Shown here: piece by piece, positions 1 through 64,000 of the stretch
Layout of the letters: every line of letters starts with the position of its first letter
How positions within the stretch are numbered: the stretch's first letter is position 1
Source: Lactimicrobium massiliense
GTDB taxonomy: Bacteria; Bacillota_I; Bacilli_A; Erysipelotrichales; Erysipelotrichaceae
Reading direction: 5' to 3'
DNA: 64,000 nucleotides
NCBI RefSeq assembly: GCF_900343155.1
Contig: NZ_OUNG01000002.1
Coordinates: forward strand, 248,001-312,000
Translations under genes and position numbers: made by a program
Notes under the pieces: model-generated
What the model was told of the DNA's origin: nothing
Databases searched by the model: none
Seen by the model: the letters and a program-made list of their open reading frames with translations, nothing else

Positions 1-243
1 AAGCTGCTCAAAGTCGGCCATAGTACCATAGCGGGGATCAATATTCCTGTAATCCTGTACATCATAGCCGTTATCCTTCTGAGGCGAAATGCACATGGGA
101 TTGAACCAGATACAGTTGATGCCCAGCTCCTGAAGATAATCAAGACGGGAAATCACGCCCTGAATATCACCCCAGCCATCTCCGCTGGCATCACAGAATG
201 ATTTTGGATAAATCTGATAGACGACAGTACTGCTGCGATCCAT
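1..243 (-). CDS. treA: Trehalose-6-phosphate hydrolase, GH13 family (N-terminal part)
   Basis: The gene runs off the left edge, so only the first 81 residues are present. They carry the GH13 oligo-1,6-glucosidase start ([12 protein letters not shown], then [17 protein letters not shown] and GINCIWFNP). The enzyme would split trehalose 6-phosphate into glucose and glucose 6-phosphate in the cytoplasm. The ATG at 243 follows a GGAGG box at 250-254 and lies 11 bp after the trehalose PTS gene, so the two are surely cotranscribed. Other GH13 glucosidases share this N-terminus; the trehalose assignment rests on the neighbours. Confidence 0.85.
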
Positions 244-254
244 CGCACGCCTCC

Positions 255-2207
255 TTAGCTAAGTTTTGCAATTCCTGTTTCACCAGCCTGTACGGACTGG
301 TCTTTCTTTAATAATGTTACCGCGGTTCCATCTGTCAGGATGACCGGTGTTACGACAGATTTACCCTGTGACTTGATATAGTCCAGATCTACTTCCGTCA
401 ATACATCTCCCTGATGGACAGTATCTCCCTGCTTGACTCTGCCATGGAAGCCTTTGCCCTCAAGCTCGACCGTATCCATGCCAATGTGAATCAGTACTTC
501 TTTGCCATTGGCAGCCTTGATGCCATAAGCGTGTCCGGTTGGAAAGGCAACCGTGACTGTACCAGAGAACGGTGCCACAATCTTTCCATCCGTTGGTTCA
601 ATCGCAAAGCCATCACCCATTGCTTTTGAAGCAAAGGCCTGATCCGGAACATCCTCAATTGCAATCAGCTTTCCACTTGCCGGGGATGCAATTTCTTCGC
701 TTTCTTCTGCCTTTGTGAATGCGGCAGGAGCAGCTGCCGGTGCTTCTTCTGTATCAACAGTTGTGATGCGGTCTTCGGTTGTCAGTCTCTTTTTGCCGAT
801 GATCAGTGTCAGTACAAATGGAATGACAATTGCTGCGGCCATAGCCAGGAAGAAGGCACCCCAGAACTGCGGCATGATGGACAGGAAGCCTGGAATGCCG
901 CCTACACCGATGGCAGAGGCATTGACGCCAAAGCCGACGGAAATGATGGCAGCGATGCAGGAACCTGTCATGGCGCAGTAGAACGGGAATTCATACTTGA
1001 GGTTGACACCGAACATAGCAGGCTCGGTAACACCCAGCCAGCAGGAGATGGCAGAAGGAATATTGACTTCCTGTGCTTTTGCATTTTTCTTCTGCAGAAC
1101 GGACATGGCCCACACAGCAGATCCCTGGGCAATGTTGGATAGAGCGATCATCGGCCAGAGCATTGTGCCATGAAGCGGCGTATCGGCGATCAGCTGCAGA
1201 TCGATGGCATTGGACATGTGGTGCAGGCCGGTGATAACAAGCGGCGCATAGAAGAAACCAAAGATCGCAGCGAAGATGATGCGGAACTTTCCGGAGATTC
1301 CGGCATAGACGACATCAGAGATCCATGTGCCAAGTGTCCAGCCGATCGGGCCCAGAACGAAGTGGGCTGCCATGACGGCCAGCAGCAGTGAGCAGAACGG
1401 GACAACAATCATCTTGATGACGGATGGTGTGATCTTGTTGAAGAAGCGTTCCAGATAGGCAAGTGTGAAGGCTGCCAGCATTGCAGGAATAACCTGTGCC
1501 TGATAGCCGATCATTCTTGCCGATGCAAAGCCGAAGTTCCAGACATAGTCAGGTGCCCAGGCATCGGCTGCCATGCCGGCAACGGCATAGGCATTGACCA
1601 GCTGGCCGGAGACAAGGGTCAGACCAAGGACTATACCAAGCATTTCAGTACCGCCCATCTTCTTCTGAACGGACCAGCAGATGCCTACCGGAATGCCGGT
1701 ATGGAAGACAGCTTCACCAATCAGCCACAGGAATTTGTCTACTCCAGCCCAGAACTGGGAGGTGGCAACAAGTGTCTGTGTGCCGTCACCGAAGATATAC
1801 AGAGAATCAATGACATTGCGGAAACCAAGAATCAAGCCGCCGACAATGATCGCAGGAATCAGTGGTGCAAAGATTTCAGCCAGATTGGTCATCAGCTTCT
1901 GAACGGGATTCTGGTTGGACTTGGCTGCCTGCTTGACAGCATTCTTGGAAACACCTTCCAGACCGGAGATCTTGATGAAATCGTTGTAGTAGTCAGCCAC
2001 ATCATTGCCGATGATGACCTGGAACTGTCCGGCCTGTGTGAAGGTTCCCTTGGTAGAAGGCAGGGCCTCAATCTTCTTGACATCTGCCTTAGACTGGTCA
2101 ATCAGGACAAAACGCATTCTGGTGACACAGTGAGAGACTGCTTTCACGTTGTCTTTCCCGCCAACGTATTCCAGCAGTTTTGAAGCATCATTTTCGAAAT
2201 TTCCCAT
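255..2207 (-). CDS. treP: PTS trehalose-specific EIIBCA permease
   Basis: This 650-residue permease would take up trehalose as trehalose 6-phosphate. The order is EIIB (about 1-85, phosphocysteine C27 in [11 protein letters not shown]), a multi-spanning EIIC (about 110-460), and EIIA at the C-terminus (about 500-650, active-site H574 in [10 protein letters not shown]). A fused EIIA means no separate IIA-Glc protein is needed. The open frame extends upstream to 2438, but the ATG at 2207 is preferred: it follows AGAGAGG and starts with [12 protein letters not shown], the usual EIIB beginning. The upstream extension would cover the promoter and operators. It sits between treR and treA, all on the minus strand. 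Confidence 0.93.
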
Positions 2208-2220
2208 ATTTGCCTCTCTA

Positions 2221-2279
2221 TGTACATGTACGTACATGTTCTGCATAGTGATATTAGCCTGTACGTACATGTATGTCAA
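2221..2279 (-). promoter_or_regulatory. treP promoter with two TreR-type operators
   Basis: On the minus strand a -35 TTGACA (2279-2274) is followed after 17 bp by a -10 TAATAT (2256-2251). The palindrome TGTACGTACA occurs twice. One copy (2260-2269) lies in the -35/-10 spacer; the other (2227-2236), inside the perfect 14-bp palindrome CATGTACGTACATG, lies just downstream of the expected start. Their centres are 33 bp apart, about three helical turns, which fits cooperative binding by a TreR dimer. The binding protein is inferred from context. Confidence 0.8.
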
Positions 2280-2319
2280 TAGCAAAATGAAAACGCTCTC
2301 CGCAAAAGAGAGCGTTTCA
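2280..2319 (-). terminator. Terminator between treR and treP, overlapping a cre-like box
   Basis: A GC-containing stem (GAGAGCGTTTCA, 2308-2319, against TGAAAACGCTCTC, 2288-2300) is followed on the minus strand by TTTTGCTATT. The stem begins inside the treR stop codon. The box TGAAAACGCTCTCC matches the CcpA cre consensus at 13 of 14 positions, so carbon catabolite control of treP is possible, but the match may simply reflect the hairpin. Confidence 0.7.
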
Positions 2320-3033
2320 TGCTTTGGGGTTTCTTCTGGCAAAATCACGGAACACAAACTTATCTGGTCGATGGCGGCTGGATGTGTACTGGAAGACACG
2401 TGCATCGTCCAGATAGGTGAAGGATTCCACATTGACAACCATGTTGAAGTGCTTCATATCCAGCCAGCGCATATCCTGATTGGTTGCACTCTGGCAGGTG
2501 ATCTTCTTCTCGGCATACGCAATCGGCAGATGCAGTGTACCTTCCAGATATGCATACAGGGAGTCGGCTGCGATTTCCCTGGTGATGCCAGGACAGATCG
2601 CCGCATTGAGAACGTCGGTATCCAGGATGATGGCTTCGCCATCGACGCGCCTGACTCTTTGCAGAAGATAGATCCAATCATCCGGATTCATCTTCAAATA
2701 ATTCTGAAACTTCTCATCCGGATGTGTCTTCTCACAGCAGATAACTTCAGTTTCTACATGGTTTCCCATGGTTGGAGCAAGCTCCTTGAAGGAAACAACG
2801 CCGTTGACTGGAAAGGCGAATCGGTTGATGGATAGTACGATGGAACCGATCCCTTTTGCCTTCTGGATATAGCCATCCTGTGCCAGCAGTGACAGTGCTT
2901 TGCGGATGGTATCACGGGATGCGCCATAGTGTTCCATCAGTTCATGCTCTCCCGGCAGGCAGGAACCGGCAGAATAAGTGCCATCCTCAATCTGTGCCCG
3001 TATTCTGTTTTCAATCTCCTGATACTTTGACAT
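2317..3033 (-). CDS. treR: Trehalose operon repressor, GntR/HutC family
   Basis: This 238-residue protein has an N-terminal winged helix (about 1-65: YQEIENRIRAQIEDGTY, then ASRDTIRKALSLLAQDGYI) and a UTRA effector domain (about 85-235). TreR proteins bind trehalose 6-phosphate and release the trehalose operon. The ATG at 3033 is preferred over the upstream starts in MYNEHGKH because MSKYQEIE is the usual beginning. A TATAAT ends 15 nt before the ATG, so the 5' leader would be only about 8-9 nt. The paired TGTACGTACA palindromes just downstream are its likely operators. Confidence 0.9.
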   Translation of the reverse strand: MSKYQEIENRIRAQIEDGTYSAGSCLPGEHELMEHYGASRDTIRKALSLLAQDGYIQKAKGIGSIVLSINRFAFPVNGVVSFKELAPTMGNHVETEVICCEKTHPDEKFQNYLKMNPDDWIYLLQRVRRVDGEAIILDTDVLNAAICPGITREIAADSLYAYLEGTLHLPIAYAEKKITCQSATNQDMRWLDMKHFNMVVNVESFTYLDDARVFQYTSSRHRPDKFVFRDFARRNPKA

Positions 3034-3192
3034 ATGCTTTCCGTGTTCATTATACACAGGTAATTTTCAGGATGTCATAGGTGGAAAGACACCAAAGCAA
3101 ATCTGTTTGCTTGTATCAGATTAGATTCGTAACCCATGAAAGAATGTTTTGCATATCACCCTGATCCTGAATTCTGCTATGATATTCGCTCC

Positions 3193-3220
3193 TTGACTGC
3201 AAATTGTATGGTGCTAAAGT
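3193..3220 (+). promoter_or_regulatory. Promoter of the thiamine-precursor transport operon
   Basis: TTGACT (3193-3198) and TAAAGT (3215-3220) are 16 bp apart and lie 18 bp before the TPP aptamer. The -10 match is imperfect. Confidence 0.5.
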
Positions 3221-3235
3221 AGGAAGCGACAAGTG

Positions 3236-3323
3236 AATATCTGCTGGGGGAGCGTCAGCTGAGAGTGTGCGTTGCACAGACCCTTTAAACCTGATTCGGA
3301 CAATGCCGATGTAGGGAAGTGAT
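3236..3323 (+). ncRNA. TPP riboswitch (THI element)
   Basis: The conserved THI-box segments appear in order: CTGCTGGGGGAGC, GCTGAGAG, AGACCCTTTAAACCTGAT, and GATGTAGGGAAGTG. Thiamine diphosphate binding would favour the terminator that follows at once. The consensus TAATACC is CAATGCC here, a small departure. Control of ykoE and the genes behind it by TPP matches a thiamine-precursor transporter. Confidence 0.93.
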
Positions 3324-3325
3324 GA

Positions 3326-3372
3326 TGATCAGAATTTTTTTCAGCAGGAAAAATAGTTCTGATCATTTTTTG
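3326..3372 (+). terminator. TPP riboswitch expression-platform terminator
   Basis: TGATCAGAA (3326-3334) pairs with TTCTGATCA (3357-3365) and is followed by a T-run. Its position right after the aptamer indicates transcriptional attenuation by TPP. Confidence 0.88.
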
Positions 3373-3426
3373 TTAAAAGATGCCCTTTTCTGGTGGATAA
3401 CCGCCTATGTCTGAAAGGGGATCTTC

Positions 3427-4056
3427 ATGAAAGAAGAAAAAGAAAGCATCATGCATCATCTGGAGCTGCGGGATGTCATTCTGATGGCCGGCTTTGGCAT
3501 TATTTTTGCCATTGTGTATCTGGCTGTTTTCAATGTTGGAATGGGCCTTTCTGTTGCACTGACCACAACTGGTCTTGGCGATTTCTCATTTGACATCATT
3601 TATGGCGTCTGGTTCATGGCCGGAACAATGGCAGCTTACATCATCCGCAAGCCAGGGGCAGGCTTGATTGCTGAAGTGCTGGCTTCGGTTGTCGAACTGT
3701 TAATGGGAAACTCTGGAGGCATCGCTGTTGTTATTACAGGTCTGATCCAGGGGCTTGGGACAGAACTTGGCTTTGCCATTTTCCGCTATAAGAGATGGGA
3801 TATGGCATCTCTCTCACTGGCATCTGTTCTATCCGGTGTCTTCATTTATGGCTATGAGCTGTATTACCTCCAATATTATATGCTGCCATTTGGGATGCAT
3901 TGCGGGCATCTGATTATTCGTTCCATCAGCGGCATTGTTTTCTCAGCACTGATTATCAAGGCCGTCTCAGATGGCCTGGCAAAGACAGGTGTTTTAAAGA
4001 ATTATGCAATTGGCAAAACGGTAAAGCATGCAGTTGTTCATGAAGAGGAGGCATAA
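3427..4056 (+). CDS. ykoE: YkoE-type ECF transporter S component (thiamine precursor)
   Basis: This 209-residue protein has about six membrane segments and resembles YkoE, the substrate-binding S component of an ECF transporter for hydroxymethylpyrimidine-type thiamine precursors. Typical segments are FDIIYGVWFMAGTMAAYIIR and GGIAVVITGLIQGLGTELGF. It follows a TPP riboswitch and precedes a THI5-like protein, a double ATPase (YkoD) and a T component (YkoC), the usual gene set. The ATG at 3427 follows AAAGGGGATC. It works only as part of that complex, which the transposon insertion has split. Confidence 0.9.
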   Translation: MKEEKESIMHHLELRDVILMAGFGIIFAIVYLAVFNVGMGLSVALTTTGLGDFSFDIIYGVWFMAGTMAAYIIRKPGAGLIAEVLASVVELLMGNSGGIAVVITGLIQGLGTELGFAIFRYKRWDMASLSLASVLSGVFIYGYELYYLQYYMLPFGMHCGHLIIRSISGIVFSALIIKAVSDGLAKTGVLKNYAIGKTVKHAVVHEEEA

Positions 4057-4057
4057 C

Positions 4058-4936
4058 ATGGAAAAACTGAAGATTGTTTTTGACTGGTTCCCGAATACGA
4101 TTCATGCAGGTATTCTCGCAGCGAAAAAGAATGGGGAGTATGAAAAGGCAGGACTGGATGTAGACATTGAGGGACAGGTACACCACGCCATGGATCCGTC
4201 CACTACGGATATGATCTGCGGACCGGAAATTTCGATGTTAATGAACATGGAGCAGGGGGTTGCTCTGACCGGTATTGCCCAGTTTACACAGAAATGTGAT
4301 TCTGGACTGGTTTCTTTGAAATCTGCCGGAATTACCAGAATGAAAGATTTGGAGGGAAAGAGACTGACATACTGGGATCTGCCCTGGTATCATCCGGTTG
4401 TTGGCTATCTTGTTGAGAAAGATGGCGGTGATTACAGCAAGGTCAAGAAAGTGATGATGGATGTGGGGGACATTGTCTCAACACTTGGTACAACGGCAGA
4501 TGCGACATGGGTCTATGAGAACTGGGAAAAGTATGCTCTGCTCGATGCTGGCAAAGAAGTGAACTACATCAACTTTGGAGATGCAGATCCGATTTTCAAC
4601 TTCTGCGCACCGGCAATTGCAGCAACCGGCAATGCGATTGCCAATAAGGCAGATGCGCTGCGTACCTTCCTGCATGTTACGGATCTTTCGTACCGCAGGA
4701 TGGCTGCAGATCCAGAGAAGATTCTTGAAGTCAGCGATATGATCCCGGAAGCAAGCAGTGACAACATGCTTGTCGCTGGTGCGAAGCATCTTGCACCGAT
4801 CTGGGTTGATGAAAATGGCAAATGGGGACGTATCAAGCCGGCGATGTGGAATAACATGGCAGACTTCCTTGTTAAAAAGAACGTCATTTCCAAGCGCAGG
4901 GAGAAAGAATTCACGAACGAATTCTTTGATGACTGA
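4058..4936 (+). CDS. THI5/NMT1-like pyrimidine-binding protein without signal peptide
   Basis: This 292-residue protein has the NMT1/THI5 fold, seen in the FDWFPNTIHAGILAAKK start. Bacterial relatives (ThiY) bind formylaminopyrimidine for ABC import, while eukaryotic THI5 makes HMP-phosphate. Odd here is the start: MEKLKIVFDWF begins directly at the first strand of the mature fold, with no signal peptide or lipobox, so the protein should be cytoplasmic. The CCCFC iron-binding cysteines of yeast THI5 are also absent. The ATG at 4058 follows GAGGAGG and lies 1 bp after ykoE. A THI5-like enzyme or an intracellular binding protein are both open. Confidence 0.8.
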   Translation: MEKLKIVFDWFPNTIHAGILAAKKNGEYEKAGLDVDIEGQVHHAMDPSTTDMICGPEISMLMNMEQGVALTGIAQFTQKCDSGLVSLKSAGITRMKDLEGKRLTYWDLPWYHPVVGYLVEKDGGDYSKVKKVMMDVGDIVSTLGTTADATWVYENWEKYALLDAGKEVNYINFGDADPIFNFCAPAIAATGNAIANKADALRTFLHVTDLSYRRMAADPEKILEVSDMIPEASSDNMLVAGAKHLAPIWVDENGKWGRIKPAMWNNMADFLVKKNVISKRREKEFTNEFFDD

Positions 4937-4938
4937 CT

Positions 4939-6324
4939 GTGAGCATTTCTGCTTCACATTTGAGCTTTGCCTATGATGAGCAGGGACCTCTGATTCTGAA
5001 AGACCTGAGCTGTGAATTCAAACAGGAGGATATCACCCTGCTGGATGGTAATACCGGGGAAGGAAAGTCAACTTTCCTGTATCTTGCGGCAGGGCTGTAT
5101 CCGCATTATGCCGGTTTTTTGAAAGAAGGTACCGTACTTGTAGATGGAAAGGATCCTGGAAAAATGGATCCATCTGAACGCTGCCATTATGTTGGTATGA
5201 TGTTTCAGAATCCTGACCTGCAGTTCTGTATGGATACGGTACGCAATGAGATGATCTTCTGTTTGGAAAATCTTCAGGAAAAGAAGGAAAACTTTGAACA
5301 GAAAATCAAAGAAGCACTGGCTTTCTGCGGTATTTCCCATCTGGAGAACAGAAAGCTGATGATCCTGTCAGGCGGTGAAAAGCAGAAAACAGCATTGGCA
5401 TGTTTATGGCTTCTGAGACCCAGATGGCTGCTGTTGGATGAGCCATTTGCCAGCATAGATCAGGCATCCAGGCATGATCTTGTTCAAAAACTAATGCAGA
5501 TGCACAGACAGTACGGTACAGGCATTGTGGCGGTGGACCATCATCCTGAAAACTGGCTTGGCGCTGCCACTTCTGTATGCCATATGCGCAATGGTCAGAT
5601 TTTTCCTGGAAATCTGCAAGATCTGAATCCTGAACCAGTGCCATACATGGCAGATACAGGAAGAAATCACATTGGTGATGTTGTGCTGCAGATGCAGGAT
5701 GTGACTGTATGGCATCAGGATGAGCAGCATCCTGTGATTGATCATGTAAATCTGACCCTTCGCCAGGGTGGCAGCTATGCCATCCTTGGCGAGAGTGGAT
5801 CAGGTAAAAGTACTTTGTTTGGCGCTGTATTCGGTTTGTATCCGTACCATGGGAAGATTCTTTTTCCGGATAAAGAGATCAGGAAAATGAGGCGCCATCT
5901 GGCTGGACAGATTGGGATGATTACGCAAAGCCCTCAGGATCAGTTTATTGGCGGAACCGTACGGGACGAGATTGAAGCTGGCATGAATAAAGATAACAAT
6001 GATGATGCCCAGAAAATCCTGCGTGAAATTCATTTATGGAAATATCGTGATGTTTCTCCTTATCTTTTAAGCCAGGGACAGCAGAGAAGACTTGGTGCAG
6101 CGGCAATGATGAACAGCCGCTGCCGGCTGCTGTTATGTGATGAGCCAACCTGTGCCCAGGATCCTCAGAGTGCATACACGATCATGACCAATCTGCTGCA
6201 GGAAGCCAGAGCAAAGCATATTGCACTTGTGTTTTCCACACATGAACAAGAACTTGCAAAGGTATTTGCGGATGAAATCTGGATGATCAAAGATCATACT
6301 TTGGTCAGAAAGGAGATTCGATGA
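4939..6324 (+). CDS. ykoD: YkoD-type fused double ATPase of ECF transporter
   Basis: This 461-residue protein contains two ABC ATPase domains in tandem. The first has Walker A GNTGEGKST (about 37-46) and signature LSGGEKQK (about 143). The second has GESGSGKST (about 283) and signature LSQGQQRR (about 375). It energises uptake by the YkoE/YkoC complex. The start is GTG at 4939, two bases after the preceding stop and without a clear ribosome site, so translation is probably coupled. The 3' part from 5741 is duplicated at 31096. The stop overlaps the ykoC start by 4 bp. Confidence 0.9.
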   Translation: MSISASHLSFAYDEQGPLILKDLSCEFKQEDITLLDGNTGEGKSTFLYLAAGLYPHYAGFLKEGTVLVDGKDPGKMDPSERCHYVGMMFQNPDLQFCMDTVRNEMIFCLENLQEKKENFEQKIKEALAFCGISHLENRKLMILSGGEKQKTALACLWLLRPRWLLLDEPFASIDQASRHDLVQKLMQMHRQYGTGIVAVDHHPENWLGAATSVCHMRNGQIFPGNLQDLNPEPVPYMADTGRNHIGDVVLQMQDVTVWHQDEQHPVIDHVNLTLRQGGSYAILGESGSGKSTLFGAVFGLYPYHGKILFPDKEIRKMRRHLAGQIGMITQSPQDQFIGGTVRDEIEAGMNKDNNDDAQKILREIHLWKYRDVSPYLLSQGQQRRLGAAAMMNSRCRLLLCDEPTCAQDPQSAYTIMTNLLQEARAKHIALVFSTHEQELAKVFADEIWMIKDHTLVRKEIR

Positions 6325-6845
6325 GCTCTCTTAACCCATCTGCGAAACTGATTGGCCTTGTCGTGATGACAATGATTCTGGCAGGCGTTCACAATCCAAT
6401 CCTGAATGTTGTTGTTTTTCTGGTGTCATCCATCCTCTGTCTGCAGTCATTGATCAAGGAACACAGGGGTGTTCATCTCTATTTTTATCCAATGATTCCT
6501 ATTACCCTGCTGGCAGTTGGAATGTTCTTTACCGGATACCGTTTCACTTCTGCGCCATCTTCGGTTGTAAACAGTCATATCATGACAGGTTCTACACTGG
6601 CAATGATTCCCGGGAATGTTTATAACGGCCTGATCTTTGCCTCAAGAGTGCTTGTGTATGCATCAATCGGCCTGTTGTTTGCTTTGACTAGTGATCCGGT
6701 CACAATGGTGCGCTCCTTTGAAAAACAGCTCCATGTTCCGCAGATGTTTGCCTATGGGCTGCTTGCGGCATGGAATGTATTTCCACACATGGCACAGGAA
6801 TACAAGAAGACAAAGATTGCATTCCAGGCTAGGGGCATTCATGTA
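5741..6845 (+). repeat. 1,105-bp direct repeat, left copy (target duplication of composite transposon)
   Basis: The sequence from ATCATGTAAATC to GGCATTCATGTA recurs at 31096-32200 in the same orientation, offset by exactly 25,355 bp. The only difference I find is T at 6675 against C at 32030, silent in ykoC. The copies abut the outer ends of the two inverted IS elements, as a target-site duplication would. Confidence 0.93.
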
Positions 6846-6869
6846 CCCAACTTTGACAGTTTGAAGTAA
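6321..6869 (+). pseudogene. ykoC: ykoC truncated by IS insertion (ECF transporter T component)
   Basis: The first 175 codons match the intact copy at 31676 exactly at protein level. The frame then enters the IS at 6846 and ends after the alien tail NFDSLK. The last quarter of the T component, including the final membrane part, is lost (182 residues against 242). It still has the native start overlapping ykoD. Whether the shortened protein still couples YkoE to YkoD is unknown, but loss of function is likely. Confidence 0.9.
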
Positions 6870-6877
6870 TGAAAGTG

Positions 6878-6920
6878 CTAGAAATTCCGATGAATATTGG
6901 ATTTTCCAGCACTTTTTGCG
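6878..6920 (+). terminator. Terminator at the 3' end of the IS, facing out of ykoC
   Basis: AGTGCTAGAAATTCC pairs imperfectly with GGATTTTCCAGCACT and is followed by TTTTTGCGTTTTGATTTTT on the plus strand. It would stop transcripts coming from the ykoC fragment. The same hairpin ends the transposase transcript on the minus strand with a weaker T-run. Confidence 0.6.
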
Positions 6921-6946
6921 TTTTGATTTTTGTAGTATGTAGGGGC

Positions 6947-8794
6947 CTATCCGGACGTCTTTTTGAATTTTTTTCTGAGGAAACCGACCTTGTATCTCTT
7001 CTTGTCTAATCCTGCATTTGTATAGTTCTCGAGGGCATCCAGTGTTTTACTTCCTTTGTAGGTTGAAAGATAGTACATTCCATCATCTGCAACATTCATA
7101 TTCTTCAGTGTGGTAATCAGATTTCTGGCCGTGATGTGTGTGCTTCTGTCATCCAGGCTGCAGCTCAGCAGACGATAGACAAGCAGAGCTGTGTAGCACA
7201 CCAGGAAATGTGCTTTGATTCTTCTCTGTGCACTGTGGTACACAGGCTTTGATCCAAAGTTTGTCTTCATCACTCTGAAACAGTCTTCAATCATGTAGCG
7301 CTTGTGCATAATGTTCAGTACATCTTTCACATTGGCATCTGTCAGATTCGTCGCAACGGCATAGTAGCCATCGTACTTCTCTTCTTCATCGATTCTTGCC
7401 TGATCCAGATCATAGCTTACTTCTGCTTCCTTTCCGTCCTTGTCCCTGGCGATACGCTTCAGAAAACGCCGGACGTCATTCGGACCTTTCTTGATTTCTT
7501 CCGGATCCTTCATCTTGATCATCTGCTTTGCACGCTCGATCTGTCTGTTTCGTACGGTCCGCTGGTACTCCATCATTTTCCTGGAGAAGGTGATGATTAC
7601 AACCTGCTCCAGAGTTCCCTTGGCTTTGACTTTGCGGGAACTTCCGTTCTGTAACTGCTTGTATTCAAACAGTCCAAGATCAATTGCTTTGTATGCAGTG
7701 TCATTGTACAGAGCCAGATTCTCAGGATTGCGGTGGTCAAACTCTTTCATGAAGCTGATCGTTACAGGTTTGTCATTTGACAGGAGCCTGTAGTTTTTAT
7801 CGTTGAAGACAACAGCCTTCACTTCTTCAGAAAGCTTCTTTACTGACTGCGTTACAATGAAGGATCTGCCGCCCATCGCATTGAACTGACGGATATTGTA
7901 GGAGCCAAGTCCGGCATCTGCACAGTAGATGATGTTGGATTTCTCAAGAGCCGGCAGGATCTTCTTCTCCAATGGTACTGCAGTAACCTGCTCACTGGTG
8001 TTGCCGGAATGCAGGCACATCGTGATCGGAATACCGCGCTTGTCCATGAGCAGTCCCATTTCCACAATCGGATTGGGACGGTGCTCTTTACTGACACCAT
8101 ATTTTCGAAGCCCATAGGACAGTAATTCTCCTGTCACTTCATCGAAGATGTCTTCATCATCCTGCTCGGTCTCACAGTAGAAATTGGTGCAGTCATAGTA
8201 GACCACAGAAGAATCACGGGGAATGACATGGCTGCTGTTCTGATACAGCCATTCAAGATAAGCGTCGGTATTGTTCTCCAGAATATCAAGAAAGCGCAGG
8301 ATCTGATGATACTGGATGTCAGGCTGCTCAAAGAAGGAATCCAGATGATCACACGTGCCATACTTGGAGCACGGATCCAGAATTCTGCTGTATGTAAGGA
8401 ACTTATTGATCTGGTTATAGTCGAACGTATCACGTCGATCTGCTGTATGAATGTTGAAAAACTCATTCAGGCGCAGCTGATTGTAAATGTACTGAAGATA
8501 GAAGTAGCCAATGTTCTTCAGAGAAGAGCGGGAGGCGTCATCGGAAGTCTGGTCAACTTTTTCGTTGAGATCAACAGAGATCTGAACGGACTCTTTTCCC
8601 TGCCTGGAATCTTCATTCATCCTGGCGATCAGCTGCTTGCAGTAAGCAACGGGATCATCAGTAATCTTAAGAAGCTCAGAATGCTTGCCCAGCTTTTTCA
8701 CATTCTTGGTAGTTGATTTGCCATCAGTCGTACGGAAACCCATCTGAGCATAGTAGGTTGGATCTTTCAAACGCTTATCATAGTAAAGTTTCAT
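6947..8794 (-). CDS. IS1634-family transposase (left copy)
   Basis: This 615-residue DDE transposase has the likely catalytic residues D201 (YYDCTNF), D293 (YCADAGLG) and E503 (YMIEDCFRVMK). A late conserved stretch is IKAHFLVCYTALLVYRLL. The start MKLYYDKRLKDPTYYAQMGF follows AGAAGGTATGCAGGC. The protein is identical to the copy at 29147. It would cut and join the element's ends, and the two copies could act together on the whole composite. Confidence 0.93.
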   Translation of the reverse strand: MKLYYDKRLKDPTYYAQMGFRTTDGKSTTKNVKKLGKHSELLKITDDPVAYCKQLIARMNEDSRQGKESVQISVDLNEKVDQTSDDASRSSLKNIGYFYLQYIYNQLRLNEFFNIHTADRRDTFDYNQINKFLTYSRILDPCSKYGTCDHLDSFFEQPDIQYHQILRFLDILENNTDAYLEWLYQNSSHVIPRDSSVVYYDCTNFYCETEQDDEDIFDEVTGELLSYGLRKYGVSKEHRPNPIVEMGLLMDKRGIPITMCLHSGNTSEQVTAVPLEKKILPALEKSNIIYCADAGLGSYNIRQFNAMGGRSFIVTQSVKKLSEEVKAVVFNDKNYRLLSNDKPVTISFMKEFDHRNPENLALYNDTAYKAIDLGLFEYKQLQNGSSRKVKAKGTLEQVVIITFSRKMMEYQRTVRNRQIERAKQMIKMKDPEEIKKGPNDVRRFLKRIARDKDGKEAEVSYDLDQARIDEEEKYDGYYAVATNLTDANVKDVLNIMHKRYMIEDCFRVMKTNFGSKPVYHSAQRRIKAHFLVCYTALLVYRLLSCSLDDRSTHITARNLITTLKNMNVADDGMYYLSTYKGSKTLDALENYTNAGLDKKRYKVGFLRKKFKKTSG

Positions 8795-9053
8795 GCCTGC
8801 ATACCTTCTACAGGACTATTGTACCATAAAACATACAACACATACAACATGAAAATATAAGAAATTTGACAAAAATAGACAAAGAAAAAGCCGCAGTCAT
8901 GCGGTTTTCGAGAAATTCTATTCAAAGCAAACTGTCAAAGTCCCGTGCCTTTCACTTTACGCCTTACTGAATCACGAACCAGAAGATCTGACTGACATAC
9001 AGGACAAACGCAGGTTTCATTAATCCTGATTAAAAATGCTTTCTTCTCCGGCA

Positions 9054-9150
9054 ACGACTTCTACATCAAAATCTGTTATAATGACCATGGTTTTGATACC
9101 AGGTCCCAGAGTCTTTGTTGTCTAAGCAAATTGTAGCTCTGGGACTTTTC
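9054..9150 (+). ncRNA. Possible short transcript: extended -10 promoter and strong terminator
   Basis: An extended -10 box TGTTATAAT (9074-9082) is followed about 20 bp later by the hairpin GTCCCAGAG (9103-9111)/CTCTGGGAC (9137-9145) and a TTTT run. The transcript would be about 60 nt. It includes a 12-codon frame from ATG 9087 (MVLIPGPRVFVV). It may be the remnant of an attenuator or of an IS end. I do not recognise a family. Confidence 0.35.
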
Positions 9151-9180
9151 CTTTCTCAGTTAAGGCCATTATAAAGAGCA

Positions 9181-9390
9181 GCCCAGGGACAAACAACCTG
9201 AGCTGCTAATAGACATTATATAAGAGGCGTAACATTTAACTACAGACTACATTTTGCCGTTTTTATCAGTATAAGTACGCTTTATTAGCATATTTTACAT
9301 TGCCTATGATGTTTAAACATATATTTAAGAAACACAAAAATAATTAAAATATATAATTACAATTGACAGCGCTTACACATCAATATATTA
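9181..9390 (+). repeat. 210-bp direct repeat, left copy (target duplication of second IS1634 element)
   Basis: The segment beginning GCCCAGGGACAAAC recurs at 11298-11507, offset 2,117 bp, apparently without mismatch. It ends one base short of completing the -10 box TATTAT of the operon promoter (here TATTAC), which shows the insertion hit inside that box. The rest of 8945-9180 is cargo sequence with no gene I can support beyond the short-transcript candidate. Confidence 0.92.
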
Positions 9391-9420
9391 CCTGACTTTA
9401 GAAGTTAACGTTAAAAAATG

Positions 9421-9459
9421 GTGCTAAACCTCCGATATCAAAATCGGAAGTTCAGCACT
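9421..9459 (-). terminator. Transposase terminator of second IS1634 element
   Basis: On the minus strand GTGCTGAACTTCCGAT pairs with ATCGGAGGTTTAGCAC and is followed by CATTTTTT. The stem overlaps the transposase stop codon. Confidence 0.75.
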
Positions 9460-11132
9460 TTTTCTATTTTTCTGGAGTTCAATATATAGTGATCCAGAGG
9501 CAGCTTTGTCATCTCTGCAAACTCCTTTATAAAGGGACTGTTGGTTGCCAGATTGATGTATTTTCCATCTGCTTCTACTACATTGAATTCCTTCATGAAA
9601 TTGAATATTTCTGATGAAGAGTATTTATTTTCCAAAATCTTAAATTGAAGGATCCTGCCCAGAAGAACTGTCAGATAACAGACCAGAAAATGTCCTTTGA
9701 TTGTGTCCTCTTTCTGCAAGAATACAGGGCGTGCATCCAGGTCGGATTTCATGATCCGGAAGGATTCTTCAATACGCCAGAGATTGTGATAGGTGCTGTA
9801 GATGTCTTTGGGAGCCATATTAACTTCTGAAGTTACCAGCAGGTTATAACCTGCCAGCTTAAGGTCTTTCTCGATTTGCGCTTCATTTATCTCTGTAACC
9901 ACCTTGTCATCTGTCTTTTCGCCTTTACTGGTTGACTTGAATGTGACGTATTTTGAAGATTCACCATATTCATTTTTCTTGGCCATAGACTGAGATAATC
10001 TGGTGGCTTTATCAACCATTTTCATGATTTCAAATTTCTTCTTTTTAGCCAGCTGCGGATTGTATGTTACAACCCGTTTTTCTTTTAAATTGACTGTATG
10101 CTTTTTGCCGTCTTTGTCTGTATAGGTATATGGGAATTTGTCGACACATGCCTTCCATTTGTATTTAAGGCTTCCATCTGGGTTCGTAACATTCTGATAT
10201 CCGTTTTCCAGAAGAACCCATACTTTTTCCTTTTCAGGAAGTGTCTTTACAGATTTAGAAAAGAGATAGCCATCACCATTGCTTACCGCGTTAATGATAT
10301 TTTCAGAGCAGTTGAGTCCCTTGTCAGCTACCTGTATGGTTTTCCCTTTAATGCCTTGTCTGTTTTTCATAGAGGCAATAATATCCCTGAGAACTGGTTT
10401 CTCGGATTCGTTCCCTGGATACATTCTCATCCCAATCGGAATCTGGTTGGCATCCAGCAGAAGGCCAAGCCCAATGATAGGATCTTTCCTGTTTTCCTTA
10501 CTTGGCCCTTTTCTTCTGAAATCGTCTTCACGGTCAATTTCAAAATAGAAGTTTGTGCAGTCAAAATATGTTGTCGAAGTGGAAAGACTGTACTTTTCGG
10601 AAACCTGAGCAGTAAATAATTCAACAATTTTTTCATAATTACTTCCAAGAAACTCTATTCCTTTGAGCATCTGATTATAGGAGTAATCATATTCCTGAAA
10701 CAGGAATGGCAGCACCTCGTGGAAAGTGCGTAATTTACTGCATGGATTGATAGCACGCGCATAGATCAACGAAAAGAGAACATCCGTAATCTTGAACTGA
10801 AAGTCATTAGTAAGCTGATACAGATCGATAAATCTTTTCACCTGCAGCTTTTCGAGAATTGCATGCAGGGGAAAGTAGCCTAAAGAGCGCATCGGAGAAG
10901 AAGTAGAGATGCGTTTGACTTTCTCTTTCTTGCGTTCCTGATTCATCTCTTCAACAACTTGTTTGTAGTGAGTGACAGGATCCGGAATTTCATCAGTCTT
11001 CAAATCATTTACATAGCCCAAAGCCTTGTAAGAACGATGGCAGGTCTGTCTCCTTTCCGGGTTGTAGAAAGACTCGTAGATCTGCAGATAGACACCTTTT
11101 TTCAGGTTAGATTTCTTAAGAAAGTAGGCCAT
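9438..11132 (-). CDS. IS1634-family transposase (second type)
   Basis: This 564-residue transposase shares the family blocks with the 615-residue enzyme: YFDCTNFYFEIDREDD, VADKGLNCSENI and WRIEESFRIMKSDL, giving the D, D and E of the catalytic triad. The open frame reaches 11168, but the ATG at 11132 follows AGAGGG and a TGCTATAAT extended -10, so it is preferred. The intervening insertion domain is charged and lysine-rich. No frameshift is seen, so the element may be active. Confidence 0.9.
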   Translation of the reverse strand: MAYFLKKSNLKKGVYLQIYESFYNPERRQTCHRSYKALGYVNDLKTDEIPDPVTHYKQVVEEMNQERKKEKVKRISTSSPMRSLGYFPLHAILEKLQVKRFIDLYQLTNDFQFKITDVLFSLIYARAINPCSKLRTFHEVLPFLFQEYDYSYNQMLKGIEFLGSNYEKIVELFTAQVSEKYSLSTSTTYFDCTNFYFEIDREDDFRRKGPSKENRKDPIIGLGLLLDANQIPIGMRMYPGNESEKPVLRDIIASMKNRQGIKGKTIQVADKGLNCSENIINAVSNGDGYLFSKSVKTLPEKEKVWVLLENGYQNVTNPDGSLKYKWKACVDKFPYTYTDKDGKKHTVNLKEKRVVTYNPQLAKKKKFEIMKMVDKATRLSQSMAKKNEYGESSKYVTFKSTSKGEKTDDKVVTEINEAQIEKDLKLAGYNLLVTSEVNMAPKDIYSTYHNLWRIEESFRIMKSDLDARPVFLQKEDTIKGHFLVCYLTVLLGRILQFKILENKYSSSEIFNFMKEFNVVEADGKYINLATNSPFIKEFAEMTKLPLDHYILNSRKIEKVLNFRF

Positions 11133-11297
11133 AAAGCACCCTCTTATATTATAGCACCATAACACCATATATAGAATAGTTAAAAAATAAATTTGTCAAA
11201 TTTTCACGCATCAAAAAAATCCCATGAAATAGGGCTGAATGAATGATTTGACTAATAAGGACTCCTAAAGATTCATGGTGCTATGCTCTAAAGACGG

Positions 11298-11507
11298 GCC
11301 CAGGGACAAACAACCTGAGCTGCTAATAGACATTATATAAGAGGCGTAACATTTAACTACAGACTACATTTTGCCGTTTTTATCAGTATAAGTACGCTTT
11401 ATTAGCATATTTTACATTGCCTATGATGTTTAAACATATATTTAAGAAACACAAAAATAATTAAAATATATAATTACAATTGACAGCGCTTACACATCAA
11501 TATATTA
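11298..11507 (+). repeat. 210-bp direct repeat, right copy, carrying the operon promoter
   Basis: Identical to 9181-9390. This copy keeps the complete TTGACA-17-TATTAT promoter with the downstream operon. The duplication therefore left the sugar operon with its native regulatory region despite the IS insertion. Confidence 0.92.
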
Positions 11508-11508
11508 T
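11480..11508 (+). promoter_or_regulatory. Sugar operon promoter overlapped by a cre-like CcpA site
   Basis: TTGACA (11480-11485), a 17-bp spacer and TATTAT (11503-11508) form a near-consensus promoter. The 14-bp TGACAGCGCTTACA (11481-11494) matches the cre consensus at 13 positions and covers the -35 and spacer. CcpA binding there would block RNA polymerase, so repression by preferred sugars is expected. Confidence 0.85.
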
Positions 11509-11542
11509 TATCGTAAACAAGGAAGAAAGTTGAGGATGAAAG

Positions 11543-12223
11543 ATGAAACAGTACATTGCTCCATCGATTATCTGTGGAAATCGTCTGAATCTCGAGGCAG
11601 AAATTCAAGAGCTGAATCGTTCAGATGCGGACCTGATTCACTTTGATGTAATGGATACTACATTTACGCCAATGGACCCAACAACCTGTTTGTCACCAGA
11701 CTTAATTCCATTATTTCGAAAACGAACAAACATTCCGTTGGATATTCACATCGAAATCAATGAACCATATAATCTGATTTGCAACATTCTTCCATATTGT
11801 GAAGGCTGCTATATTCAGGTACATATTGAATGCTGTTCAAAGATCAGTCATTACATAGATCTGATCAGAAAAGGAGGAGCCTATCCTGCTATTGCACTTA
11901 ATTGCGGTACATCACTGGAATTGATTCGCGACGTAATTGAAGAAGTTGATTTGATTGATCTTTGTACAACAAATTCAAAAAATGGATCGCATGCATTTAC
12001 AGAATCACTTCAGAGGAAAATTCGCAAGGCAAGAGAGATGACACTGGAAGTTGGCAGAAAGTATATGATTATCGAAGTTGATGGAGGGATCAATTTCGAA
12101 CGGGCTGAAAAATGCAAAATTCTTGGTGCAAATGCGTATGTGTTAGGGACAAAGAGTGTTTACAACCAGAATAAGAGTGTTTCGGAAAAGATTAATGAAT
12201 TTCGAAAATTCATCGAAAAATAA
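11543..12223 (+). CDS. Ribulose-phosphate 3-epimerase-like protein
   Basis: This 226-residue TIM-barrel protein resembles ribulose-5-phosphate and allulose-6-phosphate 3-epimerases. APSIICGN, LIHFDVMD, LDIHIEI and IIEVDGGINFE supply the expected metal-binding and acid/base residues. The loop that normally reads NPGFGGQxF is NSKNGSHAF, so the phosphate-side pocket has changed. It is the first gene of the operon, with ribosome site GTTGAGGATGAAAG. A 3-epimerisation of a phosphorylated ketose is likely, but the substrate is unknown and should not be assumed to be ribulose 5-phosphate. Confidence 0.8.
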   Translation: MKQYIAPSIICGNRLNLEAEIQELNRSDADLIHFDVMDTTFTPMDPTTCLSPDLIPLFRKRTNIPLDIHIEINEPYNLICNILPYCEGCYIQVHIECCSKISHYIDLIRKGGAYPAIALNCGTSLELIRDVIEEVDLIDLCTTNSKNGSHAFTESLQRKIRKAREMTLEVGRKYMIIEVDGGINFERAEKCKILGANAYVLGTKSVYNQNKSVSEKINEFRKFIEK

Positions 12224-12247
12224 AATTAATCTTCAGGAGGGGAGACT

Positions 12248-12871
12248 ATGAAGAGTTATTCCATTGTTCTAATAATAGGGGTGATAGTTACATTCCTGTA
12301 TTCTGTTTTTCATGACCTAAAACTTCGCAAAAAACGCAAACAAGTTCTGGAAGAACTGACGATCGCTTTAATGAAAGGGGATAATCAGAAATACGAAATT
12401 ATTTTGTCAGATAATCAAGGAATGTTTCCGAGATTTAATCTTGCATATCTTCAGCTCGAAAATGAAATCGCACAGAATAACTATTCAAACATCAGAAAGT
12501 CATTGGCAGATTTTGAACAGGCTAAGCTAAATAAGAAGCAAAAGAAAGCGCTTTACGGAATGCTATTCAATTATTTTATGGCGCAGGGACATTACAAAGA
12601 AGGTGGTACATGTCTAAAAAAGTTGAAAGAAGATGGAGTTACAGAGAGTGTTCATCATTGTGAAATTATTTACGACACTTTAGCGGAGAATGGATCAGCG
12701 TATATTGATGAAGTATTAAAAAGAGTTGAAACAGAATCTGGTGAAAAGCGACTTCGCAGTACATATTTGTTATCTAAGATGTACGCGAATCAAGGCGACT
12801 TGCTTAATGCCCGAAAATATGAACAGGAAGTCCAGGAAAACATAATAGCTTTGCTTCAGACACAAGCTTAA
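12248..12871 (+). CDS. Unknown membrane-anchored helical-repeat protein
   Basis: I do not recognise this 207-residue protein. It has one N-terminal membrane segment (about 5-22, SIVLIIGVIVTFLYSVF), a basic stretch LRKKRKQ, then a soluble helical region with TPR-like spacing. Topology suggests a cytoplasmic domain held at the membrane. It has its own strong ribosome site (AGGAGGGGAG) and lies between the epimerase and aldolase genes, inside the operon. A scaffold for the PTS or enzymes is conceivable but unsupported. Confidence 0.7.
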   Translation: MKSYSIVLIIGVIVTFLYSVFHDLKLRKKRKQVLEELTIALMKGDNQKYEIILSDNQGMFPRFNLAYLQLENEIAQNNYSNIRKSLADFEQAKLNKKQKKALYGMLFNYFMAQGHYKEGGTCLKKLKEDGVTESVHHCEIIYDTLAENGSAYIDEVLKRVETESGEKRLRSTYLLSKMYANQGDLLNARKYEQEVQENIIALLQTQA

Positions 12872-12894
12872 TTCCGAGAAGTTAGGAGGAAACT

Positions 12895-13560
12895 ATGATT
12901 AGAAATATTAATAAATATATTGAACACAGTCATGGAAATAAAACAAATGAAGTGTTTGATGAATATCTTGAAGTAGCAAGAAAGTATAATGTGAGATGCT
13001 GCTTTGCCAATCGCTTTCAACGTGATCATGCTGTGAAATATCTGGAAGGAACAGATGTAATTGTTGCTGCGGGGGCTGATTTCCCGCTTGGACAAGAATC
13101 GATAGAAGCACAGCTTGCTGACTTCGAAGATTTGTATCGTGTTGGCTATCGTGAAATCGAAGGAACACTGAACCAGTATGCAGTTGAAAACAGACTGTAT
13201 GAATATTTGGAACGTGAGATCAGAGAACTCTCATTGTTCTGTAAAGATCGCGGAATCTTTACAAAGTTAATTCTTGAAACTTGTAAGATGGATGAAGAAT
13301 GTCTTGAAAAAGTATGTTTTATGGCATTGGATGCCGGCACCTCATGTCTGAAGACTTCGACTGGGAGGAGTTTTAAAGGAGCCGAACTTGAAAAGGTAAG
13401 ATTCATGAAATCAATCCTTGGAGATCGGGTCGCAATTAAAGCTTCAGGTGGGATAAGAACCTATGAGGATGCATGTGCATTTATCGAGGCTGGAGCGTCC
13501 TATATAGGTGCAAGCAATACGATTGAGATTATTGAAGGCGAAAGGAAGTATTTCAATTAA
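12895..13560 (+). CDS. DeoC-like class I aldolase
   Basis: This 221-residue protein has the deoxyribose-phosphate aldolase signatures: Schiff-base lysine K153 in CLKTSTGRSF and the second lysine K182 in AIKASGGIRTYEDA. The strand that carries the catalytic aspartate of DERA (EVDVV or EIDMV) reads EIEGTLN, putting a glutamate (E89) in its place. The aldolase chemistry should be kept, but the acceptor or the proton relay may differ. In this operon it more likely cleaves a phosphorylated sugar intermediate than deoxyribose 5-phosphate from nucleosides, since no nucleoside genes are near. Confidence 0.85.
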   Translation: MIRNINKYIEHSHGNKTNEVFDEYLEVARKYNVRCCFANRFQRDHAVKYLEGTDVIVAAGADFPLGQESIEAQLADFEDLYRVGYREIEGTLNQYAVENRLYEYLEREIRELSLFCKDRGIFTKLILETCKMDEECLEKVCFMALDAGTSCLKTSTGRSFKGAELEKVRFMKSILGDRVAIKASGGIRTYEDACAFIEAGASYIGASNTIEIIEGERKYFN

Positions 13561-13691
13561 TAGCAATTGTAAACGGACTATTGTTGACAAAGATAAAACA
13601 ATTTAAATCAATAGAAATTATTAAAAGATGTTATTAATGCGCAAATTTTGATGAAAAGGAGAAAAAAATTCTGCGAAAGTTAGGAAAAAGA

Positions 13692-14123
13692 ATGGAAAAG
13701 ATAACAAAAATTGTAGTAGCAACGCACGGAAAGCTTGCAGAAGGATTTAAAAGCGCAATGAACATAATTGCTGGAGACACGACAGAAGTTAAATTTCTGT
13801 CCTGCTATACTACTCCGGATTTCGATATGGAAGAAACAGTGCAGCAAGTGTTCAAAGAAACAGATTTCGAACATGAAAACTTACTGGTCTGTACAGATCT
13901 GTTTGGTGGAAGTGTATGCAATTGGTTTATGAAACATTATAACGACCATCCATTTTTCCTGGTCGCGAACGTAAACCTAGGTATTCTGGTAGATTTCTTA
14001 TTAACTGGAGAAGAGCTAAATGTTGAGTTGCTTAGAGAGAAGTGTAACAGCGATCTCCATAAGCCGGTTGAAGTCAGTTCCAGAATGGAAGATATAGAAG
14101 AGGATGATGATGATGATCTTTAA
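13692..14123 (+). CDS. PTS mannose-family EIIA component
   Basis: This 143-residue EIIA-Man domain has its phosphorylatable histidine at H12 (VVATHGKLAEGF) and the LVCTDLFGGSVCN stretch. It takes phosphate from HPr and passes it to the IIB protein encoded next. The tail is strongly acidic (EDIEEDDDDDL), which is unusual. The 131-bp gap before it contains a TTGACA and an AT-rich stretch, so an internal promoter is possible but not clear. IIA, IIB, IIC and IID follow in the standard order. Confidence 0.92.
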   Translation: MEKITKIVVATHGKLAEGFKSAMNIIAGDTTEVKFLSCYTTPDFDMEETVQQVFKETDFEHENLLVCTDLFGGSVCNWFMKHYNDHPFFLVANVNLGILVDFLLTGEELNVELLREKCNSDLHKPVEVSSRMEDIEEDDDDDL

Positions 14124-14192
14124 TTACTCAAACAGGACGGAAGCGGAGTAAAGAAAAAGATCAAATTTAAAAAAATAGAAAGGAGAAAGGAA

Positions 14193-14666
14193 ATGATTGC
14201 AGGCGTTAGGGTAGACCACCGACTCGTACACGGACAGGTAGCGGTAGCTTGGACGCATCATCTTGATATCGGGAGAATAATTCTGATCGATGATTCTATA
14301 GCAGCAGACGAATTTCAGTCACAGGTTCTTAAGATGGCAAAACCTGCTGGTGTGAAACTCAACATCTTCAGTGTTGAAAAAGCACTAGCAAAAATGCCTA
14401 AGGTGGAGTCCCTGAATGATCGAATCTTTATCGTATTCGGTAATGTAGATAATGCATTAAGATTCGTTAAGGGATATCCAAAACTGAAGGAAATCAACTA
14501 CGGGGGCACAAAGAAAAAAGAGGGAACTAAGAAGTATTCTGAGACAATTTATCTCACTCCAACGGAAATTGAACAAACTCGGCAAATTCTTGATGCTGGT
14601 GTCAAAGTATTTATCCAACAGCTTCCATCCACAAAACGTGTAGATCTAACAAAAGAAAATTTATAA
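14193..14666 (+). CDS. PTS mannose/fructose/sorbose-family EIIB component
   Basis: This 157-residue protein begins MIAGVRVDHRLVHGQVAVAW, the EIIB signature with phosphohistidine H13. It transfers phosphate from IIA to the incoming sugar bound by IIC/IID. Family members transport hexoses, amino sugars and Amadori compounds, so sequence alone does not give the substrate. A GAAAGGAGAAAGG ribosome site precedes it. Confidence 0.92.
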   Translation: MIAGVRVDHRLVHGQVAVAWTHHLDIGRIILIDDSIAADEFQSQVLKMAKPAGVKLNIFSVEKALAKMPKVESLNDRIFIVFGNVDNALRFVKGYPKLKEINYGGTKKKEGTKKYSETIYLTPTEIEQTRQILDAGVKVFIQQLPSTKRVDLTKENL

Positions 14667-14681
14667 GAGGAGATTAGAAAA

Positions 14682-15470
14682 ATGTTTGTTAAAGCATTAA
14701 TCGTAGGTCTAATCGCAATTTACGAAAGACTTGACTCGAGAATTCTTGGTCGTCTTAATGGAGAACGGCCGCTCATCACATGTACGATTGTTGGTCTTTT
14801 ATTAGGCGATCTGAAAACAGGCCTCGCAATTGGCGCACAGATGGAAATGGTTTCCATGGGCTTCATTGCAATTGGGGCTTCTGGTTATGACATGAACCTT
14901 GGTTCTTTGATCGCTACCGCTCTCTGTATCATCAACAAACTTGATGTCAGTTCAGCGCTTGCAATCGCTACAATCGTAACGACTCTCTATAATGCACTTG
15001 TTAATCTTCGTTCTATCATTTTAATCTCCATGAACCGTTCCATTCATGCAGCAATTGATAGAGGAGACTTCAAGGCAGCAAAAGCTTATCCGCTGTGGGG
15101 AGGGATAATTGTAAATGCATTATTCGAATTTATTCCAGCCTTTGTTGTTGTTTACTTCGGAAGTGGCTTTGTAGAGAAACTGAACTCCATGATTCCTCAG
15201 GTAGTTATTTCCGGCTTATCACTTGGTGCACAGCTCGTATGCTTCTTCGGTTTTGCAACACTGCTCAATATTATGGTCAATAAAAAGACTTGGGTATTCT
15301 ACTTCCTTGGTTTCTTGATTGCTGCATTAGGACATCTCAACCTTACGTATGTAGCTGCGGTTGCAATCGTTCTTGCTTTTATTTTCTATCATCTCAGATA
15401 TGGCAATGATTCCGGTAAGACCGCTCTTGCAGGAGCTGGTGTGGACGAACATGATGAGCTGGATGACTAA
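14682..15470 (+). CDS. PTS mannose-family EIIC component
   Basis: This 262-residue polytopic protein (about seven to eight membrane segments) carries EIIC-Man features such as RPLITCTIVGLLLGDLKTGL and GAQMEMVSMGFIAIGA. With IID it forms the membrane channel and sugar-binding unit. It starts 15 bp after the IIB stop, behind GAGGAG. Confidence 0.92.
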   Translation: MFVKALIVGLIAIYERLDSRILGRLNGERPLITCTIVGLLLGDLKTGLAIGAQMEMVSMGFIAIGASGYDMNLGSLIATALCIINKLDVSSALAIATIVTTLYNALVNLRSIILISMNRSIHAAIDRGDFKAAKAYPLWGGIIVNALFEFIPAFVVVYFGSGFVEKLNSMIPQVVISGLSLGAQLVCFFGFATLLNIMVNKKTWVFYFLGFLIAALGHLNLTYVAAVAIVLAFIFYHLRYGNDSGKTALAGAGVDEHDELDD

Positions 15471-15484
15471 AGGAGGATCACAAA

Positions 15485-16321
15485 ATGTCACAAAAAGGTC
15501 TTGAACTTCAGCGTAATACTCCACTGAATAAAAAAATTGCTGAATTTTTCTGGGGAAGCTGGCACATGGAATGCATGTGGAACTTTGAAAACCAGCAGGG
15601 AGCCTCCTTTATGAGAGGTATATCCAATACATTGGATCGTCTTTATTGCGAACCTGATGAAATTGAAAAGAAAAAAGAAAGATACAGAGCAGAAGATGAA
15701 TTCTACAATTCTACTCCACAGTGCGGTGCCTTCATTCTTGGTGTAGCTGCCGCAATGGAAGAAGAATATGCTGCCAATCCTGATACATTCGATCCGCGTG
15801 CAATCTCTTCAGTAAAGACCACATTAATGGGACCTCTGGCAGGTATCGGTGATGCAATTATTCCTGGTACTATCCGTCCGATTGCGATGTCTATTGGTAT
15901 CTCTCTTGCGCAGCAAGGTTCCATTCTGGGACCAATCATCGCAATGATTATTTCCTTTGTTACTAGTTTCTCCATTACATGGTATGGTGCAAAGTTTGGT
16001 TATACAAAGGGTGGGCAACTGATTAAAGAAATCAGTGAGAACAACATGTTTGATAAGGTAATGTATGGCTGTTCCATTGCAGGTCTTATTATCGTCGGCG
16101 GTATGACCGCATCTCTTGTTTCGATTACAACTCCACTTGCGATGGGAGAAGCACTTGTTCTCCAGGATTTGTTAGATAGCATTATGCCCTGTCTGCTTCA
16201 GCTTGCAGGTGTCCTGATTATGTATCGAGTAGTTAAGAAGGGCGTTCATCCGGTTGCGGTTGTCATGCTTTGTCTTGTACTTGGTGTCATTCTTAAGGCT
16301 CTTGGCATTCTCACAGCATAA
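15485..16321 (+). CDS. PTS mannose-family EIID component
   Basis: This 278-residue protein has the EIID-Man pattern: a cytoplasmic N-terminus with GSWHMECMWNFENQQG, then TTLMGPLAGIGDAIIPGTIR and three C-terminal membrane segments. It completes the IIA-IIB-IIC-IID set. The ribosome site is AAGGAGG. An SIS-domain protein follows after 40 bp. Confidence 0.92.
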   Translation: MSQKGLELQRNTPLNKKIAEFFWGSWHMECMWNFENQQGASFMRGISNTLDRLYCEPDEIEKKKERYRAEDEFYNSTPQCGAFILGVAAAMEEEYAANPDTFDPRAISSVKTTLMGPLAGIGDAIIPGTIRPIAMSIGISLAQQGSILGPIIAMIISFVTSFSITWYGAKFGYTKGGQLIKEISENNMFDKVMYGCSIAGLIIVGGMTASLVSITTPLAMGEALVLQDLLDSIMPCLLQLAGVLIMYRVVKKGVHPVAVVMLCLVLGVILKALGILTA

Positions 16322-16361
16322 TAAACTCAATGAAATAACATTAGAAAAGGAGAAAAATGAA

Positions 16362-17333
16362 ATGTTAGATGTAAAGAAAGCAGTCAGCGAATTAATGGCT
16401 GACAAAGAAGTCAAAAACGTGAGCTTCGCAGGATGTGGAGGATCTCTGGCATGCTTCTATCCGCCATACTATTATCTCACACACGAATCTAAGACTTTAA
16501 CAACCAATTTCGGTAATGCGAATGAATTTGCAAATAATCCGCCGAAAAATGTTGATGAACATTCTATCGTTCTTGTTGCATCACGTCGTGGTAATACTCG
16601 CCAGACTGTTGAGGCTGCAAAGAAAGCGAAAGAACTCGGTGCTACAGTTGTAGGTCTTCAGCTTGAAACTGATACAGAACTGGAAAAGGTAGTTGATCTG
16701 ACAGTACAGTTCAAAGATACAGGCGTAGATGGAGCTCTGTATGAAGAAAGCAAGAGCGCTCTTGCACTGGCTATCACATACGAAATTCTTAATAATGTTG
16801 AAGGCAATACAGAAATATATAACGAAATGGTTGCTGCGATGAAAAAGATGAACGAAATCGTTCCGAAAGCTTGCAAGGATGTAGTTCCGGATGCAATTAA
16901 GTTCTCTCTTGATTATGCAAATGATGATTTAATCTACACAATGGGAACAGGAACTGCTTGGGAAGCTGCTCAGCAGCAGACAATATGCATCTTTATGGAA
17001 ATGCAGTGGATCAATTCTGCTGTAATTCACTGTGATGAATTCTTCAATGGCCCATTTGAAATCACAGAAAAAGATACAGCATATCTGCTCCTCAAGAGCA
17101 CAGGAAAAACAAGAGCTGTAGATGACCGTGCAATTACATTCCTCAACAAGTTCAATAATCATCTCACAGTAATCGATGGTCTCGATTACGGTATGGGTGA
17201 GCTTGGAGAAGTATCAGAATATTTTGACCACAGCTTCTACAGCGAACTGCTTGGTGTTTATAACCACCTTCTCGCTGATCGCCGTCAGCATCCGCTTAGC
17301 TGGCGTAAGTACATGTGGAAGTACAACTATTAA
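16362..17333 (+). CDS. FraB/FrlB-like SIS-domain sugar-amine deglycase homologue
   Basis: This 323-residue protein has two SIS domains (about 15-150 and 180-310). It closely resembles the deglycases that split phosphorylated Amadori compounds, FraB in particular: FAGCGGSLACFYP, NEFANNPP, ICIFMEMQWINSA and QHPLSWRKYMWK. From memory, FraB needs a glutamate (E214) and a histidine (H230) in this region. The glutamate is kept as E213, but the histidine position is N229 (EFFNGPFE). The ATG at 16362 follows AAAAGGAG; upstream in-frame codons belong to the IID overlap. A sugar-amine 6-phosphate substrate is likely; the exact reaction is open. Confidence 0.8.
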   Translation: MLDVKKAVSELMADKEVKNVSFAGCGGSLACFYPPYYYLTHESKTLTTNFGNANEFANNPPKNVDEHSIVLVASRRGNTRQTVEAAKKAKELGATVVGLQLETDTELEKVVDLTVQFKDTGVDGALYEESKSALALAITYEILNNVEGNTEIYNEMVAAMKKMNEIVPKACKDVVPDAIKFSLDYANDDLIYTMGTGTAWEAAQQQTICIFMEMQWINSAVIHCDEFFNGPFEITEKDTAYLLLKSTGKTRAVDDRAITFLNKFNNHLTVIDGLDYGMGELGEVSEYFDHSFYSELLGVYNHLLADRRQHPLSWRKYMWKYNY

Positions 17334-17373
17334 TTTTGCTGCTAACCAATATTGATTGAAATCCCCTTTCTGT

Positions 17374-17412
17374 ACAGCCTGCATACAATTACAGTGTGCG
17401 GGCTGTTTCTAT
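17374..17412 (+). terminator. Hairpin between SIS gene and MATE gene (attenuator-like)
   Basis: A 13-bp stem, ACAGCCTGCATAC (17374-17386) with GTGTGCGGGCTGT (17394-17406), is fully paired with G-T pairs and followed by only a weak TTTCT. It may reduce expression of the distal genes or protect the upstream mRNA rather than fully terminate. Confidence 0.5.
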
Positions 17413-17444
17413 GAAGTAAGATTGTGTTTTAAGAGGAAAATTTG

Positions 17445-18788
17445 ATGAGAAAGCTAGAAAAACTTGATCGCAGAATACTCGCAATTTTGATACCGGCAAT
17501 TCTGGAGAATGCGTTGCTTACCGTATCAGGAATGATTCTTACAGCATATATCGGAAGACTGGAAATTAACGAAATTAGTGCGTATGGAATCGCAACACGA
17601 ATTTACAGTATTTATTTTGCAATGTTTAAAGGTTTTTCAATCGGTACTATGATTTTCCTTGCAAGAGCATTCGGAGAAGAAAGACCTGAGTTATGCGCAA
17701 GATTGCAACAGATACTGTACACAATTGTATTACCTGTTGCTTTGATTGCAAGTATTCTGATCTATCTAAATGCAGAATATCTTCTTGGTTTTATGAGTAC
17801 AGAACAAGAATTGATTGTACAAGCTGCACAGTATATTAGACAGTCAATTTGGAGTTACCCACTTGTAGCACTTGTCCACTTAAATTCTTCTGCATTTCAG
17901 GCGAAAGGGAATACAAAAGTTCCGCTTTACATCGCATTTATCGGTAATTTAATGAATATTATCATTGGGTATGTTTTGATTTTTGGTTTTGATTTAATAC
18001 CTACATTGCATCTTCAAGGTGCAGCGATTGCACAAAATCTTCAATACACTGTGATGTTTCTGGTTGGCATCAGACTACTATATGGGAAGCATGGATTGTT
18101 GATCAGAAAAAAAGTAGAGTTTTCTTCTAGAGATTTCTGTATTATTCACGAAATTATCAATGCAGGAATTCCAGCCGCAATTGAAAATACCTTTTGGTCA
18201 TTTGCAATGGTTGTCCTTTCCAAAGTCATTCTTAGTTATGGGCAGAATGCTTATGCTGGATTCCAGTTTGGACTTCAGGGAGAAGGGTTTTGTGACATGA
18301 TGACAGCTGGATTCATGACCGCGGCATTATCACTTTCTTCTAATGCAATTGGTGCAAAGAATAAAGAGCTTTATGAAGCGGCATGGCAGCGGCTGGGTTT
18401 CTACTGTAGACTGATTAGTTTGATTACAAGTCTTTTCCTTTTGTTTTTTTCAAAATCCGCAATCAGCTTACTAACAGATAAACCAGAACTAATAGAGATC
18501 GGATCTGTATATCTTCTGACCATGTTCTGGTCTCAATATCCTGTTAACAAGCAGAAGGTTGTATTTGGCTACCTAAGATCAGCCGGTTATGTCAAAACAT
18601 CGATGATCATCACATTCATTGGCATCTGGTGTGTAAGAGTTGATCTTGTTTTGTTATTTGGATATCTGCATCTGCCAATTATCTGGATCTGGTGGGCAAT
18701 GAATATTGACCAATGGACTCGAGAGATTCTGGCGGAACTGTTCTTCAGAAAGAAACATGTGTTAAATATTCTTCAATATGCGAATTAG
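17445..18788 (+). CDS. MATE-family transporter in the sugar operon
   Basis: This 447-residue protein has the 12 membrane segments of MATE cation-coupled exporters (opening IPAILENALLTVSGM, then repeat-half segments). The ATG at 17445 is chosen over the TTG three bases upstream; AAGAGGAAAA precedes it. MATE proteins normally export drugs or metabolites. Inside a sugar-catabolic operon it might expel an amine or a toxic intermediate, but that is inference. Confidence 0.82.
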   Translation: MRKLEKLDRRILAILIPAILENALLTVSGMILTAYIGRLEINEISAYGIATRIYSIYFAMFKGFSIGTMIFLARAFGEERPELCARLQQILYTIVLPVALIASILIYLNAEYLLGFMSTEQELIVQAAQYIRQSIWSYPLVALVHLNSSAFQAKGNTKVPLYIAFIGNLMNIIIGYVLIFGFDLIPTLHLQGAAIAQNLQYTVMFLVGIRLLYGKHGLLIRKKVEFSSRDFCIIHEIINAGIPAAIENTFWSFAMVVLSKVILSYGQNAYAGFQFGLQGEGFCDMMTAGFMTAALSLSSNAIGAKNKELYEAAWQRLGFYCRLISLITSLFLLFFSKSAISLLTDKPELIEIGSVYLLTMFWSQYPVNKQKVVFGYLRSAGYVKTSMIITFIGIWCVRVDLVLLFGYLHLPIIWIWWAMNIDQWTREILAELFFRKKHVLNILQYAN

Positions 18789-18805
18789 AAATATGAGGTA
18801 ATGAT

Positions 18806-19879
18806 ATGGGAGATATGTATGACTACATTTTTGAATCATCCACTGCAGTTCAATCTATTGTCAAAAATCAGGATGTAATTCTGAATGATTGTGCTGAATA
18901 TTTGATTGAACATCATTTTAAAAGTCTTTATTTAGTCGGCTCCGGTACTTCTTACAATGCTGCACTTGGAGTGAAGAAAGTAATGCAGAGTGTATTGCGT
19001 AGAACAGTAACGGTAATGCACTCAATGGAATTTGTCGATACTGAGTATCTAAACGGAGCAGAAACAGCTGTAATTGGAGTCTCACAAGGCGGTAGATCTC
19101 AAAGTACGATCGAAGCACTTCATAAAGCTAGGAAAGCAGGTGCAATAACACTATCAATGACGTCTGATTTGATCTGCCCTGTGGCATCTGCTGCAGAAGT
19201 GAATATCCAGCTTGATGTAGGGATTGAGGATACTGGACCGAAAACAAAAGGTTATTTTGGTACAATGGCAGAATTAACTCTCCTTGCACTGAAAATAGCT
19301 GAAAAAGAATTCTTGATTACAAAAGAAGATAAGGATTCAATACAATCGGAAATGCTGAAGTCGAGTGATTCGATTAAGGAGATCGGACATACTGCCGAAG
19401 ACTGGTATTTCAACAATCATGAACAACTTCTTTCTGCACATCGCATCATTGTAATTGGATATGACAACGTCTTATCTGCAGAATCTGAAGGAACGTTAAA
19501 AATACTTGAAGGCTTACGGTGTTGTGTTGACGGATTTGAAATGGAAGAGTTTATGCACGGCATTTATCACGCAATCGATAATCAGACATGGATTTTTGCA
19601 TTGGCACCTGAAGGCAGACATCGTGAAAGGCTGATTCGTCTTCTTGACTATCTGGAAAAGAGAAAAGGCTCTCATAACTTTGTTATTACTTCAGACACAG
19701 ATAATACATATTCAAATGTCCTGAAATATCCGTTTCATGATTCTGTATATTTCGCGTCATTCGAGTATGTAGTTCCTCTGCAGATTATTGCCAGACTACT
19801 CTCAGAAGAGCAGGGAATTGATTGCAATGAGAACGATTCTCCTGATTTCCACCGAATGATGCAGAGTTACAAATATTAA
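18806..19879 (+). CDS. SIS-domain aminosugar/deglycase-like protein (second)
   Basis: This 357-residue protein has two SIS domains related to the isomerase half of GlmS and to GfrF/FrlB-type deglycases: LVGSGTSYNAALGVKK, GVSQGGRSQSTIEAL and KILEGLRCC followed by EEFMHG. Unlike the SIS protein at 16362 it keeps the histidine in the EFMHG motif. The two SIS proteins may act in sequence or as a pair, as in the gfrE/gfrF arrangement. It would work on a phosphorylated sugar or sugar-amine entering through the PTS. The start follows ATGAGGTAATGAT. Confidence 0.8.
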   Translation: MGDMYDYIFESSTAVQSIVKNQDVILNDCAEYLIEHHFKSLYLVGSGTSYNAALGVKKVMQSVLRRTVTVMHSMEFVDTEYLNGAETAVIGVSQGGRSQSTIEALHKARKAGAITLSMTSDLICPVASAAEVNIQLDVGIEDTGPKTKGYFGTMAELTLLALKIAEKEFLITKEDKDSIQSEMLKSSDSIKEIGHTAEDWYFNNHEQLLSAHRIIVIGYDNVLSAESEGTLKILEGLRCCVDGFEMEEFMHGIYHAIDNQTWIFALAPEGRHRERLIRLLDYLEKRKGSHNFVITSDTDNTYSNVLKYPFHDSVYFASFEYVVPLQIIARLLSEEQGIDCNENDSPDFHRMMQSYKY

Positions 19880-19900
19880 AAAGCGGAAAAGGAAAAGTGT

Positions 19901-20578
19901 ATGCAAACATATAGACGAGTAATCTTTGATTGTGATGGCATTTTGCTGAATACAGAATGGATCTGGCAGCGCTCCTGGCGTGAAGCAGGGTTGAATAATG
20001 GAAGCCAGACATTTGCAGATTTGTTTCCGAAAGTAGTTGGAATCAATGGCAGGGATGTAGATCGTGTTTTGGATACCTATCTTACGGATGTATCTGCAGA
20101 ACATATTAAAAAAATGAGAAAAGATGTACAGACAAATGCGTCAAAGTATATGAAAGAAGAATTAAGTCAGATGCCGTTTGTAGAAGATATTCTCAAACAG
20201 CTTGAAGAAGATGGTGTTATCTATGCTGTCGCTACAGCAACGAATCGGTCTGCTACAGAAGAAAGACTCCGGAGTGTTGGATTACTTGATCGCTTTTCTT
20301 ATGTGTTATGTGGAGACGAAGTGATAAAAAGAAAACCAGATCCGGAGATTTATATCACCATTTGTAAAAAAATGGGAGTAGAACCTAAGGATACTATTGT
20401 GATTGAAGATACTGGTTACGGTGTTAAAGCAGCTTATGCGGCAGGTTGTAATGTGATAATGGTACCCTCCATTAATCCCGAAACGGAAGAGGATAAGGCA
20501 CGAGTATTTGCAGTTGTTAAAAACCTTCATGAAGCTGCAGTTTTGATTCACCAGACATTTGAGTATATAAGAGATTAG
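19901..20578 (+). CDS. HAD-superfamily phosphatase/phosphoglucomutase-like
   Basis: This 225-residue protein has the HAD motifs FDCDGILLNTE (nucleophile D10, D12), ATATNRS, KRKPDPEIY and EDTGYGVKAAYAAG, with a helical cap as in beta-phosphoglucomutase. It probably removes or moves a phosphate on a sugar from the pathway. It is the last gene of the operon before the IS66 remnant. The ribosome site is GGAAAAGGAAAAG. Confidence 0.82.
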   Translation: MQTYRRVIFDCDGILLNTEWIWQRSWREAGLNNGSQTFADLFPKVVGINGRDVDRVLDTYLTDVSAEHIKKMRKDVQTNASKYMKEELSQMPFVEDILKQLEEDGVIYAVATATNRSATEERLRSVGLLDRFSYVLCGDEVIKRKPDPEIYITICKKMGVEPKDTIVIEDTGYGVKAAYAAGCNVIMVPSINPETEEDKARVFAVVKNLHEAAVLIHQTFEYIRD

Positions 20579-20728
20579 CTAGTATAACATAAATTAAGTA
20601 ACTATCTATAATTATTCTCTTGTAAATGCTATAACTTAGATGCGTAAAGAGTAAGCGTCAAAGTAGCACCGTCTTTCAATAAATAGCAGGATATCCGATC
20701 CTGTATGCAGTAAAGGAGATCCTGTTTT

Positions 20729-21001
20729 ATGAATGAAGAAGAATGGAAATTGCTCTGGGATCAGTTTGAATTATCGGATGAGTCTGTCAAAGAGTTCTGC
20801 AGTCGTATCGGGATGAAGCCACGGGCTTTTTACTACTTTAAGAATAAATACCAGGATGATAGCACCTGTCAGTTATGCCCTGTTGTTATCAGTCATTCTA
20901 CTGAGACAGCAGTAAGGTTCAATGGCATTCCGGTTTCTTATGATAATGGCATTTCTGATCTGGAACTGCAGAGAATCATTTGTCTCTGCAGAGATCTATG
21001 A
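20729..21001 (+). CDS. tnpA: IS66 accessory protein TnpA
   Basis: This 90-residue protein has the short helix-turn-helix-like IS66 TnpA pattern (EEEWKLLWDQFELSDESVKE, FCSRIGMKPRAFYYFKNKY). It is one of the three proteins IS66 elements need. Its stop overlaps the tnpB start by ATGA. An AAAGGAGA ribosome site precedes it. It looks intact, but the element is not. Confidence 0.82.
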   Translation: MNEEEWKLLWDQFELSDESVKEFCSRIGMKPRAFYYFKNKYQDDSTCQLCPVVISHSTETAVRFNGIPVSYDNGISDLELQRIICLCRDL

Positions 21002-21351
21002 TGCCCTTTGAAAAGATCGGTAAGCTGTATCTTGTGACTGGTGTTACTGATCTGAGAAAAGGGATTGATGGCTATGCCGCATTGATTCAGTCACAGTTGC
21101 ACCAGAGCCCAATGGACCATTCGATGTATCTTTTCTGTAATCGTGACAGAACGAAGCTGAAGAGTCTTTACTTTGACGGCACAGGATTCTGGCTGTTATA
21201 TAAACGTCTGGAGAAAGGCCATTTCAAGTGGAAAAAGGATGATGCCAACCACTCTGTCATGATCAGTGAGCAGCAGTTCGGATGGCTTCTGGATGGGCTG
21301 AAGATTGAACAGAAAAGTGCTTTTCAGCCTGTCAAAAAAGATTATATATGA
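20998..21351 (+). CDS. tnpB: IS66 accessory protein TnpB
   Basis: This 117-residue protein has the IS66 Orf2 signature: YLVTGVTDLRKGIDGYAALI, MYLFCNRDRTKLKSLYFDGT and GFWLLYKRLEKGHFKW. The start at 20998 gives a 4-bp overlap with tnpA, so translation is probably coupled. It is full length. Confidence 0.9.
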   Translation: MMPFEKIGKLYLVTGVTDLRKGIDGYAALIQSQLHQSPMDHSMYLFCNRDRTKLKSLYFDGTGFWLLYKRLEKGHFKWKKDDANHSVMISEQQFGWLLDGLKIEQKSAFQPVKKDYI

Positions 21352-21400
21352 GGCTTTAATACTGTTGCATAAAAGCATGCAAGAATGTATATTATAATCA

Positions 21401-21536
21401 ATGATAGACGAGAAAGAATTCAAAAAGAATCTCGATAATCTGAGCCATAATGCCCTGGTATCATTTGCTTATTCCCTGGCTGTTAAGAACTCTGCACTTG
21501 AAGAAAACTATCAAGCTTTGAGTGCACAATCCGGAA
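21401..21536 (+). pseudogene. tnpC: IS66 transposase TnpC, N-terminal fragment
   Basis: The fragment encodes MIDEKEFKKNLDNLSHNALV, the start of an IS66 TnpC, up to ALSAQSG. The frame then runs into the IS21-family element. Removing that element and one copy of CCGGAA rejoins this fragment in frame with GICTLRRRVFG at 24002. Confidence 0.8.
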
Positions 21537-21593
21537 AAACGGAACGGCTGTTCCGCTTCATCGGTGCGCCGTTCCGCTTTAGCGGAACGCTAG

Positions 21594-22346
21594 TTAAAGA
21601 GACGGGTTCCGCATATTCTTGCCATTAAATTGTAGTCTGAATGCTCTGTTGACCAATCGGTCCAGACAGGCATCTGCGTAAGTGTTGTCCTTGAACAGCT
21701 CATACCATGAGGAGACTGGAAGCTGCGATATCACAATCATGGATTTTCTTCCTTCTCTGGCGTCTATCAATTCAAAGAGATTTCTGCACTTATCTGGATC
21801 GAGGTCCATGAGTCCAAAGTCGTCCAGCACAACCAGATCCAGCTTTGCTAGTTTGGATATGTATTCCAGGTGAGTCTTCTCAAGATCCGCCTTTTCAAGT
21901 TCGTATATGAGCGTGCTGGTTTTACTATAGCGAACAGTCTTGAACTGTCGTAACGCACATATGCACAATGCATTGGCAATGTATGATTTACCGCTGCCGG
22001 AGGCCCCTGTAACGAGAAGGTTTCTTCCTTCCTCAATCCAGGAACATTTGGACAGGCGTTCAATGGTATCGGTATCCAGCTGACGAGCGGGATTATAAAT
22101 AGTGTCGTCAAGGTCAGCTTCAGGATATCGGAGAGTGGCTTTCTTGATGAAGCGGTTGAGCTTCTTGTTATATCTAAGATTCCACTCAGCGTTGATAATG
22201 CCGTTCAAGCGTTCATCAAATGAAACAAGGTCGTGATTAGGGTCATTATTCTGACGCTCAAGTTCATCAGCCATGCCCGATAGCTTCATGTGTCTTAACT
22301 TCATGCAAAGCTCTTCAGTACTTTCAAGGATTCTGCGGTCGGTCAT
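21594..22346 (-). CDS. istB: IS21-family helper ATPase IstB
   Basis: This 250-residue AAA+ protein has Walker A GASGSGKSYIANAL and Walker B LVVLDDFGLMDL. IstB helps IstA choose and attack target DNA. Its ATG overlaps the istA stop by 4 bp (ATGA). The length is normal for the family and no damage is visible. Confidence 0.9.
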   Translation of the reverse strand: MTDRRILESTEELCMKLRHMKLSGMADELERQNNDPNHDLVSFDERLNGIINAEWNLRYNKKLNRFIKKATLRYPEADLDDTIYNPARQLDTDTIERLSKCSWIEEGRNLLVTGASGSGKSYIANALCICALRQFKTVRYSKTSTLIYELEKADLEKTHLEYISKLAKLDLVVLDDFGLMDLDPDKCRNLFELIDAREGRKSMIVISQLPVSSWYELFKDNTYADACLDRLVNRAFRLQFNGKNMRNPSL

Positions 22347-23875
22347 TTGTAGAAGTCCTTTCCACGGATGTTCTTATGTTCCGGAAGAGAATCTCCAGAA
22401 GGCCTGCCTCCGTTATTCAGAATGTCATTAAGAATTCTCTTGAAGTATGAATACTTACAGCTGTTAAGCTCTATGCATTTGCGTGCAGCCATATTGACAA
22501 TAACCTTTGATTTTCCGTCGCACGAATTGTAACTCTGCTCTTCGTGCTTGGAGCTATGGAGGACGGTATCAATCAGTGTAAACATATCCTTTCCGATCGC
22601 CGATGCCCATCTGCGATAATAATCACCATCATGCATGTTTACTTCTTTATAGAAGCGGTGCTCTGGCGACATATGCTCATCGTTAGTGATGTATTTCGGA
22701 AATTTCTTGTAAGATCTTGGGTGAGTGCAGAGAAGTCTGTTGTTTTCATCACAGATCCGGATTTCTGTCATAGTGGCCTTCAAAATGGCTGGCCTGTTAT
22801 AGTACGTGTACAATACAGAGTAGTAGTGGCCATCATATGGTAAGTGATAGTTTGCTGGGATATGATCAAACGCTACATAGTCGCAGGTTGTGAAGGTACC
22901 GTCGGAAAGTTTCTTCATCTGCGGCTTATCGTAGAGCTCGAACATCTCTTTACGGGAATGTTCCCAACCAGTTGGCTTCCTGTCATTGATGTCCGCTATT
23001 ATCTTTTTACAGGCCTCATTGGCGCTGGCAAAGCTGCTGTAAACATTCTCCTTCAGTTTTTCCAAAAGCCATGTTTCAAGAAGCTGAACATGTTTTTCCA
23101 CAGTTGGTTTTCCTTTTGGCTTATAGGCGGGCGGTGGGAGAATAATGGTGTCATAGAAACTTTCAAGATCCTGATAAGTGCTGTTAATAAGCAAAACATC
23201 CTTTGTGTGCTTGGTAACCGCTGTAGCCGCATTATCAGGGACTAAATATTTCCTAACCGCATCATAGAATGCCAGGGCATCATTAGTGCCTTTCATAAAG
23301 TTCGGCAGTTGCTCGTTAGGAAACAGTTCGGCGAATAGATAACTGCTCACCCCAACCGTCGTGACGAATACATGAACTTTCTGAAGCTCACCTGATTCTG
23401 GATTCATAATGATTTCCGGTTGGTCACCGACCCAGTCGATAAATACCTTCTCACCAGAGATACGTTCGACAGCCATGGAGACATCCTGGCTTCCGAAGTT
23501 TTGCTCGACATAGCGGTGGTAGTATTCCGCAAATTGCGAATATTGATAGCCGTTGGGATTGTCCTGCTTATACTCGGTCCAGAGGAAGAACAGGTTGGCT
23601 TTACTTCCTTTCTCCATAAGACGTTCATGGATCTTCTTGAAGTCAGGCAGCGGAACATCTTTGCGCCGTTTTTCATCCGGTGGATAGAACGCCTGGACAA
23701 CCTTTTGGGGATCCATTTTCTCCAGGTCTGTCAAGGATAAGCCAAGGTCCTGGTATCTGGCCATGAGCAGGGTGATAGTACTGTTTCCGACCTTGAAGCG
23801 ATCGTGGCATTGCCGGTATGAGAGACCCTGCTGTCTCATACGGATAATGCCCATAATGGTAGTGTAGTTTTGCAT
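22343..23875 (-). CDS. istA: IS21-family transposase IstA
   Basis: This 510-residue transposase has an N-terminal helix-turn-helix (SYRQCHDRFKVGNSTITLLM) and an rve-type integrase core beginning EKVFIDWVGDQPEII, with the second acid near the AFYDAVRKYLVPDN region and a C-terminal beta domain. The start follows GGAGATTACA. It is more diverged from the second IS21 transposase (26382) than a recent copy would be. Confidence 0.9.
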   Translation of the reverse strand: MQNYTTIMGIIRMRQQGLSYRQCHDRFKVGNSTITLLMARYQDLGLSLTDLEKMDPQKVVQAFYPPDEKRRKDVPLPDFKKIHERLMEKGSKANLFFLWTEYKQDNPNGYQYSQFAEYYHRYVEQNFGSQDVSMAVERISGEKVFIDWVGDQPEIIMNPESGELQKVHVFVTTVGVSSYLFAELFPNEQLPNFMKGTNDALAFYDAVRKYLVPDNAATAVTKHTKDVLLINSTYQDLESFYDTIILPPPAYKPKGKPTVEKHVQLLETWLLEKLKENVYSSFASANEACKKIIADINDRKPTGWEHSRKEMFELYDKPQMKKLSDGTFTTCDYVAFDHIPANYHLPYDGHYYSVLYTYYNRPAILKATMTEIRICDENNRLLCTHPRSYKKFPKYITNDEHMSPEHRFYKEVNMHDGDYYRRWASAIGKDMFTLIDTVLHSSKHEEQSYNSCDGKSKVIVNMAARKCIELNSCKYSYFKRILNDILNNGGRPSGDSLPEHKNIRGKDFYK

Positions 23876-24001
23876 TGTAATCTCCTTTCATCAAACTACA
23901 CAACCATAATAAAAGGCGCACCGTTAAAGCGACGCGCCCGCACCGTCAATTCAACATAAATGCACCGGTTTTAGCGGAAGACATGTACCGACGAACCGGA
24001 A

Positions 24002-25288
24002 TTTGCACTTTGAGACGCAGAGTTTTTGGCATTAAGCACAATGAACACAATCCGCATGTTTCACCAGATCAGCTGTCATTGTTTAACGAAGCAGAAGCGA
24101 TTGATGATACTGCTTCTGTTGATCAACTGTCTGCCTGTAAAGCCGATTCAGAGTTCATTGGCCACAGCTTCTGTAATCAGCCATATTGCGTATGAGAAAT
24201 ATCTGGTCGCTGTTCCCATCTATCGTTTGTCTAAAAATCTCAGGACCAGAGGAATTGAAATCAGCCGCCAGGTAATGTGCAGTTGACTGATGAAGTGTGC
24301 AGAGCTATATCTGGATCCCATCGTCAGACGAATGACTGAGGATCTGAGAAAGTGTAAAGTTCTCAATATGGATGAAACATCGCTTGAGGTTCTGGAAGAT
24401 ATTCGTAACGGATCCAGAGAAAAGAGCTATACGTGGCTTGCCATGAGCGGAAAACACGAGACAAAGCAGATGGCTTTGTACTTTTATAATGTCTCAAGAG
24501 CATACAGCTTTATCTATGAGATCCTGGGCCATGGTTTTCATGGTGTCATTCAGTCAGATGGCTATCAGGCATATGACAAATATGAGGCTGCCAGCGCTCA
24601 TGCCGGGTGCAGCGCACACTGCCGCAGAAAATTTGAAGAAGCAGCGAAAGCCTATACTGATCTCTATGCAAAGTATAGCAGCCTGAAAGATAAAGAAGAG
24701 ATCAAACAACTTCTTGATAACAATCCGTCCTTCGGCATCATCATTCGCTTTCTGGATGAATACTCAAAACTCTATGGCATAGAGAAACAGTTGAATGAAG
24801 CCAAGGCATCCCCAGAGATTATTCTCAGGATCAGGCCGGAAAAAGAGAAGCCAATATGGGAAGAGCTCAGGAATCAGCTGGATTACATGGATGAGAAACT
24901 CATGACCAGCGGAAAGCTGGGAAAAGCGATTACATACGCAAAGAATCAGTGGGACATGCTGATGTATTATCTGAGCGACTGGCAGGTTGGGTTGGATAAT
25001 AATCTGGCTGAGCGTGAAGGAATAAAACCTTTTGTCCTGGCGAGAAAAAATTTCCTGTTCGCTGATACAAAGCATGGAGCGAAATACTCCTGCATGTACT
25101 TCTCGATCTTAATATCAGCCAGAATGAATTCCCTGAACCCAGAGAAATATCTAGCCTGGCTGATTGATCAGATGGCAAGAGCTTCAGTCAATGGAGGCAT
25201 TCAGGAAGAAGATATCCAGAGATGCCTGCCATACGCAGCTGATCTGCCACAAGATCTTCAAATTTCAAAGAACTGCTCTGAATCCTGA
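24002..25288 (+). pseudogene. tnpC: IS66 transposase TnpC, C-terminal part, frameshifted
   Basis: It resumes with GICTLRRRVFG and SPDQLSLFNEAEAIDD, then an internal stretch is missing near 24165. The frame shifts to SHIAYEKYLVAVPIYRLSKN, and a TGA at 24284-24286 replaces the expected tryptophan codon before LMKCAELYLDP. From 24290 a 332-residue frame retains the DDE core (NMDETSLEV, QSDGYQAYD, NNLAEREGIKPFV). The gene cannot make a full transposase. Confidence 0.85.
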
Positions 25289-25421
25289 CACACATACAGG
25301 ATACTCAGAGCAGTCTTTATTTTCTATACGTGGCTATATTGACGCTTACATTACAACAACACAGCTTGAAATGGCTAGTTAATTTTTATTCGATGTACTA
25401 GTTTAAGTTTTCTTCAATCTT

Positions 25422-26159
25422 TTACTGATTGTTTTCATAGAGCAGTAGTCTGCTGAAATCCCGAACAACAAATGCATCGCCAACATAATAATTATCAGAA
25501 AGTTCAAATGGTTCATCGTCAACATTCCAAAAGATTGTTTGATGCATAAGGGCAATATTACTGTTATCAAAATATTGTTTTTGTTCTTCCGTCGGTAGAG
25601 TCGCCTGAAGCGTTGTGTAACCGTATGATTTTTTAATACCTGCCTGAATTACATATTCATCGAGGGAACCACTTAATTTTGAAATATCAATTACAGGAAG
25701 AATTTTTTGAGAAAGTCTAGCAACGGTGTAGCACAGCAGACGATCATTGGCATATTTTAGACGAACGATTTCATGAATGTATTCATTTGGCTTGATGTTC
25801 AGTATGGCTGACTGTTCAGGGAGCTCACTACCTTTCTTTACCTGATATGAGACAATAACTGTATGCGGTACCATACCGTTAGAAATGATAATGTCGTTGA
25901 TTGATTGAAGGCTATCCTGCGACGACTGAAATTTCTTTTTATAATCGTCACAAGCAAAGGAGCCTGTCCCAGGAACTCGACGGATATAACCATCTACGGC
26001 CAGCTGTGTCATTGCTTTATTAATTGTCATATGCGATGCAGAAAACTGTTGGATTATCTCTGGTTCCTGAGGGAGTGGAGAATCAGGTTTTATATATTCA
26101 TTGATAATCTGATCCCTGAAGTAATTATAAATTTCTTGATATTTAGGTTGTTTTGGCAT
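25422..26159 (-). CDS. GntR/HutC-family transcriptional regulator
   Basis: This 245-residue regulator has an N-terminal winged helix (YQEIYNYFRDQIINEYIKPD, SASHMTINKAMTQLAVDGYI) and a UTRA ligand-binding domain (about 85-240). HutC-type regulators sense phosphorylated sugars or amino acids. It is the only regulator in the cargo and is the obvious candidate to control the PTS operon, from which IS66 now separates it. An IS21 element sits 37 bp before its start and cuts it off from its original upstream region. The ribosome site is GAGAGGG. Confidence 0.85.
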   Translation of the reverse strand: MPKQPKYQEIYNYFRDQIINEYIKPDSPLPQEPEIIQQFSASHMTINKAMTQLAVDGYIRRVPGTGSFACDDYKKKFQSSQDSLQSINDIIISNGMVPHTVIVSYQVKKGSELPEQSAILNIKPNEYIHEIVRLKYANDRLLCYTVARLSQKILPVIDISKLSGSLDEYVIQAGIKKSYGYTTLQATLPTEEQKQYFDNSNIALMHQTIFWNVDDEPFELSDNYYVGDAFVVRDFSRLLLYENNQ

Positions 26160-26381
26160 GTCAAATCCCTCTCTTTATATATATTATCATTAAAAATGCA
26201 AACGGCGGTACGTTGGACCCAGTGAACCGGAAATTTTGGACCCGGTCTTCCGGATCTATCGGTACCGCCTTTTTTTGTGGCGAAGAAGCGTAAACTTCGA
26301 AGCGTCTCTTTTCTGACTAAGATGAAGCTGTACGGAAAGCAACGTGCAGCTTTTTCGTACGTCAAAGGAGGTGCTTTAAGC

Positions 26382-27968
26382 ATGGAAAAGTCAAAGTACA
26401 TTGACATCGCACGGTATCTATCTTCGGGATCATTCTCACAGCGGGATATTGCGGGAATGACCCACACATCAAAAAACAAGGTATCCATCATCAAGGAGGT
26501 GATGGAAAAGAACAAATGGATACCGGAAGATCTTGATCAGTTTGATTCGAGTCAGCTTGATAAGATCTTCAGAAGAAGTGACATTCCTCAATCGGATGGA
26601 CCAAAGCAGGTTCTCTATGTTGAGCCAGACTATGACCAGCTTTGTAAGGAGCTTCTCAAGCCTGGTGTCACTAAGAAACTCTTGTTTGATGAATATGCAG
26701 AGTCATGTGAAAGAGCCAATCTGCCCCATTTGCAGAAAACCCAGTTCCAGCTTCATCTTGAAGAACATTTGACCAAGAAATCTTATTCTGAGGTAATCAG
26801 GCATGAGCCTGGAAGAGAAATCGAAGTTGACTGGACCGGAGATCCAGCATACTGGAAAGATCCGTACACGGGAGAAATTCAGAAAGCGTGGCTGTTCGCT
26901 GCAATTCTGCCATTCAGCGGCTATGCATACGCTGAAGTCTTCCCGGATATGAAGCTGCCAAACTGGATTAAAGCAAATGTGCATATGCTGGAATACTTTC
27001 ATGGCAGTCCGCATGTCATCATCTGTGACAACCTCAAGACTGGTGTTATCAGGCATCCAAAGAACGGTGATGTTATCTATCAGGCTGATTATGAAGCGTT
27101 TGCCAACTATTACGGCATCATTCTTGAAGCTGCCAAGGTGCGGGCGCCACGATATAAAGCGCATGTAGAGAATGTCGTTGGCAAGTTTGAATCCGCCATC
27201 CTTGGTCGGCTGCGCAACATCCAGTGCTTCTCAATTGAGGAATACAACAAGTATGTTCGTAAGGAACTGGATGAATTCAATGCAAAGCCGTTTCAGAAGA
27301 AGGAAGGCAGCAGACTCAGCCTGTACACCGACTACGAAAAGGATCGGCTCTCTCCATTACCATCAATTCAATACGAATATTTCACCAGGAAAAAAGCAAA
27401 GATATATCCAAATATCTGTTTCCAATACAACAAGAATTTTTACTCTGTTCCGTATCAGCACATTGGTGAAGAAGTTTGGCTCAGGATCTTCAGTGACCGT
27501 ATTGAATGCTGGACTATGAAAGGTGATTTTATCTGCACGCACAAGATTAAGGCTGGTATTGGCAAGTATGACATCTGGGACGAACACCGCCCGCCAAACA
27601 GTGCAAGCTTCGGCAAGTGGAACAGTAACAGATTCCTGAAATGGGCAAAGGAGATCGGTCCATACACTTATGAAGTCGTTGACCGCTTCTTCAGAAACGG
27701 CGGTGCAGAGCAGCGTTATTACAATACCGTACTTTCAATACTAAAACTGACAGACACATATCCTCGGCCAAGAGTAGAACATGCCTGTCAGATAGCACTG
27801 GACCATTACAAAAGACCAGTCTACAAGAATATTAAAGCGATTCTTTATGCCGGACAAGATATGGCTGTAATACAGCCTGATACAGGTGAAGTTGAATCAG
27901 ATGGCACCCAGGAAAAGTCATTTGTCAGAGGAGCAGAGTATTATGCCAAGAAGAACAAGAAGAAATGA
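26382..27968 (+). CDS. istA: IS21-family transposase IstA (second element)
   Basis: This 528-residue transposase has a helix-turn-helix (SFSQRDIAGMTHTSKNKVS) and the rve core EIEVDWTGDPAYW, CDNLKTGVIRHP and the glutamate in ENVVGKFESAIL. The ATG at 26382 follows AAAGGAGGTGC and is preferred to the upstream in-frame start at 26277, which lies next to the element's end repeats. Confidence 0.9.
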   Translation: MEKSKYIDIARYLSSGSFSQRDIAGMTHTSKNKVSIIKEVMEKNKWIPEDLDQFDSSQLDKIFRRSDIPQSDGPKQVLYVEPDYDQLCKELLKPGVTKKLLFDEYAESCERANLPHLQKTQFQLHLEEHLTKKSYSEVIRHEPGREIEVDWTGDPAYWKDPYTGEIQKAWLFAAILPFSGYAYAEVFPDMKLPNWIKANVHMLEYFHGSPHVIICDNLKTGVIRHPKNGDVIYQADYEAFANYYGIILEAAKVRAPRYKAHVENVVGKFESAILGRLRNIQCFSIEEYNKYVRKELDEFNAKPFQKKEGSRLSLYTDYEKDRLSPLPSIQYEYFTRKKAKIYPNICFQYNKNFYSVPYQHIGEEVWLRIFSDRIECWTMKGDFICTHKIKAGIGKYDIWDEHRPPNSASFGKWNSNRFLKWAKEIGPYTYEVVDRFFRNGGAEQRYYNTVLSILKLTDTYPRPRVEHACQIALDHYKRPVYKNIKAILYAGQDMAVIQPDTGEVESDGTQEKSFVRGAEYYAKKNKKK

Positions 27969-28761
27969 AATCACGCCGAAAACCGTCAGTAAAGAAATAA
28001 GGCAGCTTGGCATGAAAGAAATGGCTGATCTCTTTGACGCAATGGCAGAAAGCGGTGAACTGGCTGATCAATCGGCACTGCAGGTAGTTGACCAGCTCAT
28101 CAGTTGTCAGCTGATTGGGAACGGCAATCGCACAGCAGACCGTTATAAGAAAGCAGCTAAACTGTTTTTCCCATCTGCAGATTTTAACAACCTTCTCTAT
28201 CTGCCTCAGAGACATTTGAATATTCCTCTGATCGATCAGCTGAAAACGTGTGAATTCATAGACAGTGAGCTGAACATCATGATTCAATCGGCAACAGGAG
28301 GCGGAAAGACGTTCCTTGCCTGTGCTTATGGCAACGAAGCATGTGAGCATGGGTATACAGTCAGATACTTCATCATGCCTGACCTTATGAGCACCTACCA
28401 CAATCAGGAAAGCAAAGGTAAAGGAGAGAAATTCCTCAGGAAGCTGGTTAATACGAACCTGGTGATCATTGACGACTTTATGCTTACCAGGATAACCAGT
28501 GAAGATGCGGATTTCCTGTACCGACTGATCTCATCGAAACCCAGATCCAGTATTCATCGTTCTTTCCTGATCTGCTCACAGCTAATGCCTGAAGAAATGT
28601 ATAACCGGCTTTCACAGGCAGGAGGCGCAATCGCAGATACGATCATGAACCGTCTGACTGCCAAGGCATACACAATAACACTCGAAGGTGACAGCATGAG
28701 AAATATCGATATAGCTGCCGCCCTTGCACAGCAGCAAGCTTCACGAAGTAATACACAGTAA
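27943..28761 (+). CDS. istB: IS21-family helper ATPase IstB (second element)
   Basis: This 272-residue AAA+ ATPase has Walker A QSATGGGKTFLACAYG and Walker B LVIIDDFML. The ATG at 27943 follows GAGGAG and overlaps istA by 26 bp; the open frame extends further upstream within istA. It partners the IstA encoded just before. Confidence 0.88.
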   Translation: MPRRTRRNEITPKTVSKEIRQLGMKEMADLFDAMAESGELADQSALQVVDQLISCQLIGNGNRTADRYKKAAKLFFPSADFNNLLYLPQRHLNIPLIDQLKTCEFIDSELNIMIQSATGGGKTFLACAYGNEACEHGYTVRYFIMPDLMSTYHNQESKGKGEKFLRKLVNTNLVIIDDFMLTRITSEDADFLYRLISSKPRSSIHRSFLICSQLMPEEMYNRLSQAGGAIADTIMNRLTAKAYTITLEGDSMRNIDIAAALAQQQASRSNTQ

Positions 28762-28996
28762 TCAAATGATCCCCTGTCCAATACCGACAAGGGATCACCC
28801 TTTTATGGCGGTACCATGACAACCGGTTCAGTGAGTCCATCAATTTCCGCACTGCCGGTACCATCTCATGCCGGATCTATGCGTCCAAAGTCCCGGCGTC
28901 TGCATTAAAAACAAGTATTAGTAAAACTTAAATATATATTTATAAGAAGAGGAAGTATTAAATATAATTTCCACACTAATGAAGGGGGCTGTGAAC

Positions 28997-31095
28997 GGGA
29001 CTTTGACAGTTTGCTTTGAATAGAATTTCTCGAAAACCGCATGACTGCGGCTTTTTCTTTATCTAATTTTGTCAAATTTCTTGTATTTTTATGTTGTATG
29101 TGTTGTATGCTTTATGGTACACTAGTCCTGTAGAAGGTATGCAGGCATGAAACTTTACTATGATAAGCGTTTGAAAGATCCAACCTACTATGCTCAGATG
29201 GGTTTCCGTACAACTGATGGCAAATCAACTACCAAGAATGTGAAAAAGCTGGGCAAGCATTCTGAGCTTCTTAAGATTACTGATGATCCCGTTGCTTACT
29301 GCAAGCAGCTGATCGCCAGGATGAATGAAGATTCCAGGCAGGGAAAAGAGTCCGTTCAGATCTCTGTTGATCTCAACGAAAAAGTTGACCAGACTTCCGA
29401 TGACGCCTCCCGCTCTTCTCTGAAGAACATTGGCTACTTCTATCTTCAGTACATTTACAATCAGCTGCGCCTGAATGAGTTTTTCAACATTCATACAGCA
29501 GATCGACGTGATACGTTCGACTATAACCAGATCAATAAGTTCCTTACATACAGCAGAATTCTGGATCCGTGCTCCAAGTATGGCACGTGTGATCATCTGG
29601 ATTCCTTCTTTGAGCAGCCTGACATCCAGTATCATCAGATCCTGCGCTTTCTTGATATTCTGGAGAACAATACCGACGCTTATCTTGAATGGCTGTATCA
29701 GAACAGCAGCCATGTCATTCCCCGTGATTCTTCTGTGGTCTACTATGACTGCACCAATTTCTACTGTGAGACCGAGCAGGATGATGAAGACATCTTCGAT
29801 GAAGTGACAGGAGAATTACTGTCCTATGGGCTTCGAAAATATGGTGTCAGTAAAGAGCACCGTCCCAATCCGATTGTGGAAATGGGACTGCTCATGGACA
29901 AGCGCGGTATTCCGATCACGATGTGCCTGCATTCCGGCAACACCAGTGAGCAGGTTACTGCAGTACCATTGGAGAAGAAGATCCTGCCGGCTCTTGAGAA
30001 ATCCAACATCATCTACTGTGCAGATGCCGGACTTGGCTCCTACAATATCCGTCAGTTCAATGCGATGGGCGGCAGATCCTTCATTGTAACGCAGTCAGTA
30101 AAGAAGCTTTCTGAAGAAGTGAAGGCTGTTGTCTTCAACGATAAAAACTACAGGCTCCTGTCAAATGACAAACCTGTAACGATCAGCTTCATGAAAGAGT
30201 TTGACCACCGCAATCCTGAGAATCTGGCTCTGTACAATGACACTGCATACAAAGCAATTGATCTTGGACTGTTTGAATACAAGCAGTTACAGAACGGAAG
30301 TTCCCGCAAAGTCAAAGCCAAGGGAACTCTGGAGCAGGTTGTAATCATCACCTTCTCCAGGAAAATGATGGAGTACCAGCGGACCGTACGAAACAGACAG
30401 ATCGAGCGTGCAAAGCAGATGATCAAGATGAAGGATCCGGAAGAAATCAAGAAAGGTCCGAATGACGTCCGGCGTTTTCTGAAGCGTATCGCCAGGGACA
30501 AGGACGGAAAGGAAGCAGAAGTAAGCTATGATCTGGATCAGGCAAGAATCGATGAAGAAGAGAAGTACGATGGCTACTATGCCGTTGCGACGAATCTGAC
30601 AGATGCCAATGTGAAAGATGTACTGAACATTATGCACAAGCGCTACATGATTGAAGACTGTTTCAGAGTGATGAAGACAAACTTTGGATCAAAGCCTGTG
30701 TACCACAGTGCACAGAGAAGAATCAAAGCACATTTCCTGGTGTGCTACACAGCTCTGCTTGTCTATCGTCTGCTGAGCTGCAGCCTGGATGACAGAAGCA
30801 CACACATCACGGCCAGAAATCTGATTACCACACTGAAGAATATGAATGTTGCAGATGATGGAATGTACTATCTTTCAACCTACAAAGGAAGTAAAACACT
30901 GGATGCCCTCGAGAACTATACAAATGCAGGATTAGACAAGAAGAGATACAAGGTCGGTTTCCTCAGAAAAAAATTCAAAAAGACGTCCGGATAGGCCCCT
31001 ACATACTACAAAAATCAAAACGCAAAAAGTGCTGGAAAATCCAATATTCATCGGAATTTCTAGCACTTTCATTACTTCAAACTGTCAAAGTTGGG
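28997..31095 (+). mobile_element. IS1634-family insertion sequence, right copy
   Basis: The inverted copy of 6846-8944, same length. The coding part and both ends match, but the promoter region differs by six substitutions within 62 bp (29061-29122). The 92 bp between the second IS21 and this element (28905-28996) hold no gene. Confidence 0.92.
29147..30994 (+). CDS. IS1634-family transposase (right copy)
   Basis: The 615-residue protein is identical to that at 6947-8794, with D201, D293 and E503 as probable catalytic residues. Transcription runs toward the duplicated ykoD/ykoC segment, with only a weak terminator (stem 31029-31065, followed by TTCATTA) between. Read-through from this gene is the most obvious source of ykoC transcripts. 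Confidence 0.93.
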   Translation: MKLYYDKRLKDPTYYAQMGFRTTDGKSTTKNVKKLGKHSELLKITDDPVAYCKQLIARMNEDSRQGKESVQISVDLNEKVDQTSDDASRSSLKNIGYFYLQYIYNQLRLNEFFNIHTADRRDTFDYNQINKFLTYSRILDPCSKYGTCDHLDSFFEQPDIQYHQILRFLDILENNTDAYLEWLYQNSSHVIPRDSSVVYYDCTNFYCETEQDDEDIFDEVTGELLSYGLRKYGVSKEHRPNPIVEMGLLMDKRGIPITMCLHSGNTSEQVTAVPLEKKILPALEKSNIIYCADAGLGSYNIRQFNAMGGRSFIVTQSVKKLSEEVKAVVFNDKNYRLLSNDKPVTISFMKEFDHRNPENLALYNDTAYKAIDLGLFEYKQLQNGSSRKVKAKGTLEQVVIITFSRKMMEYQRTVRNRQIERAKQMIKMKDPEEIKKGPNDVRRFLKRIARDKDGKEAEVSYDLDQARIDEEEKYDGYYAVATNLTDANVKDVLNIMHKRYMIEDCFRVMKTNFGSKPVYHSAQRRIKAHFLVCYTALLVYRLLSCSLDDRSTHITARNLITTLKNMNVADDGMYYLSTYKGSKTLDALENYTNAGLDKKRYKVGFLRKKFKKTSG

Positions 31096-31679
31096 ATCAT
31101 GTAAATCTGACCCTTCGCCAGGGTGGCAGCTATGCCATCCTTGGCGAGAGTGGATCAGGTAAAAGTACTTTGTTTGGCGCTGTATTCGGTTTGTATCCGT
31201 ACCATGGGAAGATTCTTTTTCCGGATAAAGAGATCAGGAAAATGAGGCGCCATCTGGCTGGACAGATTGGGATGATTACGCAAAGCCCTCAGGATCAGTT
31301 TATTGGCGGAACCGTACGGGACGAGATTGAAGCTGGCATGAATAAAGATAACAATGATGATGCCCAGAAAATCCTGCGTGAAATTCATTTATGGAAATAT
31401 CGTGATGTTTCTCCTTATCTTTTAAGCCAGGGACAGCAGAGAAGACTTGGTGCAGCGGCAATGATGAACAGCCGCTGCCGGCTGCTGTTATGTGATGAGC
31501 CAACCTGTGCCCAGGATCCTCAGAGTGCATACACGATCATGACCAATCTGCTGCAGGAAGCCAGAGCAAAGCATATTGCACTTGTGTTTTCCACACATGA
31601 ACAAGAACTTGCAAAGGTATTTGCGGATGAAATCTGGATGATCAAAGATCATACTTTGGTCAGAAAGGAGATTCGATGA
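31096..31679 (+). pseudogene. ykoD: ykoD 3' fragment, headless copy
   Basis: This stretch encodes the second ATPase domain of YkoD (residues about 268-461), identical to the full copy. An open frame starts inside the IS at 31029 and adds IS-derived residues in front. It keeps Walker A GESGSGKST and signature LSQGQQRR but lacks the first ATPase domain. A product is possible, though a functional ATPase half without its partner is doubtful. Confidence 0.85.
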
Positions 31680-32200
31680 GCTCTCTTAACCCATCTGCGA
31701 AACTGATTGGCCTTGTCGTGATGACAATGATTCTGGCAGGCGTTCACAATCCAATCCTGAATGTTGTTGTTTTTCTGGTGTCATCCATCCTCTGTCTGCA
31801 GTCATTGATCAAGGAACACAGGGGTGTTCATCTCTATTTTTATCCAATGATTCCTATTACCCTGCTGGCAGTTGGAATGTTCTTTACCGGATACCGTTTC
31901 ACTTCTGCGCCATCTTCGGTTGTAAACAGTCATATCATGACAGGTTCTACACTGGCAATGATTCCCGGGAATGTTTATAACGGCCTGATCTTTGCCTCAA
32001 GAGTGCTTGTGTATGCATCAATCGGCCTGCTGTTTGCTTTGACTAGTGATCCGGTCACAATGGTGCGCTCCTTTGAAAAACAGCTCCATGTTCCGCAGAT
32101 GTTTGCCTATGGGCTGCTTGCGGCATGGAATGTATTTCCACACATGGCACAGGAATACAAGAAGACAAAGATTGCATTCCAGGCTAGGGGCATTCATGTA
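31096..32200 (+). repeat. 1,105-bp direct repeat, right copy
   Basis: Matches 5741-6845 with one difference (C at 32030). Beyond 32200 the sequence continues into the native ykoC 3' end, so this side shows the pre-insertion junction. Confidence 0.93.
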
Positions 32201-32404
32201 CTGCCATTTTCTCCTAAGCTGCTTGTAACTCTCATGGTGAAAACAACCAGGTGGTCAGATGAACTTGCAATGGCAATGGAATCAAGGGGCTTTTCCTCTC
32301 ATCAGACAAGAACCTCCTATCAGGCTCCTGTCATTCGGAAACGTGACATGATATTTCTTGCCGTAACGTGTGTCCTGTTTCCATTCTGTTGTATTGTACT
32401 GTAA
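31676..32404 (+). CDS. ykoC: YkoC-type ECF transporter T component, intact copy
   Basis: This 242-residue membrane protein is the transmembrane coupling (T) component: five or so membrane segments and the coupling-helix region EYKKTKIAFQARGIHVLPFSP. It joins YkoE to the YkoD ATPases. The copy is complete but lies 25 kb from its TPP-controlled promoter, behind a headless ykoD and an IS. Its start overlaps the ykoD stop as in the first copy. Confidence 0.88.
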   Translation: MSSLNPSAKLIGLVVMTMILAGVHNPILNVVVFLVSSILCLQSLIKEHRGVHLYFYPMIPITLLAVGMFFTGYRFTSAPSSVVNSHIMTGSTLAMIPGNVYNGLIFASRVLVYASIGLLFALTSDPVTMVRSFEKQLHVPQMFAYGLLAAWNVFPHMAQEYKKTKIAFQARGIHVLPFSPKLLVTLMVKTTRWSDELAMAMESRGFSSHQTRTSYQAPVIRKRDMIFLAVTCVLFPFCCIVL

Positions 32405-32413
32405 GCTTCTCAA

Positions 32414-32466
32414 CTGAAAATCAGCAGTGAATTGGAATTACTGCTGGTTTTCAGTTTTCTGTTTTT
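32414..32466 (+). terminator. Terminator of the thiamine-precursor operon
   Basis: CTGAAAATCAGCAGT (32414-32428) pairs with ACTGCTGGTTTTCAG (32440-32454), followed by TTTTCTGTTTTT. Confidence 0.88.
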
Positions 32467-32505
32467 ACCAGAATTGTGAAACAATGAATCATGAGGGAAA
32501 GCACG

Positions 32506-33897
32506 GTGAATAACAGAAAGCGGTATACTTTTGGTGTTATGAAAACTGATGAAATATTTGCCAGCGGCAAGATGAGCAGTGTGATCTGGAAGATGGCAGT
32601 GCCTGCCATTGCAGCCCAGCTTGTCAATCTTCTCTACAGTATTGTGGACCGTATCTATATCGGACATATTCCTGACATTGGCACAACGGCTCTGGCTGGT
32701 GTTGGTGTGTGCAATGCCATCATCATCCTGATCTCTGCCTTTGCCATGATTACCGGCGGCGGTTGTGCACCGCTTGCCTCTATTGCCTTAGGTTCCGGCA
32801 GAAAGAAACGGGCCAGCCAGATGATGAACAATGGCTTTGTCATCATCATGGTGCTGGGGGTGATCCTGATGGTAATCTTCGGATTGACGATTGATCCGAT
32901 GCTCAGACTGGTCGGTGCCAGTGACGCTACCCTTCCATATGCACATACCTACCTGTCTATTTATCTGCTTGGTACCTTATTTGTCATGGCTGCCATCGGC
33001 ATGAACCCATTTCTGAATGTGCAGGGGCATCCCGGTCTGGCCATGTCTACTGTCATCCTTGGTGCGGTATTGAATATCGTACTGGATCCTGTGTTCATGT
33101 TCGGCTTTGGCATGGGTGTTGCCGGTGCGGCCTGGGCAACCATCCTGTCCCAGTTTGCCAGTGCCCTGTGGATCATTCTGTTCCTTGTCTCAAAGAAATC
33201 ATCATTGCGTCTTTGCTTTGCGGATATGAAGCCCAACAGGGAAATCATGCATAGGATCTTTGCCCTTGGTATTTCCCCGTTTGTCATGGCATCCACCGAA
33301 AGCATCATCGGCTTTGTCATGAACGGCATCCTGGTTAAGTACGGAGATCTGTATGTCAGCGTATTGACCATCATGTCCTCATGCATGCAGATGATTGCCG
33401 TACCGCTCAACGGCTTCCAGAACGGTGCTTCTCCGGTCATTTCCTATAACTATGGCCATGGCAGCCCGGACAGAGTCAAAGAAGGCTTTAAGGTGATCTT
33501 CCTGAACATGACCTTGTTCAACTGCTTCATGAGCCTGATGATGATCTTCTTCCCCGGCTTCTTTGCCGCTTTGTTTACCAGTGATGCCACATTGATTGCC
33601 GGCGTTAAGAAAGCCATGCCTCTGTTTATGGCAGGCATGACCGTGTTTGGCATGCAGAGAGCCTGTCAGACCATGTTTGTCTCCCTGAATCAGCCAGGTA
33701 TTTCATTATTCATCGCCCTGCTCAGAAAGATCTTCCTGCTTGTGCCGCTGGCATTCCTGCTCTCCCATTTCTTTGGGGCCATGGGTGTCTTTGGCGCCGA
33801 AGCTGCAGCTGATGCCTTTGCTGCCATTACATGTATTCTGCTGTTCAGGCATATCTTCCCTGGTGTATTGCAAAAGATGAAAGCAAAGCAGGCATAA
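32506..33897 (+). CDS. MATE-family efflux transporter
   Basis: This protein of about 463 residues has the MATE pattern of two six-helix halves (AAQLVNLLYSIVDRIYIGHI, MITGGGCAPLASIALGSGR). It probably exports drugs or metabolites with Na+ or H+. The start is uncertain: GTG 32506 follows AGGGA at good spacing; ATG 32491 and ATG 32539 are alternatives. It stands alone between two terminators. Confidence 0.88.
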   Translation: MNNRKRYTFGVMKTDEIFASGKMSSVIWKMAVPAIAAQLVNLLYSIVDRIYIGHIPDIGTTALAGVGVCNAIIILISAFAMITGGGCAPLASIALGSGRKKRASQMMNNGFVIIMVLGVILMVIFGLTIDPMLRLVGASDATLPYAHTYLSIYLLGTLFVMAAIGMNPFLNVQGHPGLAMSTVILGAVLNIVLDPVFMFGFGMGVAGAAWATILSQFASALWIILFLVSKKSSLRLCFADMKPNREIMHRIFALGISPFVMASTESIIGFVMNGILVKYGDLYVSVLTIMSSCMQMIAVPLNGFQNGASPVISYNYGHGSPDRVKEGFKVIFLNMTLFNCFMSLMMIFFPGFFAALFTSDATLIAGVKKAMPLFMAGMTVFGMQRACQTMFVSLNQPGISLFIALLRKIFLLVPLAFLLSHFFGAMGVFGAEAAADAFAAITCILLFRHIFPGVLQKMKAKQA

Positions 33898-33904
33898 GAA
33901 AAAC

Positions 33905-33940
33905 AGGCGTGAAGTCCTTGATGAATTTCACGCCTTTATT
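33905..33940. terminator. Bidirectional terminator between MATE and MFS genes
   Basis: AGGCGTGAA (33905-33913) pairs with TTCACGCCT (33927-33935), with T-runs on both strands, between convergent genes. Confidence 0.85.
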
Positions 33941-33946
33941 GTGCTG

Positions 33947-35125
33947 TTATGCTGCTTTTCTTTTTTGCAGTACTGCCAGCATGATGGCCATGACGGCCGG
34001 GAAGATGATGGCGGCCAGCAGGCCTGCCTGCAGGTTGTTATGGCTGGCAGCGGAGATCATGCCGGTTAATGTCGGGCCGGCATTGCAGCCCAGATCCCCG
34101 CCTAAGGCTAGTAATGCAAACAACGCCGTGCCGCCTGTTGGCAGCTGTCTTGCCGCAATGGAGAAGGATCCCGGCCACATGGCTCCTACGGCAAAGCCGA
34201 CAATGCCGCAGCCTGCCAGCCCGATCCAGCTGATCGATGTCAGGGATGCCAGGCAGTATCCGATGATGCATAACAGGGCGCTGAAGATCAGATATTTCCG
34301 GATGTCGATGCCATGGGTGCTGGCATGAATGACACGGGAGAGTCCCATCAGGAAAGAGAACAGGCATGGTCCGGCCAGGTCTGCCACGGTCTTGGAGACA
34401 TGCATGCCGCTTTCGGCAAAGGCAGATGCCCATTGGCTCATGGCCTGCTCGGAAGCACCGGCGCAGATCATCAGGATAAATAACATCCAGAACAGAGGCT
34501 GTAAGAGTAACTGGTGTACGGGCATGGTTTTTCCCTGCTCTGTCAGTGTGTTGATCGGGACGATTGAGAAGACAAAGCCATTGACGATTGGCAGGATGGC
34601 CCAGAGAAAGGCTAGGATCGGCCAGTGATGGATGGAGAAGATGTGGAAGAACAGAGTGGAGATCAGGGTAACGGCGACAACACCCCAGCAATAGAAGGAA
34701 TGCAGTAAGCTCATGGCTGATGCTTTGTCATCCGTTGGACAGGCTTCAACGATTGGTGAAATGAGGACTTCGATCAGGCCGCCGCCTATGGCATAGATAA
34801 TGACACTGATCAAAAGCCCCACAAAGGCATTTGACAGAGCATTCGGCAGAATGCCAAGCAGGATGAGACCCAGGGCAGCACAGATATGCGCCGCAACGAT
34901 GCTGGTGCGCCATCCGATCTTATCGACAAACTTTGCGCTGAGCAGATCGATGACAAGCTGGAAACCGAAGTTGAATGTGATCAGGAAGGTGATCTGTGCC
35001 AATGGAATGCCATATTCTTTCTGGAACGTGACAAACAGCAGCGGGGCAAAGGAATTGACGACGGCCTGGGTGATGTAACCTGCATAGCAGGCATGGATGG
35101 TTGCTTTATAGTTGGAACGCAACAT
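33947..35125 (-). CDS. Major facilitator superfamily transporter
   Basis: This 392-residue protein has 12 membrane segments and MFS layout; it resembles sugar/fucose-permease-type members (APLLFVTFQKEYGIPLAQIT, VIDLLSAKFVDKIGWR between helices 2 and 3). The substrate cannot be read from sequence. It lies 11 bp after the HAD phosphatase gene on the same strand, so the two are probably one transcription unit and may share a substrate. Confidence 0.85.
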   Translation of the reverse strand: MLRSNYKATIHACYAGYITQAVVNSFAPLLFVTFQKEYGIPLAQITFLITFNFGFQLVIDLLSAKFVDKIGWRTSIVAAHICAALGLILLGILPNALSNAFVGLLISVIIYAIGGGLIEVLISPIVEACPTDDKASAMSLLHSFYCWGVVAVTLISTLFFHIFSIHHWPILAFLWAILPIVNGFVFSIVPINTLTEQGKTMPVHQLLLQPLFWMLFILMICAGASEQAMSQWASAFAESGMHVSKTVADLAGPCLFSFLMGLSRVIHASTHGIDIRKYLIFSALLCIIGYCLASLTSISWIGLAGCGIVGFAVGAMWPGSFSIAARQLPTGGTALFALLALGGDLGCNAGPTLTGMISAASHNNLQAGLLAAIIFPAVMAIMLAVLQKRKAA

Positions 35126-35136
35126 TATATTCTCTT

Positions 35137-35973
35137 TCAGATATCCAGATGTCTGTACAGTGACTTTGCAATGCCGTCATTGTCGTTGGTATCTGTAACT
35201 TCATCCGCAATCTCTTTGACTTTCTCTGCGGCATTTCCCATGGCAACCCCGATCCCGGCATATTCCAGCATGGAAATATCATTCTCGGCATCACCGAAGG
35301 CGATAACTTCCTCGGGTCTGATGTGCAGCTTTTCCATTGCCATTCGGATGGAAGTGCCTTTGTTGATGCCTTTCGGGCAGTATTCATAGTAGAAATTGGC
35401 AGTAAACATGCAGGACAGCGTGTCTTTGAAAGGCTCTCTCATTTCCTGCCAGTGTGCCTGCAGATAGCTGCTGTCTGCAGCTGTCAGAATCTTATGTACC
35501 GGGAAGTTGGTAAAGGATACCAGATCCTTTGCTTCCATCAGACGGTAATCACAGCAGCGGGATTCATATTCAATGACATTGAATTCTCTGTCACCATCAT
35601 GAATCATGCCGGCAAAGACATTCTCTACCACCAGATATTCGCCATATGCAATCATCGGAATCACATCAAACTTCTTCATGTGCTTCAAAACGGCAGTGAC
35701 AAGGTCCTGCGGCATGGTGATATCTACCAGTACTTCCTGGTTTTCACAATCGGTGACACGGCCGCCATTATAGGCAACATACAGGCCATGATGGTACGGC
35801 ATATCCAGCAGGTTTCCATACTGTACAACCCCGCGGGTCGGCCTGCCGCTGGCAATGACCAGAATGATGCCTTTATCCTGCGCATGCTTCAAAGCTGCGA
35901 GTGTTTTCGGCGTAATCTTTTTTTCACTGTTGGTCAGTGTGCCGTCAATATCCAGAAGTATTGCTTTGATCAT
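35137..35973 (-). CDS. Cof-type HAD-IIB phosphatase
   Basis: This 278-residue protein has HAD motifs LLDIDGTLTNS (D8, D10), ASGRP, the C2B cap, and GDAENDISMLEYAGIGVAMGNA. The family dephosphorylates sugar phosphates, flavin phosphates and similar compounds. The start follows AGAGGA, with an upstream TGCTAGAAT extended -10. It is the first gene of a two-gene unit with the MFS transporter. Confidence 0.88.
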   Translation of the reverse strand: MIKAILLDIDGTLTNSEKKITPKTLAALKHAQDKGIILVIASGRPTRGVVQYGNLLDMPYHHGLYVAYNGGRVTDCENQEVLVDITMPQDLVTAVLKHMKKFDVIPMIAYGEYLVVENVFAGMIHDGDREFNVIEYESRCCDYRLMEAKDLVSFTNFPVHKILTAADSSYLQAHWQEMREPFKDTLSCMFTANFYYEYCPKGINKGTSIRMAMEKLHIRPEEVIAFGDAENDISMLEYAGIGVAMGNAAEKVKEIADEVTDTNDNDGIAKSLYRHLDI

Positions 35974-36061
35974 ATTCTATCCTCTTTTATGTGCCGGACT
36001 ATTCTAGCATGAATGCTTGCCATATCATCCCCGGGTGGTAAAATTTTTTATTGGACACTTG

Positions 36062-36104
36062 CCCCGTCAGTAGCGGCTACCTGACGTAAAACGAAAATAA
36101 GGAG
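36062..36104 (+). ncRNA. preQ1-I riboswitch
   Basis: P1 is CGTCA (36065-36069) with TGACG (36082-36086), enclosing a loop of TAGCGGCTACC type. An A-rich linker (TAAAACGAAAATAA) leads to AAGGAG. The two C residues at the loop end can pair with the GG of the Shine-Dalgarno sequence, giving the H-type pseudoknot that blocks translation when preQ1 is bound. The layout matches the compact type I aptamer, and the gene downstream is a preQ1 transporter. Confidence 0.75.
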
Positions 36105-36114
36105 ATGTTTTTTC

Positions 36115-36627
36115 ATGAAAAAAGTAAATCTGGACAGTTTTGCAAAGACTGCCATGATCGCTGCCATCTACACGGTTGTTTCCCTTGTACTGGCACCGTT
36201 TTCCTTCGGCAATATTCAGGTACGGTTGGCCGAAGCACTGACGATTCTGCCACTGATCTATGAACCATCGATCTGGGGCGTGACACTTGGCTGTTTCCTG
36301 ACCAATCTGATTGGTGCTGCCATGGGTGTTAATCCGACCGGCATGCTGGATGCGGTGGTAGGAACACTGGCAACCTTCCTGGCTGCCTGGTGCACATACA
36401 GGCTGCGCAGCCATACGATCAAAGGGTTCCCGCTGTGGTCCATTCTGATGCCGGTGATCTTTAATTTCTTCTTTGTCGGCGCAGAACTTTCAGCACTCTA
36501 TTTCCAGGGAAATTTTGTACTGGGACTTCTGATCATGGGCGCAGAAGTTGCCGTTGGAGAACTGATTGCAGTGATTCTTGGCTGGCTGTTAGTCAAGGCG
36601 TTGTCCCGGACAAAGATTTTCGAATAA
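36115..36627 (+). CDS. queT: QueT-family queuosine precursor transporter (ECF S component)
   Basis: This 170-residue membrane protein has five to six membrane segments and the QueT pattern FSFGNIQVRLAEALTILPLI and TNLIGAAMGVNPTGMLDAVV. It supplies preQ1/queuine-type precursors for tRNA queuosine using shared ECF energising subunits encoded elsewhere. The ribosome site AAGGAG is part of the riboswitch. Confidence 0.93.
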   Translation: MKKVNLDSFAKTAMIAAIYTVVSLVLAPFSFGNIQVRLAEALTILPLIYEPSIWGVTLGCFLTNLIGAAMGVNPTGMLDAVVGTLATFLAAWCTYRLRSHTIKGFPLWSILMPVIFNFFFVGAELSALYFQGNFVLGLLIMGAEVAVGELIAVILGWLLVKALSRTKIFE

Positions 36628-36638
36628 AACGTGCAAAA

Positions 36639-36684
36639 AAACATGTACTGTTCCAATTGCCGCAGGAACGTGCATGTTTTATTT
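36639..36684. terminator. Terminator after queT
   Basis: ACATGTACTGTTCC pairs with GGAACGTGCATGT (one bulge), followed by TTTATTTT. It also faces the convergent serine hydrolase gene, whose stop lies within it. Confidence 0.75.
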
Positions 36685-37683
36685 TCTGCTGATGGTCAAT
36701 ACAAGGAAGAACAGACCGCCAAAGACACCAATGACAGCTGCCAGCAGCGGCCAGTTGATGCCACCCTTTGCGGAAGTTTCTGCAGCTTCTGTGTCTTCTG
36801 TATCTGTACTTTCTGCCTGTGCGGTTTCCTCACTGGATCCTGTTTCATCATTGGCTGCGGTTGTCTGTACCGGTGCATCATTGGCAATGCAGTCCTGATT
36901 GTACTGATACAGCAGATCATTGGCAGCCGAGCAGATCTCAGCACTGTCATATCTGCCTTCCACATCTACCATGACCACAGCCAGATAGGGCTGATCACTC
37001 ATGACGATTTCGGCCACATCATTGACATAGTCATACCATCCCTGTTTCTGATAGACCGTTGTCTGCTGGGTAAGATCGTTGTCAAAACCGTTGCTCTGAT
37101 CGGGATCGGACATATAGGAGAGCAGTTGTTGAAACTGATCCTGGTTGTTATAGAGGTACTGAAGCACATCCATCAGGAAGTCTGCCGGATAGTCATTGTC
37201 CTGATAGGTGATGGGATCGATGCCGCCTTCTTCCTGATACTTCTGGGATCCGAAGGTTTCAAACATCAGATCTTTGTACTGATCATAGGAGCCAAGGGCA
37301 TACATCAGTGTTTCTGAGGAAGGATTGTCGGACTGTACAATGGAAAGGTAGTGTGCCTGAGACAGGGTGTACATGCCGATGGCTTCATTCGGGTCGATAT
37401 TGCCGGCATTTTCCTGCAGGTAGTAATACATGTTCAGCGGCAGCTTGTAGGTACTTGCCGCAAACATATAGGTATCGCCATTGTACTGCCAGGATTCACC
37501 CGATACTGTGTTGCAATAGGCAAGCGAAAAAGAGTCCTCATCCAGATCATACTCGTCCACAAACTGCTGAACTCTGGCGTCCAGAGAAACAAGAGACACC
37601 TGGTCTTCTGCCTGTACGGGTGTGATGACCATTGCCCCAGGCAGAGAACAGGCACATAACATGTTCAGCAGTCTCTTTTTCAC
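36679..37683 (-). CDS. Secreted, membrane-anchored class A beta-lactamase-like serine hydrolase
   Basis: This protein of about 334 residues has a signal peptide (KKRLLNMLCACSLPGAMVIT, cleavage after VQA), a beta-lactamase/transpeptidase-like domain with SxxK as STYK (AASTYKLPL) and SDN (VQSDNPSS), an acidic Ser/Thr-rich linker and a C-terminal membrane anchor (WPLLAAVIGVFGGLFFLVLT). The third motif, usually KTG, is KQG. It probably acts on cell wall peptides rather than antibiotics. The start is uncertain: GTG 37683 gives a good signal peptide; the frame also has TTG at 37704. Confidence 0.75.
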   Translation of the reverse strand: MKKRLLNMLCACSLPGAMVITPVQAEDQVSLVSLDARVQQFVDEYDLDEDSFSLAYCNTVSGESWQYNGDTYMFAASTYKLPLNMYYYLQENAGNIDPNEAIGMYTLSQAHYLSIVQSDNPSSETLMYALGSYDQYKDLMFETFGSQKYQEEGGIDPITYQDNDYPADFLMDVLQYLYNNQDQFQQLLSYMSDPDQSNGFDNDLTQQTTVYQKQGWYDYVNDVAEIVMSDQPYLAVVMVDVEGRYDSAEICSAANDLLYQYNQDCIANDAPVQTTAANDETGSSEETAQAESTDTEDTEAAETSAKGGINWPLLAAVIGVFGGLFFLVLTISRK

Positions 37684-37885
37684 AATGTCAACATGGTACC
37701 GCAAATCTTAAGATTTATCCTGAAGATTGTCTGAACATTCATGCGGAATTGTGCAAATGATGTATTGAAATGATCTGAAAAAGCAGAATGATGCATCATC
37801 CCTGCTGGCTTCGGGCTTCATCATGGCAGATGCCGGCATGTTTGTTTAATATAACAGGACGTATTTGTTAGAAAGAAGGAGACAT

Positions 37886-38419
37886 ATGAAAGAAGCTTCG
37901 GTGATGGTTCCGTTTCTGGATCAGACATCTGAACCGGATATTCTGTTTGAAGTCCGCCAGCGTTCCATCCCGCAGGGCGGAGATATCTGTTTCCCGGGCG
38001 GACAGAAAGAAGCTGATGAGACAGCGCAGGCAACAGCGACCCGTGAGACATGTGAGGAACTGCTGATCAGGCAGGAGCAGCTTCATGATGTGACGCCGCT
38101 GTTTACACTTCCGGGTCCCGGCGGCATTGCTGTACATGCCTTCCGCTGTCATCTTGAGGATTATCATCATACGTATGGGACCTCTGAAATTGAAAGTGTC
38201 TTTACGATGCCGCTGTCATGGTTCCAAATACATGAGCCATCGGGGCTGGAAGTACAGATGGAGATGAGACCGGAGGATCAGGCTGCCATCAGGGAACTGA
38301 TCCACCGTTCTGATTATGCTTTCCGTCCGCAAATTAAAGTCATGCGCTTTTACAATACAGACCATGGCGTGATCTGGGGATTAACGGCAGAGATCCTGTA
38401 CCGCATCACCCACCCGTGA
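37886..38419 (+). CDS. Nudix hydrolase, CoA pyrophosphatase type
   Basis: This 177-residue protein has the full Nudix box GX5EX7REUXEEXGU (GQKEADE, then REtcEE) preceded by GGDICFPGG, the pattern of CoA diphosphatases. It would split CoA or a related nucleotide diphosphate. The ATG at 37886 follows AAGGAG at 5 bp. It stands alone; the 200 bp upstream hold its promoter region (TAATAT near 37848). Confidence 0.85.
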   Translation: MKEASVMVPFLDQTSEPDILFEVRQRSIPQGGDICFPGGQKEADETAQATATRETCEELLIRQEQLHDVTPLFTLPGPGGIAVHAFRCHLEDYHHTYGTSEIESVFTMPLSWFQIHEPSGLEVQMEMRPEDQAAIRELIHRSDYAFRPQIKVMRFYNTDHGVIWGLTAEILYRITHP

Positions 38420-38677
38420 TCCATCATCCTGTGATTCATTTATATGACGAGTGATACGGCACACAGAACCAGTGCTCTTTGCCTGCTGTAATACCATTGA
38501 GAAAGCAGTAAAGCAGAAATGATGGCAGGATGTGGATCGGCATAGAACAGCCTTTTTCTGTGATTGCGTCATATACCGGCACGAAAAGGAACAGTTTTCT
38601 ACTGAGATGTTCTGGCTGACTTTCAAAAAGAATGAGAACGGTACAGCATGGTAGAATGGAAAGCACGGAGGAAAACT
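38420..38677 (+). other. Intergenic region with nothing recognised
   Basis: These 258 bp separate the Nudix and MBL genes. I find no gene, clear terminator or known RNA. The last 12 bp hold the CGGAGG ribosome site of the MBL gene. Confidence 0.5.
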
Positions 38678-41203
38678 ATGGAATTTGTGTTTGCTGGCGG
38701 TGCCAGAGAAGTGGGAGGCAGCTGTATCTATGTCAGACTGAAAGAGATGGGGATTCTGATGGATGCAGGCATTCATCAATCAGGCAGTAAGGATCCTCTG
38801 CCTGATTTTCAGGCTGTCCAGCAGGCTGGTGATGTGGATGCGATCATCGTTTCCCACGCCCATATGGACCATACGGGTTCTCTGCCGGTGATTTCCAAAG
38901 CATATCCCGGTGCAAGGATCTATATGACGCCGATGACCATGGATCTGACAAGAATCCTGCTGGCAGACAGTCTGAAGCTGATGAACCGGGCAGAGGGCAG
39001 TGTCCCTTTATACTCACAGGATGATGTGGATGCCATGATGGCAAGGGTGGTGCCGGTTCCTTTTGAAACACCGTACCAGATCAAAGAAGGCATTACATTT
39101 ACGTTTTATCCGGCCGGTCATATTGCCGGAGCTGCCTGCATTTATCTGCTGACACCGGAAGGCTCGATTTTCTACTCGGGCGATGTGTCTGGCTTTGCGC
39201 AGGAGACCATTGAAGGGATCCGGATTCCAAGACTCCGCCCGGATGTCGGCTTGTTTGAATCGACCTATGGCAACCGGCTCCATGCCAACCGTCAGGGCGA
39301 GGAGCAGAAGCTCATTGATACGGTCAGCGAGGCAGTCCAGCAGGGAAAGAAAGTGCTGATTCCTTCCTTTGCCCTGGGCAGATCGCAGGAAGTGCTGCTG
39401 ATTTTAAGCAAGGCCATGGCAAAGAAACAGATTCCGATGGTGCCGGTGTATGTGGATGGCATGGTCAGGGATATGACGATGGCATATCTGCGATACCCAA
39501 CATATCTGCGGGCTGTGCTGGCCAGAAAGATCATGAAGGGACAGAATCCGTTCTTTCATGATGCGATTCAGCCTGTCAGCAATGCGATGGACCGGAAGGA
39601 ACTGGTGCATCAGAAAGGACTTGCGATCTTTGTGGCAAGCTCAGGCATGTTAACGGGTGGACCAAGTGTCACTTATGCAAAGGAACTGGTGCCGGATGAA
39701 AATGCCGTGATCATCATCACCGGCTATCAGGATGAAGAAGCACCTGGCCGTACGCTGCTGAATATGATGGATGCAGATCAGGAAGAAAAAGATGCGGTGA
39801 TTGACGGCACCCTTCTGCCAGTGAAGTGCAAAGTTGTCCAGGTCGGTCTGTCTGCCCACTCTGATAAGTCAGAACTGCTGGCACTGATGGAGCGTCTTGG
39901 CTGCCATCAGATTGTGCTGGTTCATGGTGATGAAGATGCCATGAGTGTCCTTGGCACAGAGCTTTCTGGCAATCTGGCCAATCATGTCTATCAGCCATCC
40001 ACCGGCACTTCCCTTTCTTTCTCATTTCATCACCAAAGAAAACAGCTGCCTCAGCAATTATCAAATACCATGCATGGTACAGATATCGCTGATCCACAGC
40101 AGCAGAAAGCACTCTATGCCTTCTGGCAGCAGAACTATCCTTACCGCACTTTTACCATGCAGGATCTGTATGCAATGTATACCGGCAGAACCATCCATGC
40201 CGATCGGTGTGATGCACAGGAAGAAGAACAGCTGCAGCAGTTTGCCAATATCATTGAAAATTCTGTCTATTTCAGCCGTGATGCCAGAAGGATGTTTCTG
40301 TTCAGACGAAACAATGAAGCAGAGATTGCGGAACAGACAAAGAAGAAGGAACCTGCCATGCAGGATGTGCAGGCAGAACTGAGCGAGCTGTTAAAAGAGA
40401 TTCCTTACCGGAAACTTGGCTTTTACCAGGATGAGAAAATGGTGAAGATCATCTGTGACTATCCCGATGCCTTTGATAAGACCGTACTGCAGAATGTGGA
40501 TGAGAAGATCTTCCATGATACGGGCTGGCATGTATCGCTGCATGAGGCCATGAACCACCAGGCAGCGGACATTCTGCTGCACAATCTGTTTGCCGGCAAT
40601 GTGAAGAAGATTTCCTACTATGAAGAAAAGAAGGAATATGTGATCAGCCTGCTGGATGAGAGCAAGGCAGATCCGTCTTTTTCTGAACTGTTTACCAAGA
40701 CAACCGGGTGGAAGCTGTCCTTTGGAATCCCGAGTGGTTCTGCCGTGTCAGTGCCGGAATCATCTGCAGTACAGGATGAAATGATGATCCTGAGCCATGG
40801 GGGAAATCCGCTTGAACAAAACGCTGCCATGACACTGATCCATGCCATGTTTGCAGGGGAGGATGTCAAACCATATAAGCTTGGCATCAAGACAGTATCT
40901 GGTGTGCGCTGCTTTGAGGCTGCCTTCCTGTCACCACAGCTTGGTCTGGGAAAAAAAGAACTTCTGCAGAGGTGTGCCGATGATACGGGCTGGAATATGC
41001 ATATCGCAGCCAGCGTGAACCAGAATGCCATCCAGATTCTGTTGGCACAGTTATGCGCGCAGTATGGCATTTCTCTATCGAAGAATCCTTCGTATCTTGC
41101 GGGTGAAAAGACGATGGAGATCCGGACTGTGCAGGAGATTCCGGAAGAAATGAAAGACCGGTTCCACAAAGAAACCGGTCTGTATCTGAGAAAGAAAATC
41201 TAA
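38678..41203 (+). CDS. MBL-fold/beta-CASP nuclease with repeated C-terminal domain
   Basis: This 841-residue protein begins with an MBL domain (SHAHMDHTGSLP, GHIAGAACIYLL, YSGDVSGF) and a beta-CASP domain (PSFALGRSQEVL, ASSGMLTGGPSV, GLSAHSDKSEL), the layout of CPSF73-like RNases. Residues about 450-841 are an unusual extension. From about 580 it seems built of four related units of some 65 residues, each with a strand, a TGW- or TGL-type turn and a helix with NQ-A-IL. The ATG at 38678 follows CGGAGG. Its stop overlaps the convergent VanY-type gene by 4 bp. An RNA-processing role is likely. Confidence 0.85.
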   Translation: MEFVFAGGAREVGGSCIYVRLKEMGILMDAGIHQSGSKDPLPDFQAVQQAGDVDAIIVSHAHMDHTGSLPVISKAYPGARIYMTPMTMDLTRILLADSLKLMNRAEGSVPLYSQDDVDAMMARVVPVPFETPYQIKEGITFTFYPAGHIAGAACIYLLTPEGSIFYSGDVSGFAQETIEGIRIPRLRPDVGLFESTYGNRLHANRQGEEQKLIDTVSEAVQQGKKVLIPSFALGRSQEVLLILSKAMAKKQIPMVPVYVDGMVRDMTMAYLRYPTYLRAVLARKIMKGQNPFFHDAIQPVSNAMDRKELVHQKGLAIFVASSGMLTGGPSVTYAKELVPDENAVIIITGYQDEEAPGRTLLNMMDADQEEKDAVIDGTLLPVKCKVVQVGLSAHSDKSELLALMERLGCHQIVLVHGDEDAMSVLGTELSGNLANHVYQPSTGTSLSFSFHHQRKQLPQQLSNTMHGTDIADPQQQKALYAFWQQNYPYRTFTMQDLYAMYTGRTIHADRCDAQEEEQLQQFANIIENSVYFSRDARRMFLFRRNNEAEIAEQTKKKEPAMQDVQAELSELLKEIPYRKLGFYQDEKMVKIICDYPDAFDKTVLQNVDEKIFHDTGWHVSLHEAMNHQAADILLHNLFAGNVKKISYYEEKKEYVISLLDESKADPSFSELFTKTTGWKLSFGIPSGSAVSVPESSAVQDEMMILSHGGNPLEQNAAMTLIHAMFAGEDVKPYKLGIKTVSGVRCFEAAFLSPQLGLGKKELLQRCADDTGWNMHIAASVNQNAIQILLAQLCAQYGISLSKNPSYLAGEKTMEIRTVQEIPEEMKDRFHKETGLYLRKKI

Positions 41204-42048
41204 CTGTTGTAGTCGCCGCCGGAAATGCCGAAGTATTCTTCAAAGGACAGGTCCGGATCGATGTTATACATGGCGGTGGCTGTATCGACACCGACATAGC
41301 GGTAATGCCATGGCTCATAGTCATAGCCGGTATAGTCTGTCTTGCCTTCAGGGTAGCGCATAATGAAGCCGTATTTGTAAGCGTTGTGATACAGCCACTG
41401 GCCGGCATCGGTATTGATGAAGCTCTTGTCACAATACGTGCTTTCATCATCTCCGTTGAGATCTGCAGCCAGCCCGGTCTGATGATCGGAATATCCAGGC
41501 CGTGAGGAAATGGAATCCGCATAGTCGGTGCCATCATCATCTACATATTTGTTGTACAGTGTTGTCTGCAGGTCATAGGAGCGGTATCCAGAGCCCAGCG
41601 TCAATGTGATGCTGTCAGCCTGGGCGGCCGCAAACATATTCTCCATCGCCGTGGCAGCCTCTTCCCGCATCACGGCATTGTTATAAATCTGGGCAACATT
41701 GACATAACGCACATCCTCAGGGGCATAGCCCGATGGCAGAGGATGTTTTTTGTTTGCACAGAAGAGAATGCTGCTGGGATCTGTGAGACGGGTATCATTT
41801 TCCGGATCTGTGGATGCCGTTGTAAAGACGGCAGTGGGATTGGATGTTGAGGCGGCAGAAGCGGAAGAATCAGCAGTTTCCGATGCCTGCGCACTGGAAA
41901 CAGCAGAGGCAGACGGGGAAGCAGCACTCTGTTTATGACGCATCGTATCCACAAGAGAAACAATGCTGGCCAGAATCAGAGCCATCACGGCTATTACGAC
42001 AACCAGGCGCTGATAGCGCAGATGTCTTTTCTTTCTACGATATTTCAT
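41200..42048 (-). CDS. D-alanyl-D-alanine carboxypeptidase, VanY family
   Basis: This 282-residue protein has an N-terminal membrane anchor (about 14-34), a Ser/Ala-rich linker (about 38-75) and a VanY-type zinc peptidase domain with SDHQTGLAADLN and EPWHYRYVG supplying the ligands. It trims D-Ala from cell wall peptides outside the membrane. No vancomycin-resistance genes are near, so a housekeeping role fits. A TTG at 42081 is in frame, but ATG 42048 is preferred. An extended -10 box TGCTATCAT ends 8 bp before that ATG. Confidence 0.85.
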   Translation of the reverse strand: MKYRRKKRHLRYQRLVVVIAVMALILASIVSLVDTMRHKQSAASPSASAVSSAQASETADSSASAASTSNPTAVFTTASTDPENDTRLTDPSSILFCANKKHPLPSGYAPEDVRYVNVAQIYNNAVMREEAATAMENMFAAAQADSITLTLGSGYRSYDLQTTLYNKYVDDDGTDYADSISSRPGYSDHQTGLAADLNGDDESTYCDKSFINTDAGQWLYHNAYKYGFIMRYPEGKTDYTGYDYEPWHYRYVGVDTATAMYNIDPDLSFEEYFGISGGDYNS

Positions 42049-42132
42049 GCCCCGACATGATAGCACAGAAATGTTTGTCAATGCAGGCAGACTTAAACTT
42101 AGACAATATGTAAAAGCCCTCCATTAACTTGT

Positions 42133-42342
42133 GTGTCAGCACCTGTGAACACAAATACGTATTCCCCTGCTGTTGCTGACATCGTCAGCTGCTGCAAGGG
42201 AATCAGGAAAAAGGTTGGAAATGATACGGAGATCGTTGTTGGATATGAAGCTGGCTGCGCCTGGAAATACAGCACAATATCTGTCAGAGCTCTTCTGGCA
42301 CCAAAAGTATGGATGCAGAAGCTGAATGTGTTCGTGGTATAA
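42133..42342 (+). pseudogene. Remnant of an IS110-family transposase
   Basis: The translation contains IVSCCKGIRKKVG, TEIVVGYEAGC and VRALLAPKVWMQK, which resemble blocks of IS110/IS116 transposases that are normally much further apart. So this is a short, internally deleted scrap. It fills most of the 302-bp gap between the VanY-type gene and tmk, and the tmk promoter lies at its end. Confidence 0.4.
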
Positions 42343-42350
42343 TTTCTGGG
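42338..42350 (+). promoter_or_regulatory. tmk promoter with -10 box 7 bp from the ATG
   Basis: Extended -10 TGGTATAAT ends at 42343. The expected start is at about 42350, one base before the ATG. No Shine-Dalgarno sequence can fit in the transcript, so a leaderless mRNA is predicted. Confidence 0.55.
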
Positions 42351-42977
42351 ATGAAAAAGGGACTGTTTATAACATTGGAAGGACCGGATGGCTCTGGCAA
42401 GACAACGGTATCCACAAAAGTTGTGGAATCTTTGTCGAAGAAGGGCTATCAGGTCATGTATACAAGAGAGCCGGGCGGCAGTGAGATTGCGGAGAAGATC
42501 CGCAGTATCATTCTTGATCCGGCCAATACGGCAATGGATGCCCGCACAGAGGCTCTGCTGTATGCGGCCAGCCGCCGCCAGCATCTTGTCGAGATTGTGC
42601 TGCCTGCTTTAGAGAAAGGCATCACGGTGATTTCTGACCGCTTTGTGGATTCCTCTCTGGCATACCAGGGCTGCGGCAGACAGATCGGCATTCAGGAAGT
42701 GTATGACATCAATCTGTTTGCAACGGGCGGCAGAATGCCGGACCGCACGTATTTTCTTAACGTGCCTGCTGAGACAGGGCTTGCCCGCATTTCCAGCCGT
42801 ACCTATCTTGACCGTCTGGATCAGGAGAGTCAGGCATTTCATCAGCGTGTTTATGAAGGCTATCAGAAAGTGATTGCCATGTATTCAGAGCGGATTGAGG
42901 TGGTGGATGCCACCCGTGATGCGGATACGGTAGCTCATGATGTGGAGGCCCGCATTCTGGGACTGCTCAATGGTTAA
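42351..42977 (+). CDS. tmk: Thymidylate kinase
   Basis: This 208-residue kinase phosphorylates dTMP to dTDP. It shows the P-loop EGPDGSGKTT (about 9-18), the DRX motif SDRFVDSSLAYQG and the TREPGG dTMP-binding stretch. The ATG at 42351 matches the usual start; the frame also opens upstream at 42309 within the IS remnant. It overlaps holB by 8 bp and leads the tmk-holB-ricT-rsmI cluster common in Bacillota. Confidence 0.95.
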   Translation: MKKGLFITLEGPDGSGKTTVSTKVVESLSKKGYQVMYTREPGGSEIAEKIRSIILDPANTAMDARTEALLYAASRRQHLVEIVLPALEKGITVISDRFVDSSLAYQGCGRQIGIQEVYDINLFATGGRMPDRTYFLNVPAETGLARISSRTYLDRLDQESQAFHQRVYEGYQKVIAMYSERIEVVDATRDADTVAHDVEARILGLLNG

Positions 42978-43959
42978 AGAGCTTCTGCAGAAGATGGAGC
43001 CGGTTGTGTATGAGGCATTGAACAATGCCTGTACCAGCGGCAGAATCTCGCATGCATGGCTGTTTGCAGGCCCGCCCGGTACGCCGAAAAAGGAAGCAGC
43101 GTATCTGCTGGCACAGAGTCTGTTCTGTGAGAAACAGGATGGGCTTGCCTGTGAACAGTGTGAGGAGTGTATCAGGATTGCCAATAACAGCCACATGGAC
43201 TTTGCTGTGCTGGATGGATCAAAGAAGGCCATCAGTAAGAATGACATTGATGAGCTGCAGAGACGCTTCTCTTTGACAAGTGCAGAAAAGGGCAGTGGAA
43301 ACCGCTGCTATCTGATTTTGAATGCAGAAAACAGCTCGGCCGCTGCCATGAACAGTATGCTGAAGTTTCTGGAGGAACCCGGCGAAGGTTTAACAGCGAT
43401 CCTGACAACGGATAACATCGGCAGGCTGCTGCCAACGATCATCAGCCGCTGTACAGTGCTCTCTTTCCGTCTGCCTGGTGCTGATTATTACCGGCAGATT
43501 GGCAAAGAACACGGTATGGCAGATGATGATATTTCCCTGCTGTCCCGGCTTGTACGAAGTCCTGAGGAACTGCTGGCAGCACCATCCTCTGCCCCGTGGC
43601 AGAATGCCGTGGCCATGTTTCAGCAGTATCTGGGAAAGAACGGTCCGTTTTCAGAACTGCTGGTAGATTATGACATCAGCTATCGTCAGAGCGAGAAGGC
43701 AGATGGCGCTGCCATGGTGCAGTACTTCCTTGGTCTGCTGGATCTGTATGCCCATGATGTGATTCTGAGAAATCAGGATGGCCCGAAGTGGTATCGGGAA
43801 GCGTTGGCAGATGCCCGTGGCAGCCAGGATGACTATGGCAGGCTGATCATCATCTGCAATCAGCAGAAAGAGCGCTGCAATAAGTTCAATGATGTGAACT
43901 TACTGATGGCGCAGACATATGAAAGACTGGAGGATTTTAAACGTGAGTCAGGAACTTAA
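42970..43959 (+). CDS. holB: DNA polymerase III delta' subunit
   Basis: This 329-residue clamp-loader subunit has a degenerate P-loop (GPPGTPKKE), four zinc-binding cysteines (C-x9-C-x2-C-x2-C, in LACEQCEECIRI) and the SRC motif ISRCTVL. As usual for delta', it is not expected to hydrolyse ATP. It starts inside tmk, and its end overlaps ricT by 17 bp, so the genes are tightly coupled. Confidence 0.93.
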   Translation: MVKELLQKMEPVVYEALNNACTSGRISHAWLFAGPPGTPKKEAAYLLAQSLFCEKQDGLACEQCEECIRIANNSHMDFAVLDGSKKAISKNDIDELQRRFSLTSAEKGSGNRCYLILNAENSSAAAMNSMLKFLEEPGEGLTAILTTDNIGRLLPTIISRCTVLSFRLPGADYYRQIGKEHGMADDDISLLSRLVRSPEELLAAPSSAPWQNAVAMFQQYLGKNGPFSELLVDYDISYRQSEKADGAAMVQYFLGLLDLYAHDVILRNQDGPKWYREALADARGSQDDYGRLIIICNQQKERCNKFNDVNLLMAQTYERLEDFKRESGT

Positions 43960-45151
43960 GGAAACCAGGGAACCTGTGGAAGCGGTGAATTATACGTATA
44001 CGGTGCCGGTGCGCTTTGAAAATGCCGGCAGGCCGTATTCTTTTGGCACAGAGAATGCTGAGATCCACAAGGGAGAACATGTTGTGGTGGAAACACAGCA
44101 GGGCCTGGAGCTTGGTGTTGCCGAGGCAGATGCCGTTGCCGTGGCCAAATACGGCCTGCGGATGCCGACCCGGCCCATCATCCGGGTGGCAACAGGACGC
44201 GATCTGCGCATCAATGAAGAAAACAAGCGGGAAAATGACCGCGCTTTTGCCATCTGTAAGCAGGAAATTGCAGATCTCAAGCTGGATATGAACCTGCTCA
44301 GCGCGCAGTACACATTGGACCGCTCCAAAGTGCTGTTTGTGTATCTGTCTGATCAGCGGGTAGATTTCCGTGAACTGCTGAAGAAGCTTGGCAGCCGGCT
44401 GCACTGCCGGATTGAGCTGCGCCAGATCGGCGAGCGTGACAAGGCCCGCATGGTAGGCGGCATCGGCATGTGCGGCATGGAATGCTGCTGCAGAAGGTTC
44501 AAGAGCAGATTCGATGTCATCTCCATCAATATGGTCAAGAACCAGCTGCTGGCACTGAACATCGACAAACTGTCCGGCATGTGCGGCAAGCTGATGTGCT
44601 GCCTGAAGTATGAAGACAATGATTACAAGGAAATGACAGCCGGCCTGCCCAAGATGGGATCTCAGGTAGAGTATGATGGCGAGATTTACCGCATCACGAA
44701 TATGAATGTGATGTCCAATGAAGCCAAGCTGGAAAACCGTGAAAATGCGGTATTTCTGACACTGGATGAACTGCGTGAGAAGGCCATTCCCCGCAAAGGC
44801 GTGGTCATGCAGCGCAAAAAGGATGATCCTGGGCATCCAGTGCATAAGAATATCATTCATGTCGGCCAGCATCCTGAACATCGTGAAACGGAACACACTG
44901 CGCATAGTGAACCGGTTCGTGAGATGCGTGACAAGAATGCCCACATGGCAAGAGGACATCGCCGTGATGTGAATGCAAATGAGCCGGCAAAGAACAGCCG
45001 CACAGAAGTGCGTACATTTGGCCGCCGGAATAAGAATGAGCAGGGCAGCAAGCCGTCTGTGAAACCTGCCGCTAAAACTGCCGATCGGAAACCGGCAAAG
45101 AATGTGACGGTACGCACGTTTGGCCGCCGCAAGAAAGAGGAGAACGCGTGA
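43943..45151 (+). CDS. ricT: PSP1-domain protein RicT (YaaT)
   Basis: This 402-residue protein has the PSP1 domain with the cysteine clusters GMCGMECCCRRF and GMCGKLMCCLKYE that bind Fe-S in the RicA-RicF-RicT (Y) complex, which promotes RNase Y maturation of transcripts. The start is GTG 43943, 8 bp after GGAGGA; an in-frame ATG at 43919 lies deeper in holB. The C-terminal 110 residues are basic and low-complexity, with RTFGRRNK and RTFGRRKK as a repeated motif that may bind RNA. Confidence 0.92.
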   Translation: MSQELKETREPVEAVNYTYTVPVRFENAGRPYSFGTENAEIHKGEHVVVETQQGLELGVAEADAVAVAKYGLRMPTRPIIRVATGRDLRINEENKRENDRAFAICKQEIADLKLDMNLLSAQYTLDRSKVLFVYLSDQRVDFRELLKKLGSRLHCRIELRQIGERDKARMVGGIGMCGMECCCRRFKSRFDVISINMVKNQLLALNIDKLSGMCGKLMCCLKYEDNDYKEMTAGLPKMGSQVEYDGEIYRITNMNVMSNEAKLENRENAVFLTLDELREKAIPRKGVVMQRKKDDPGHPVHKNIIHVGQHPEHRETEHTAHSEPVREMRDKNAHMARGHRRDVNANEPAKNSRTEVRTFGRRNKNEQGSKPSVKPAAKTADRKPAKNVTVRTFGRRKKEENA

Positions 45152-46005
45152 AACGCCAGAAATCATTTGAGCAGGAAGGACCAAAGCTGTATCTGGTACC
45201 GACACCGATCGGCAATCTGAATGAGATGACGCCAAGAGCACGGGAGGTGCTATCACAGGCAGATGTGATTGCCTGTGAGGATACACGGACAAGCGGGCAG
45301 CTGCTCCACCATTTTGGCATTTCCAGCCGTCTGATTGCCTATCAGAACTTCAATGAGGATACAAGTGCCAGAGGCATCATCAAGCTTCTGCAGGAAGGCA
45401 ATACCGTTGCCCTGATTTCAGATGCCGGCTATCCATTGATCAATGATCCCGGCCAGAGACTTGTCATGGATGCCGTGGATGCCGGCTTTCCGGTCATTCC
45501 GGTATCCGGCTGCTCTGCTTTTCTGGATGCGCTTGTGGCATCGGGATTAAAGGCACAGCCATTCCTGTTTGTCGGCTTTCTGCCGCCTTCCCATACCGAC
45601 AGAATCAAATCACTGCAGATGTACAAGGACTATCCGATGACATTGATCTTCTATGAAGCACCGCATCGGATTGAAAGAATGTTAACAGATGTTCTTGCTG
45701 TATTTGGAAACCGGCAGGCAGTGCTGGCCAGAGAATTAACCAAAGTGCATGAGGAATTTCTGCGCGGCACTCTGGAAGAGCTGCTGGAAGTATGCCCGTC
45801 TTTAAAGGGTGAGATGGTTCTGATGGTGGAAGGTGCCAGGCAGGAAGAAGCAGAGCTGAGCAATGATGATATTCTGCAGTGTGTCAATGCACTGGTGGAA
45901 AATGGCATCAGCCGTTCGGATGCGGTGAAGCAGACGGCAAAGAAACTTGGCGTGCCTAAGAATCGTGTGTATGAGCTTGTGCATGGCGATCCGCATCAGA
46001 AGTGA
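45148..46005 (+). CDS. rsmI: 16S rRNA C1402 2'-O-methyltransferase RsmI
   Basis: This 285-residue methyltransferase modifies the ribosomal decoding centre (C1402). It shows LVPTPIGNLNEMT, CEDTRTSGQLL, SDAGYPLINDPG and GFLPP, all RsmI hallmarks. GTG 45148 overlaps the ricT stop (GTGA) and follows AGAGGAG. It closes the tmk-holB-ricT-rsmI unit. Confidence 0.95.
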   Translation: MKRQKSFEQEGPKLYLVPTPIGNLNEMTPRAREVLSQADVIACEDTRTSGQLLHHFGISSRLIAYQNFNEDTSARGIIKLLQEGNTVALISDAGYPLINDPGQRLVMDAVDAGFPVIPVSGCSAFLDALVASGLKAQPFLFVGFLPPSHTDRIKSLQMYKDYPMTLIFYEAPHRIERMLTDVLAVFGNRQAVLARELTKVHEEFLRGTLEELLEVCPSLKGEMVLMVEGARQEEAELSNDDILQCVNALVENGISRSDAVKQTAKKLGVPKNRVYELVHGDPHQK

Positions 46006-46075
46006 GCAGGATAGTGAAATTGTGGCTGTTTGATGTAAAATAAGGAAGAATTTAGCGAGCGAAAGGAATCGATTT

Positions 46076-46786
46076 ATGAGTGCTATACTGTCTGATCCGA
46101 CGCTGGTCAAAGCATTGCTGGTTGTGCTGGTGGGCATGATCATTGTGCTGAGCGTGGCGGTTGTTGTACTTGCCATTAAAAAGAACCAGATCGTTTATGT
46201 AGAGAAAGAAGCCCCGGCTGCATCATCGCTGACATCGTCATCTTCACATGCTGTCAGACCGGTGCATGCAGCACCAGCCGCGGCTGCCACAGCGGCTGAG
46301 CCGCTTGTGCTGAACAAGGCACAGCCAAAAGATGATCTTGACCTGATGCAGTTCAAGAATCCTCATGCGGATGAAGATGAAGCTATGGAGACAAATGTTG
46401 TGCCATCCATGCACAATCAGCCTTCCAGCCGTATTCCGCAGCAGGCAGAAGAATCACAGCCAGTCAATCAGGCCATCACGGGTGTATCTTTGACCATCAT
46501 GATCGGCCAGTCCAAAACGGAAGTGTCAGTCAGAAGCTTTCCGTGTCTGCTTGGCAGAGAGGCAGATGTCTGCGATGTCATTATCTCAGAGCCGGCCGTA
46601 TCCCGCCGTCATGCAAAACTGCTGCTGGAACATGGCGAAGTCTTTGTGGAAGATGTATCCGAACATAATGGCACGTTCCTGAATGATATGAAACTGCCGC
46701 CGCTTGGCAGGGCAAGACTGCATACAGGCGATTTGATCACCCTTGGCAGAGCCCACATCCGGGTCAATGCATGGCTGTATAACTAA
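46076..46786 (+). CDS. Membrane-anchored FHA-domain protein
   Basis: This 236-residue protein has one N-terminal membrane segment (about 11-34), a low-complexity linker rich in Ala, Ser and Gln, and an FHA domain (about 140-232) with LLGREADVCD, VSRRHAKLLL and HNGTFLND. FHA domains bind phosphothreonine, so a Ser/Thr kinase partner is expected elsewhere in the genome. The ribosome site is AAAGGA. Confidence 0.88.
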   Translation: MSAILSDPTLVKALLVVLVGMIIVLSVAVVVLAIKKNQIVYVEKEAPAASSLTSSSSHAVRPVHAAPAAAATAAEPLVLNKAQPKDDLDLMQFKNPHADEDEAMETNVVPSMHNQPSSRIPQQAEESQPVNQAITGVSLTIMIGQSKTEVSVRSFPCLLGREADVCDVIISEPAVSRRHAKLLLEHGEVFVEDVSEHNGTFLNDMKLPPLGRARLHTGDLITLGRAHIRVNAWLYN

Positions 46787-46808
46787 CCCGGAAATCCGGG
46801 CTTTTTTG
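46787..46808 (+). terminator. Terminator after the FHA gene
   Basis: CCCGGA AA TCCGGG followed by CTTTTTT: a compact rho-independent terminator starting right after the stop codon. Confidence 0.85.
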
Positions 46809-46833
46809 GATCATTGGGGAAAGGAGATTAACC

Positions 46834-47868
46834 ATGAAAAAGTGTATCAACTGTCAGGAAGAAATTGCGGATGACGCTGCCTTCTGCCCGTTCTGCGGAA
46901 CAAAGCAGCCGGATTTAGCTGAAACAAAGACAGAGCCGGAAGAAGTAAAGGCCGAAGAAACAAAGCCTGCTGAAAATACAGAAGAAGAAAAGCCTCTGGC
47001 AGATGAAGCGCCAAAGCAGGAAAATGAATCAAAAGAAACAGAGGCGCCTGTAGAAAACAAGCCGGAAACGGCTGAACAGGAAGCCCAGAAGCCTGAAGAG
47101 AAGACAGCAGAAACAGAAAATCAGAAGCAGGAAGCTGCTGCTGCAGAAACGCCTGTGGAAAACAAGGCAGAAAGTGCTGAAACAAAACCAGAAGAAAAGA
47201 CAGAACCGGAACACGCTGCTGTCCCAAAGGCAGAAAAGAAAACAGAGCCTGCTGTAGAGAACGTGAAGATGCAGATGCCGAAGGCGGATATTGACTGGAA
47301 GATGTATCTGATGCCGTTCTGGGATGTGATCAGAGATCCGTTTGCGATTGTGAGTCTGCCATGGGTGGATGTTGGCGTGGCCATTCTGCTTTCTCTGATT
47401 GTCAATACATGGCTGACCCGTTCCTTTGCGGTCAGTGCGCTGGAGTTTGTGCTGCAGGCAGTTGGAAGAACGGATATCAAGGTCTCGATTGCCATGAACA
47501 ACATGGGCTATACATTCTCTTCCTTCTTCCAGTGCGGCATGGTCATGACAGTGATTGTCATTGGCTTCCTGTTCCTGGCCCGCTTTATCAGTGAGCGCAA
47601 AAGAGCAAATGCATCTGTCATTCTGCAGCAGATCAGTGCATCCTTGTTCTTCATAAGCCTGCTGGCGCTTTTGACGATTATCTTTTCAGCCATCACACCG
47701 GTGCTTGGCACCTTCGGCGTGCTGTGCCTGCTTGTCTTTGAAGTCCTCATTCTGCATCAGGATATGCAGAAGACAAACGGCTGGCTGCAGCTGATCATTC
47801 TGACACTCTTTTTGATCCTGCAGGTTCTGGCTGTGTACCACATGATGCCTACCAATGCCTGGTTTTAA
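46834..47868 (+). CDS. Zinc-ribbon membrane protein with Glu/Lys/Pro-rich linker
   Basis: This 344-residue protein begins with a zinc ribbon (CINCQEEIADDAAFCPFCG), followed by about 120 residues rich in E, K, A and P with near-repeats (APVENKPETAE, TPVENKAESAE). Then come four to five membrane segments (about 185-340). Zinc-ribbon-plus-membrane proteins of this kind are common in Bacillota and of unknown function. The ribosome site is AAAGGAG. The linker's acidic repeats may bridge to cytoplasmic partners. Confidence 0.8.
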   Translation: MKKCINCQEEIADDAAFCPFCGTKQPDLAETKTEPEEVKAEETKPAENTEEEKPLADEAPKQENESKETEAPVENKPETAEQEAQKPEEKTAETENQKQEAAAAETPVENKAESAETKPEEKTEPEHAAVPKAEKKTEPAVENVKMQMPKADIDWKMYLMPFWDVIRDPFAIVSLPWVDVGVAILLSLIVNTWLTRSFAVSALEFVLQAVGRTDIKVSIAMNNMGYTFSSFFQCGMVMTVIVIGFLFLARFISERKRANASVILQQISASLFFISLLALLTIIFSAITPVLGTFGVLCLLVFEVLILHQDMQKTNGWLQLIILTLFLILQVLAVYHMMPTNAWF

Positions 47869-48424
47869 GTTTCAGGAAGGAAGCGGCATCCCGGTTGTCT
47901 GGATTGGCAAAGAACCGCAAGATATACCTGTTTCCAATCCCATCCTGTTTGTGTATGACTTTGACTGGGACAGCTGTCTGTCGCCATGGCCTTCCCCAAA
48001 GGTGTTTAAGAAAGGCAATGATTTTGCCGGAAACGCAGATGCCTTTCTGGATGAACTGAAAGTACATCTGCCTCAGAAATCTATTCTGGCCGGCTATTCT
48101 CTGGCTGGCTTATTTGCCCTGTACGCTGCCACAAAAGAAAACGGTTTTGCCGGTGTGCTTTGTGCATCTGGATCCTTATGGTATCCCGGCTGGATTGACT
48201 GGCTGAAAGCACATCCTGTTCAGGCAGAGGCGGTCTACCTTTCACTGGGTGATACAGAAAAAAACAGCCGCAATCCGGTTCTTGCGTCTGTTGAGGATAA
48301 AACATTGGAAACACAGCAGTATCTGTCAATGACACATACGTTTGTGAAGGAACCGGGCAGCCATTTTGCGGATGATACACCGCGCGTTGTACATGGAATT
48401 CAATGGCTCAACAGCGTGCTTTAG
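47855..48424 (+). CDS. Alpha/beta-hydrolase, esterase-like
   Basis: This 189-residue protein has a nucleophile elbow GYSLAG in ILAGYSLAGLFALYAA, an acidic candidate in YLSLGDTEKNSR and a late histidine (EPGSHFADD), the triad order of an esterase D/Fes-type hydrolase. It is short for the family. The ATG at 47855 overlaps the zinc-ribbon gene by 14 bp with no clear ribosome site, so translation is probably coupled. The substrate is unknown. Confidence 0.75.
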   Translation: MPGFKFQEGSGIPVVWIGKEPQDIPVSNPILFVYDFDWDSCLSPWPSPKVFKKGNDFAGNADAFLDELKVHLPQKSILAGYSLAGLFALYAATKENGFAGVLCASGSLWYPGWIDWLKAHPVQAEAVYLSLGDTEKNSRNPVLASVEDKTLETQQYLSMTHTFVKEPGSHFADDTPRVVHGIQWLNSVL

Positions 48425-48440
48425 GGCACGCTGTTTTAAT
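48410..48440. terminator. Terminator between esterase-like and MATE genes
   Basis: AACAGCGTGC (48410-48419) pairs with GCACGCTGTT (48426-48435), then TTAAT. It overlaps the esterase stop and can serve both converging genes. Confidence 0.8.
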
Positions 48441-49797
48441 ATGCCCTGGTCAGATTCTGCAGCCACTTGTAATGGTAGAAATGAACCATGACCCATGGAA
48501 TTTTGCCGACTTCATCCAGGCATGTGCATGCATAGACGGCCAGGATGGGCCAGTGAAACACAAAGGCACCGGCTAAGGCGGTTGGAATGGCAATGCACCA
48601 CATGGTGACAATGAGCGAATGTATATCAAACTTTGTATCACCGCCGCCGTCAAAGATGCCATTGATCATGATGGTGTTAACGCATCTGCCAATCATGTAG
48701 AACGATGTGATGACAAGCATGCCAATGAGGTATTGTCTTGCCATGCCGGACAGTTTATAAAACTGCAGGACAGCCGGAATGACAGCCAGAATGAACCCGG
48801 TTGTGACAAAGCCGACCAGGAAGCTGATCTTCATGATTCTGATGCCGTAGTCCTTTGCGGTATCCATGTGGTTCTGGCCAAGTTCATTGCCAAGGACAAC
48901 ACCGGCGGCACCGGCAATACCGTTGCACATACAGCAGGCAAGATCTCTGACTACTGCCGCCACACTGTTGGCAGCGGCGGCAGCCTGGCCTAAATGTCCC
49001 ATGATGGCCGTATAGGATGTGAAGCCAACACCCCACAGCAATGAGGCAAACAGCACAGGCAGGGAAATACGGGCAAAGTCTTTGCTCAGCAGCTTGTTCT
49101 TGTGAAACAAAGATTCCCATTGTGGATGGAGATAGCCATCCGTGTAAGAAAGTGAGATGGACCAGATGAGCTCAATGATCCGGGAGATCAAAGTGGCGAT
49201 GGCTGCACCTCTTGCCCCAAGAACCGGGAAACCAAGCAAACCGAAGATCAGGATCATATTGAGACCAATGTTGATGAAAACAGTGACGGTGGAGATCATG
49301 GCAGCCGCATGGGCATGTTCACTGACTTTCATCATCATCTGAAAACTCTGTGATACTGCTACAAGGAAGTAAGACCAGCCGGCGATGCGCAGGTACTGGC
49401 AGCCGATTTCTTTCAGAGTTGGATCGTTGGTGAAGAAATCCATGAGAATACCTGGTGAAAAGACACAGGCAATGCCGAAGATCAGGTCAATCAGAACAGA
49501 CAGCCTGAGCATGATATGAAAGATATCTGTCATCGCATGCAGATCCTGCTTTCCCCAGTACTGGGCTGCCAGGATGGAACCGCCGGCTGTGATGGCGGAG
49601 ATGAACATGGTCATCACAAACTGGACCTGGGTTGCCAGCGATACGGCTGACATGGAGTTCTGATCGAGCCGTCCAAGCATGATGGCATCGGCGGCTGCCA
49701 CTGCCGCCAGCATCAGACTCTGCAGGGCCAGGGGAAGGGCCAGAGAGAACAGCTTGTGATTGAAGACGGCATCAGAAAACAACCCTTGTTTCTTCAT
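48436..49797 (-). CDS. MATE-family efflux transporter
   Basis: This 453-residue protein has the 12-helix MATE layout (LPLALQSLMLAAVAAADAIM, then AITAGGSILAAQYWG). The start MKKQGLFSDAVFNHK at 49797 is preferred over the frame's further upstream codons, which overlap the PHP gene. It lies 4 bp after that gene, so it is probably the third gene of a ROK-PHP-MATE unit. Confidence 0.85.
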   Translation of the reverse strand: MKKQGLFSDAVFNHKLFSLALPLALQSLMLAAVAAADAIMLGRLDQNSMSAVSLATQVQFVMTMFISAITAGGSILAAQYWGKQDLHAMTDIFHIMLRLSVLIDLIFGIACVFSPGILMDFFTNDPTLKEIGCQYLRIAGWSYFLVAVSQSFQMMMKVSEHAHAAAMISTVTVFINIGLNMILIFGLLGFPVLGARGAAIATLISRIIELIWSISLSYTDGYLHPQWESLFHKNKLLSKDFARISLPVLFASLLWGVGFTSYTAIMGHLGQAAAAANSVAAVVRDLACCMCNGIAGAAGVVLGNELGQNHMDTAKDYGIRIMKISFLVGFVTTGFILAVIPAVLQFYKLSGMARQYLIGMLVITSFYMIGRCVNTIMINGIFDGGGDTKFDIHSLIVTMWCIAIPTALAGAFVFHWPILAVYACTCLDEVGKIPWVMVHFYHYKWLQNLTRAY

Positions 49798-49801
49798 GCC
49801 G

Positions 49802-50677
49802 TCAATCCTCAATCTCATGGAAGATGGGCTTCATATGGTCAAATGTGCAGAACTGCGTGATGCCGATCTCTTCTTTGACAACCCGGCGGGCATCCTTGAA
49901 GTGGTCACCGACATATTTTGTGCTGTGGGCATCAGAGCCAAAGGTGAAGAGAGTGCCGCCAAGGTCTTTATAGAGCTTGAGAATCTTCCGGCAGGGCTGG
50001 GTATCCTTGAGGCCATAGTGCCAGGAAGACGTGTTGATCTCAATGCCTTTGCCATCCGCAATAGCCTGTTTCAAAATGGCCGCAATGAGATCCTCTTCTT
50101 TTTCAAATGGCCAGGGACCTGCTGGATCATAGCGGGACAGCAGGTCCAGATGCGCCAGAACACTGTAATGCTTGAAGTTCTGCTGCACATGCAGAATCTC
50201 CTCATAATAGTCATCATTGTATTCCTTCTGGCTCTTTCCCTTGAAGTAGTCACCATTCCAGAATTCTTTGTTATGTACCTGGTGCATGGAGAGCAGCACA
50301 AAGTCCAGATCATTCTGATACTTTGCATACAGGTTTTCATAATCACCAATCGTATGGGTCTGTATGCCAAACTCCAGACCGGCTTTGATGGTGATCTTTC
50401 CCGCATACTGTTTTTGCAGGGCATGCAGCTTCTCAAAATAGCGGGGATAATCCACATTGGCAAGCGGATCCTGTTGGTCTGAGGAAGAACTGATGCCATC
50501 CCCGCCGCGGTACAGAATACCTCTTGGATCATCCCAGTCACGCTTGATGCCATAGTCCACATGATCGGTAAAGCACATCTCATCCAGGCCAATGGCAATG
50601 CCCTGTTCAATCTGATTTTCCATCAATTCTCTGGAATCATCTGAAAACTCACAATGCAAATGATAATCCGCAATCAT
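49802..50677 (-). CDS. PHP-domain phosphoesterase, histidinol-phosphatase type
   Basis: This 291-residue protein has the PHP metal motifs: DYHLHCEFSDD, FTDHVDYG, GLEFGIQ, SMHQVH, LAHLDLLSRYD and FGSDAHSTKYVG. The HisK-type histidinol-phosphate phosphatases share them. No other histidine genes are near, so another phosphoester is possible. ATG 50677 overlaps the ROK gene stop (ATGA) and follows GGGAGAAG. Confidence 0.88.
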   Translation of the reverse strand: MIADYHLHCEFSDDSRELMENQIEQGIAIGLDEMCFTDHVDYGIKRDWDDPRGILYRGGDGISSSSDQQDPLANVDYPRYFEKLHALQKQYAGKITIKAGLEFGIQTHTIGDYENLYAKYQNDLDFVLLSMHQVHNKEFWNGDYFKGKSQKEYNDDYYEEILHVQQNFKHYSVLAHLDLLSRYDPAGPWPFEKEEDLIAAILKQAIADGKGIEINTSSWHYGLKDTQPCRKILKLYKDLGGTLFTFGSDAHSTKYVGDHFKDARRVVKEEIGITQFCTFDHMKPIFHEIED

Positions 50678-51654
50678 CGTTCTTCTCCCATCTTCCTGCT
50701 TTTCAGGATATCTCTTCCTATTTCGTATAAGCCGGTCCAAAGCAGACTGTCTTTGTCCTGTACATGCACAATCTGAATGTGCGGATCCAATCGGATCCCA
50801 TACGTTTCTGGATGCAGCTTTTCGTTGGTCAGCTCACTTGTCCAGGCAATCAGATCCGGATCCAGCACGGCTGCCAAAGCACCCATGCTTTCAGCTAACA
50901 TGCGCGCTGGCTCCTTCTTCGTTCTCTCTTTCTTTTCTTTCTCTGTGCCCCACGGCAGATAACGCATCTCACCGGCCTGATGACTTGTGCCGTTGTACAA
51001 ACGACCATGGATCACAATACCGCAGCCGATTAATTCCGCAGCTGGCTGGAACACCAGCGCCGCTGTATCTGTATCCGGATATGCATGCACAAGGCCGATG
51101 CACATCGCATTGGCATCATTCTCATTCACCCACTGCACACCATTTAATTCCTGGATATCATGCAGGTCTTTATGGGCAAGCAATGGCAGATCACAGACCC
51201 CGATCGTGCCATTGATACAGACACCGGGGATACTGATGACAAGCACCTGGACGGCAGGATCACTTGTGCGCAGTGTTCCAAGGGCATGCCTGAAATCCTG
51301 CAGGGATCCTTTTTCCGACGGCATGTCCTGATGGAACACAGGGCTGCCATCCAGCTTTCTGCTTTCCGTCAGAAAGCGGAAATTATCACCCTGGCTTACG
51401 CATGCCAGCATACCTACATGGCAGTACTCTGGATTCAGGCAATACTGCTTGGCATGGCGGCCGGTGCGTGAGGGCACATCCGATACATACAGAATCTGTC
51501 TGGACAAAAGCAGTTCCCTGAGAATGTTTGTCATCCCGCCGGCGGAAATTCCGCACAATGTACAAAGTTCCATCCTTGTATGGCATTTTCCGTCAAAGAA
51601 GATCTGGCGTACCGCATCAATATCATCCTGTTTCAGCTTCGTATTCCGATTCAT
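50674..51654 (-). CDS. ROK-family transcriptional regulator
   Basis: This 326-residue protein has an N-terminal winged helix (RMELCTLCGISAGGMTNILR) and a ROK domain with ENDANAMCIG and HQAGEMRYLPWG. The GExGH-plus-cysteine zinc site of ROK sugar kinases is not conserved, in keeping with a regulator. A TATAAT near 51682 precedes a GAGG ribosome site. It likely controls its own operon with the PHP and MATE genes, in response to an unknown sugar. Confidence 0.82.
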   Translation of the reverse strand: MNRNTKLKQDDIDAVRQIFFDGKCHTRMELCTLCGISAGGMTNILRELLLSRQILYVSDVPSRTGRHAKQYCLNPEYCHVGMLACVSQGDNFRFLTESRKLDGSPVFHQDMPSEKGSLQDFRHALGTLRTSDPAVQVLVISIPGVCINGTIGVCDLPLLAHKDLHDIQELNGVQWVNENDANAMCIGLVHAYPDTDTAALVFQPAAELIGCGIVIHGRLYNGTSHQAGEMRYLPWGTEKEKKERTKKEPARMLAESMGALAAVLDPDLIAWTSELTNEKLHPETYGIRLDPHIQIVHVQDKDSLLWTGLYEIGRDILKSRKMGEER

Positions 51655-51696
51655 TCGTCAACCTCTGACGAAACGATTATACACGCTTCCTTTTCT

Positions 51697-51733
51697 CTTG
51701 CAACAAAACAAAAGCACTGCTTACACAGTGCTT
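51697..51733 (-). terminator. Terminator of the addBA operon
   Basis: On the minus strand AAGCACTG pairs with CAGTGCTT across a 6-nt loop, followed by TTGTTTTGTT. It begins at the addA stop. Confidence 0.85.
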
Positions 51734-54700
51734 CAGAATGCGATGAAATCTTCATTATGGAAAGAGTAGCCATAGGTTTCAATGACTCTTTCGGAATACA
51801 GGATTTCCAAGGCTCTTCGGTAGGTATCAATCTGTGCCTGATATCTCTTCCTGATTTCAGCATCATTGGCATCGTCTGTCTTGAAATCAATCATGATGAC
51901 CTTGTCTGGATCTTCTGCCACAAAGTCCATGGCACCTGTGATGGCATGCCTGCTTTCTGTGTCGATCACATAGAATGCATATTCTTTGTGAATATGCATC
52001 TGCAAGCACTGCCTGTACAATGCTGTGTTGGCAAAGTGGACAAGCTTCTGTTGATCAGCAGGGGTAAGTCCGTCCTCATGAATGTCTTCCATGGTCCAGA
52101 CTTTGTCTGGCAGTGATGCAATGGTTTCATGCATAAGAGTGCCATAGGCCTTGCCGGACTCATGGCTGCTGCGGGACAGCGGCGGAATGCTTGTGTATTC
52201 TGTTTCACTAGGCCGCAGGGCACCATTGATATCTTCTTGTGCAGGCATGTGCGGCAGCTGGGCAGGATATACTGTTTTCTTCTTTGTCAGCTTTGGTACG
52301 GCCGCAAGTGATTCATGATGTACTTCAAAGTACGGTCCTTCCTTCATCGCGGCCAGGATCAGTCCGCTCATGCCCCGCCTTGCGGCAATCACGCCTCTGG
52401 TCAGGCTGCGGCTGTAATCACGCTTTGGCTCACTGTCCACAATGAACAGACGCTGCTGGGGCCTGGTCAAAGCAACATACAGCAGACGGATAAACTCCTC
52501 CTGGTCTTCCAGGTTGCAGGCATGGGATACAGCCAGTTCCTGGACGGTTGGCCGTTTCAGGCGGGTATGGATATCCATCCAGCCAAGGCCGAGTTTGAGC
52601 TCATCATGGATGATGACAGGAGCTTTGTCATCCTGGAAGCGGTTCTGAGAGTCCGACCACAGAAAGACAATCTTGTACTGCAGGCCTTTGGACTGATGAA
52701 TCGTGCATACTCTGACCACATCATCATCTGTGCCATGCGACAGCGCTTCACTGGATTTCTCATCAGCACCATTGCGCATCATCACCAGGAAGTCATACAG
52801 GCTGACAGGCTGCTTTGCATTGATCTTCTGGCACAGAAAGTCAAAGTTTGCCTGGTCTTTATCAGAAAGAAGATCGTAGAAATTGTTTGTCTTTGCAATC
52901 TGGTCCATAAGAGCAGGAATGCCATCTTTGTCTGCCGTCTGCCGCAGTCTGGCAAACGCCTCAAACAATTCCGGATGTGCTTCTCTGACACCCTGTACAA
53001 GTGTCTTATGGCCAACTTTCATCTTTGCAAGCTCTTCATCTGAGAACTGACAGAACGCACTGGTCAGCACGGTGGTCATACTGATGGCATCATCCGGATT
53101 TAACATCCATCCGGCCATAGCCTGAATCAATACGCACAGATCAGACATCCAGAATCCTTCTCTGGCATCGATGTCATAGGGAATGCCGGCATCATCAAAG
53201 GCATTGCGTAAGGGAATCTTGCTGGCATGGGAGCGCACCAGCACGGCAAAGTCAGAAAACGGATGACCTTCTTCATGCATGGCGGCAATGTGGCTGGCAA
53301 TCCAGGCAGCCTTTAACTGCTTGGCATCTTCATTCTCTTCTTCTTCGTCCTCATCCCCTTGTGTCTGTGGGGAAGACACAAAGGTAAAGATGACAGGCAC
53401 CGGTTCTTCCTTTTGCTCCCTGCGGCCGATGGCAGCCTTGTCATCTTCCGTATATCGATCATGCATGCCTTCCACATTCATCAGACTGCCAAACAGGATA
53501 TTGTTAAACGTGACGATGCTTTCCATGGAACGGAAGTTGTGGCGCAGGGTAATATGCTTTTCTTCAGGATCTTTCAGGCATGCCCGCATCAAGGCAGGCC
53601 GGGCACTGCGGAACCGGTAAATCGACTGCTTGACGTCACCTACCCGGAAGACATTGTCCTTCTTCGCCACGGCATTGATGATCGCATTCTGCAGCGTGCT
53701 GGTATCCTGAAACTCATCGACCATGATCTCATCATAGCTGTCCCGGATGCGGGCAGCTGTTTCACCATGGTCAGCCTGCAGAATCGCAAGCACATAGCGC
53801 TCCATATCAGAGAAATCCATGCATGTATTGTCTGCTTTCATCCTGGCAAACGTATCTGCTGTATGCTCACATAGATCCAGGAAGTCATTCACGATCGGTA
53901 CCATGTCATTGGCATCAGATACAAGCGTGGCTTCATCCTGCGCACCTGCAAGCAGGGCTTTGATGCGGGCGGAAAAATCCTTGCGGGCACGGTCATAGGG
54001 CAGATTCTTTGTCGAAGGAGATGTCTGCAGTAAAGCAAGTGTTTCCAAAGCGGACAGATACAGGCCCCAGCTGTGCTGCTGCAAAGCATCCAGTACATTG
54101 ACAATGCCATTGCGCACACCCTGCAGCGTCTTGGGATCAACTTTTTCATCCTCCTGGGCAGCAGTCTTCATCTCATCCAGCAGGTCATTCAGATTGGAGA
54201 CAGACAGAATCATGCGGTCAAAAAAGGCGGCCAGAATATCCGGATCAAAATCGGACAGTGACTTCACCGGGCTGTATTTGTCACGGCAGTCCTGATAGAA
54301 GGCAGATGGATCAAAGGCAGACTGGGCATGGGTATTGACACTGTTTACAGCCTGTTCCAGGGCACTGTAATCTTCACTGCGGGCAGAAAACATCGTGGCC
54401 AGCCGGTATGCCTTTTCCATGTCCATACTGCCAAGACACTGACAGAACGCTTCATGCGACATGACCTGACGGGTGCCTTCATCCAGCACATTTGTGCACA
54501 CTGCCGGATCCAGGCCGATCACAGCCGCATATTTCTGGATGATGGCAAGACACCACGAGTCAATGGTTGTAATCTGAGCGGCAGATAAAGCAATGAGCTG
54601 GTCACTGATCCAGTTTCTTTCTTCCGTTGTCTCTGCCTGTGCCAGATGCTGGCTCAATCCTGAGGCCAGACGGGATTTCATCTCCTGCGCTGCAGCTTTG

Positions 54701-54864
54701 GTAAAGGTCATGGCCAGGATCCTTTCCAGCGGTACATGGTCAACAAGACAGCGTTTCAATAACCGCTCCACCAGCACGCTGGTTTTGCCGGCACCAGCTG
54801 AAGCAGACACAATCACACTGATCCCCGTTGTATCACGGGCATCCATCTGTTGTTCATCCAGCAT
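51733..54864 (-). CDS. addA: ATP-dependent helicase/nuclease subunit A
   Basis: This 1,043-residue protein has UvrD-type helicase motifs (SASAGAGKTSVLVERLL, AMTFTKAAAQEMK, MVDEFQDTSTLQN, RVGDVKQSIYRFR) and a C-terminal RecB-type nuclease (GAMDFVAEDPDKVIMIDFKT). With AddB it processes double-strand breaks to 3' overhangs for RecA. It is shorter than the roughly 1,200 residues of Bacillus AddA. The ATG at 54864 follows GGAGGA inside the addB 3' end, 2 bp after its stop. Confidence 0.95.
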   Translation of the reverse strand: MLDEQQMDARDTTGISVIVSASAGAGKTSVLVERLLKRCLVDHVPLERILAMTFTKAAAQEMKSRLASGLSQHLAQAETTEERNWISDQLIALSAAQITTIDSWCLAIIQKYAAVIGLDPAVCTNVLDEGTRQVMSHEAFCQCLGSMDMEKAYRLATMFSARSEDYSALEQAVNSVNTHAQSAFDPSAFYQDCRDKYSPVKSLSDFDPDILAAFFDRMILSVSNLNDLLDEMKTAAQEDEKVDPKTLQGVRNGIVNVLDALQQHSWGLYLSALETLALLQTSPSTKNLPYDRARKDFSARIKALLAGAQDEATLVSDANDMVPIVNDFLDLCEHTADTFARMKADNTCMDFSDMERYVLAILQADHGETAARIRDSYDEIMVDEFQDTSTLQNAIINAVAKKDNVFRVGDVKQSIYRFRSARPALMRACLKDPEEKHITLRHNFRSMESIVTFNNILFGSLMNVEGMHDRYTEDDKAAIGRREQKEEPVPVIFTFVSSPQTQGDEDEEEENEDAKQLKAAWIASHIAAMHEEGHPFSDFAVLVRSHASKIPLRNAFDDAGIPYDIDAREGFWMSDLCVLIQAMAGWMLNPDDAISMTTVLTSAFCQFSDEELAKMKVGHKTLVQGVREAHPELFEAFARLRQTADKDGIPALMDQIAKTNNFYDLLSDKDQANFDFLCQKINAKQPVSLYDFLVMMRNGADEKSSEALSHGTDDDVVRVCTIHQSKGLQYKIVFLWSDSQNRFQDDKAPVIIHDELKLGLGWMDIHTRLKRPTVQELAVSHACNLEDQEEFIRLLYVALTRPQQRLFIVDSEPKRDYSRSLTRGVIAARRGMSGLILAAMKEGPYFEVHHESLAAVPKLTKKKTVYPAQLPHMPAQEDINGALRPSETEYTSIPPLSRSSHESGKAYGTLMHETIASLPDKVWTMEDIHEDGLTPADQQKLVHFANTALYRQCLQMHIHKEYAFYVIDTESRHAITGAMDFVAEDPDKVIMIDFKTDDANDAEIRKRYQAQIDTYRRALEILYSERVIETYGYSFHNEDFIAF

Positions 54865-54866
54865 GC

Positions 54867-57440
54867 TTAATCCTCCTTGATCGGTCTGATCTTTTCATAG
54901 CGGCCATGGAAGCGGCAGATGCCGCGGTAATCACAGAATGTGCAGGCACCCTCCTTGGGAGAAAGGGCAATATTGCCTGCTTTGATCTGCTTGTAGAAAT
55001 ACGAATACAGATGTTCCATCAGCTCTTTTGCCTGTTCAAAGTCACGGATCACCGTCAGGGATGTGATGTGCTGGCCATTGTCATCCAGCTCGGTTCCCCG
55101 TTTGATAAACGTCCATCCAGACAGCTTTCTGGCATTCAGAAACGATGTCTGCACTTCTTCCGGTGTCTGCTGATTCCAGACAATTTCTCTTTTCTTGCCG
55201 CGTCCCTGGATAGCAGATGCAGACATGGTGAGATCCTTTGCCTTCAGGGAATAATAGTAGGCACCAGCCGGTGTCAGACCAGTGATTTCCTGGGCAATCA
55301 CAAGATAGGTCAGCAGCTGCAGCTGCAGGCCGGCTTCTACCTTTGGCATGGATAACGTATGCTGGGACGACTTGTAGTCAATGATGCGCAGCAGTTCCTC
55401 GCCATAGACATCCATGCGGTCAATGGTCCCCCGCAGCAATACATTTGTGCCGATCGGATGATGTTCAAAGTGATACTCGGCCTTCTGCGGCACAAAAGCA
55501 GTATGTTTTTCAAAATCCTGCAGAAATGCCAGGGCATCCAGCAGGGAATCTGTCATCCGCCGGCTGGATAAAGCAAGCAGTTGTGTCTCATGAGGATGCG
55601 TCCTGGCAAGCAGCCCATAGCAATCCTCAACAAATGCCTGGACTTCTTCTTTCTTCATTTCCGCATACTGTTTGTGATACTTGTTTACCGCCATTTCCAT
55701 CAAGGCATGCTGCATGGTGCCGATGGTAGCAGCATCCAGCATCGCCGCATCATTTTTGCGTACTTTCAGACCGGATTCAATAAACCAGCTGTAAGGACAG
55801 GCAAACCAGCGCTCAATGGTCGAAATGGAACCGGTGGCTTTGCCATGGTCCAGGTAAAGATCCGCTGCCAGAGAAGCGGAAAGCTGATGTTCTTTTGCGG
55901 CAAATGGCTGCAGCCGTTCTGGCCGCATGCCTTTTACATGCTTTCCAAACTGTTCCTGCAGTTCATAGGCAACCTGGATTTCTCTGCCTTCATAGTCACT
56001 GACACTCCAGGAGTAATGGATGGCTTCACCGCTGCTGGGCACCCATTGCAGACAATCCATCCAGGCATCATGGCGCTGCCGCAGTGTCGGATATGCCTTT
56101 ACATTTTTGACATAAGCTTCATCAAACAAGCCTGTGCATGGCGCAAAACCGGGCCAGCTGGTGCCGTCGCATCCTGCCACATAGCTGACTTTGCGCTGTG
56201 GAACCGGATGTTTCAGATCGGTGACCAGACAGAAGGTGCTGGCGATCGTGTGATGAGACACCGACGCATTCTTGACACCGGCCAGAAGGAACTGCAGATC
56301 ATCCATAGTTTCGATCTGATCCAGTACATCGATGAGTGTTTTACGCAATGCCATCAGTTCATCAGCTGCATTTTGATCCTGCAGATCGGGGTGATGGCGC
56401 AGAATCTCAAAAGCATGCATGCAGAGATCGGCGGGATCCTTGGAAGAAAGCAGGGTATCCAGATACGGCCTGCAGGCATCAAACCAGGCCTGTGCTTTCT
56501 GTTCCAGTATCTGCCATGTTCCTGCCTGATTTGCAAAGACCGGATGGCTGGCAAACAGGTCAGATACATGGGCGGGTGGATCGTTGCTGGTGAGCATTTG
56601 TGAGAAGTAGTCCATCAGGCTGCCGTCTGCTTTGATCGGGAAGCAGTTGGCTGAGATGGCTTTGGCAAGCGATGTGCCATCATTGTGCAGGGCGGCTTCG
56701 ACAAGCAGGGCAAAACGGAAGGCCATACGGCTTGGCTCACTGCCTGTCAGGCTGGAAAAGGGAATGCCATAGCGGCCGAATACTTCCTGTACAACAGGCA
56801 GCTGGGCTGCCGGACTTGTCAGGATGAGTGTGCATGGCACATTCTCGCTACAGATGCGCTGGGCAATGCATTCAATCTCCTGGCGGGGATTCAGGGCATG
56901 GGACAGATCTGCATGAGAGACAGAACGCTCTTCATGCCATTGCGGCAGTACCTGCTTCAACTGCTGCATCAGTCTGTAATCAAAGTCATTCTTTGCAAAC
57001 CATGGCAGGATGCAGGCATCCGGGTTGGCTTTGATGACAGACAGGTCATTTTCAAGATGGGCGATGGTGCTTTTCTCGCTTAATGGCAAGGTCATCGCAG
57101 CTTCTGTCAGCATCTTCAGCTCCCGGTCACGCTGTGATGCCTCTGGCAGTGAAGAGGCAGGAATCTGCAGCAGAATGCAGGTTCTTGCAAAAGTTAAGAT
57201 TTCCTGGAAGAAGGCTGGATAGTGGAACATCTTTGCAAAGACAGGAAAGTCATCTTTCTTTGGCAGGATGGCTTTCTGCAGCAGTAAGGCAGAACGCACA
57301 GGGTCGTCAGGGATGGCATGGAGCAGAGTGGAAAGCGGCTTGATCTGCAGGCCGGCAATGGCATTGTGCTCACTCTGCAGCGCCATTTCATGCAGCAACA
57401 GCTCACCGCGGTAAGCTTCGGTAATGATCATCTTTGTCAT
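54867..57440 (-). CDS. addB: ATP-dependent nuclease subunit B, lacking the N-terminal Walker A
   Basis: This 857-residue protein has the AddB nuclease core (GTIDRMDVYGEELLRIIDYK) and the four Fe-S cysteines (FACPYSWF, and ACTFCDYRGICRF). Bacillus AddB (about 1,160 residues) opens with a P-loop; this one starts MTKMIITEAYRGELLLHEMA and has none. That fits a shorter RexB-like form. ATG 57440 is chosen over the codon at 57461. An extended -10 TGCTATAAT ends 6 bp before it, with no ribosome site. Confidence 0.88.
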   Translation of the reverse strand: MTKMIITEAYRGELLLHEMALQSEHNAIAGLQIKPLSTLLHAIPDDPVRSALLLQKAILPKKDDFPVFAKMFHYPAFFQEILTFARTCILLQIPASSLPEASQRDRELKMLTEAAMTLPLSEKSTIAHLENDLSVIKANPDACILPWFAKNDFDYRLMQQLKQVLPQWHEERSVSHADLSHALNPRQEIECIAQRICSENVPCTLILTSPAAQLPVVQEVFGRYGIPFSSLTGSEPSRMAFRFALLVEAALHNDGTSLAKAISANCFPIKADGSLMDYFSQMLTSNDPPAHVSDLFASHPVFANQAGTWQILEQKAQAWFDACRPYLDTLLSSKDPADLCMHAFEILRHHPDLQDQNAADELMALRKTLIDVLDQIETMDDLQFLLAGVKNASVSHHTIASTFCLVTDLKHPVPQRKVSYVAGCDGTSWPGFAPCTGLFDEAYVKNVKAYPTLRQRHDAWMDCLQWVPSSGEAIHYSWSVSDYEGREIQVAYELQEQFGKHVKGMRPERLQPFAAKEHQLSASLAADLYLDHGKATGSISTIERWFACPYSWFIESGLKVRKNDAAMLDAATIGTMQHALMEMAVNKYHKQYAEMKKEEVQAFVEDCYGLLARTHPHETQLLALSSRRMTDSLLDALAFLQDFEKHTAFVPQKAEYHFEHHPIGTNVLLRGTIDRMDVYGEELLRIIDYKSSQHTLSMPKVEAGLQLQLLTYLVIAQEITGLTPAGAYYYSLKAKDLTMSASAIQGRGKKREIVWNQQTPEEVQTSFLNARKLSGWTFIKRGTELDDNGQHITSLTVIRDFEQAKELMEHLYSYFYKQIKAGNIALSPKEGACTFCDYRGICRFHGRYEKIRPIKED

Positions 57441-57452
57441 GTCATGATTATA
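57441..57452 (-). promoter_or_regulatory. addB promoter at the start codon, inverted match to the opposite promoter
   Basis: TATAAT (57452-57447) puts the expected start exactly on the A of the addB ATG. The 12-bp TATAATCATGAC read here recurs on the plus strand at 57521-57532 as the -10 of the divergent XpaC-like gene. Confidence 0.6.
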
Positions 57453-57553
57453 GCATTTCAATACGCCTTAAGATGGCGCCTGTACGCTGTTGGTAAATGC
57501 AAAGGATCTGCAGGACATGATATAATCATGACGAGTCAAACAAGGAGTTTTCG

Positions 57554-58555
57554 ATGAGAAACTATAACAGAAATTATTGGTGGCTGTTTCTTCTGTTCTT
57601 TATATTTATAGGTGGTAATTTTATGGAGTCGATCTTACCGCTTGTCATCATGATCATCGCTGTGGCCGCAATTGCCTTTGCGGCAGTCAATTCCAGCAAG
57701 AAGGCAGATGACACCGGCAGAAGCAGGCGTTCCTTCCGCTCTTCTTCCGTGCATCTTTCACCAGATCAGCGGGCCAGAATCAATGTGTTTCTGCGCAGAT
57801 ATTTTCAGCAGTGTCCTGCTTTGAAAGTGTCGGACAGCTTCACGCTTCGTCTGCATGGATCCCGCTATCAGTCTCTGACATCACTGGATGTTTACCGGGA
57901 TGGCTCATATCTGGCTGATTTTGACAGTTTTGCCAGCCGCTATCCGGATACCTGTGAGCAGATGATCGGGACATTGCTGCAGATGGCACGCGGTCAGGAA
58001 GCAGTGCGGGATGATGTGGTGGATGTGGAAGCAGCCGAGCATATGGATACACCGGCAGAAGAAAAGAAGGGGCCAGAGGAGCAGCCGGATCAGAATCCGA
58101 AGCAGGAAAAGAATGTCCAGTATTTCATTGATGAGATCAATCGGCTGAACCAGGATATTCCAGACAAGGAAATTTCAGATTCTTTGTATGAGACATGTGC
58201 ACTGCTGAAGCAGATTCAGCAATTGCAGAAGAAGTTTCCGGATTCTGCCTCCAAGCTTGAGAAGCTGTATGCGTACTATCTGCCGATCCTTTTGAAGATA
58301 TTGAATCAGTATGATACGCTGCAGAGTGTGACCAGTGATCCGAACTTTGCACCAACCAGGCAGAAACTGACCAAGACGATAGCTTTGATCAACCAGGCGA
58401 TGAAGACCATCATTTCTTCGATGACAGACCAGGATTTTATCAATCTGTCTGCGGATATTTCGACTCTGGAGGCTGTGCTGCAGAAGGATGGCCTGGCAGG
58501 TGATACGGGCATGGAAATGCCTTCTGGTGAGAATGAGGACAGCAGGAAAGCGTAA
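57554..58555 (+). CDS. XpaC-like membrane protein
   Basis: This 333-residue protein has two N-terminal hydrophobic segments (about 8-22 and 26-46). A soluble region is followed by a C-terminal helical domain like XpaC (5-bromo-4-chloroindolyl phosphate hydrolysis protein), as in YYLPILLKILNQYDTL. The biochemical function of XpaC is unclear. AAGGAG precedes the ATG. It is 8 bp ahead of the double-AAA gene, so the two probably form one operon; XpaC relatives are often linked to TelA-type partners, not to AAA proteins. Confidence 0.75.
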   Translation: MRNYNRNYWWLFLLFFIFIGGNFMESILPLVIMIIAVAAIAFAAVNSSKKADDTGRSRRSFRSSSVHLSPDQRARINVFLRRYFQQCPALKVSDSFTLRLHGSRYQSLTSLDVYRDGSYLADFDSFASRYPDTCEQMIGTLLQMARGQEAVRDDVVDVEAAEHMDTPAEEKKGPEEQPDQNPKQEKNVQYFIDEINRLNQDIPDKEISDSLYETCALLKQIQQLQKKFPDSASKLEKLYAYYLPILLKILNQYDTLQSVTSDPNFAPTRQKLTKTIALINQAMKTIISSMTDQDFINLSADISTLEAVLQKDGLAGDTGMEMPSGENEDSRKA

Positions 58556-58563
58556 GGAATACT

Positions 58564-60615
58564 ATGGGGAAAGACCGTCGGGACAAGGAAGAAGAGAAAG
58601 AGCGGCTTTGGAAACAGGTGATGGGGAAGGACCGCTCTCTTTCAGCATCTGATCTGGAAGGACTGCAGGAAGTCAGTGATGAAAAGAATGTGCTTGTCAG
58701 TGATGATCAGGCCATGTCACAGCTGCATGCGATTCTTTTGAAGCAGCAGAAGCAGCTGGAACAGATGAGCAAAGAGATTTCACCGGATCAGAAGAAGCTG
58801 AATGATGATATGGATGCACTCAATCAAAGCTTGAAAGAGGACTACCATGTCCAGGAACCCAAAGAGGAAAAACCGGTTGATGACAAAGCAGTCTTTGCAC
58901 AGATGGAAGAGGTTTTGAACAAGGAGATCATCGGCCAGAAGGAAGCCGTGCATAACTTGTGTGCTGCTTTGCGCCGCCCGTATGTGATGGGAACTGAGAG
59001 AAATCATGCCCGCAATGTGATTCTGATCATGGGTAAAGAGGGTGTCGGCAGACATGCCTGTGTGGCAGCAACTTCCCGTGTTCTCTACCAGCATCAGATC
59101 TTTACTTCACCCGATGTGAATACCATTGATTTATCCCGCTATACAAGTGCTTCTCAGGAACAGGTCTTTGTACAGGATCTATACCAGGCACTGCACCAGA
59201 ATGGCGGCATGATCGTGTTTGAAAACTTCAAACAGGGATTTGCGCCATTTCTGCGGATGGTTTCATCACTGGCGGAAAATGGCAGCGTCCTGCTGAACAA
59301 GCGGTATGTGCTGCGCCAGGGCATCCTGGTGGAAAACCAGAGCGGCCTTGTCAAAGATGCCGTCGATTCCCTGTCTGCGCAGGACAAATATCTGATCTTT
59401 ATCACGCATGGCTCCCTTTCTGATGTGCAGGATGCCTTTGGTGCTGATTTTATGAAACATGTGCTGGATACCATCACCTTTGTCAGCCTTGATGCGGATG
59501 CAGTCAAACAGATCATTTCCAGACAGACAGAACAATTACAGCAGAAGTGTGACAGTCAGCTCCATGTCACATTGACCATTGACCCATCCCTCAATGACTG
59601 GGTGCTTTCCCACTATGATAAAGAACATGGTGCGGATGCCATCATTGCCCAGTTCAATGATTTCTATATCAGCCTGTCTGAGGCAGTGCTGAAAGATAAT
59701 GCGAAAGAAATTTCATTGCAGGTGGAAGATGATGTGCCATATGCACTCTATGATGGTAAAAAGATATCCATCTGCCGCAGCCAGAACAGCCAGGCAGAGA
59801 TGGATGCTGTATCAAAGGAACTTGACTCTGTCATTGGCCTGGATAATGTGAAAAGCTATATCCGCTCTCTGCAGGCTCATGTGCTGATCAACCAGCGCCG
59901 CCGCCAGCAGGGTCTCAAGACGACTGAGATCTCCAAACATATGATCTTTACCGGCAATCCCGGCACAGGCAAGACAACCATTGCCCGGCTGTTTGCCCGG
60001 TATATGAAAGCCATTGGCGCTTTGTCACAGGGACAGCTTGTCGAAGTCACCAGAGCCGATCTTGTCGCAAAGTATGTCGGCCAGACAGCGCCATTGACCA
60101 TGTCCGTGATACGCAGTGCACTTGGCGGGGTGCTGTTCATTGATGAAGCCTATTCCCTGTATAGAGGCAGGGATGACAGCTTTGGCCTGGAAGCTATTGA
60201 TACACTGGTCAAGGCAATGGAAGATAACCGGGATGATCTGATTGTCATCCTGGCTGGCTACAAGAAAGAAATGGCAGCTTTTCTGGAAGCCAACTCCGGC
60301 TTGAAGAGCCGCTTTCCCAATATCATCGAATTCCCGGATTATACAGGTGAACAGCTGATGGCCATTGCAGATCAGATTGCAAAGGGCAAGGGATACCGCA
60401 TTGATGACAGTGTCAAAGCACCATTGACTGCCTGGTTTGATCAGAAACAGGCAGAAAGTGCTGCCACTGCCGGCAATGGCAGACTGGCCCGCAATACCAT
60501 TGAGGAAGCCATACTGAGACAGTCAGAACGTCTGCTCAAAGAAGAAAATGCAGATATGGACCTGTTAAAGAAGGAAGACTTCAGCATCCTGAAAGAGATG
60601 GAACAGGCAGAATAA
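58564..60615 (+). CDS. Two-domain AAA ATPase: degenerate ClpB-like half and CbxX/SpoVK-like half
   Basis: This 683-residue protein has an N-terminal coiled/charged region (about 1-110) and a first AAA domain (about 120-400). That domain's P-loop reads MGKEGVGRHACVAA, with the essential lysine replaced by arginine, and its Walker B is IVFENF. A second AAA domain (about 420-680) has intact GNPGTGKTTIARLF, GVLFIDEAYSL and sensor regions of the CbxX/CfqX family. The second domain should hydrolyse ATP and the first is probably structural. It may remodel a membrane complex together with the XpaC-like protein. Confidence 0.85.
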   Translation: MGKDRRDKEEEKERLWKQVMGKDRSLSASDLEGLQEVSDEKNVLVSDDQAMSQLHAILLKQQKQLEQMSKEISPDQKKLNDDMDALNQSLKEDYHVQEPKEEKPVDDKAVFAQMEEVLNKEIIGQKEAVHNLCAALRRPYVMGTERNHARNVILIMGKEGVGRHACVAATSRVLYQHQIFTSPDVNTIDLSRYTSASQEQVFVQDLYQALHQNGGMIVFENFKQGFAPFLRMVSSLAENGSVLLNKRYVLRQGILVENQSGLVKDAVDSLSAQDKYLIFITHGSLSDVQDAFGADFMKHVLDTITFVSLDADAVKQIISRQTEQLQQKCDSQLHVTLTIDPSLNDWVLSHYDKEHGADAIIAQFNDFYISLSEAVLKDNAKEISLQVEDDVPYALYDGKKISICRSQNSQAEMDAVSKELDSVIGLDNVKSYIRSLQAHVLINQRRRQQGLKTTEISKHMIFTGNPGTGKTTIARLFARYMKAIGALSQGQLVEVTRADLVAKYVGQTAPLTMSVIRSALGGVLFIDEAYSLYRGRDDSFGLEAIDTLVKAMEDNRDDLIVILAGYKKEMAAFLEANSGLKSRFPNIIEFPDYTGEQLMAIADQIAKGKGYRIDDSVKAPLTAWFDQKQAESAATAGNGRLARNTIEEAILRQSERLLKEENADMDLLKKEDFSILKEMEQAE

Positions 60616-60630
60616 CAGCAGCGATCATCA

Positions 60631-60664
60631 AGATCAGTATCCAATACGGTGCTGGTCTTTTTTA
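60631..60664 (+). terminator. Terminator after the double-AAA gene
   Basis: AGATCAGTATC pairs fully with GGTGCTGGTCT, counting G-T pairs, followed by TTTTTT. Confidence 0.85.
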
Positions 60665-60681
60665 CAAATAATCGATAACTG

Positions 60682-60730
60682 TTGATAAAAATGTGGTGAA
60701 ATTATAACATTATGATAGATATACACCACA
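60682..60730 (+). promoter_or_regulatory. Promoter region with a TGTGGTG...CACCACA inverted repeat
   Basis: TGTGGTG (60692-60698) and CACCACA (60724-60730) are inverted arms 25 bp apart. They flank a TTGATAAAAATG...TATGAT promoter-like stretch upstream of the DUF3796-like/XRE pair. This is a plausible operator for the XRE protein. Confidence 0.45.
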
Positions 60731-60749
60731 TAACAAAGGAGATAAGAAT

Positions 60750-61112
60750 ATGAAAAGACTGAGACGAATTAACTACATGGGCTTTCTCTCCCTGCTTGCT
60801 CTGGTTCCTGTCATTGGCTGGAAAACAGGGAATCATGGCTTAGGGGCATTCTTTTCTTATTTATATTATCTGAAGTATTTCTGGGTGATTCCGGATGAAA
60901 TGTTTATCCAGCAGGTACGTAAAGCTTCCGTGATTGCCTGTCTGGCAGGAATCATCTCACTGGTTCCGCTGATGATTCTTGGCTCTTTCTGTTTTCAGGG
61001 AAGAGACGCCGTTGCAATTCCATTTGGCATGTGTTTTGGTGTCATCGTGCTGCTGTTTGGTGTCAGCTTCGCTATTCTTGAAGCAAGGGAAGAAACTGCT
61101 GCCAATGATTAA
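60750..61112 (+). CDS. Small membrane protein (DUF3796-like)
   Basis: This 120-residue protein has about three membrane segments and resembles the DUF3796 family, commonly encoded beside a short XRE regulator. AAAGGAG precedes the ATG. The gene overlaps the regulator by 8 bp. Function unknown; such pairs may sense membrane or stress signals. Confidence 0.7.
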   Translation: MKRLRRINYMGFLSLLALVPVIGWKTGNHGLGAFFSYLYYLKYFWVIPDEMFIQQVRKASVIACLAGIISLVPLMILGSFCFQGRDAVAIPFGMCFGVIVLLFGVSFAILEAREETAAND

Positions 61113-61305
61113 AAACAGAATCAAAGAATATCGTGCCAGATACAACATGAAACAGGAGGATCTGGCCCGCATGGCTGGTGTCCGCAGAGAAACAATCGGC
61201 AACCTGGAAAAAGGAAAATATAACCCTTCGCTTGTACTTGCATGGAAAATTGCTGAGGTTTTCAAAGTGACAATTGAAGATATCTTTACAGTCGAAGAAG
61301 AATGA
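61105..61305 (+). CDS. Short XRE-family (Cro/CI-type) regulator
   Basis: This 66-residue protein is a single helix-turn-helix domain: IKNRIKEYRARYNMKQEDLA, then GVRRETIGNLEKGKYNPSL and WKIAEVFKVTIEDIF. It belongs to the YozG/PadR-neighbour type of compact XRE regulators. It starts inside the preceding gene, so translation is coupled, and it likely represses its own promoter. Confidence 0.88.
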   Translation: MIKNRIKEYRARYNMKQEDLARMAGVRRETIGNLEKGKYNPSLVLAWKIAEVFKVTIEDIFTVEEE

Positions 61306-61402
61306 TGGAATATCAGTCAGGAGTTCTCTTGCGCAATCCCCATTGGGAAAATGAAGAAGACTGATCATGCCGTCTGCAGGTTTTACTGTAGGAGGCATAC
61401 TG

Positions 61403-61430
61403 TTAACAAATCAGAATATCTTATTAGAAT
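61403..61430 (+). promoter_or_regulatory. Promoter of the CPBP gene ending 7 bp before the ATG
   Basis: TTAACA (61403-61408) and TAGAAT (61425-61430) are 16 bp apart. The ATG is at 61438 and no ribosome site lies between, so the mRNA would be leaderless or nearly so. Confidence 0.5.
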
Positions 61431-61437
61431 AGGTTTC

Positions 61438-62226
61438 ATGAAAAAACTGTCAGTAACCATTTTGAAGATACTTGTGTTTTTTATCGGATGGGCTGTTTTG
61501 TCAGGGATCATCGATATTCCTGTGGAGAATCCGGCTTTGTGGCGTTTCTTTGCAGAACTGATCCCATTTGCAGTCATAGTCGCTTTTACAATTGTATTTT
61601 TGTTCAGGGAAAAAGGAGAAATCTCTATTCCGGTGAGAGATCCTTCTGGCAAAGGAATAATGATAGGCTGTGCAGTGGGAATCTGCTGGATCGGCATTGT
61701 TTCAGGTGTTCTGCTGCTGTCACATCAGCTGACGATTGTCGGAAAGAATTCGGTTTCCATGCTTTGGCTGTGGATCTTATCCGCATTCATAAATACTGTC
61801 ATGCAGGAACTGCTGGTCAGAGGATATATTTACCAGCTTGTCAGGCAAAGGTATTCTCTTGCGGCCGCAATTATTGTAACAACAGCATTATTTACGCTGA
61901 TGCATGGCGGTGCCTTTGAAGCAGGCATTCTTCCGGTGATCAATGTCATTACCATGTGTTTGTTTACGACGGCTCTGTATGAAGCAGAGAACACACTGGC
62001 TGCGCCTGTCATGGCCCATGCGGTCTGGAATATCGTCGGGGGAATCTTCCTGGGAGGAGTTAGTCTTGCGGATGATTATCCACATCTGTTAACACTGCGT
62101 GCTTCTGCAAATACCTTGTTATCCGGCGGTACTTACATGATCGAGTCAAGCATCATCACGCTTGTAGTCAATATTCTGCTGTTGATGGTTTTCTGCCGGA
62201 AGATCAAAAGTGCAGAAAATTATTGA
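61438..62226 (+). CDS. CPBP-family intramembrane protease-like protein
   Basis: This 262-residue protein has about seven to eight membrane segments and CPBP motifs: QELLVRG (normally EExxxR), FTLMHGG and HAVWN. The first glutamate of motif 1 is glutamine, so activity is uncertain. Family members act in protease-like bacteriocin self-immunity and in CAAX processing. The frame opens at 61351, but MKKLSVTILKILVFF at 61438 is the natural start. Confidence 0.8.
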   Translation: MKKLSVTILKILVFFIGWAVLSGIIDIPVENPALWRFFAELIPFAVIVAFTIVFLFREKGEISIPVRDPSGKGIMIGCAVGICWIGIVSGVLLLSHQLTIVGKNSVSMLWLWILSAFINTVMQELLVRGYIYQLVRQRYSLAAAIIVTTALFTLMHGGAFEAGILPVINVITMCLFTTALYEAENTLAAPVMAHAVWNIVGGIFLGGVSLADDYPHLLTLRASANTLLSGGTYMIESSIITLVVNILLLMVFCRKIKSAENY

Positions 62227-62243
62227 CATCTACTTTTGGGCGA

Positions 62244-62894
62244 CTAATTGCTAGTGCATTTTATAGCCACCCGTTTTTCGATCGGTGTAAATGTAAGGAT
62301 CAATGCCATATCTTCGTTTGCGATCTGTTTCCAGCGGCGATCACTCATTCTTCCCTGCGATAAACTAAATACCCACTTCATCTGATATTTCTCATCAGGC
62401 AAAAACACCAATGAAGTGCTGGCATCCGTATTGTCCTGAAATACAGGATTTGCATACGCCATTAATTCCCGGTGTGGGAATACATACCAGTCAGGTCCAG
62501 TGAGTTCAAATGAATTGAAATTGACAGCATCGTCTGGACTATATGCTCCATCAGATTTTTCTACAAAATCTGGGTTTTGATTATCTATCGTAACAGTTAA
62601 CTCAACAATCTTATCTCCCAGCAGAAGTTGAAAATCACTGCGATCCTTATGTATTTTCTGAAGGTAGTCATTTGTGTCATACAAATGGCAGTCATCTACT
62701 GTGACATGCAGATTTTTATATAACACTGCTCCTCCACTTTTATCATCTTCAAAGTCTACTGTATCGCCAATCTGATATTGAACCACCGGATTTCTTACGC
62801 CTACTTTGAATCCATCATTCAACATTGTATAGCGGACTGCCCACATCAGAATTCCAGCAATTACAAGAATCGTAATCATTCGTTTTTTATTCAT
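62244..62894 (-). CDS. Membrane-anchored extracytoplasmic protein of an ABC cluster, unknown function
   Basis: I cannot assign this 216-residue protein. It has an N-terminal membrane segment (MITILVIAGILMWAVRYT) and then a soluble, mostly beta, extracytoplasmic domain. It starts inside the ABC ATPase gene (8-bp overlap), so it belongs to that transport system as an accessory protein. The start MNKKRMI at 62894 is preferred over 62924. Confidence 0.7.
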   Translation of the reverse strand: MNKKRMITILVIAGILMWAVRYTMLNDGFKVGVRNPVVQYQIGDTVDFEDDKSGGAVLYKNLHVTVDDCHLYDTNDYLQKIHKDRSDFQLLLGDKIVELTVTIDNQNPDFVEKSDGAYSPDDAVNFNSFELTGPDWYVFPHRELMAYANPVFQDNTDASTSLVFLPDEKYQMKWVFSLSQGRMSDRRWKQIANEDMALILTFTPIEKRVAIKCTSN

Positions 62895-63528
62895 GAAGCA
62901 GTTCCTTTTCAATAATCTGTCCATTATCCATATGGTAAATACAATCAGAAACCTTTCTTAAGAACTGATCATAATGACAGGCAAGAACAATCAAAGCACC
63001 ACGTTTTTTCTCTTCCAGTAAAATCTGTTCAATCATTTCGACACCTGCGGCATCAAGAGCATTTGTAGGCTCATCTAATAAAATGATTTCTGGCTTTTCC
63101 ATTATTGCAGCAGCAATACCAAGTCTTTGTTTCATACCCAGTGAATACTTCTTTACTTTCTTTTGATTATCCCCCAGTCCGACACGATCAAGAGTCTCTC
63201 TGATGTCATCATCATTGATATAGCCATTCAGGTCAGCAAGGAATTTCAGATTGTGAAAGCCATCATATCCACCAAGAAAAACAGGGTTTTCAATCAGAAC
63301 ACCGGTCCTGTCAGGAAAATCAATATCATTTCCAAGCTGCTTGTCATCGATCAACACTTTTCCTTCAGTAGGCAGTATGAGACCGCACATCAGTCTCATC
63401 AACATAGTCTTTCCACATCCGTTATAGCCACACAGACCGTAAATATGACCTTGATGTAATTCCAAAGTCACATTGCGGATCACCGTGTTCTTTTGTATTA
63501 CTTTTGTAACATTTTCAAATTTAATCAT
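62887..63528 (-). CDS. ABC transporter ATP-binding protein
   Basis: This 213-residue ATPase has Walker A GYNGCGKTMLM (GxxGxGKT), signature SLGMKQRLG, Walker B IILLDEPTNALD and an H-loop ACHYDQF. It resembles the exporter ATPases of the CcmA/BcrA type, paired with the ABC-2 permease upstream. The start at 63528 follows AAGGGA; the frame also opens at 63546. It overlaps the permease gene by 8 bp. Confidence 0.9.
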   Translation of the reverse strand: MIKFENVTKVIQKNTVIRNVTLELHQGHIYGLCGYNGCGKTMLMRLMCGLILPTEGKVLIDDKQLGNDIDFPDRTGVLIENPVFLGGYDGFHNLKFLADLNGYINDDDIRETLDRVGLGDNQKKVKKYSLGMKQRLGIAAAIMEKPEIILLDEPTNALDAAGVEMIEQILLEEKKRGALIVLACHYDQFLRKVSDCIYHMDNGQIIEKELLHE

Positions 63529-64000
63529 CGAATTTTTCCCTTTCAATGATATCTGCTTTCTGAAATATCATGTTTCCTAACAGCCATGCGGCGATGATCA
63601 GAAGCAAACCACTGATGATTCCAAGTCGGTAATTCAATCCATCGACAATAAATACTGATGAGTGATTCAGCATGAGGTATCCAGGAAGAATAACCGGGGA
63701 GACAACAAAGAGAACCATTGTCATATAAGCATTCACTAGTATGAAGCTTCCAATCGTTCCGATCAGCAGACTGAAGAAAAGCTGAATCATATTCATAGCA
63801 CCGATAATCGTTATTGGAATGCTTAGCAGTAATGCTGCTGTTGTTCTTGCATCAAGATTGAGGTTATTCTGTGCTGCAGAATATGTTCCATTTGCGGCAG
63901 CTTCAATAATTTCTGATGACAAGATAAATGAAATTCTTCCATTGCTGCAAAGGCAGAAAATTGCAGTAGACAGGATTACCAAAGCAACAAATACTGCACT
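63521..64000 (-). CDS. ABC-2-type permease, C-terminal part (runs off the window)
   Basis: The frame is open to the right edge; 159 residues are visible with three or four membrane segments (RTTAALLLSIPITIIGAMNM, LLIGTIGSFILVNAYMTMVL). It is the permease partner of the ATPase, and the start lies outside the window. Together with the two genes that follow it is a probable ABC exporter for a peptide or antibiotic-like compound. Confidence 0.75.
   Translation of the reverse strand, partial: SAVFVALVILSTAIFCLCSNGRISFILSSEIIEAAANGTYSAAQNNLNLDARTTAALLLSIPITIIGAMNMIQLFFSLLIGTIGSFILVNAYMTMVLFVVSPVILPGYLMLNHSSVFIVDGLNYRLGIISGLLLIIAAWLLGNMIFQKADIIEREKFDD

Follow-up and report, generated by a model that had tools for sequence, protein, structure and literature searches.

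How could the insertion of a transposable unit duplicate more than a kilobase of its target? Long variable target duplications by IS1549 and IS1634 were reportedly described in 1998-99. The statements of a 2008 survey on the IS1634 family give duplications of 8-514 bp for these two elements, with no mechanistic model proposed as of then, and of 5-6 bp for most other members (PMC2266710). In the window analyzed here, a 64,000-nucleotide stretch of Lactimicrobium massiliense DNA, two mutually inverted IS1634-family elements and the DNA between them interrupt ykoD-ykoC, and the sequence at their outer edges is a direct repeat of 1.1 kb.

The unit in ykoD-ykoC

Direct comparison of positions 5741-6845 with 31096-32200 bore out the original prediction that 1,105-bp direct repeats lie exactly outside the two IS: the copies differ by a single mismatch (6675/32030) and are flush, to the base, with the outer termini of both elements, and beyond each end of the repeats one further base matches, as by chance, before the sequences diverge. 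The left copy (+ strand) comprises the 3' part of ykoD and the first part of ykoC, and the right copy (+ strand) starts with ATCATGTAA, a weak -10-like candidate site that meets the right IS at its IRR, the term IRR denoting the IS end downstream of the transposase gene and IRL the other end. A ykoD-like ECF ATPase gene (461 aa, 4939-6324, + strand) is intact on the left side of the unit, and a gene for a ykoC-like (CbiQ) protein (242 aa, 31676-32404, + strand) is intact on the right, with a truncated left copy of the latter from 6321. The 1,105-bp stretch occurs at two places only in its own genome, the window pair. Among 60 same-genus genomes (own included), other DNA matches to the locus were at most 40 bp long, and at E 1e-20 a YkoC match was found in the own genome and in only two others of 204 genomes of the order (35 and 40% identity). 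Uninterrupted ykoD-ykoC relatives were considered for comparison, and neither the 60 nor the 204 genomes held one close enough.

The left IS occupies 6846-8944 (- strand) and the right IS 28997-31095 (+ strand), each with its IRR end outward; both outer ends of the composite are IRR and both inner ends are IRL. The two copies are 2,099 bp long, are mutually inverted and end in matching inverted repeats (GGGACTTTGACAG / CCCAACTTTGACAG). Their 7 mismatches all fall within the first 216 bp, a clustering that suggests patchy gene conversion may have acted on the pair. Set against a third copy of the IS, the right copy is odd at five of these positions and the left copy at two. Each element carries a gene for a 615-aa DDE_Tnp_1 transposase (6947-8794, - strand, in the left IS; 29147-30994, + strand, in the right IS), which matches the NCBIfam model NF033559 (IS1634) with E 4.3e-100 and 336 bits at a curated cut-off of 100; a sequence-based search returned no solved relative. 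At 2,099 bp the IS is slightly above the family range of near 1500-2000 bp stated in the survey, and its duplications of 106 and 1,105 bp are outside the 5-6 bp AT-rich norm stated there (PMC2266710). Since the same source lists IS1549 and IS1634 as long-repeat exceptions, a 5-6 bp duplication does not define the family, and membership follows from the transposase.

The two inverted 2,099-bp IS1634-family elements had been predicted to enclose 24,250 bp; the elements are as described, and 24,250 bp proved to be the length of the unit including both of them, with 20,052 bp (8945-28996) in between. No repeat joining the inner to the outer flank of either window IS was found (at E 1e-10). With repeats only outside the unit, and none running from inside to outside of a single IS, the 1,105-bp repeat belongs to the whole unit. 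The region has two features of a composite transposon, two IS copies around cargo and a repeat outside the unit only. Because the junctions are flush, the repeats lie outside the unit only, and an intact ykoD remains to the left and an intact ykoC to the right, the reading of the region put forward in the original prediction, a composite transposon that duplicated 1,105 bp of its target, is supported as the simplest one.

The sugar cargo of the unit (11543-20578, + strand) encodes an epimerase, a DeoC-like aldolase, PTS IIA-IIB-IIC-IID, two SIS proteins, a MATE transporter and a HAD phosphatase. The PTS is of the mannose/sorbose type, and one SIS protein is closest to fructoselysine-6-P deglycase, but below cut-off; we take the cargo to resemble a PTS operon for Amadori sugars (fructoselysine type). 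Its low GC (0.387 for 11508-20600 versus 0.48-0.50 outside the unit) suggests that the cargo may be of foreign origin. This part of the unit occurs once in the genome, and a related operon stretch with 68% identity to the cargo lies ~13-15 kb left of the window. Also inside the unit are IS66 genes, two IS21-family transposase genes and a GntR regulator (20729-28761), with adjoining IstB-like ORFs, and an inner element of a second IS1634-family cluster (9391-11297, - strand; transposase gene 9438-11168). The inner element has a perfect direct repeat of its own of ~210 bp (9181-9390 and 11298-11507), reported by BLAST as 219 bp with 3 mismatches.

Repeat lengths in the genome and among relatives

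Nine IS1634-family transposase genes score above the cut-off in the L. massiliense genome, two of them being the window pair. Searching the genome for the same IS with long repeats, as originally proposed, yielded a third copy between perfect 106-bp direct repeats, and repeat length varies between copies of one IS (106 and 1,105 bp). Another IS1634-family element has an 831-bp repeat, a copy on C2 has two repeat blocks (178 and 150 bp, with one base between them), and an element on C3 has a 158-bp repeat with one end not flush; two of the nine loci have no repeat around them. Long repeats are the rule for IS1634-family elements in this genome and, given 106 bp at the third copy and 831 bp at another member, 1,105 bp is an extreme of normal behavior. 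At G000 C6:350716-350753 (L020), 38 bp of the IRL end of the window IS stand alone (97% identity), and the remainder of the IS was not matched there.

Contigs were searched for relatives by alignment; the single 615-aa protein as a query gave no matches. The first set comprised 140 loci, 60 mostly from low-contig genomes of the order and 80 named loci mostly from Lachnospiraceae. Boundaries were set by the limits of the repeat and the letters of the IS ends, and the motif was never a criterion. Of the 140 loci, 75 have resolved ends and a nonredundant repeat of 25 bp or more (64 in cluster I, 11 in cluster II). The remaining loci are cut by a contig end, are duplicates, have unresolved ends, belong to a distant cluster or have no repeat; exclusions for unresolved ends were L111, L146, L158, L203, L213, L217 and L222, and L152, L191 and L198 represent the same insertion twice. 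The distant IS1634-like cluster (L130-L132, L141-L145, L341-L343) has neither clear ends nor long repeats. The second set, 39 further loci from the first-set genomes, gave 23 insertions, which are new insertions and not new lineages; L327 was removed from it after scoring, its false repeat being due to masked N. The combined set holds 97 nonredundant insertions in 34 genomes (with each single locus taken as a genome of its own), and the window events are left out. In cluster II (11 insertions and 2 in the second set), promoter boxes were counted one base into the repeat, an offset picked after viewing the alignment.

Repeats in the 97 insertions are 34-831 bp long (median 105) and are perfect in 93. 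Log-normal and shifted exponential distributions fit these lengths about equally; repeats shorter than 34 bp are absent, which is not significant under the log-normal fit (an estimated ~2 expected), and the lengths give no signal of ten-bp helical phasing. These findings show that long duplications are common in the surveyed clades. That 1.1 kb goes beyond the usual examples, as had been noted from the window, holds against the quoted range of 8-514 bp (PMC2266710) and against the single-IS insertions, of which 2/97 exceed 514 bp (578 and 831 bp).

Promoter sequence at the IRR junction

Across the 97 insertions from 34 genomes, the IRR end abuts ATTATANCA, mostly to the base, which on the other strand reads TGnTATAAT, an extended -10 element; at a few sites (e.g. 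L093, L100, L129) the hexamer is shifted by one or two bases. Counted from the IRR junction, repeat bases 1-6 in the 64 cluster I insertions are A95 T85 T81 A54 T93 A92 (percent), bases 8-9 are C56 A65 and bases 27-29 are C43 A70 A60, a profile that reads TTGACA-N17-TGnTATAAT on the other strand. For the 75 insertions of the first set, the -10 match averages 5.0 of 6 at the IRR versus 1.6-2.2 at the far end and flanks, and the -35 match is 2.71 at a spacer of 17 versus 1.3-2.0 at spacers 10-16 and 18-25. The 23 of the second set (including L327) have a mean -10 match of 4.9 and a -35 match of 3.0 at spacer 17 versus 1.4-2.4 at 13-16 and 18-21, and the TG extension is present in 30/75 and 10/23 insertions of the two sets, respectively. 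When all 97 are combined, ATTATA ranks first of its 20 permutations (5.02 versus 3.96 for the next) and is exact in 35, and TGTCAA ranks first of 180 at spacer 17 (2.78), with TTGCAA as a close runner-up (2.69); among spacers 14-20, 17 scores highest, 16 second and 18 third. Both boxes are found at 76/97 insertions versus 414/7372 shifted positions, and some IRR sites have a -10 only. Compared with its own control, the -10 match is higher in 34/34 genomes and the -35 match in 27/34.

In 85/97 insertions no predicted ORF covers the IRR junction (versus 591/2770 random points), the gene next to the junction reads away from the IS in 71/84 (versus 381/578 random), with a predicted start 21-60 bp away in 35/71, and convergent pairs are found at 3/84 (versus 97/578 random). 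The IRL end, 34-831 bp upstream of the IRR site, shows little motif. It is outside ORFs in 62/97 insertions, with the adjoining gene reading away in 52/61; the far end shows this same orientation because both ends often fall within one intergenic stretch, and orientation alone therefore does not single out the IRR side. In 57% of the 64 insertions of cluster I, a C follows the repeat at the far end, the same as the first base of those IS, which may be a weak one-base preference or microhomology. With its -10, TGn, -35 at 17 bp and downstream gene, the IRR junction in relatives is a predicted sigma-A-type promoter, and an insertion of the surveyed type duplicates this whole promoter together with upstream DNA and leaves one copy in place.

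Among loci left out of these sets for want of an accepted repeat, the IRR flank is readable at 35, and the -10 score there is 5 or 6 of 6 in 30; a few of the 35 duplicate insertions already counted or in fact carry a repeat. No exact repeat surrounds twelve distinct copies whose two flanks can be read and whose IRR scores 4-6 for the -10 (L173, L174, L196, L197, L202, L211, L313, L314, L322, L324, L337, L338); either later rearrangement or joining of the second end elsewhere may account for them. A -10 with the junction one base inside is present at two of the three G363 copies and at the sole G234 copy. In mycoplasma-like genomes, 6/12 copies have repeats of 37-176 bp, with no clear -10. A clear repeat is found at 4/9 plasmid loci measured, that of the Carnobacterium megaplasmid copy being in two blocks (175 and 144 bp); it starts AATATA, with TGTCAA 17 bp on, and the copy adjoins a PTS gene reading away. 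The Alicyclobacillus plasmid copies have repeats of 5 and 6 bp and the Rhodococcus copy one of 24 bp, and no clear repeat was found at the Cereibacter, Phaeobacter, Persicobacter and R. rhodochrous plasmid loci. Grouped elements were seen as well: L273 (Rhodococcus sp. M8-35 plasmid) carries a pair of inverted IS1634-family genes that share one protein accession and enclose a partial third, a composite-like arrangement; L313 and L315 (Mediterraneibacter massiliensis) are same-IS pairs ~290 bp apart in the same orientation, which could be nested insertions or array growth; and L309 is another neighboring IS pair.

The window IS itself appears to fit the promoter rule poorly, with the window events showing the pattern weakly. 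The right IRR junction of the composite (31096) is CATGAT, -10-like at 4 of 6 (top 0.69% of window positions), the left IRR junction (6845) has no -10 motif (top 22%), and the third copy has a weak -10 (top 4.45%). With both -10 and -35 scored, the composite junctions reach only the top 5-6% of positions, and both are within genes. The IRR flank of the inner element, AATATA, has the -10 profile (top 0.24%).

Proposed insertion route and known systems

We consider it probable (about 0.8) that a composite of two inverted IS carried the low-GC sugar operon along and entered ykoD-ykoC in one piece, and that the long repeat follows from target choice, with the IRR at a -10 edge and the other end a variable distance upstream. 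This explanation builds on the observed junctions, repeat lengths, promoter sequence at the IRR in relatives, asymmetry and gene orientation. Weighing against it are the poor fit of the window IS, the twelve copies that lack an exact repeat, the close runner-up to the -35 box, the like gene orientation at the far end, the long repeats of mycoplasma-like genomes with no clear -10 and the non-significant lack of repeats below 34 bp. The unit would have moved jointly into ykoD-ykoC via its two outward IRR ends, duplicating 1,105 bp: an IRR would be joined first, at the downstream edge of the -10 promoter element, joining of the other end would follow on the opposite strand, at some variable distance upstream (34-831 bp for single copies and 1,105 bp for the composite), and repair of the two long single-stranded arms would yield the duplication. 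Since the strand transfers are on opposite strands, a 1.1-kb duplication would mean 1.1 kb of separated strands that are then copied. Strand separation or synthesis from the first nick may set the repeat distance; a nick at the -10 edge could start synthesis upstream, with a strand displaced until the second end joins, and such nick-primed synthesis would give both a single direction and a variable length. The asymmetric motif implies that one end chooses the site, which in single copies would be the IRR. Joining order rather than end identity might make the asymmetry, as we infer from one weak case, the composite, in which two IRR are outside and only 31096 is -10-like.

Promoter-bound RNA polymerase, or the melted -10, is a candidate landing cue. 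A transposase guided to promoter-bound RNA polymerase would join the IRR to the melted -10 while the second end captures DNA upstream of the polymerase; the long repeats would keep the host promoter working, and a 24-kb unit could travel likewise, two IRR ends being sufficient. We put this proposal forward tentatively, at slightly under even odds. A somewhat less probable but serious alternative is that the transposase itself binds a bipartite promoter-like sequence and RNA polymerase has no part, which the sequence data cannot tell from a polymerase cue and which agrees with the sites that have a -10 only and with window events in or at coding DNA; the preferred sequence, however, carries several sigma-A promoter marks (TGn and a -35 match that is highest at 17 bp, then at 16 and at 18) in a sigma-A-like setting, intergenic and with a gene reading away that starts 21-60 bp off in 35/71.

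Entry of the unit through homologous recombination of IS copies, instead of joint transposition, is improbable. IS copies are able to recombine, and the confinement of all 7 differences to 216 bp suggests gene conversion, but recombination at a single IS gives, by established reasoning, direct IS copies or swapped repeat partners, whereas the two IS of this unit are in inverted orientation and its outer repeats are partners of one another. Very little credence is left for random insertion followed by selection, with promoter-sparing insertions as the survivors: the IRR junctions are indeed mostly intergenic, but selection is unlikely to set the junction at the TATAAT edge, mostly to the base, in 34/34 genomes, with a far end almost motif-free. 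Just as implausible is a window repeat that is an assembly artefact or an earlier tandem duplication that the unit entered, an idea to which the estimated 89% completeness of the genome lends something but which is opposed by repeats that abut both IS termini to the base and by the independent 106- and 831-bp repeats at other elements of the genome.

A promoter at one end only offers a testable model of long variable duplications and, if true, would mean a bacterial DDE transposase aimed at promoters. Such targeting would spare the host promoter, and cargo like the sugar operon of the window unit can be carried along. Long repeats should permit RecA excision that restores the target, and promoter targeting may through them allow such excision to be clean. 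Among the papers listed in searches of an open-access library with few subscription papers, we found no promoter targeting by the IS1634 family and no promoter-aimed bacterial DDE transposase.

The unit has the architecture of Tn10, in which an inverted IS pair around cargo is moved by its outer ends, whereas the duplication is 9 bp in Tn10 and 1,105 bp here. Landing upstream of a gene is shared with Ty1 and Ty3 of yeast, which sense the polymerase III gene machinery, land upstream of the gene and spare it, but which are eukaryotic retroelements with short duplications. Variable-length duplications tied to target structure are also reported for IS1630 of Mycoplasma fermentans (IS30 type), which differs in its family, its inverted-repeat targets and its short duplications of 16-26 bp (PMC3317919). 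IS1549 and IS1634 belong to the same transposase family as the window IS and likewise make long variable direct repeats, but are single IS with a shorter maximum (514 bp, the 1,105 bp of the window being about twice this), and the survey's statements on them mention no promoter at one junction (PMC2266710). Members of the family with short duplications, such as ISGka5 (6 bp in the description cited; PMC8024623) and the Alicyclobacillus copies (5 and 6 bp), have similar inverted repeats, so long repeats are the habit of only some family members.
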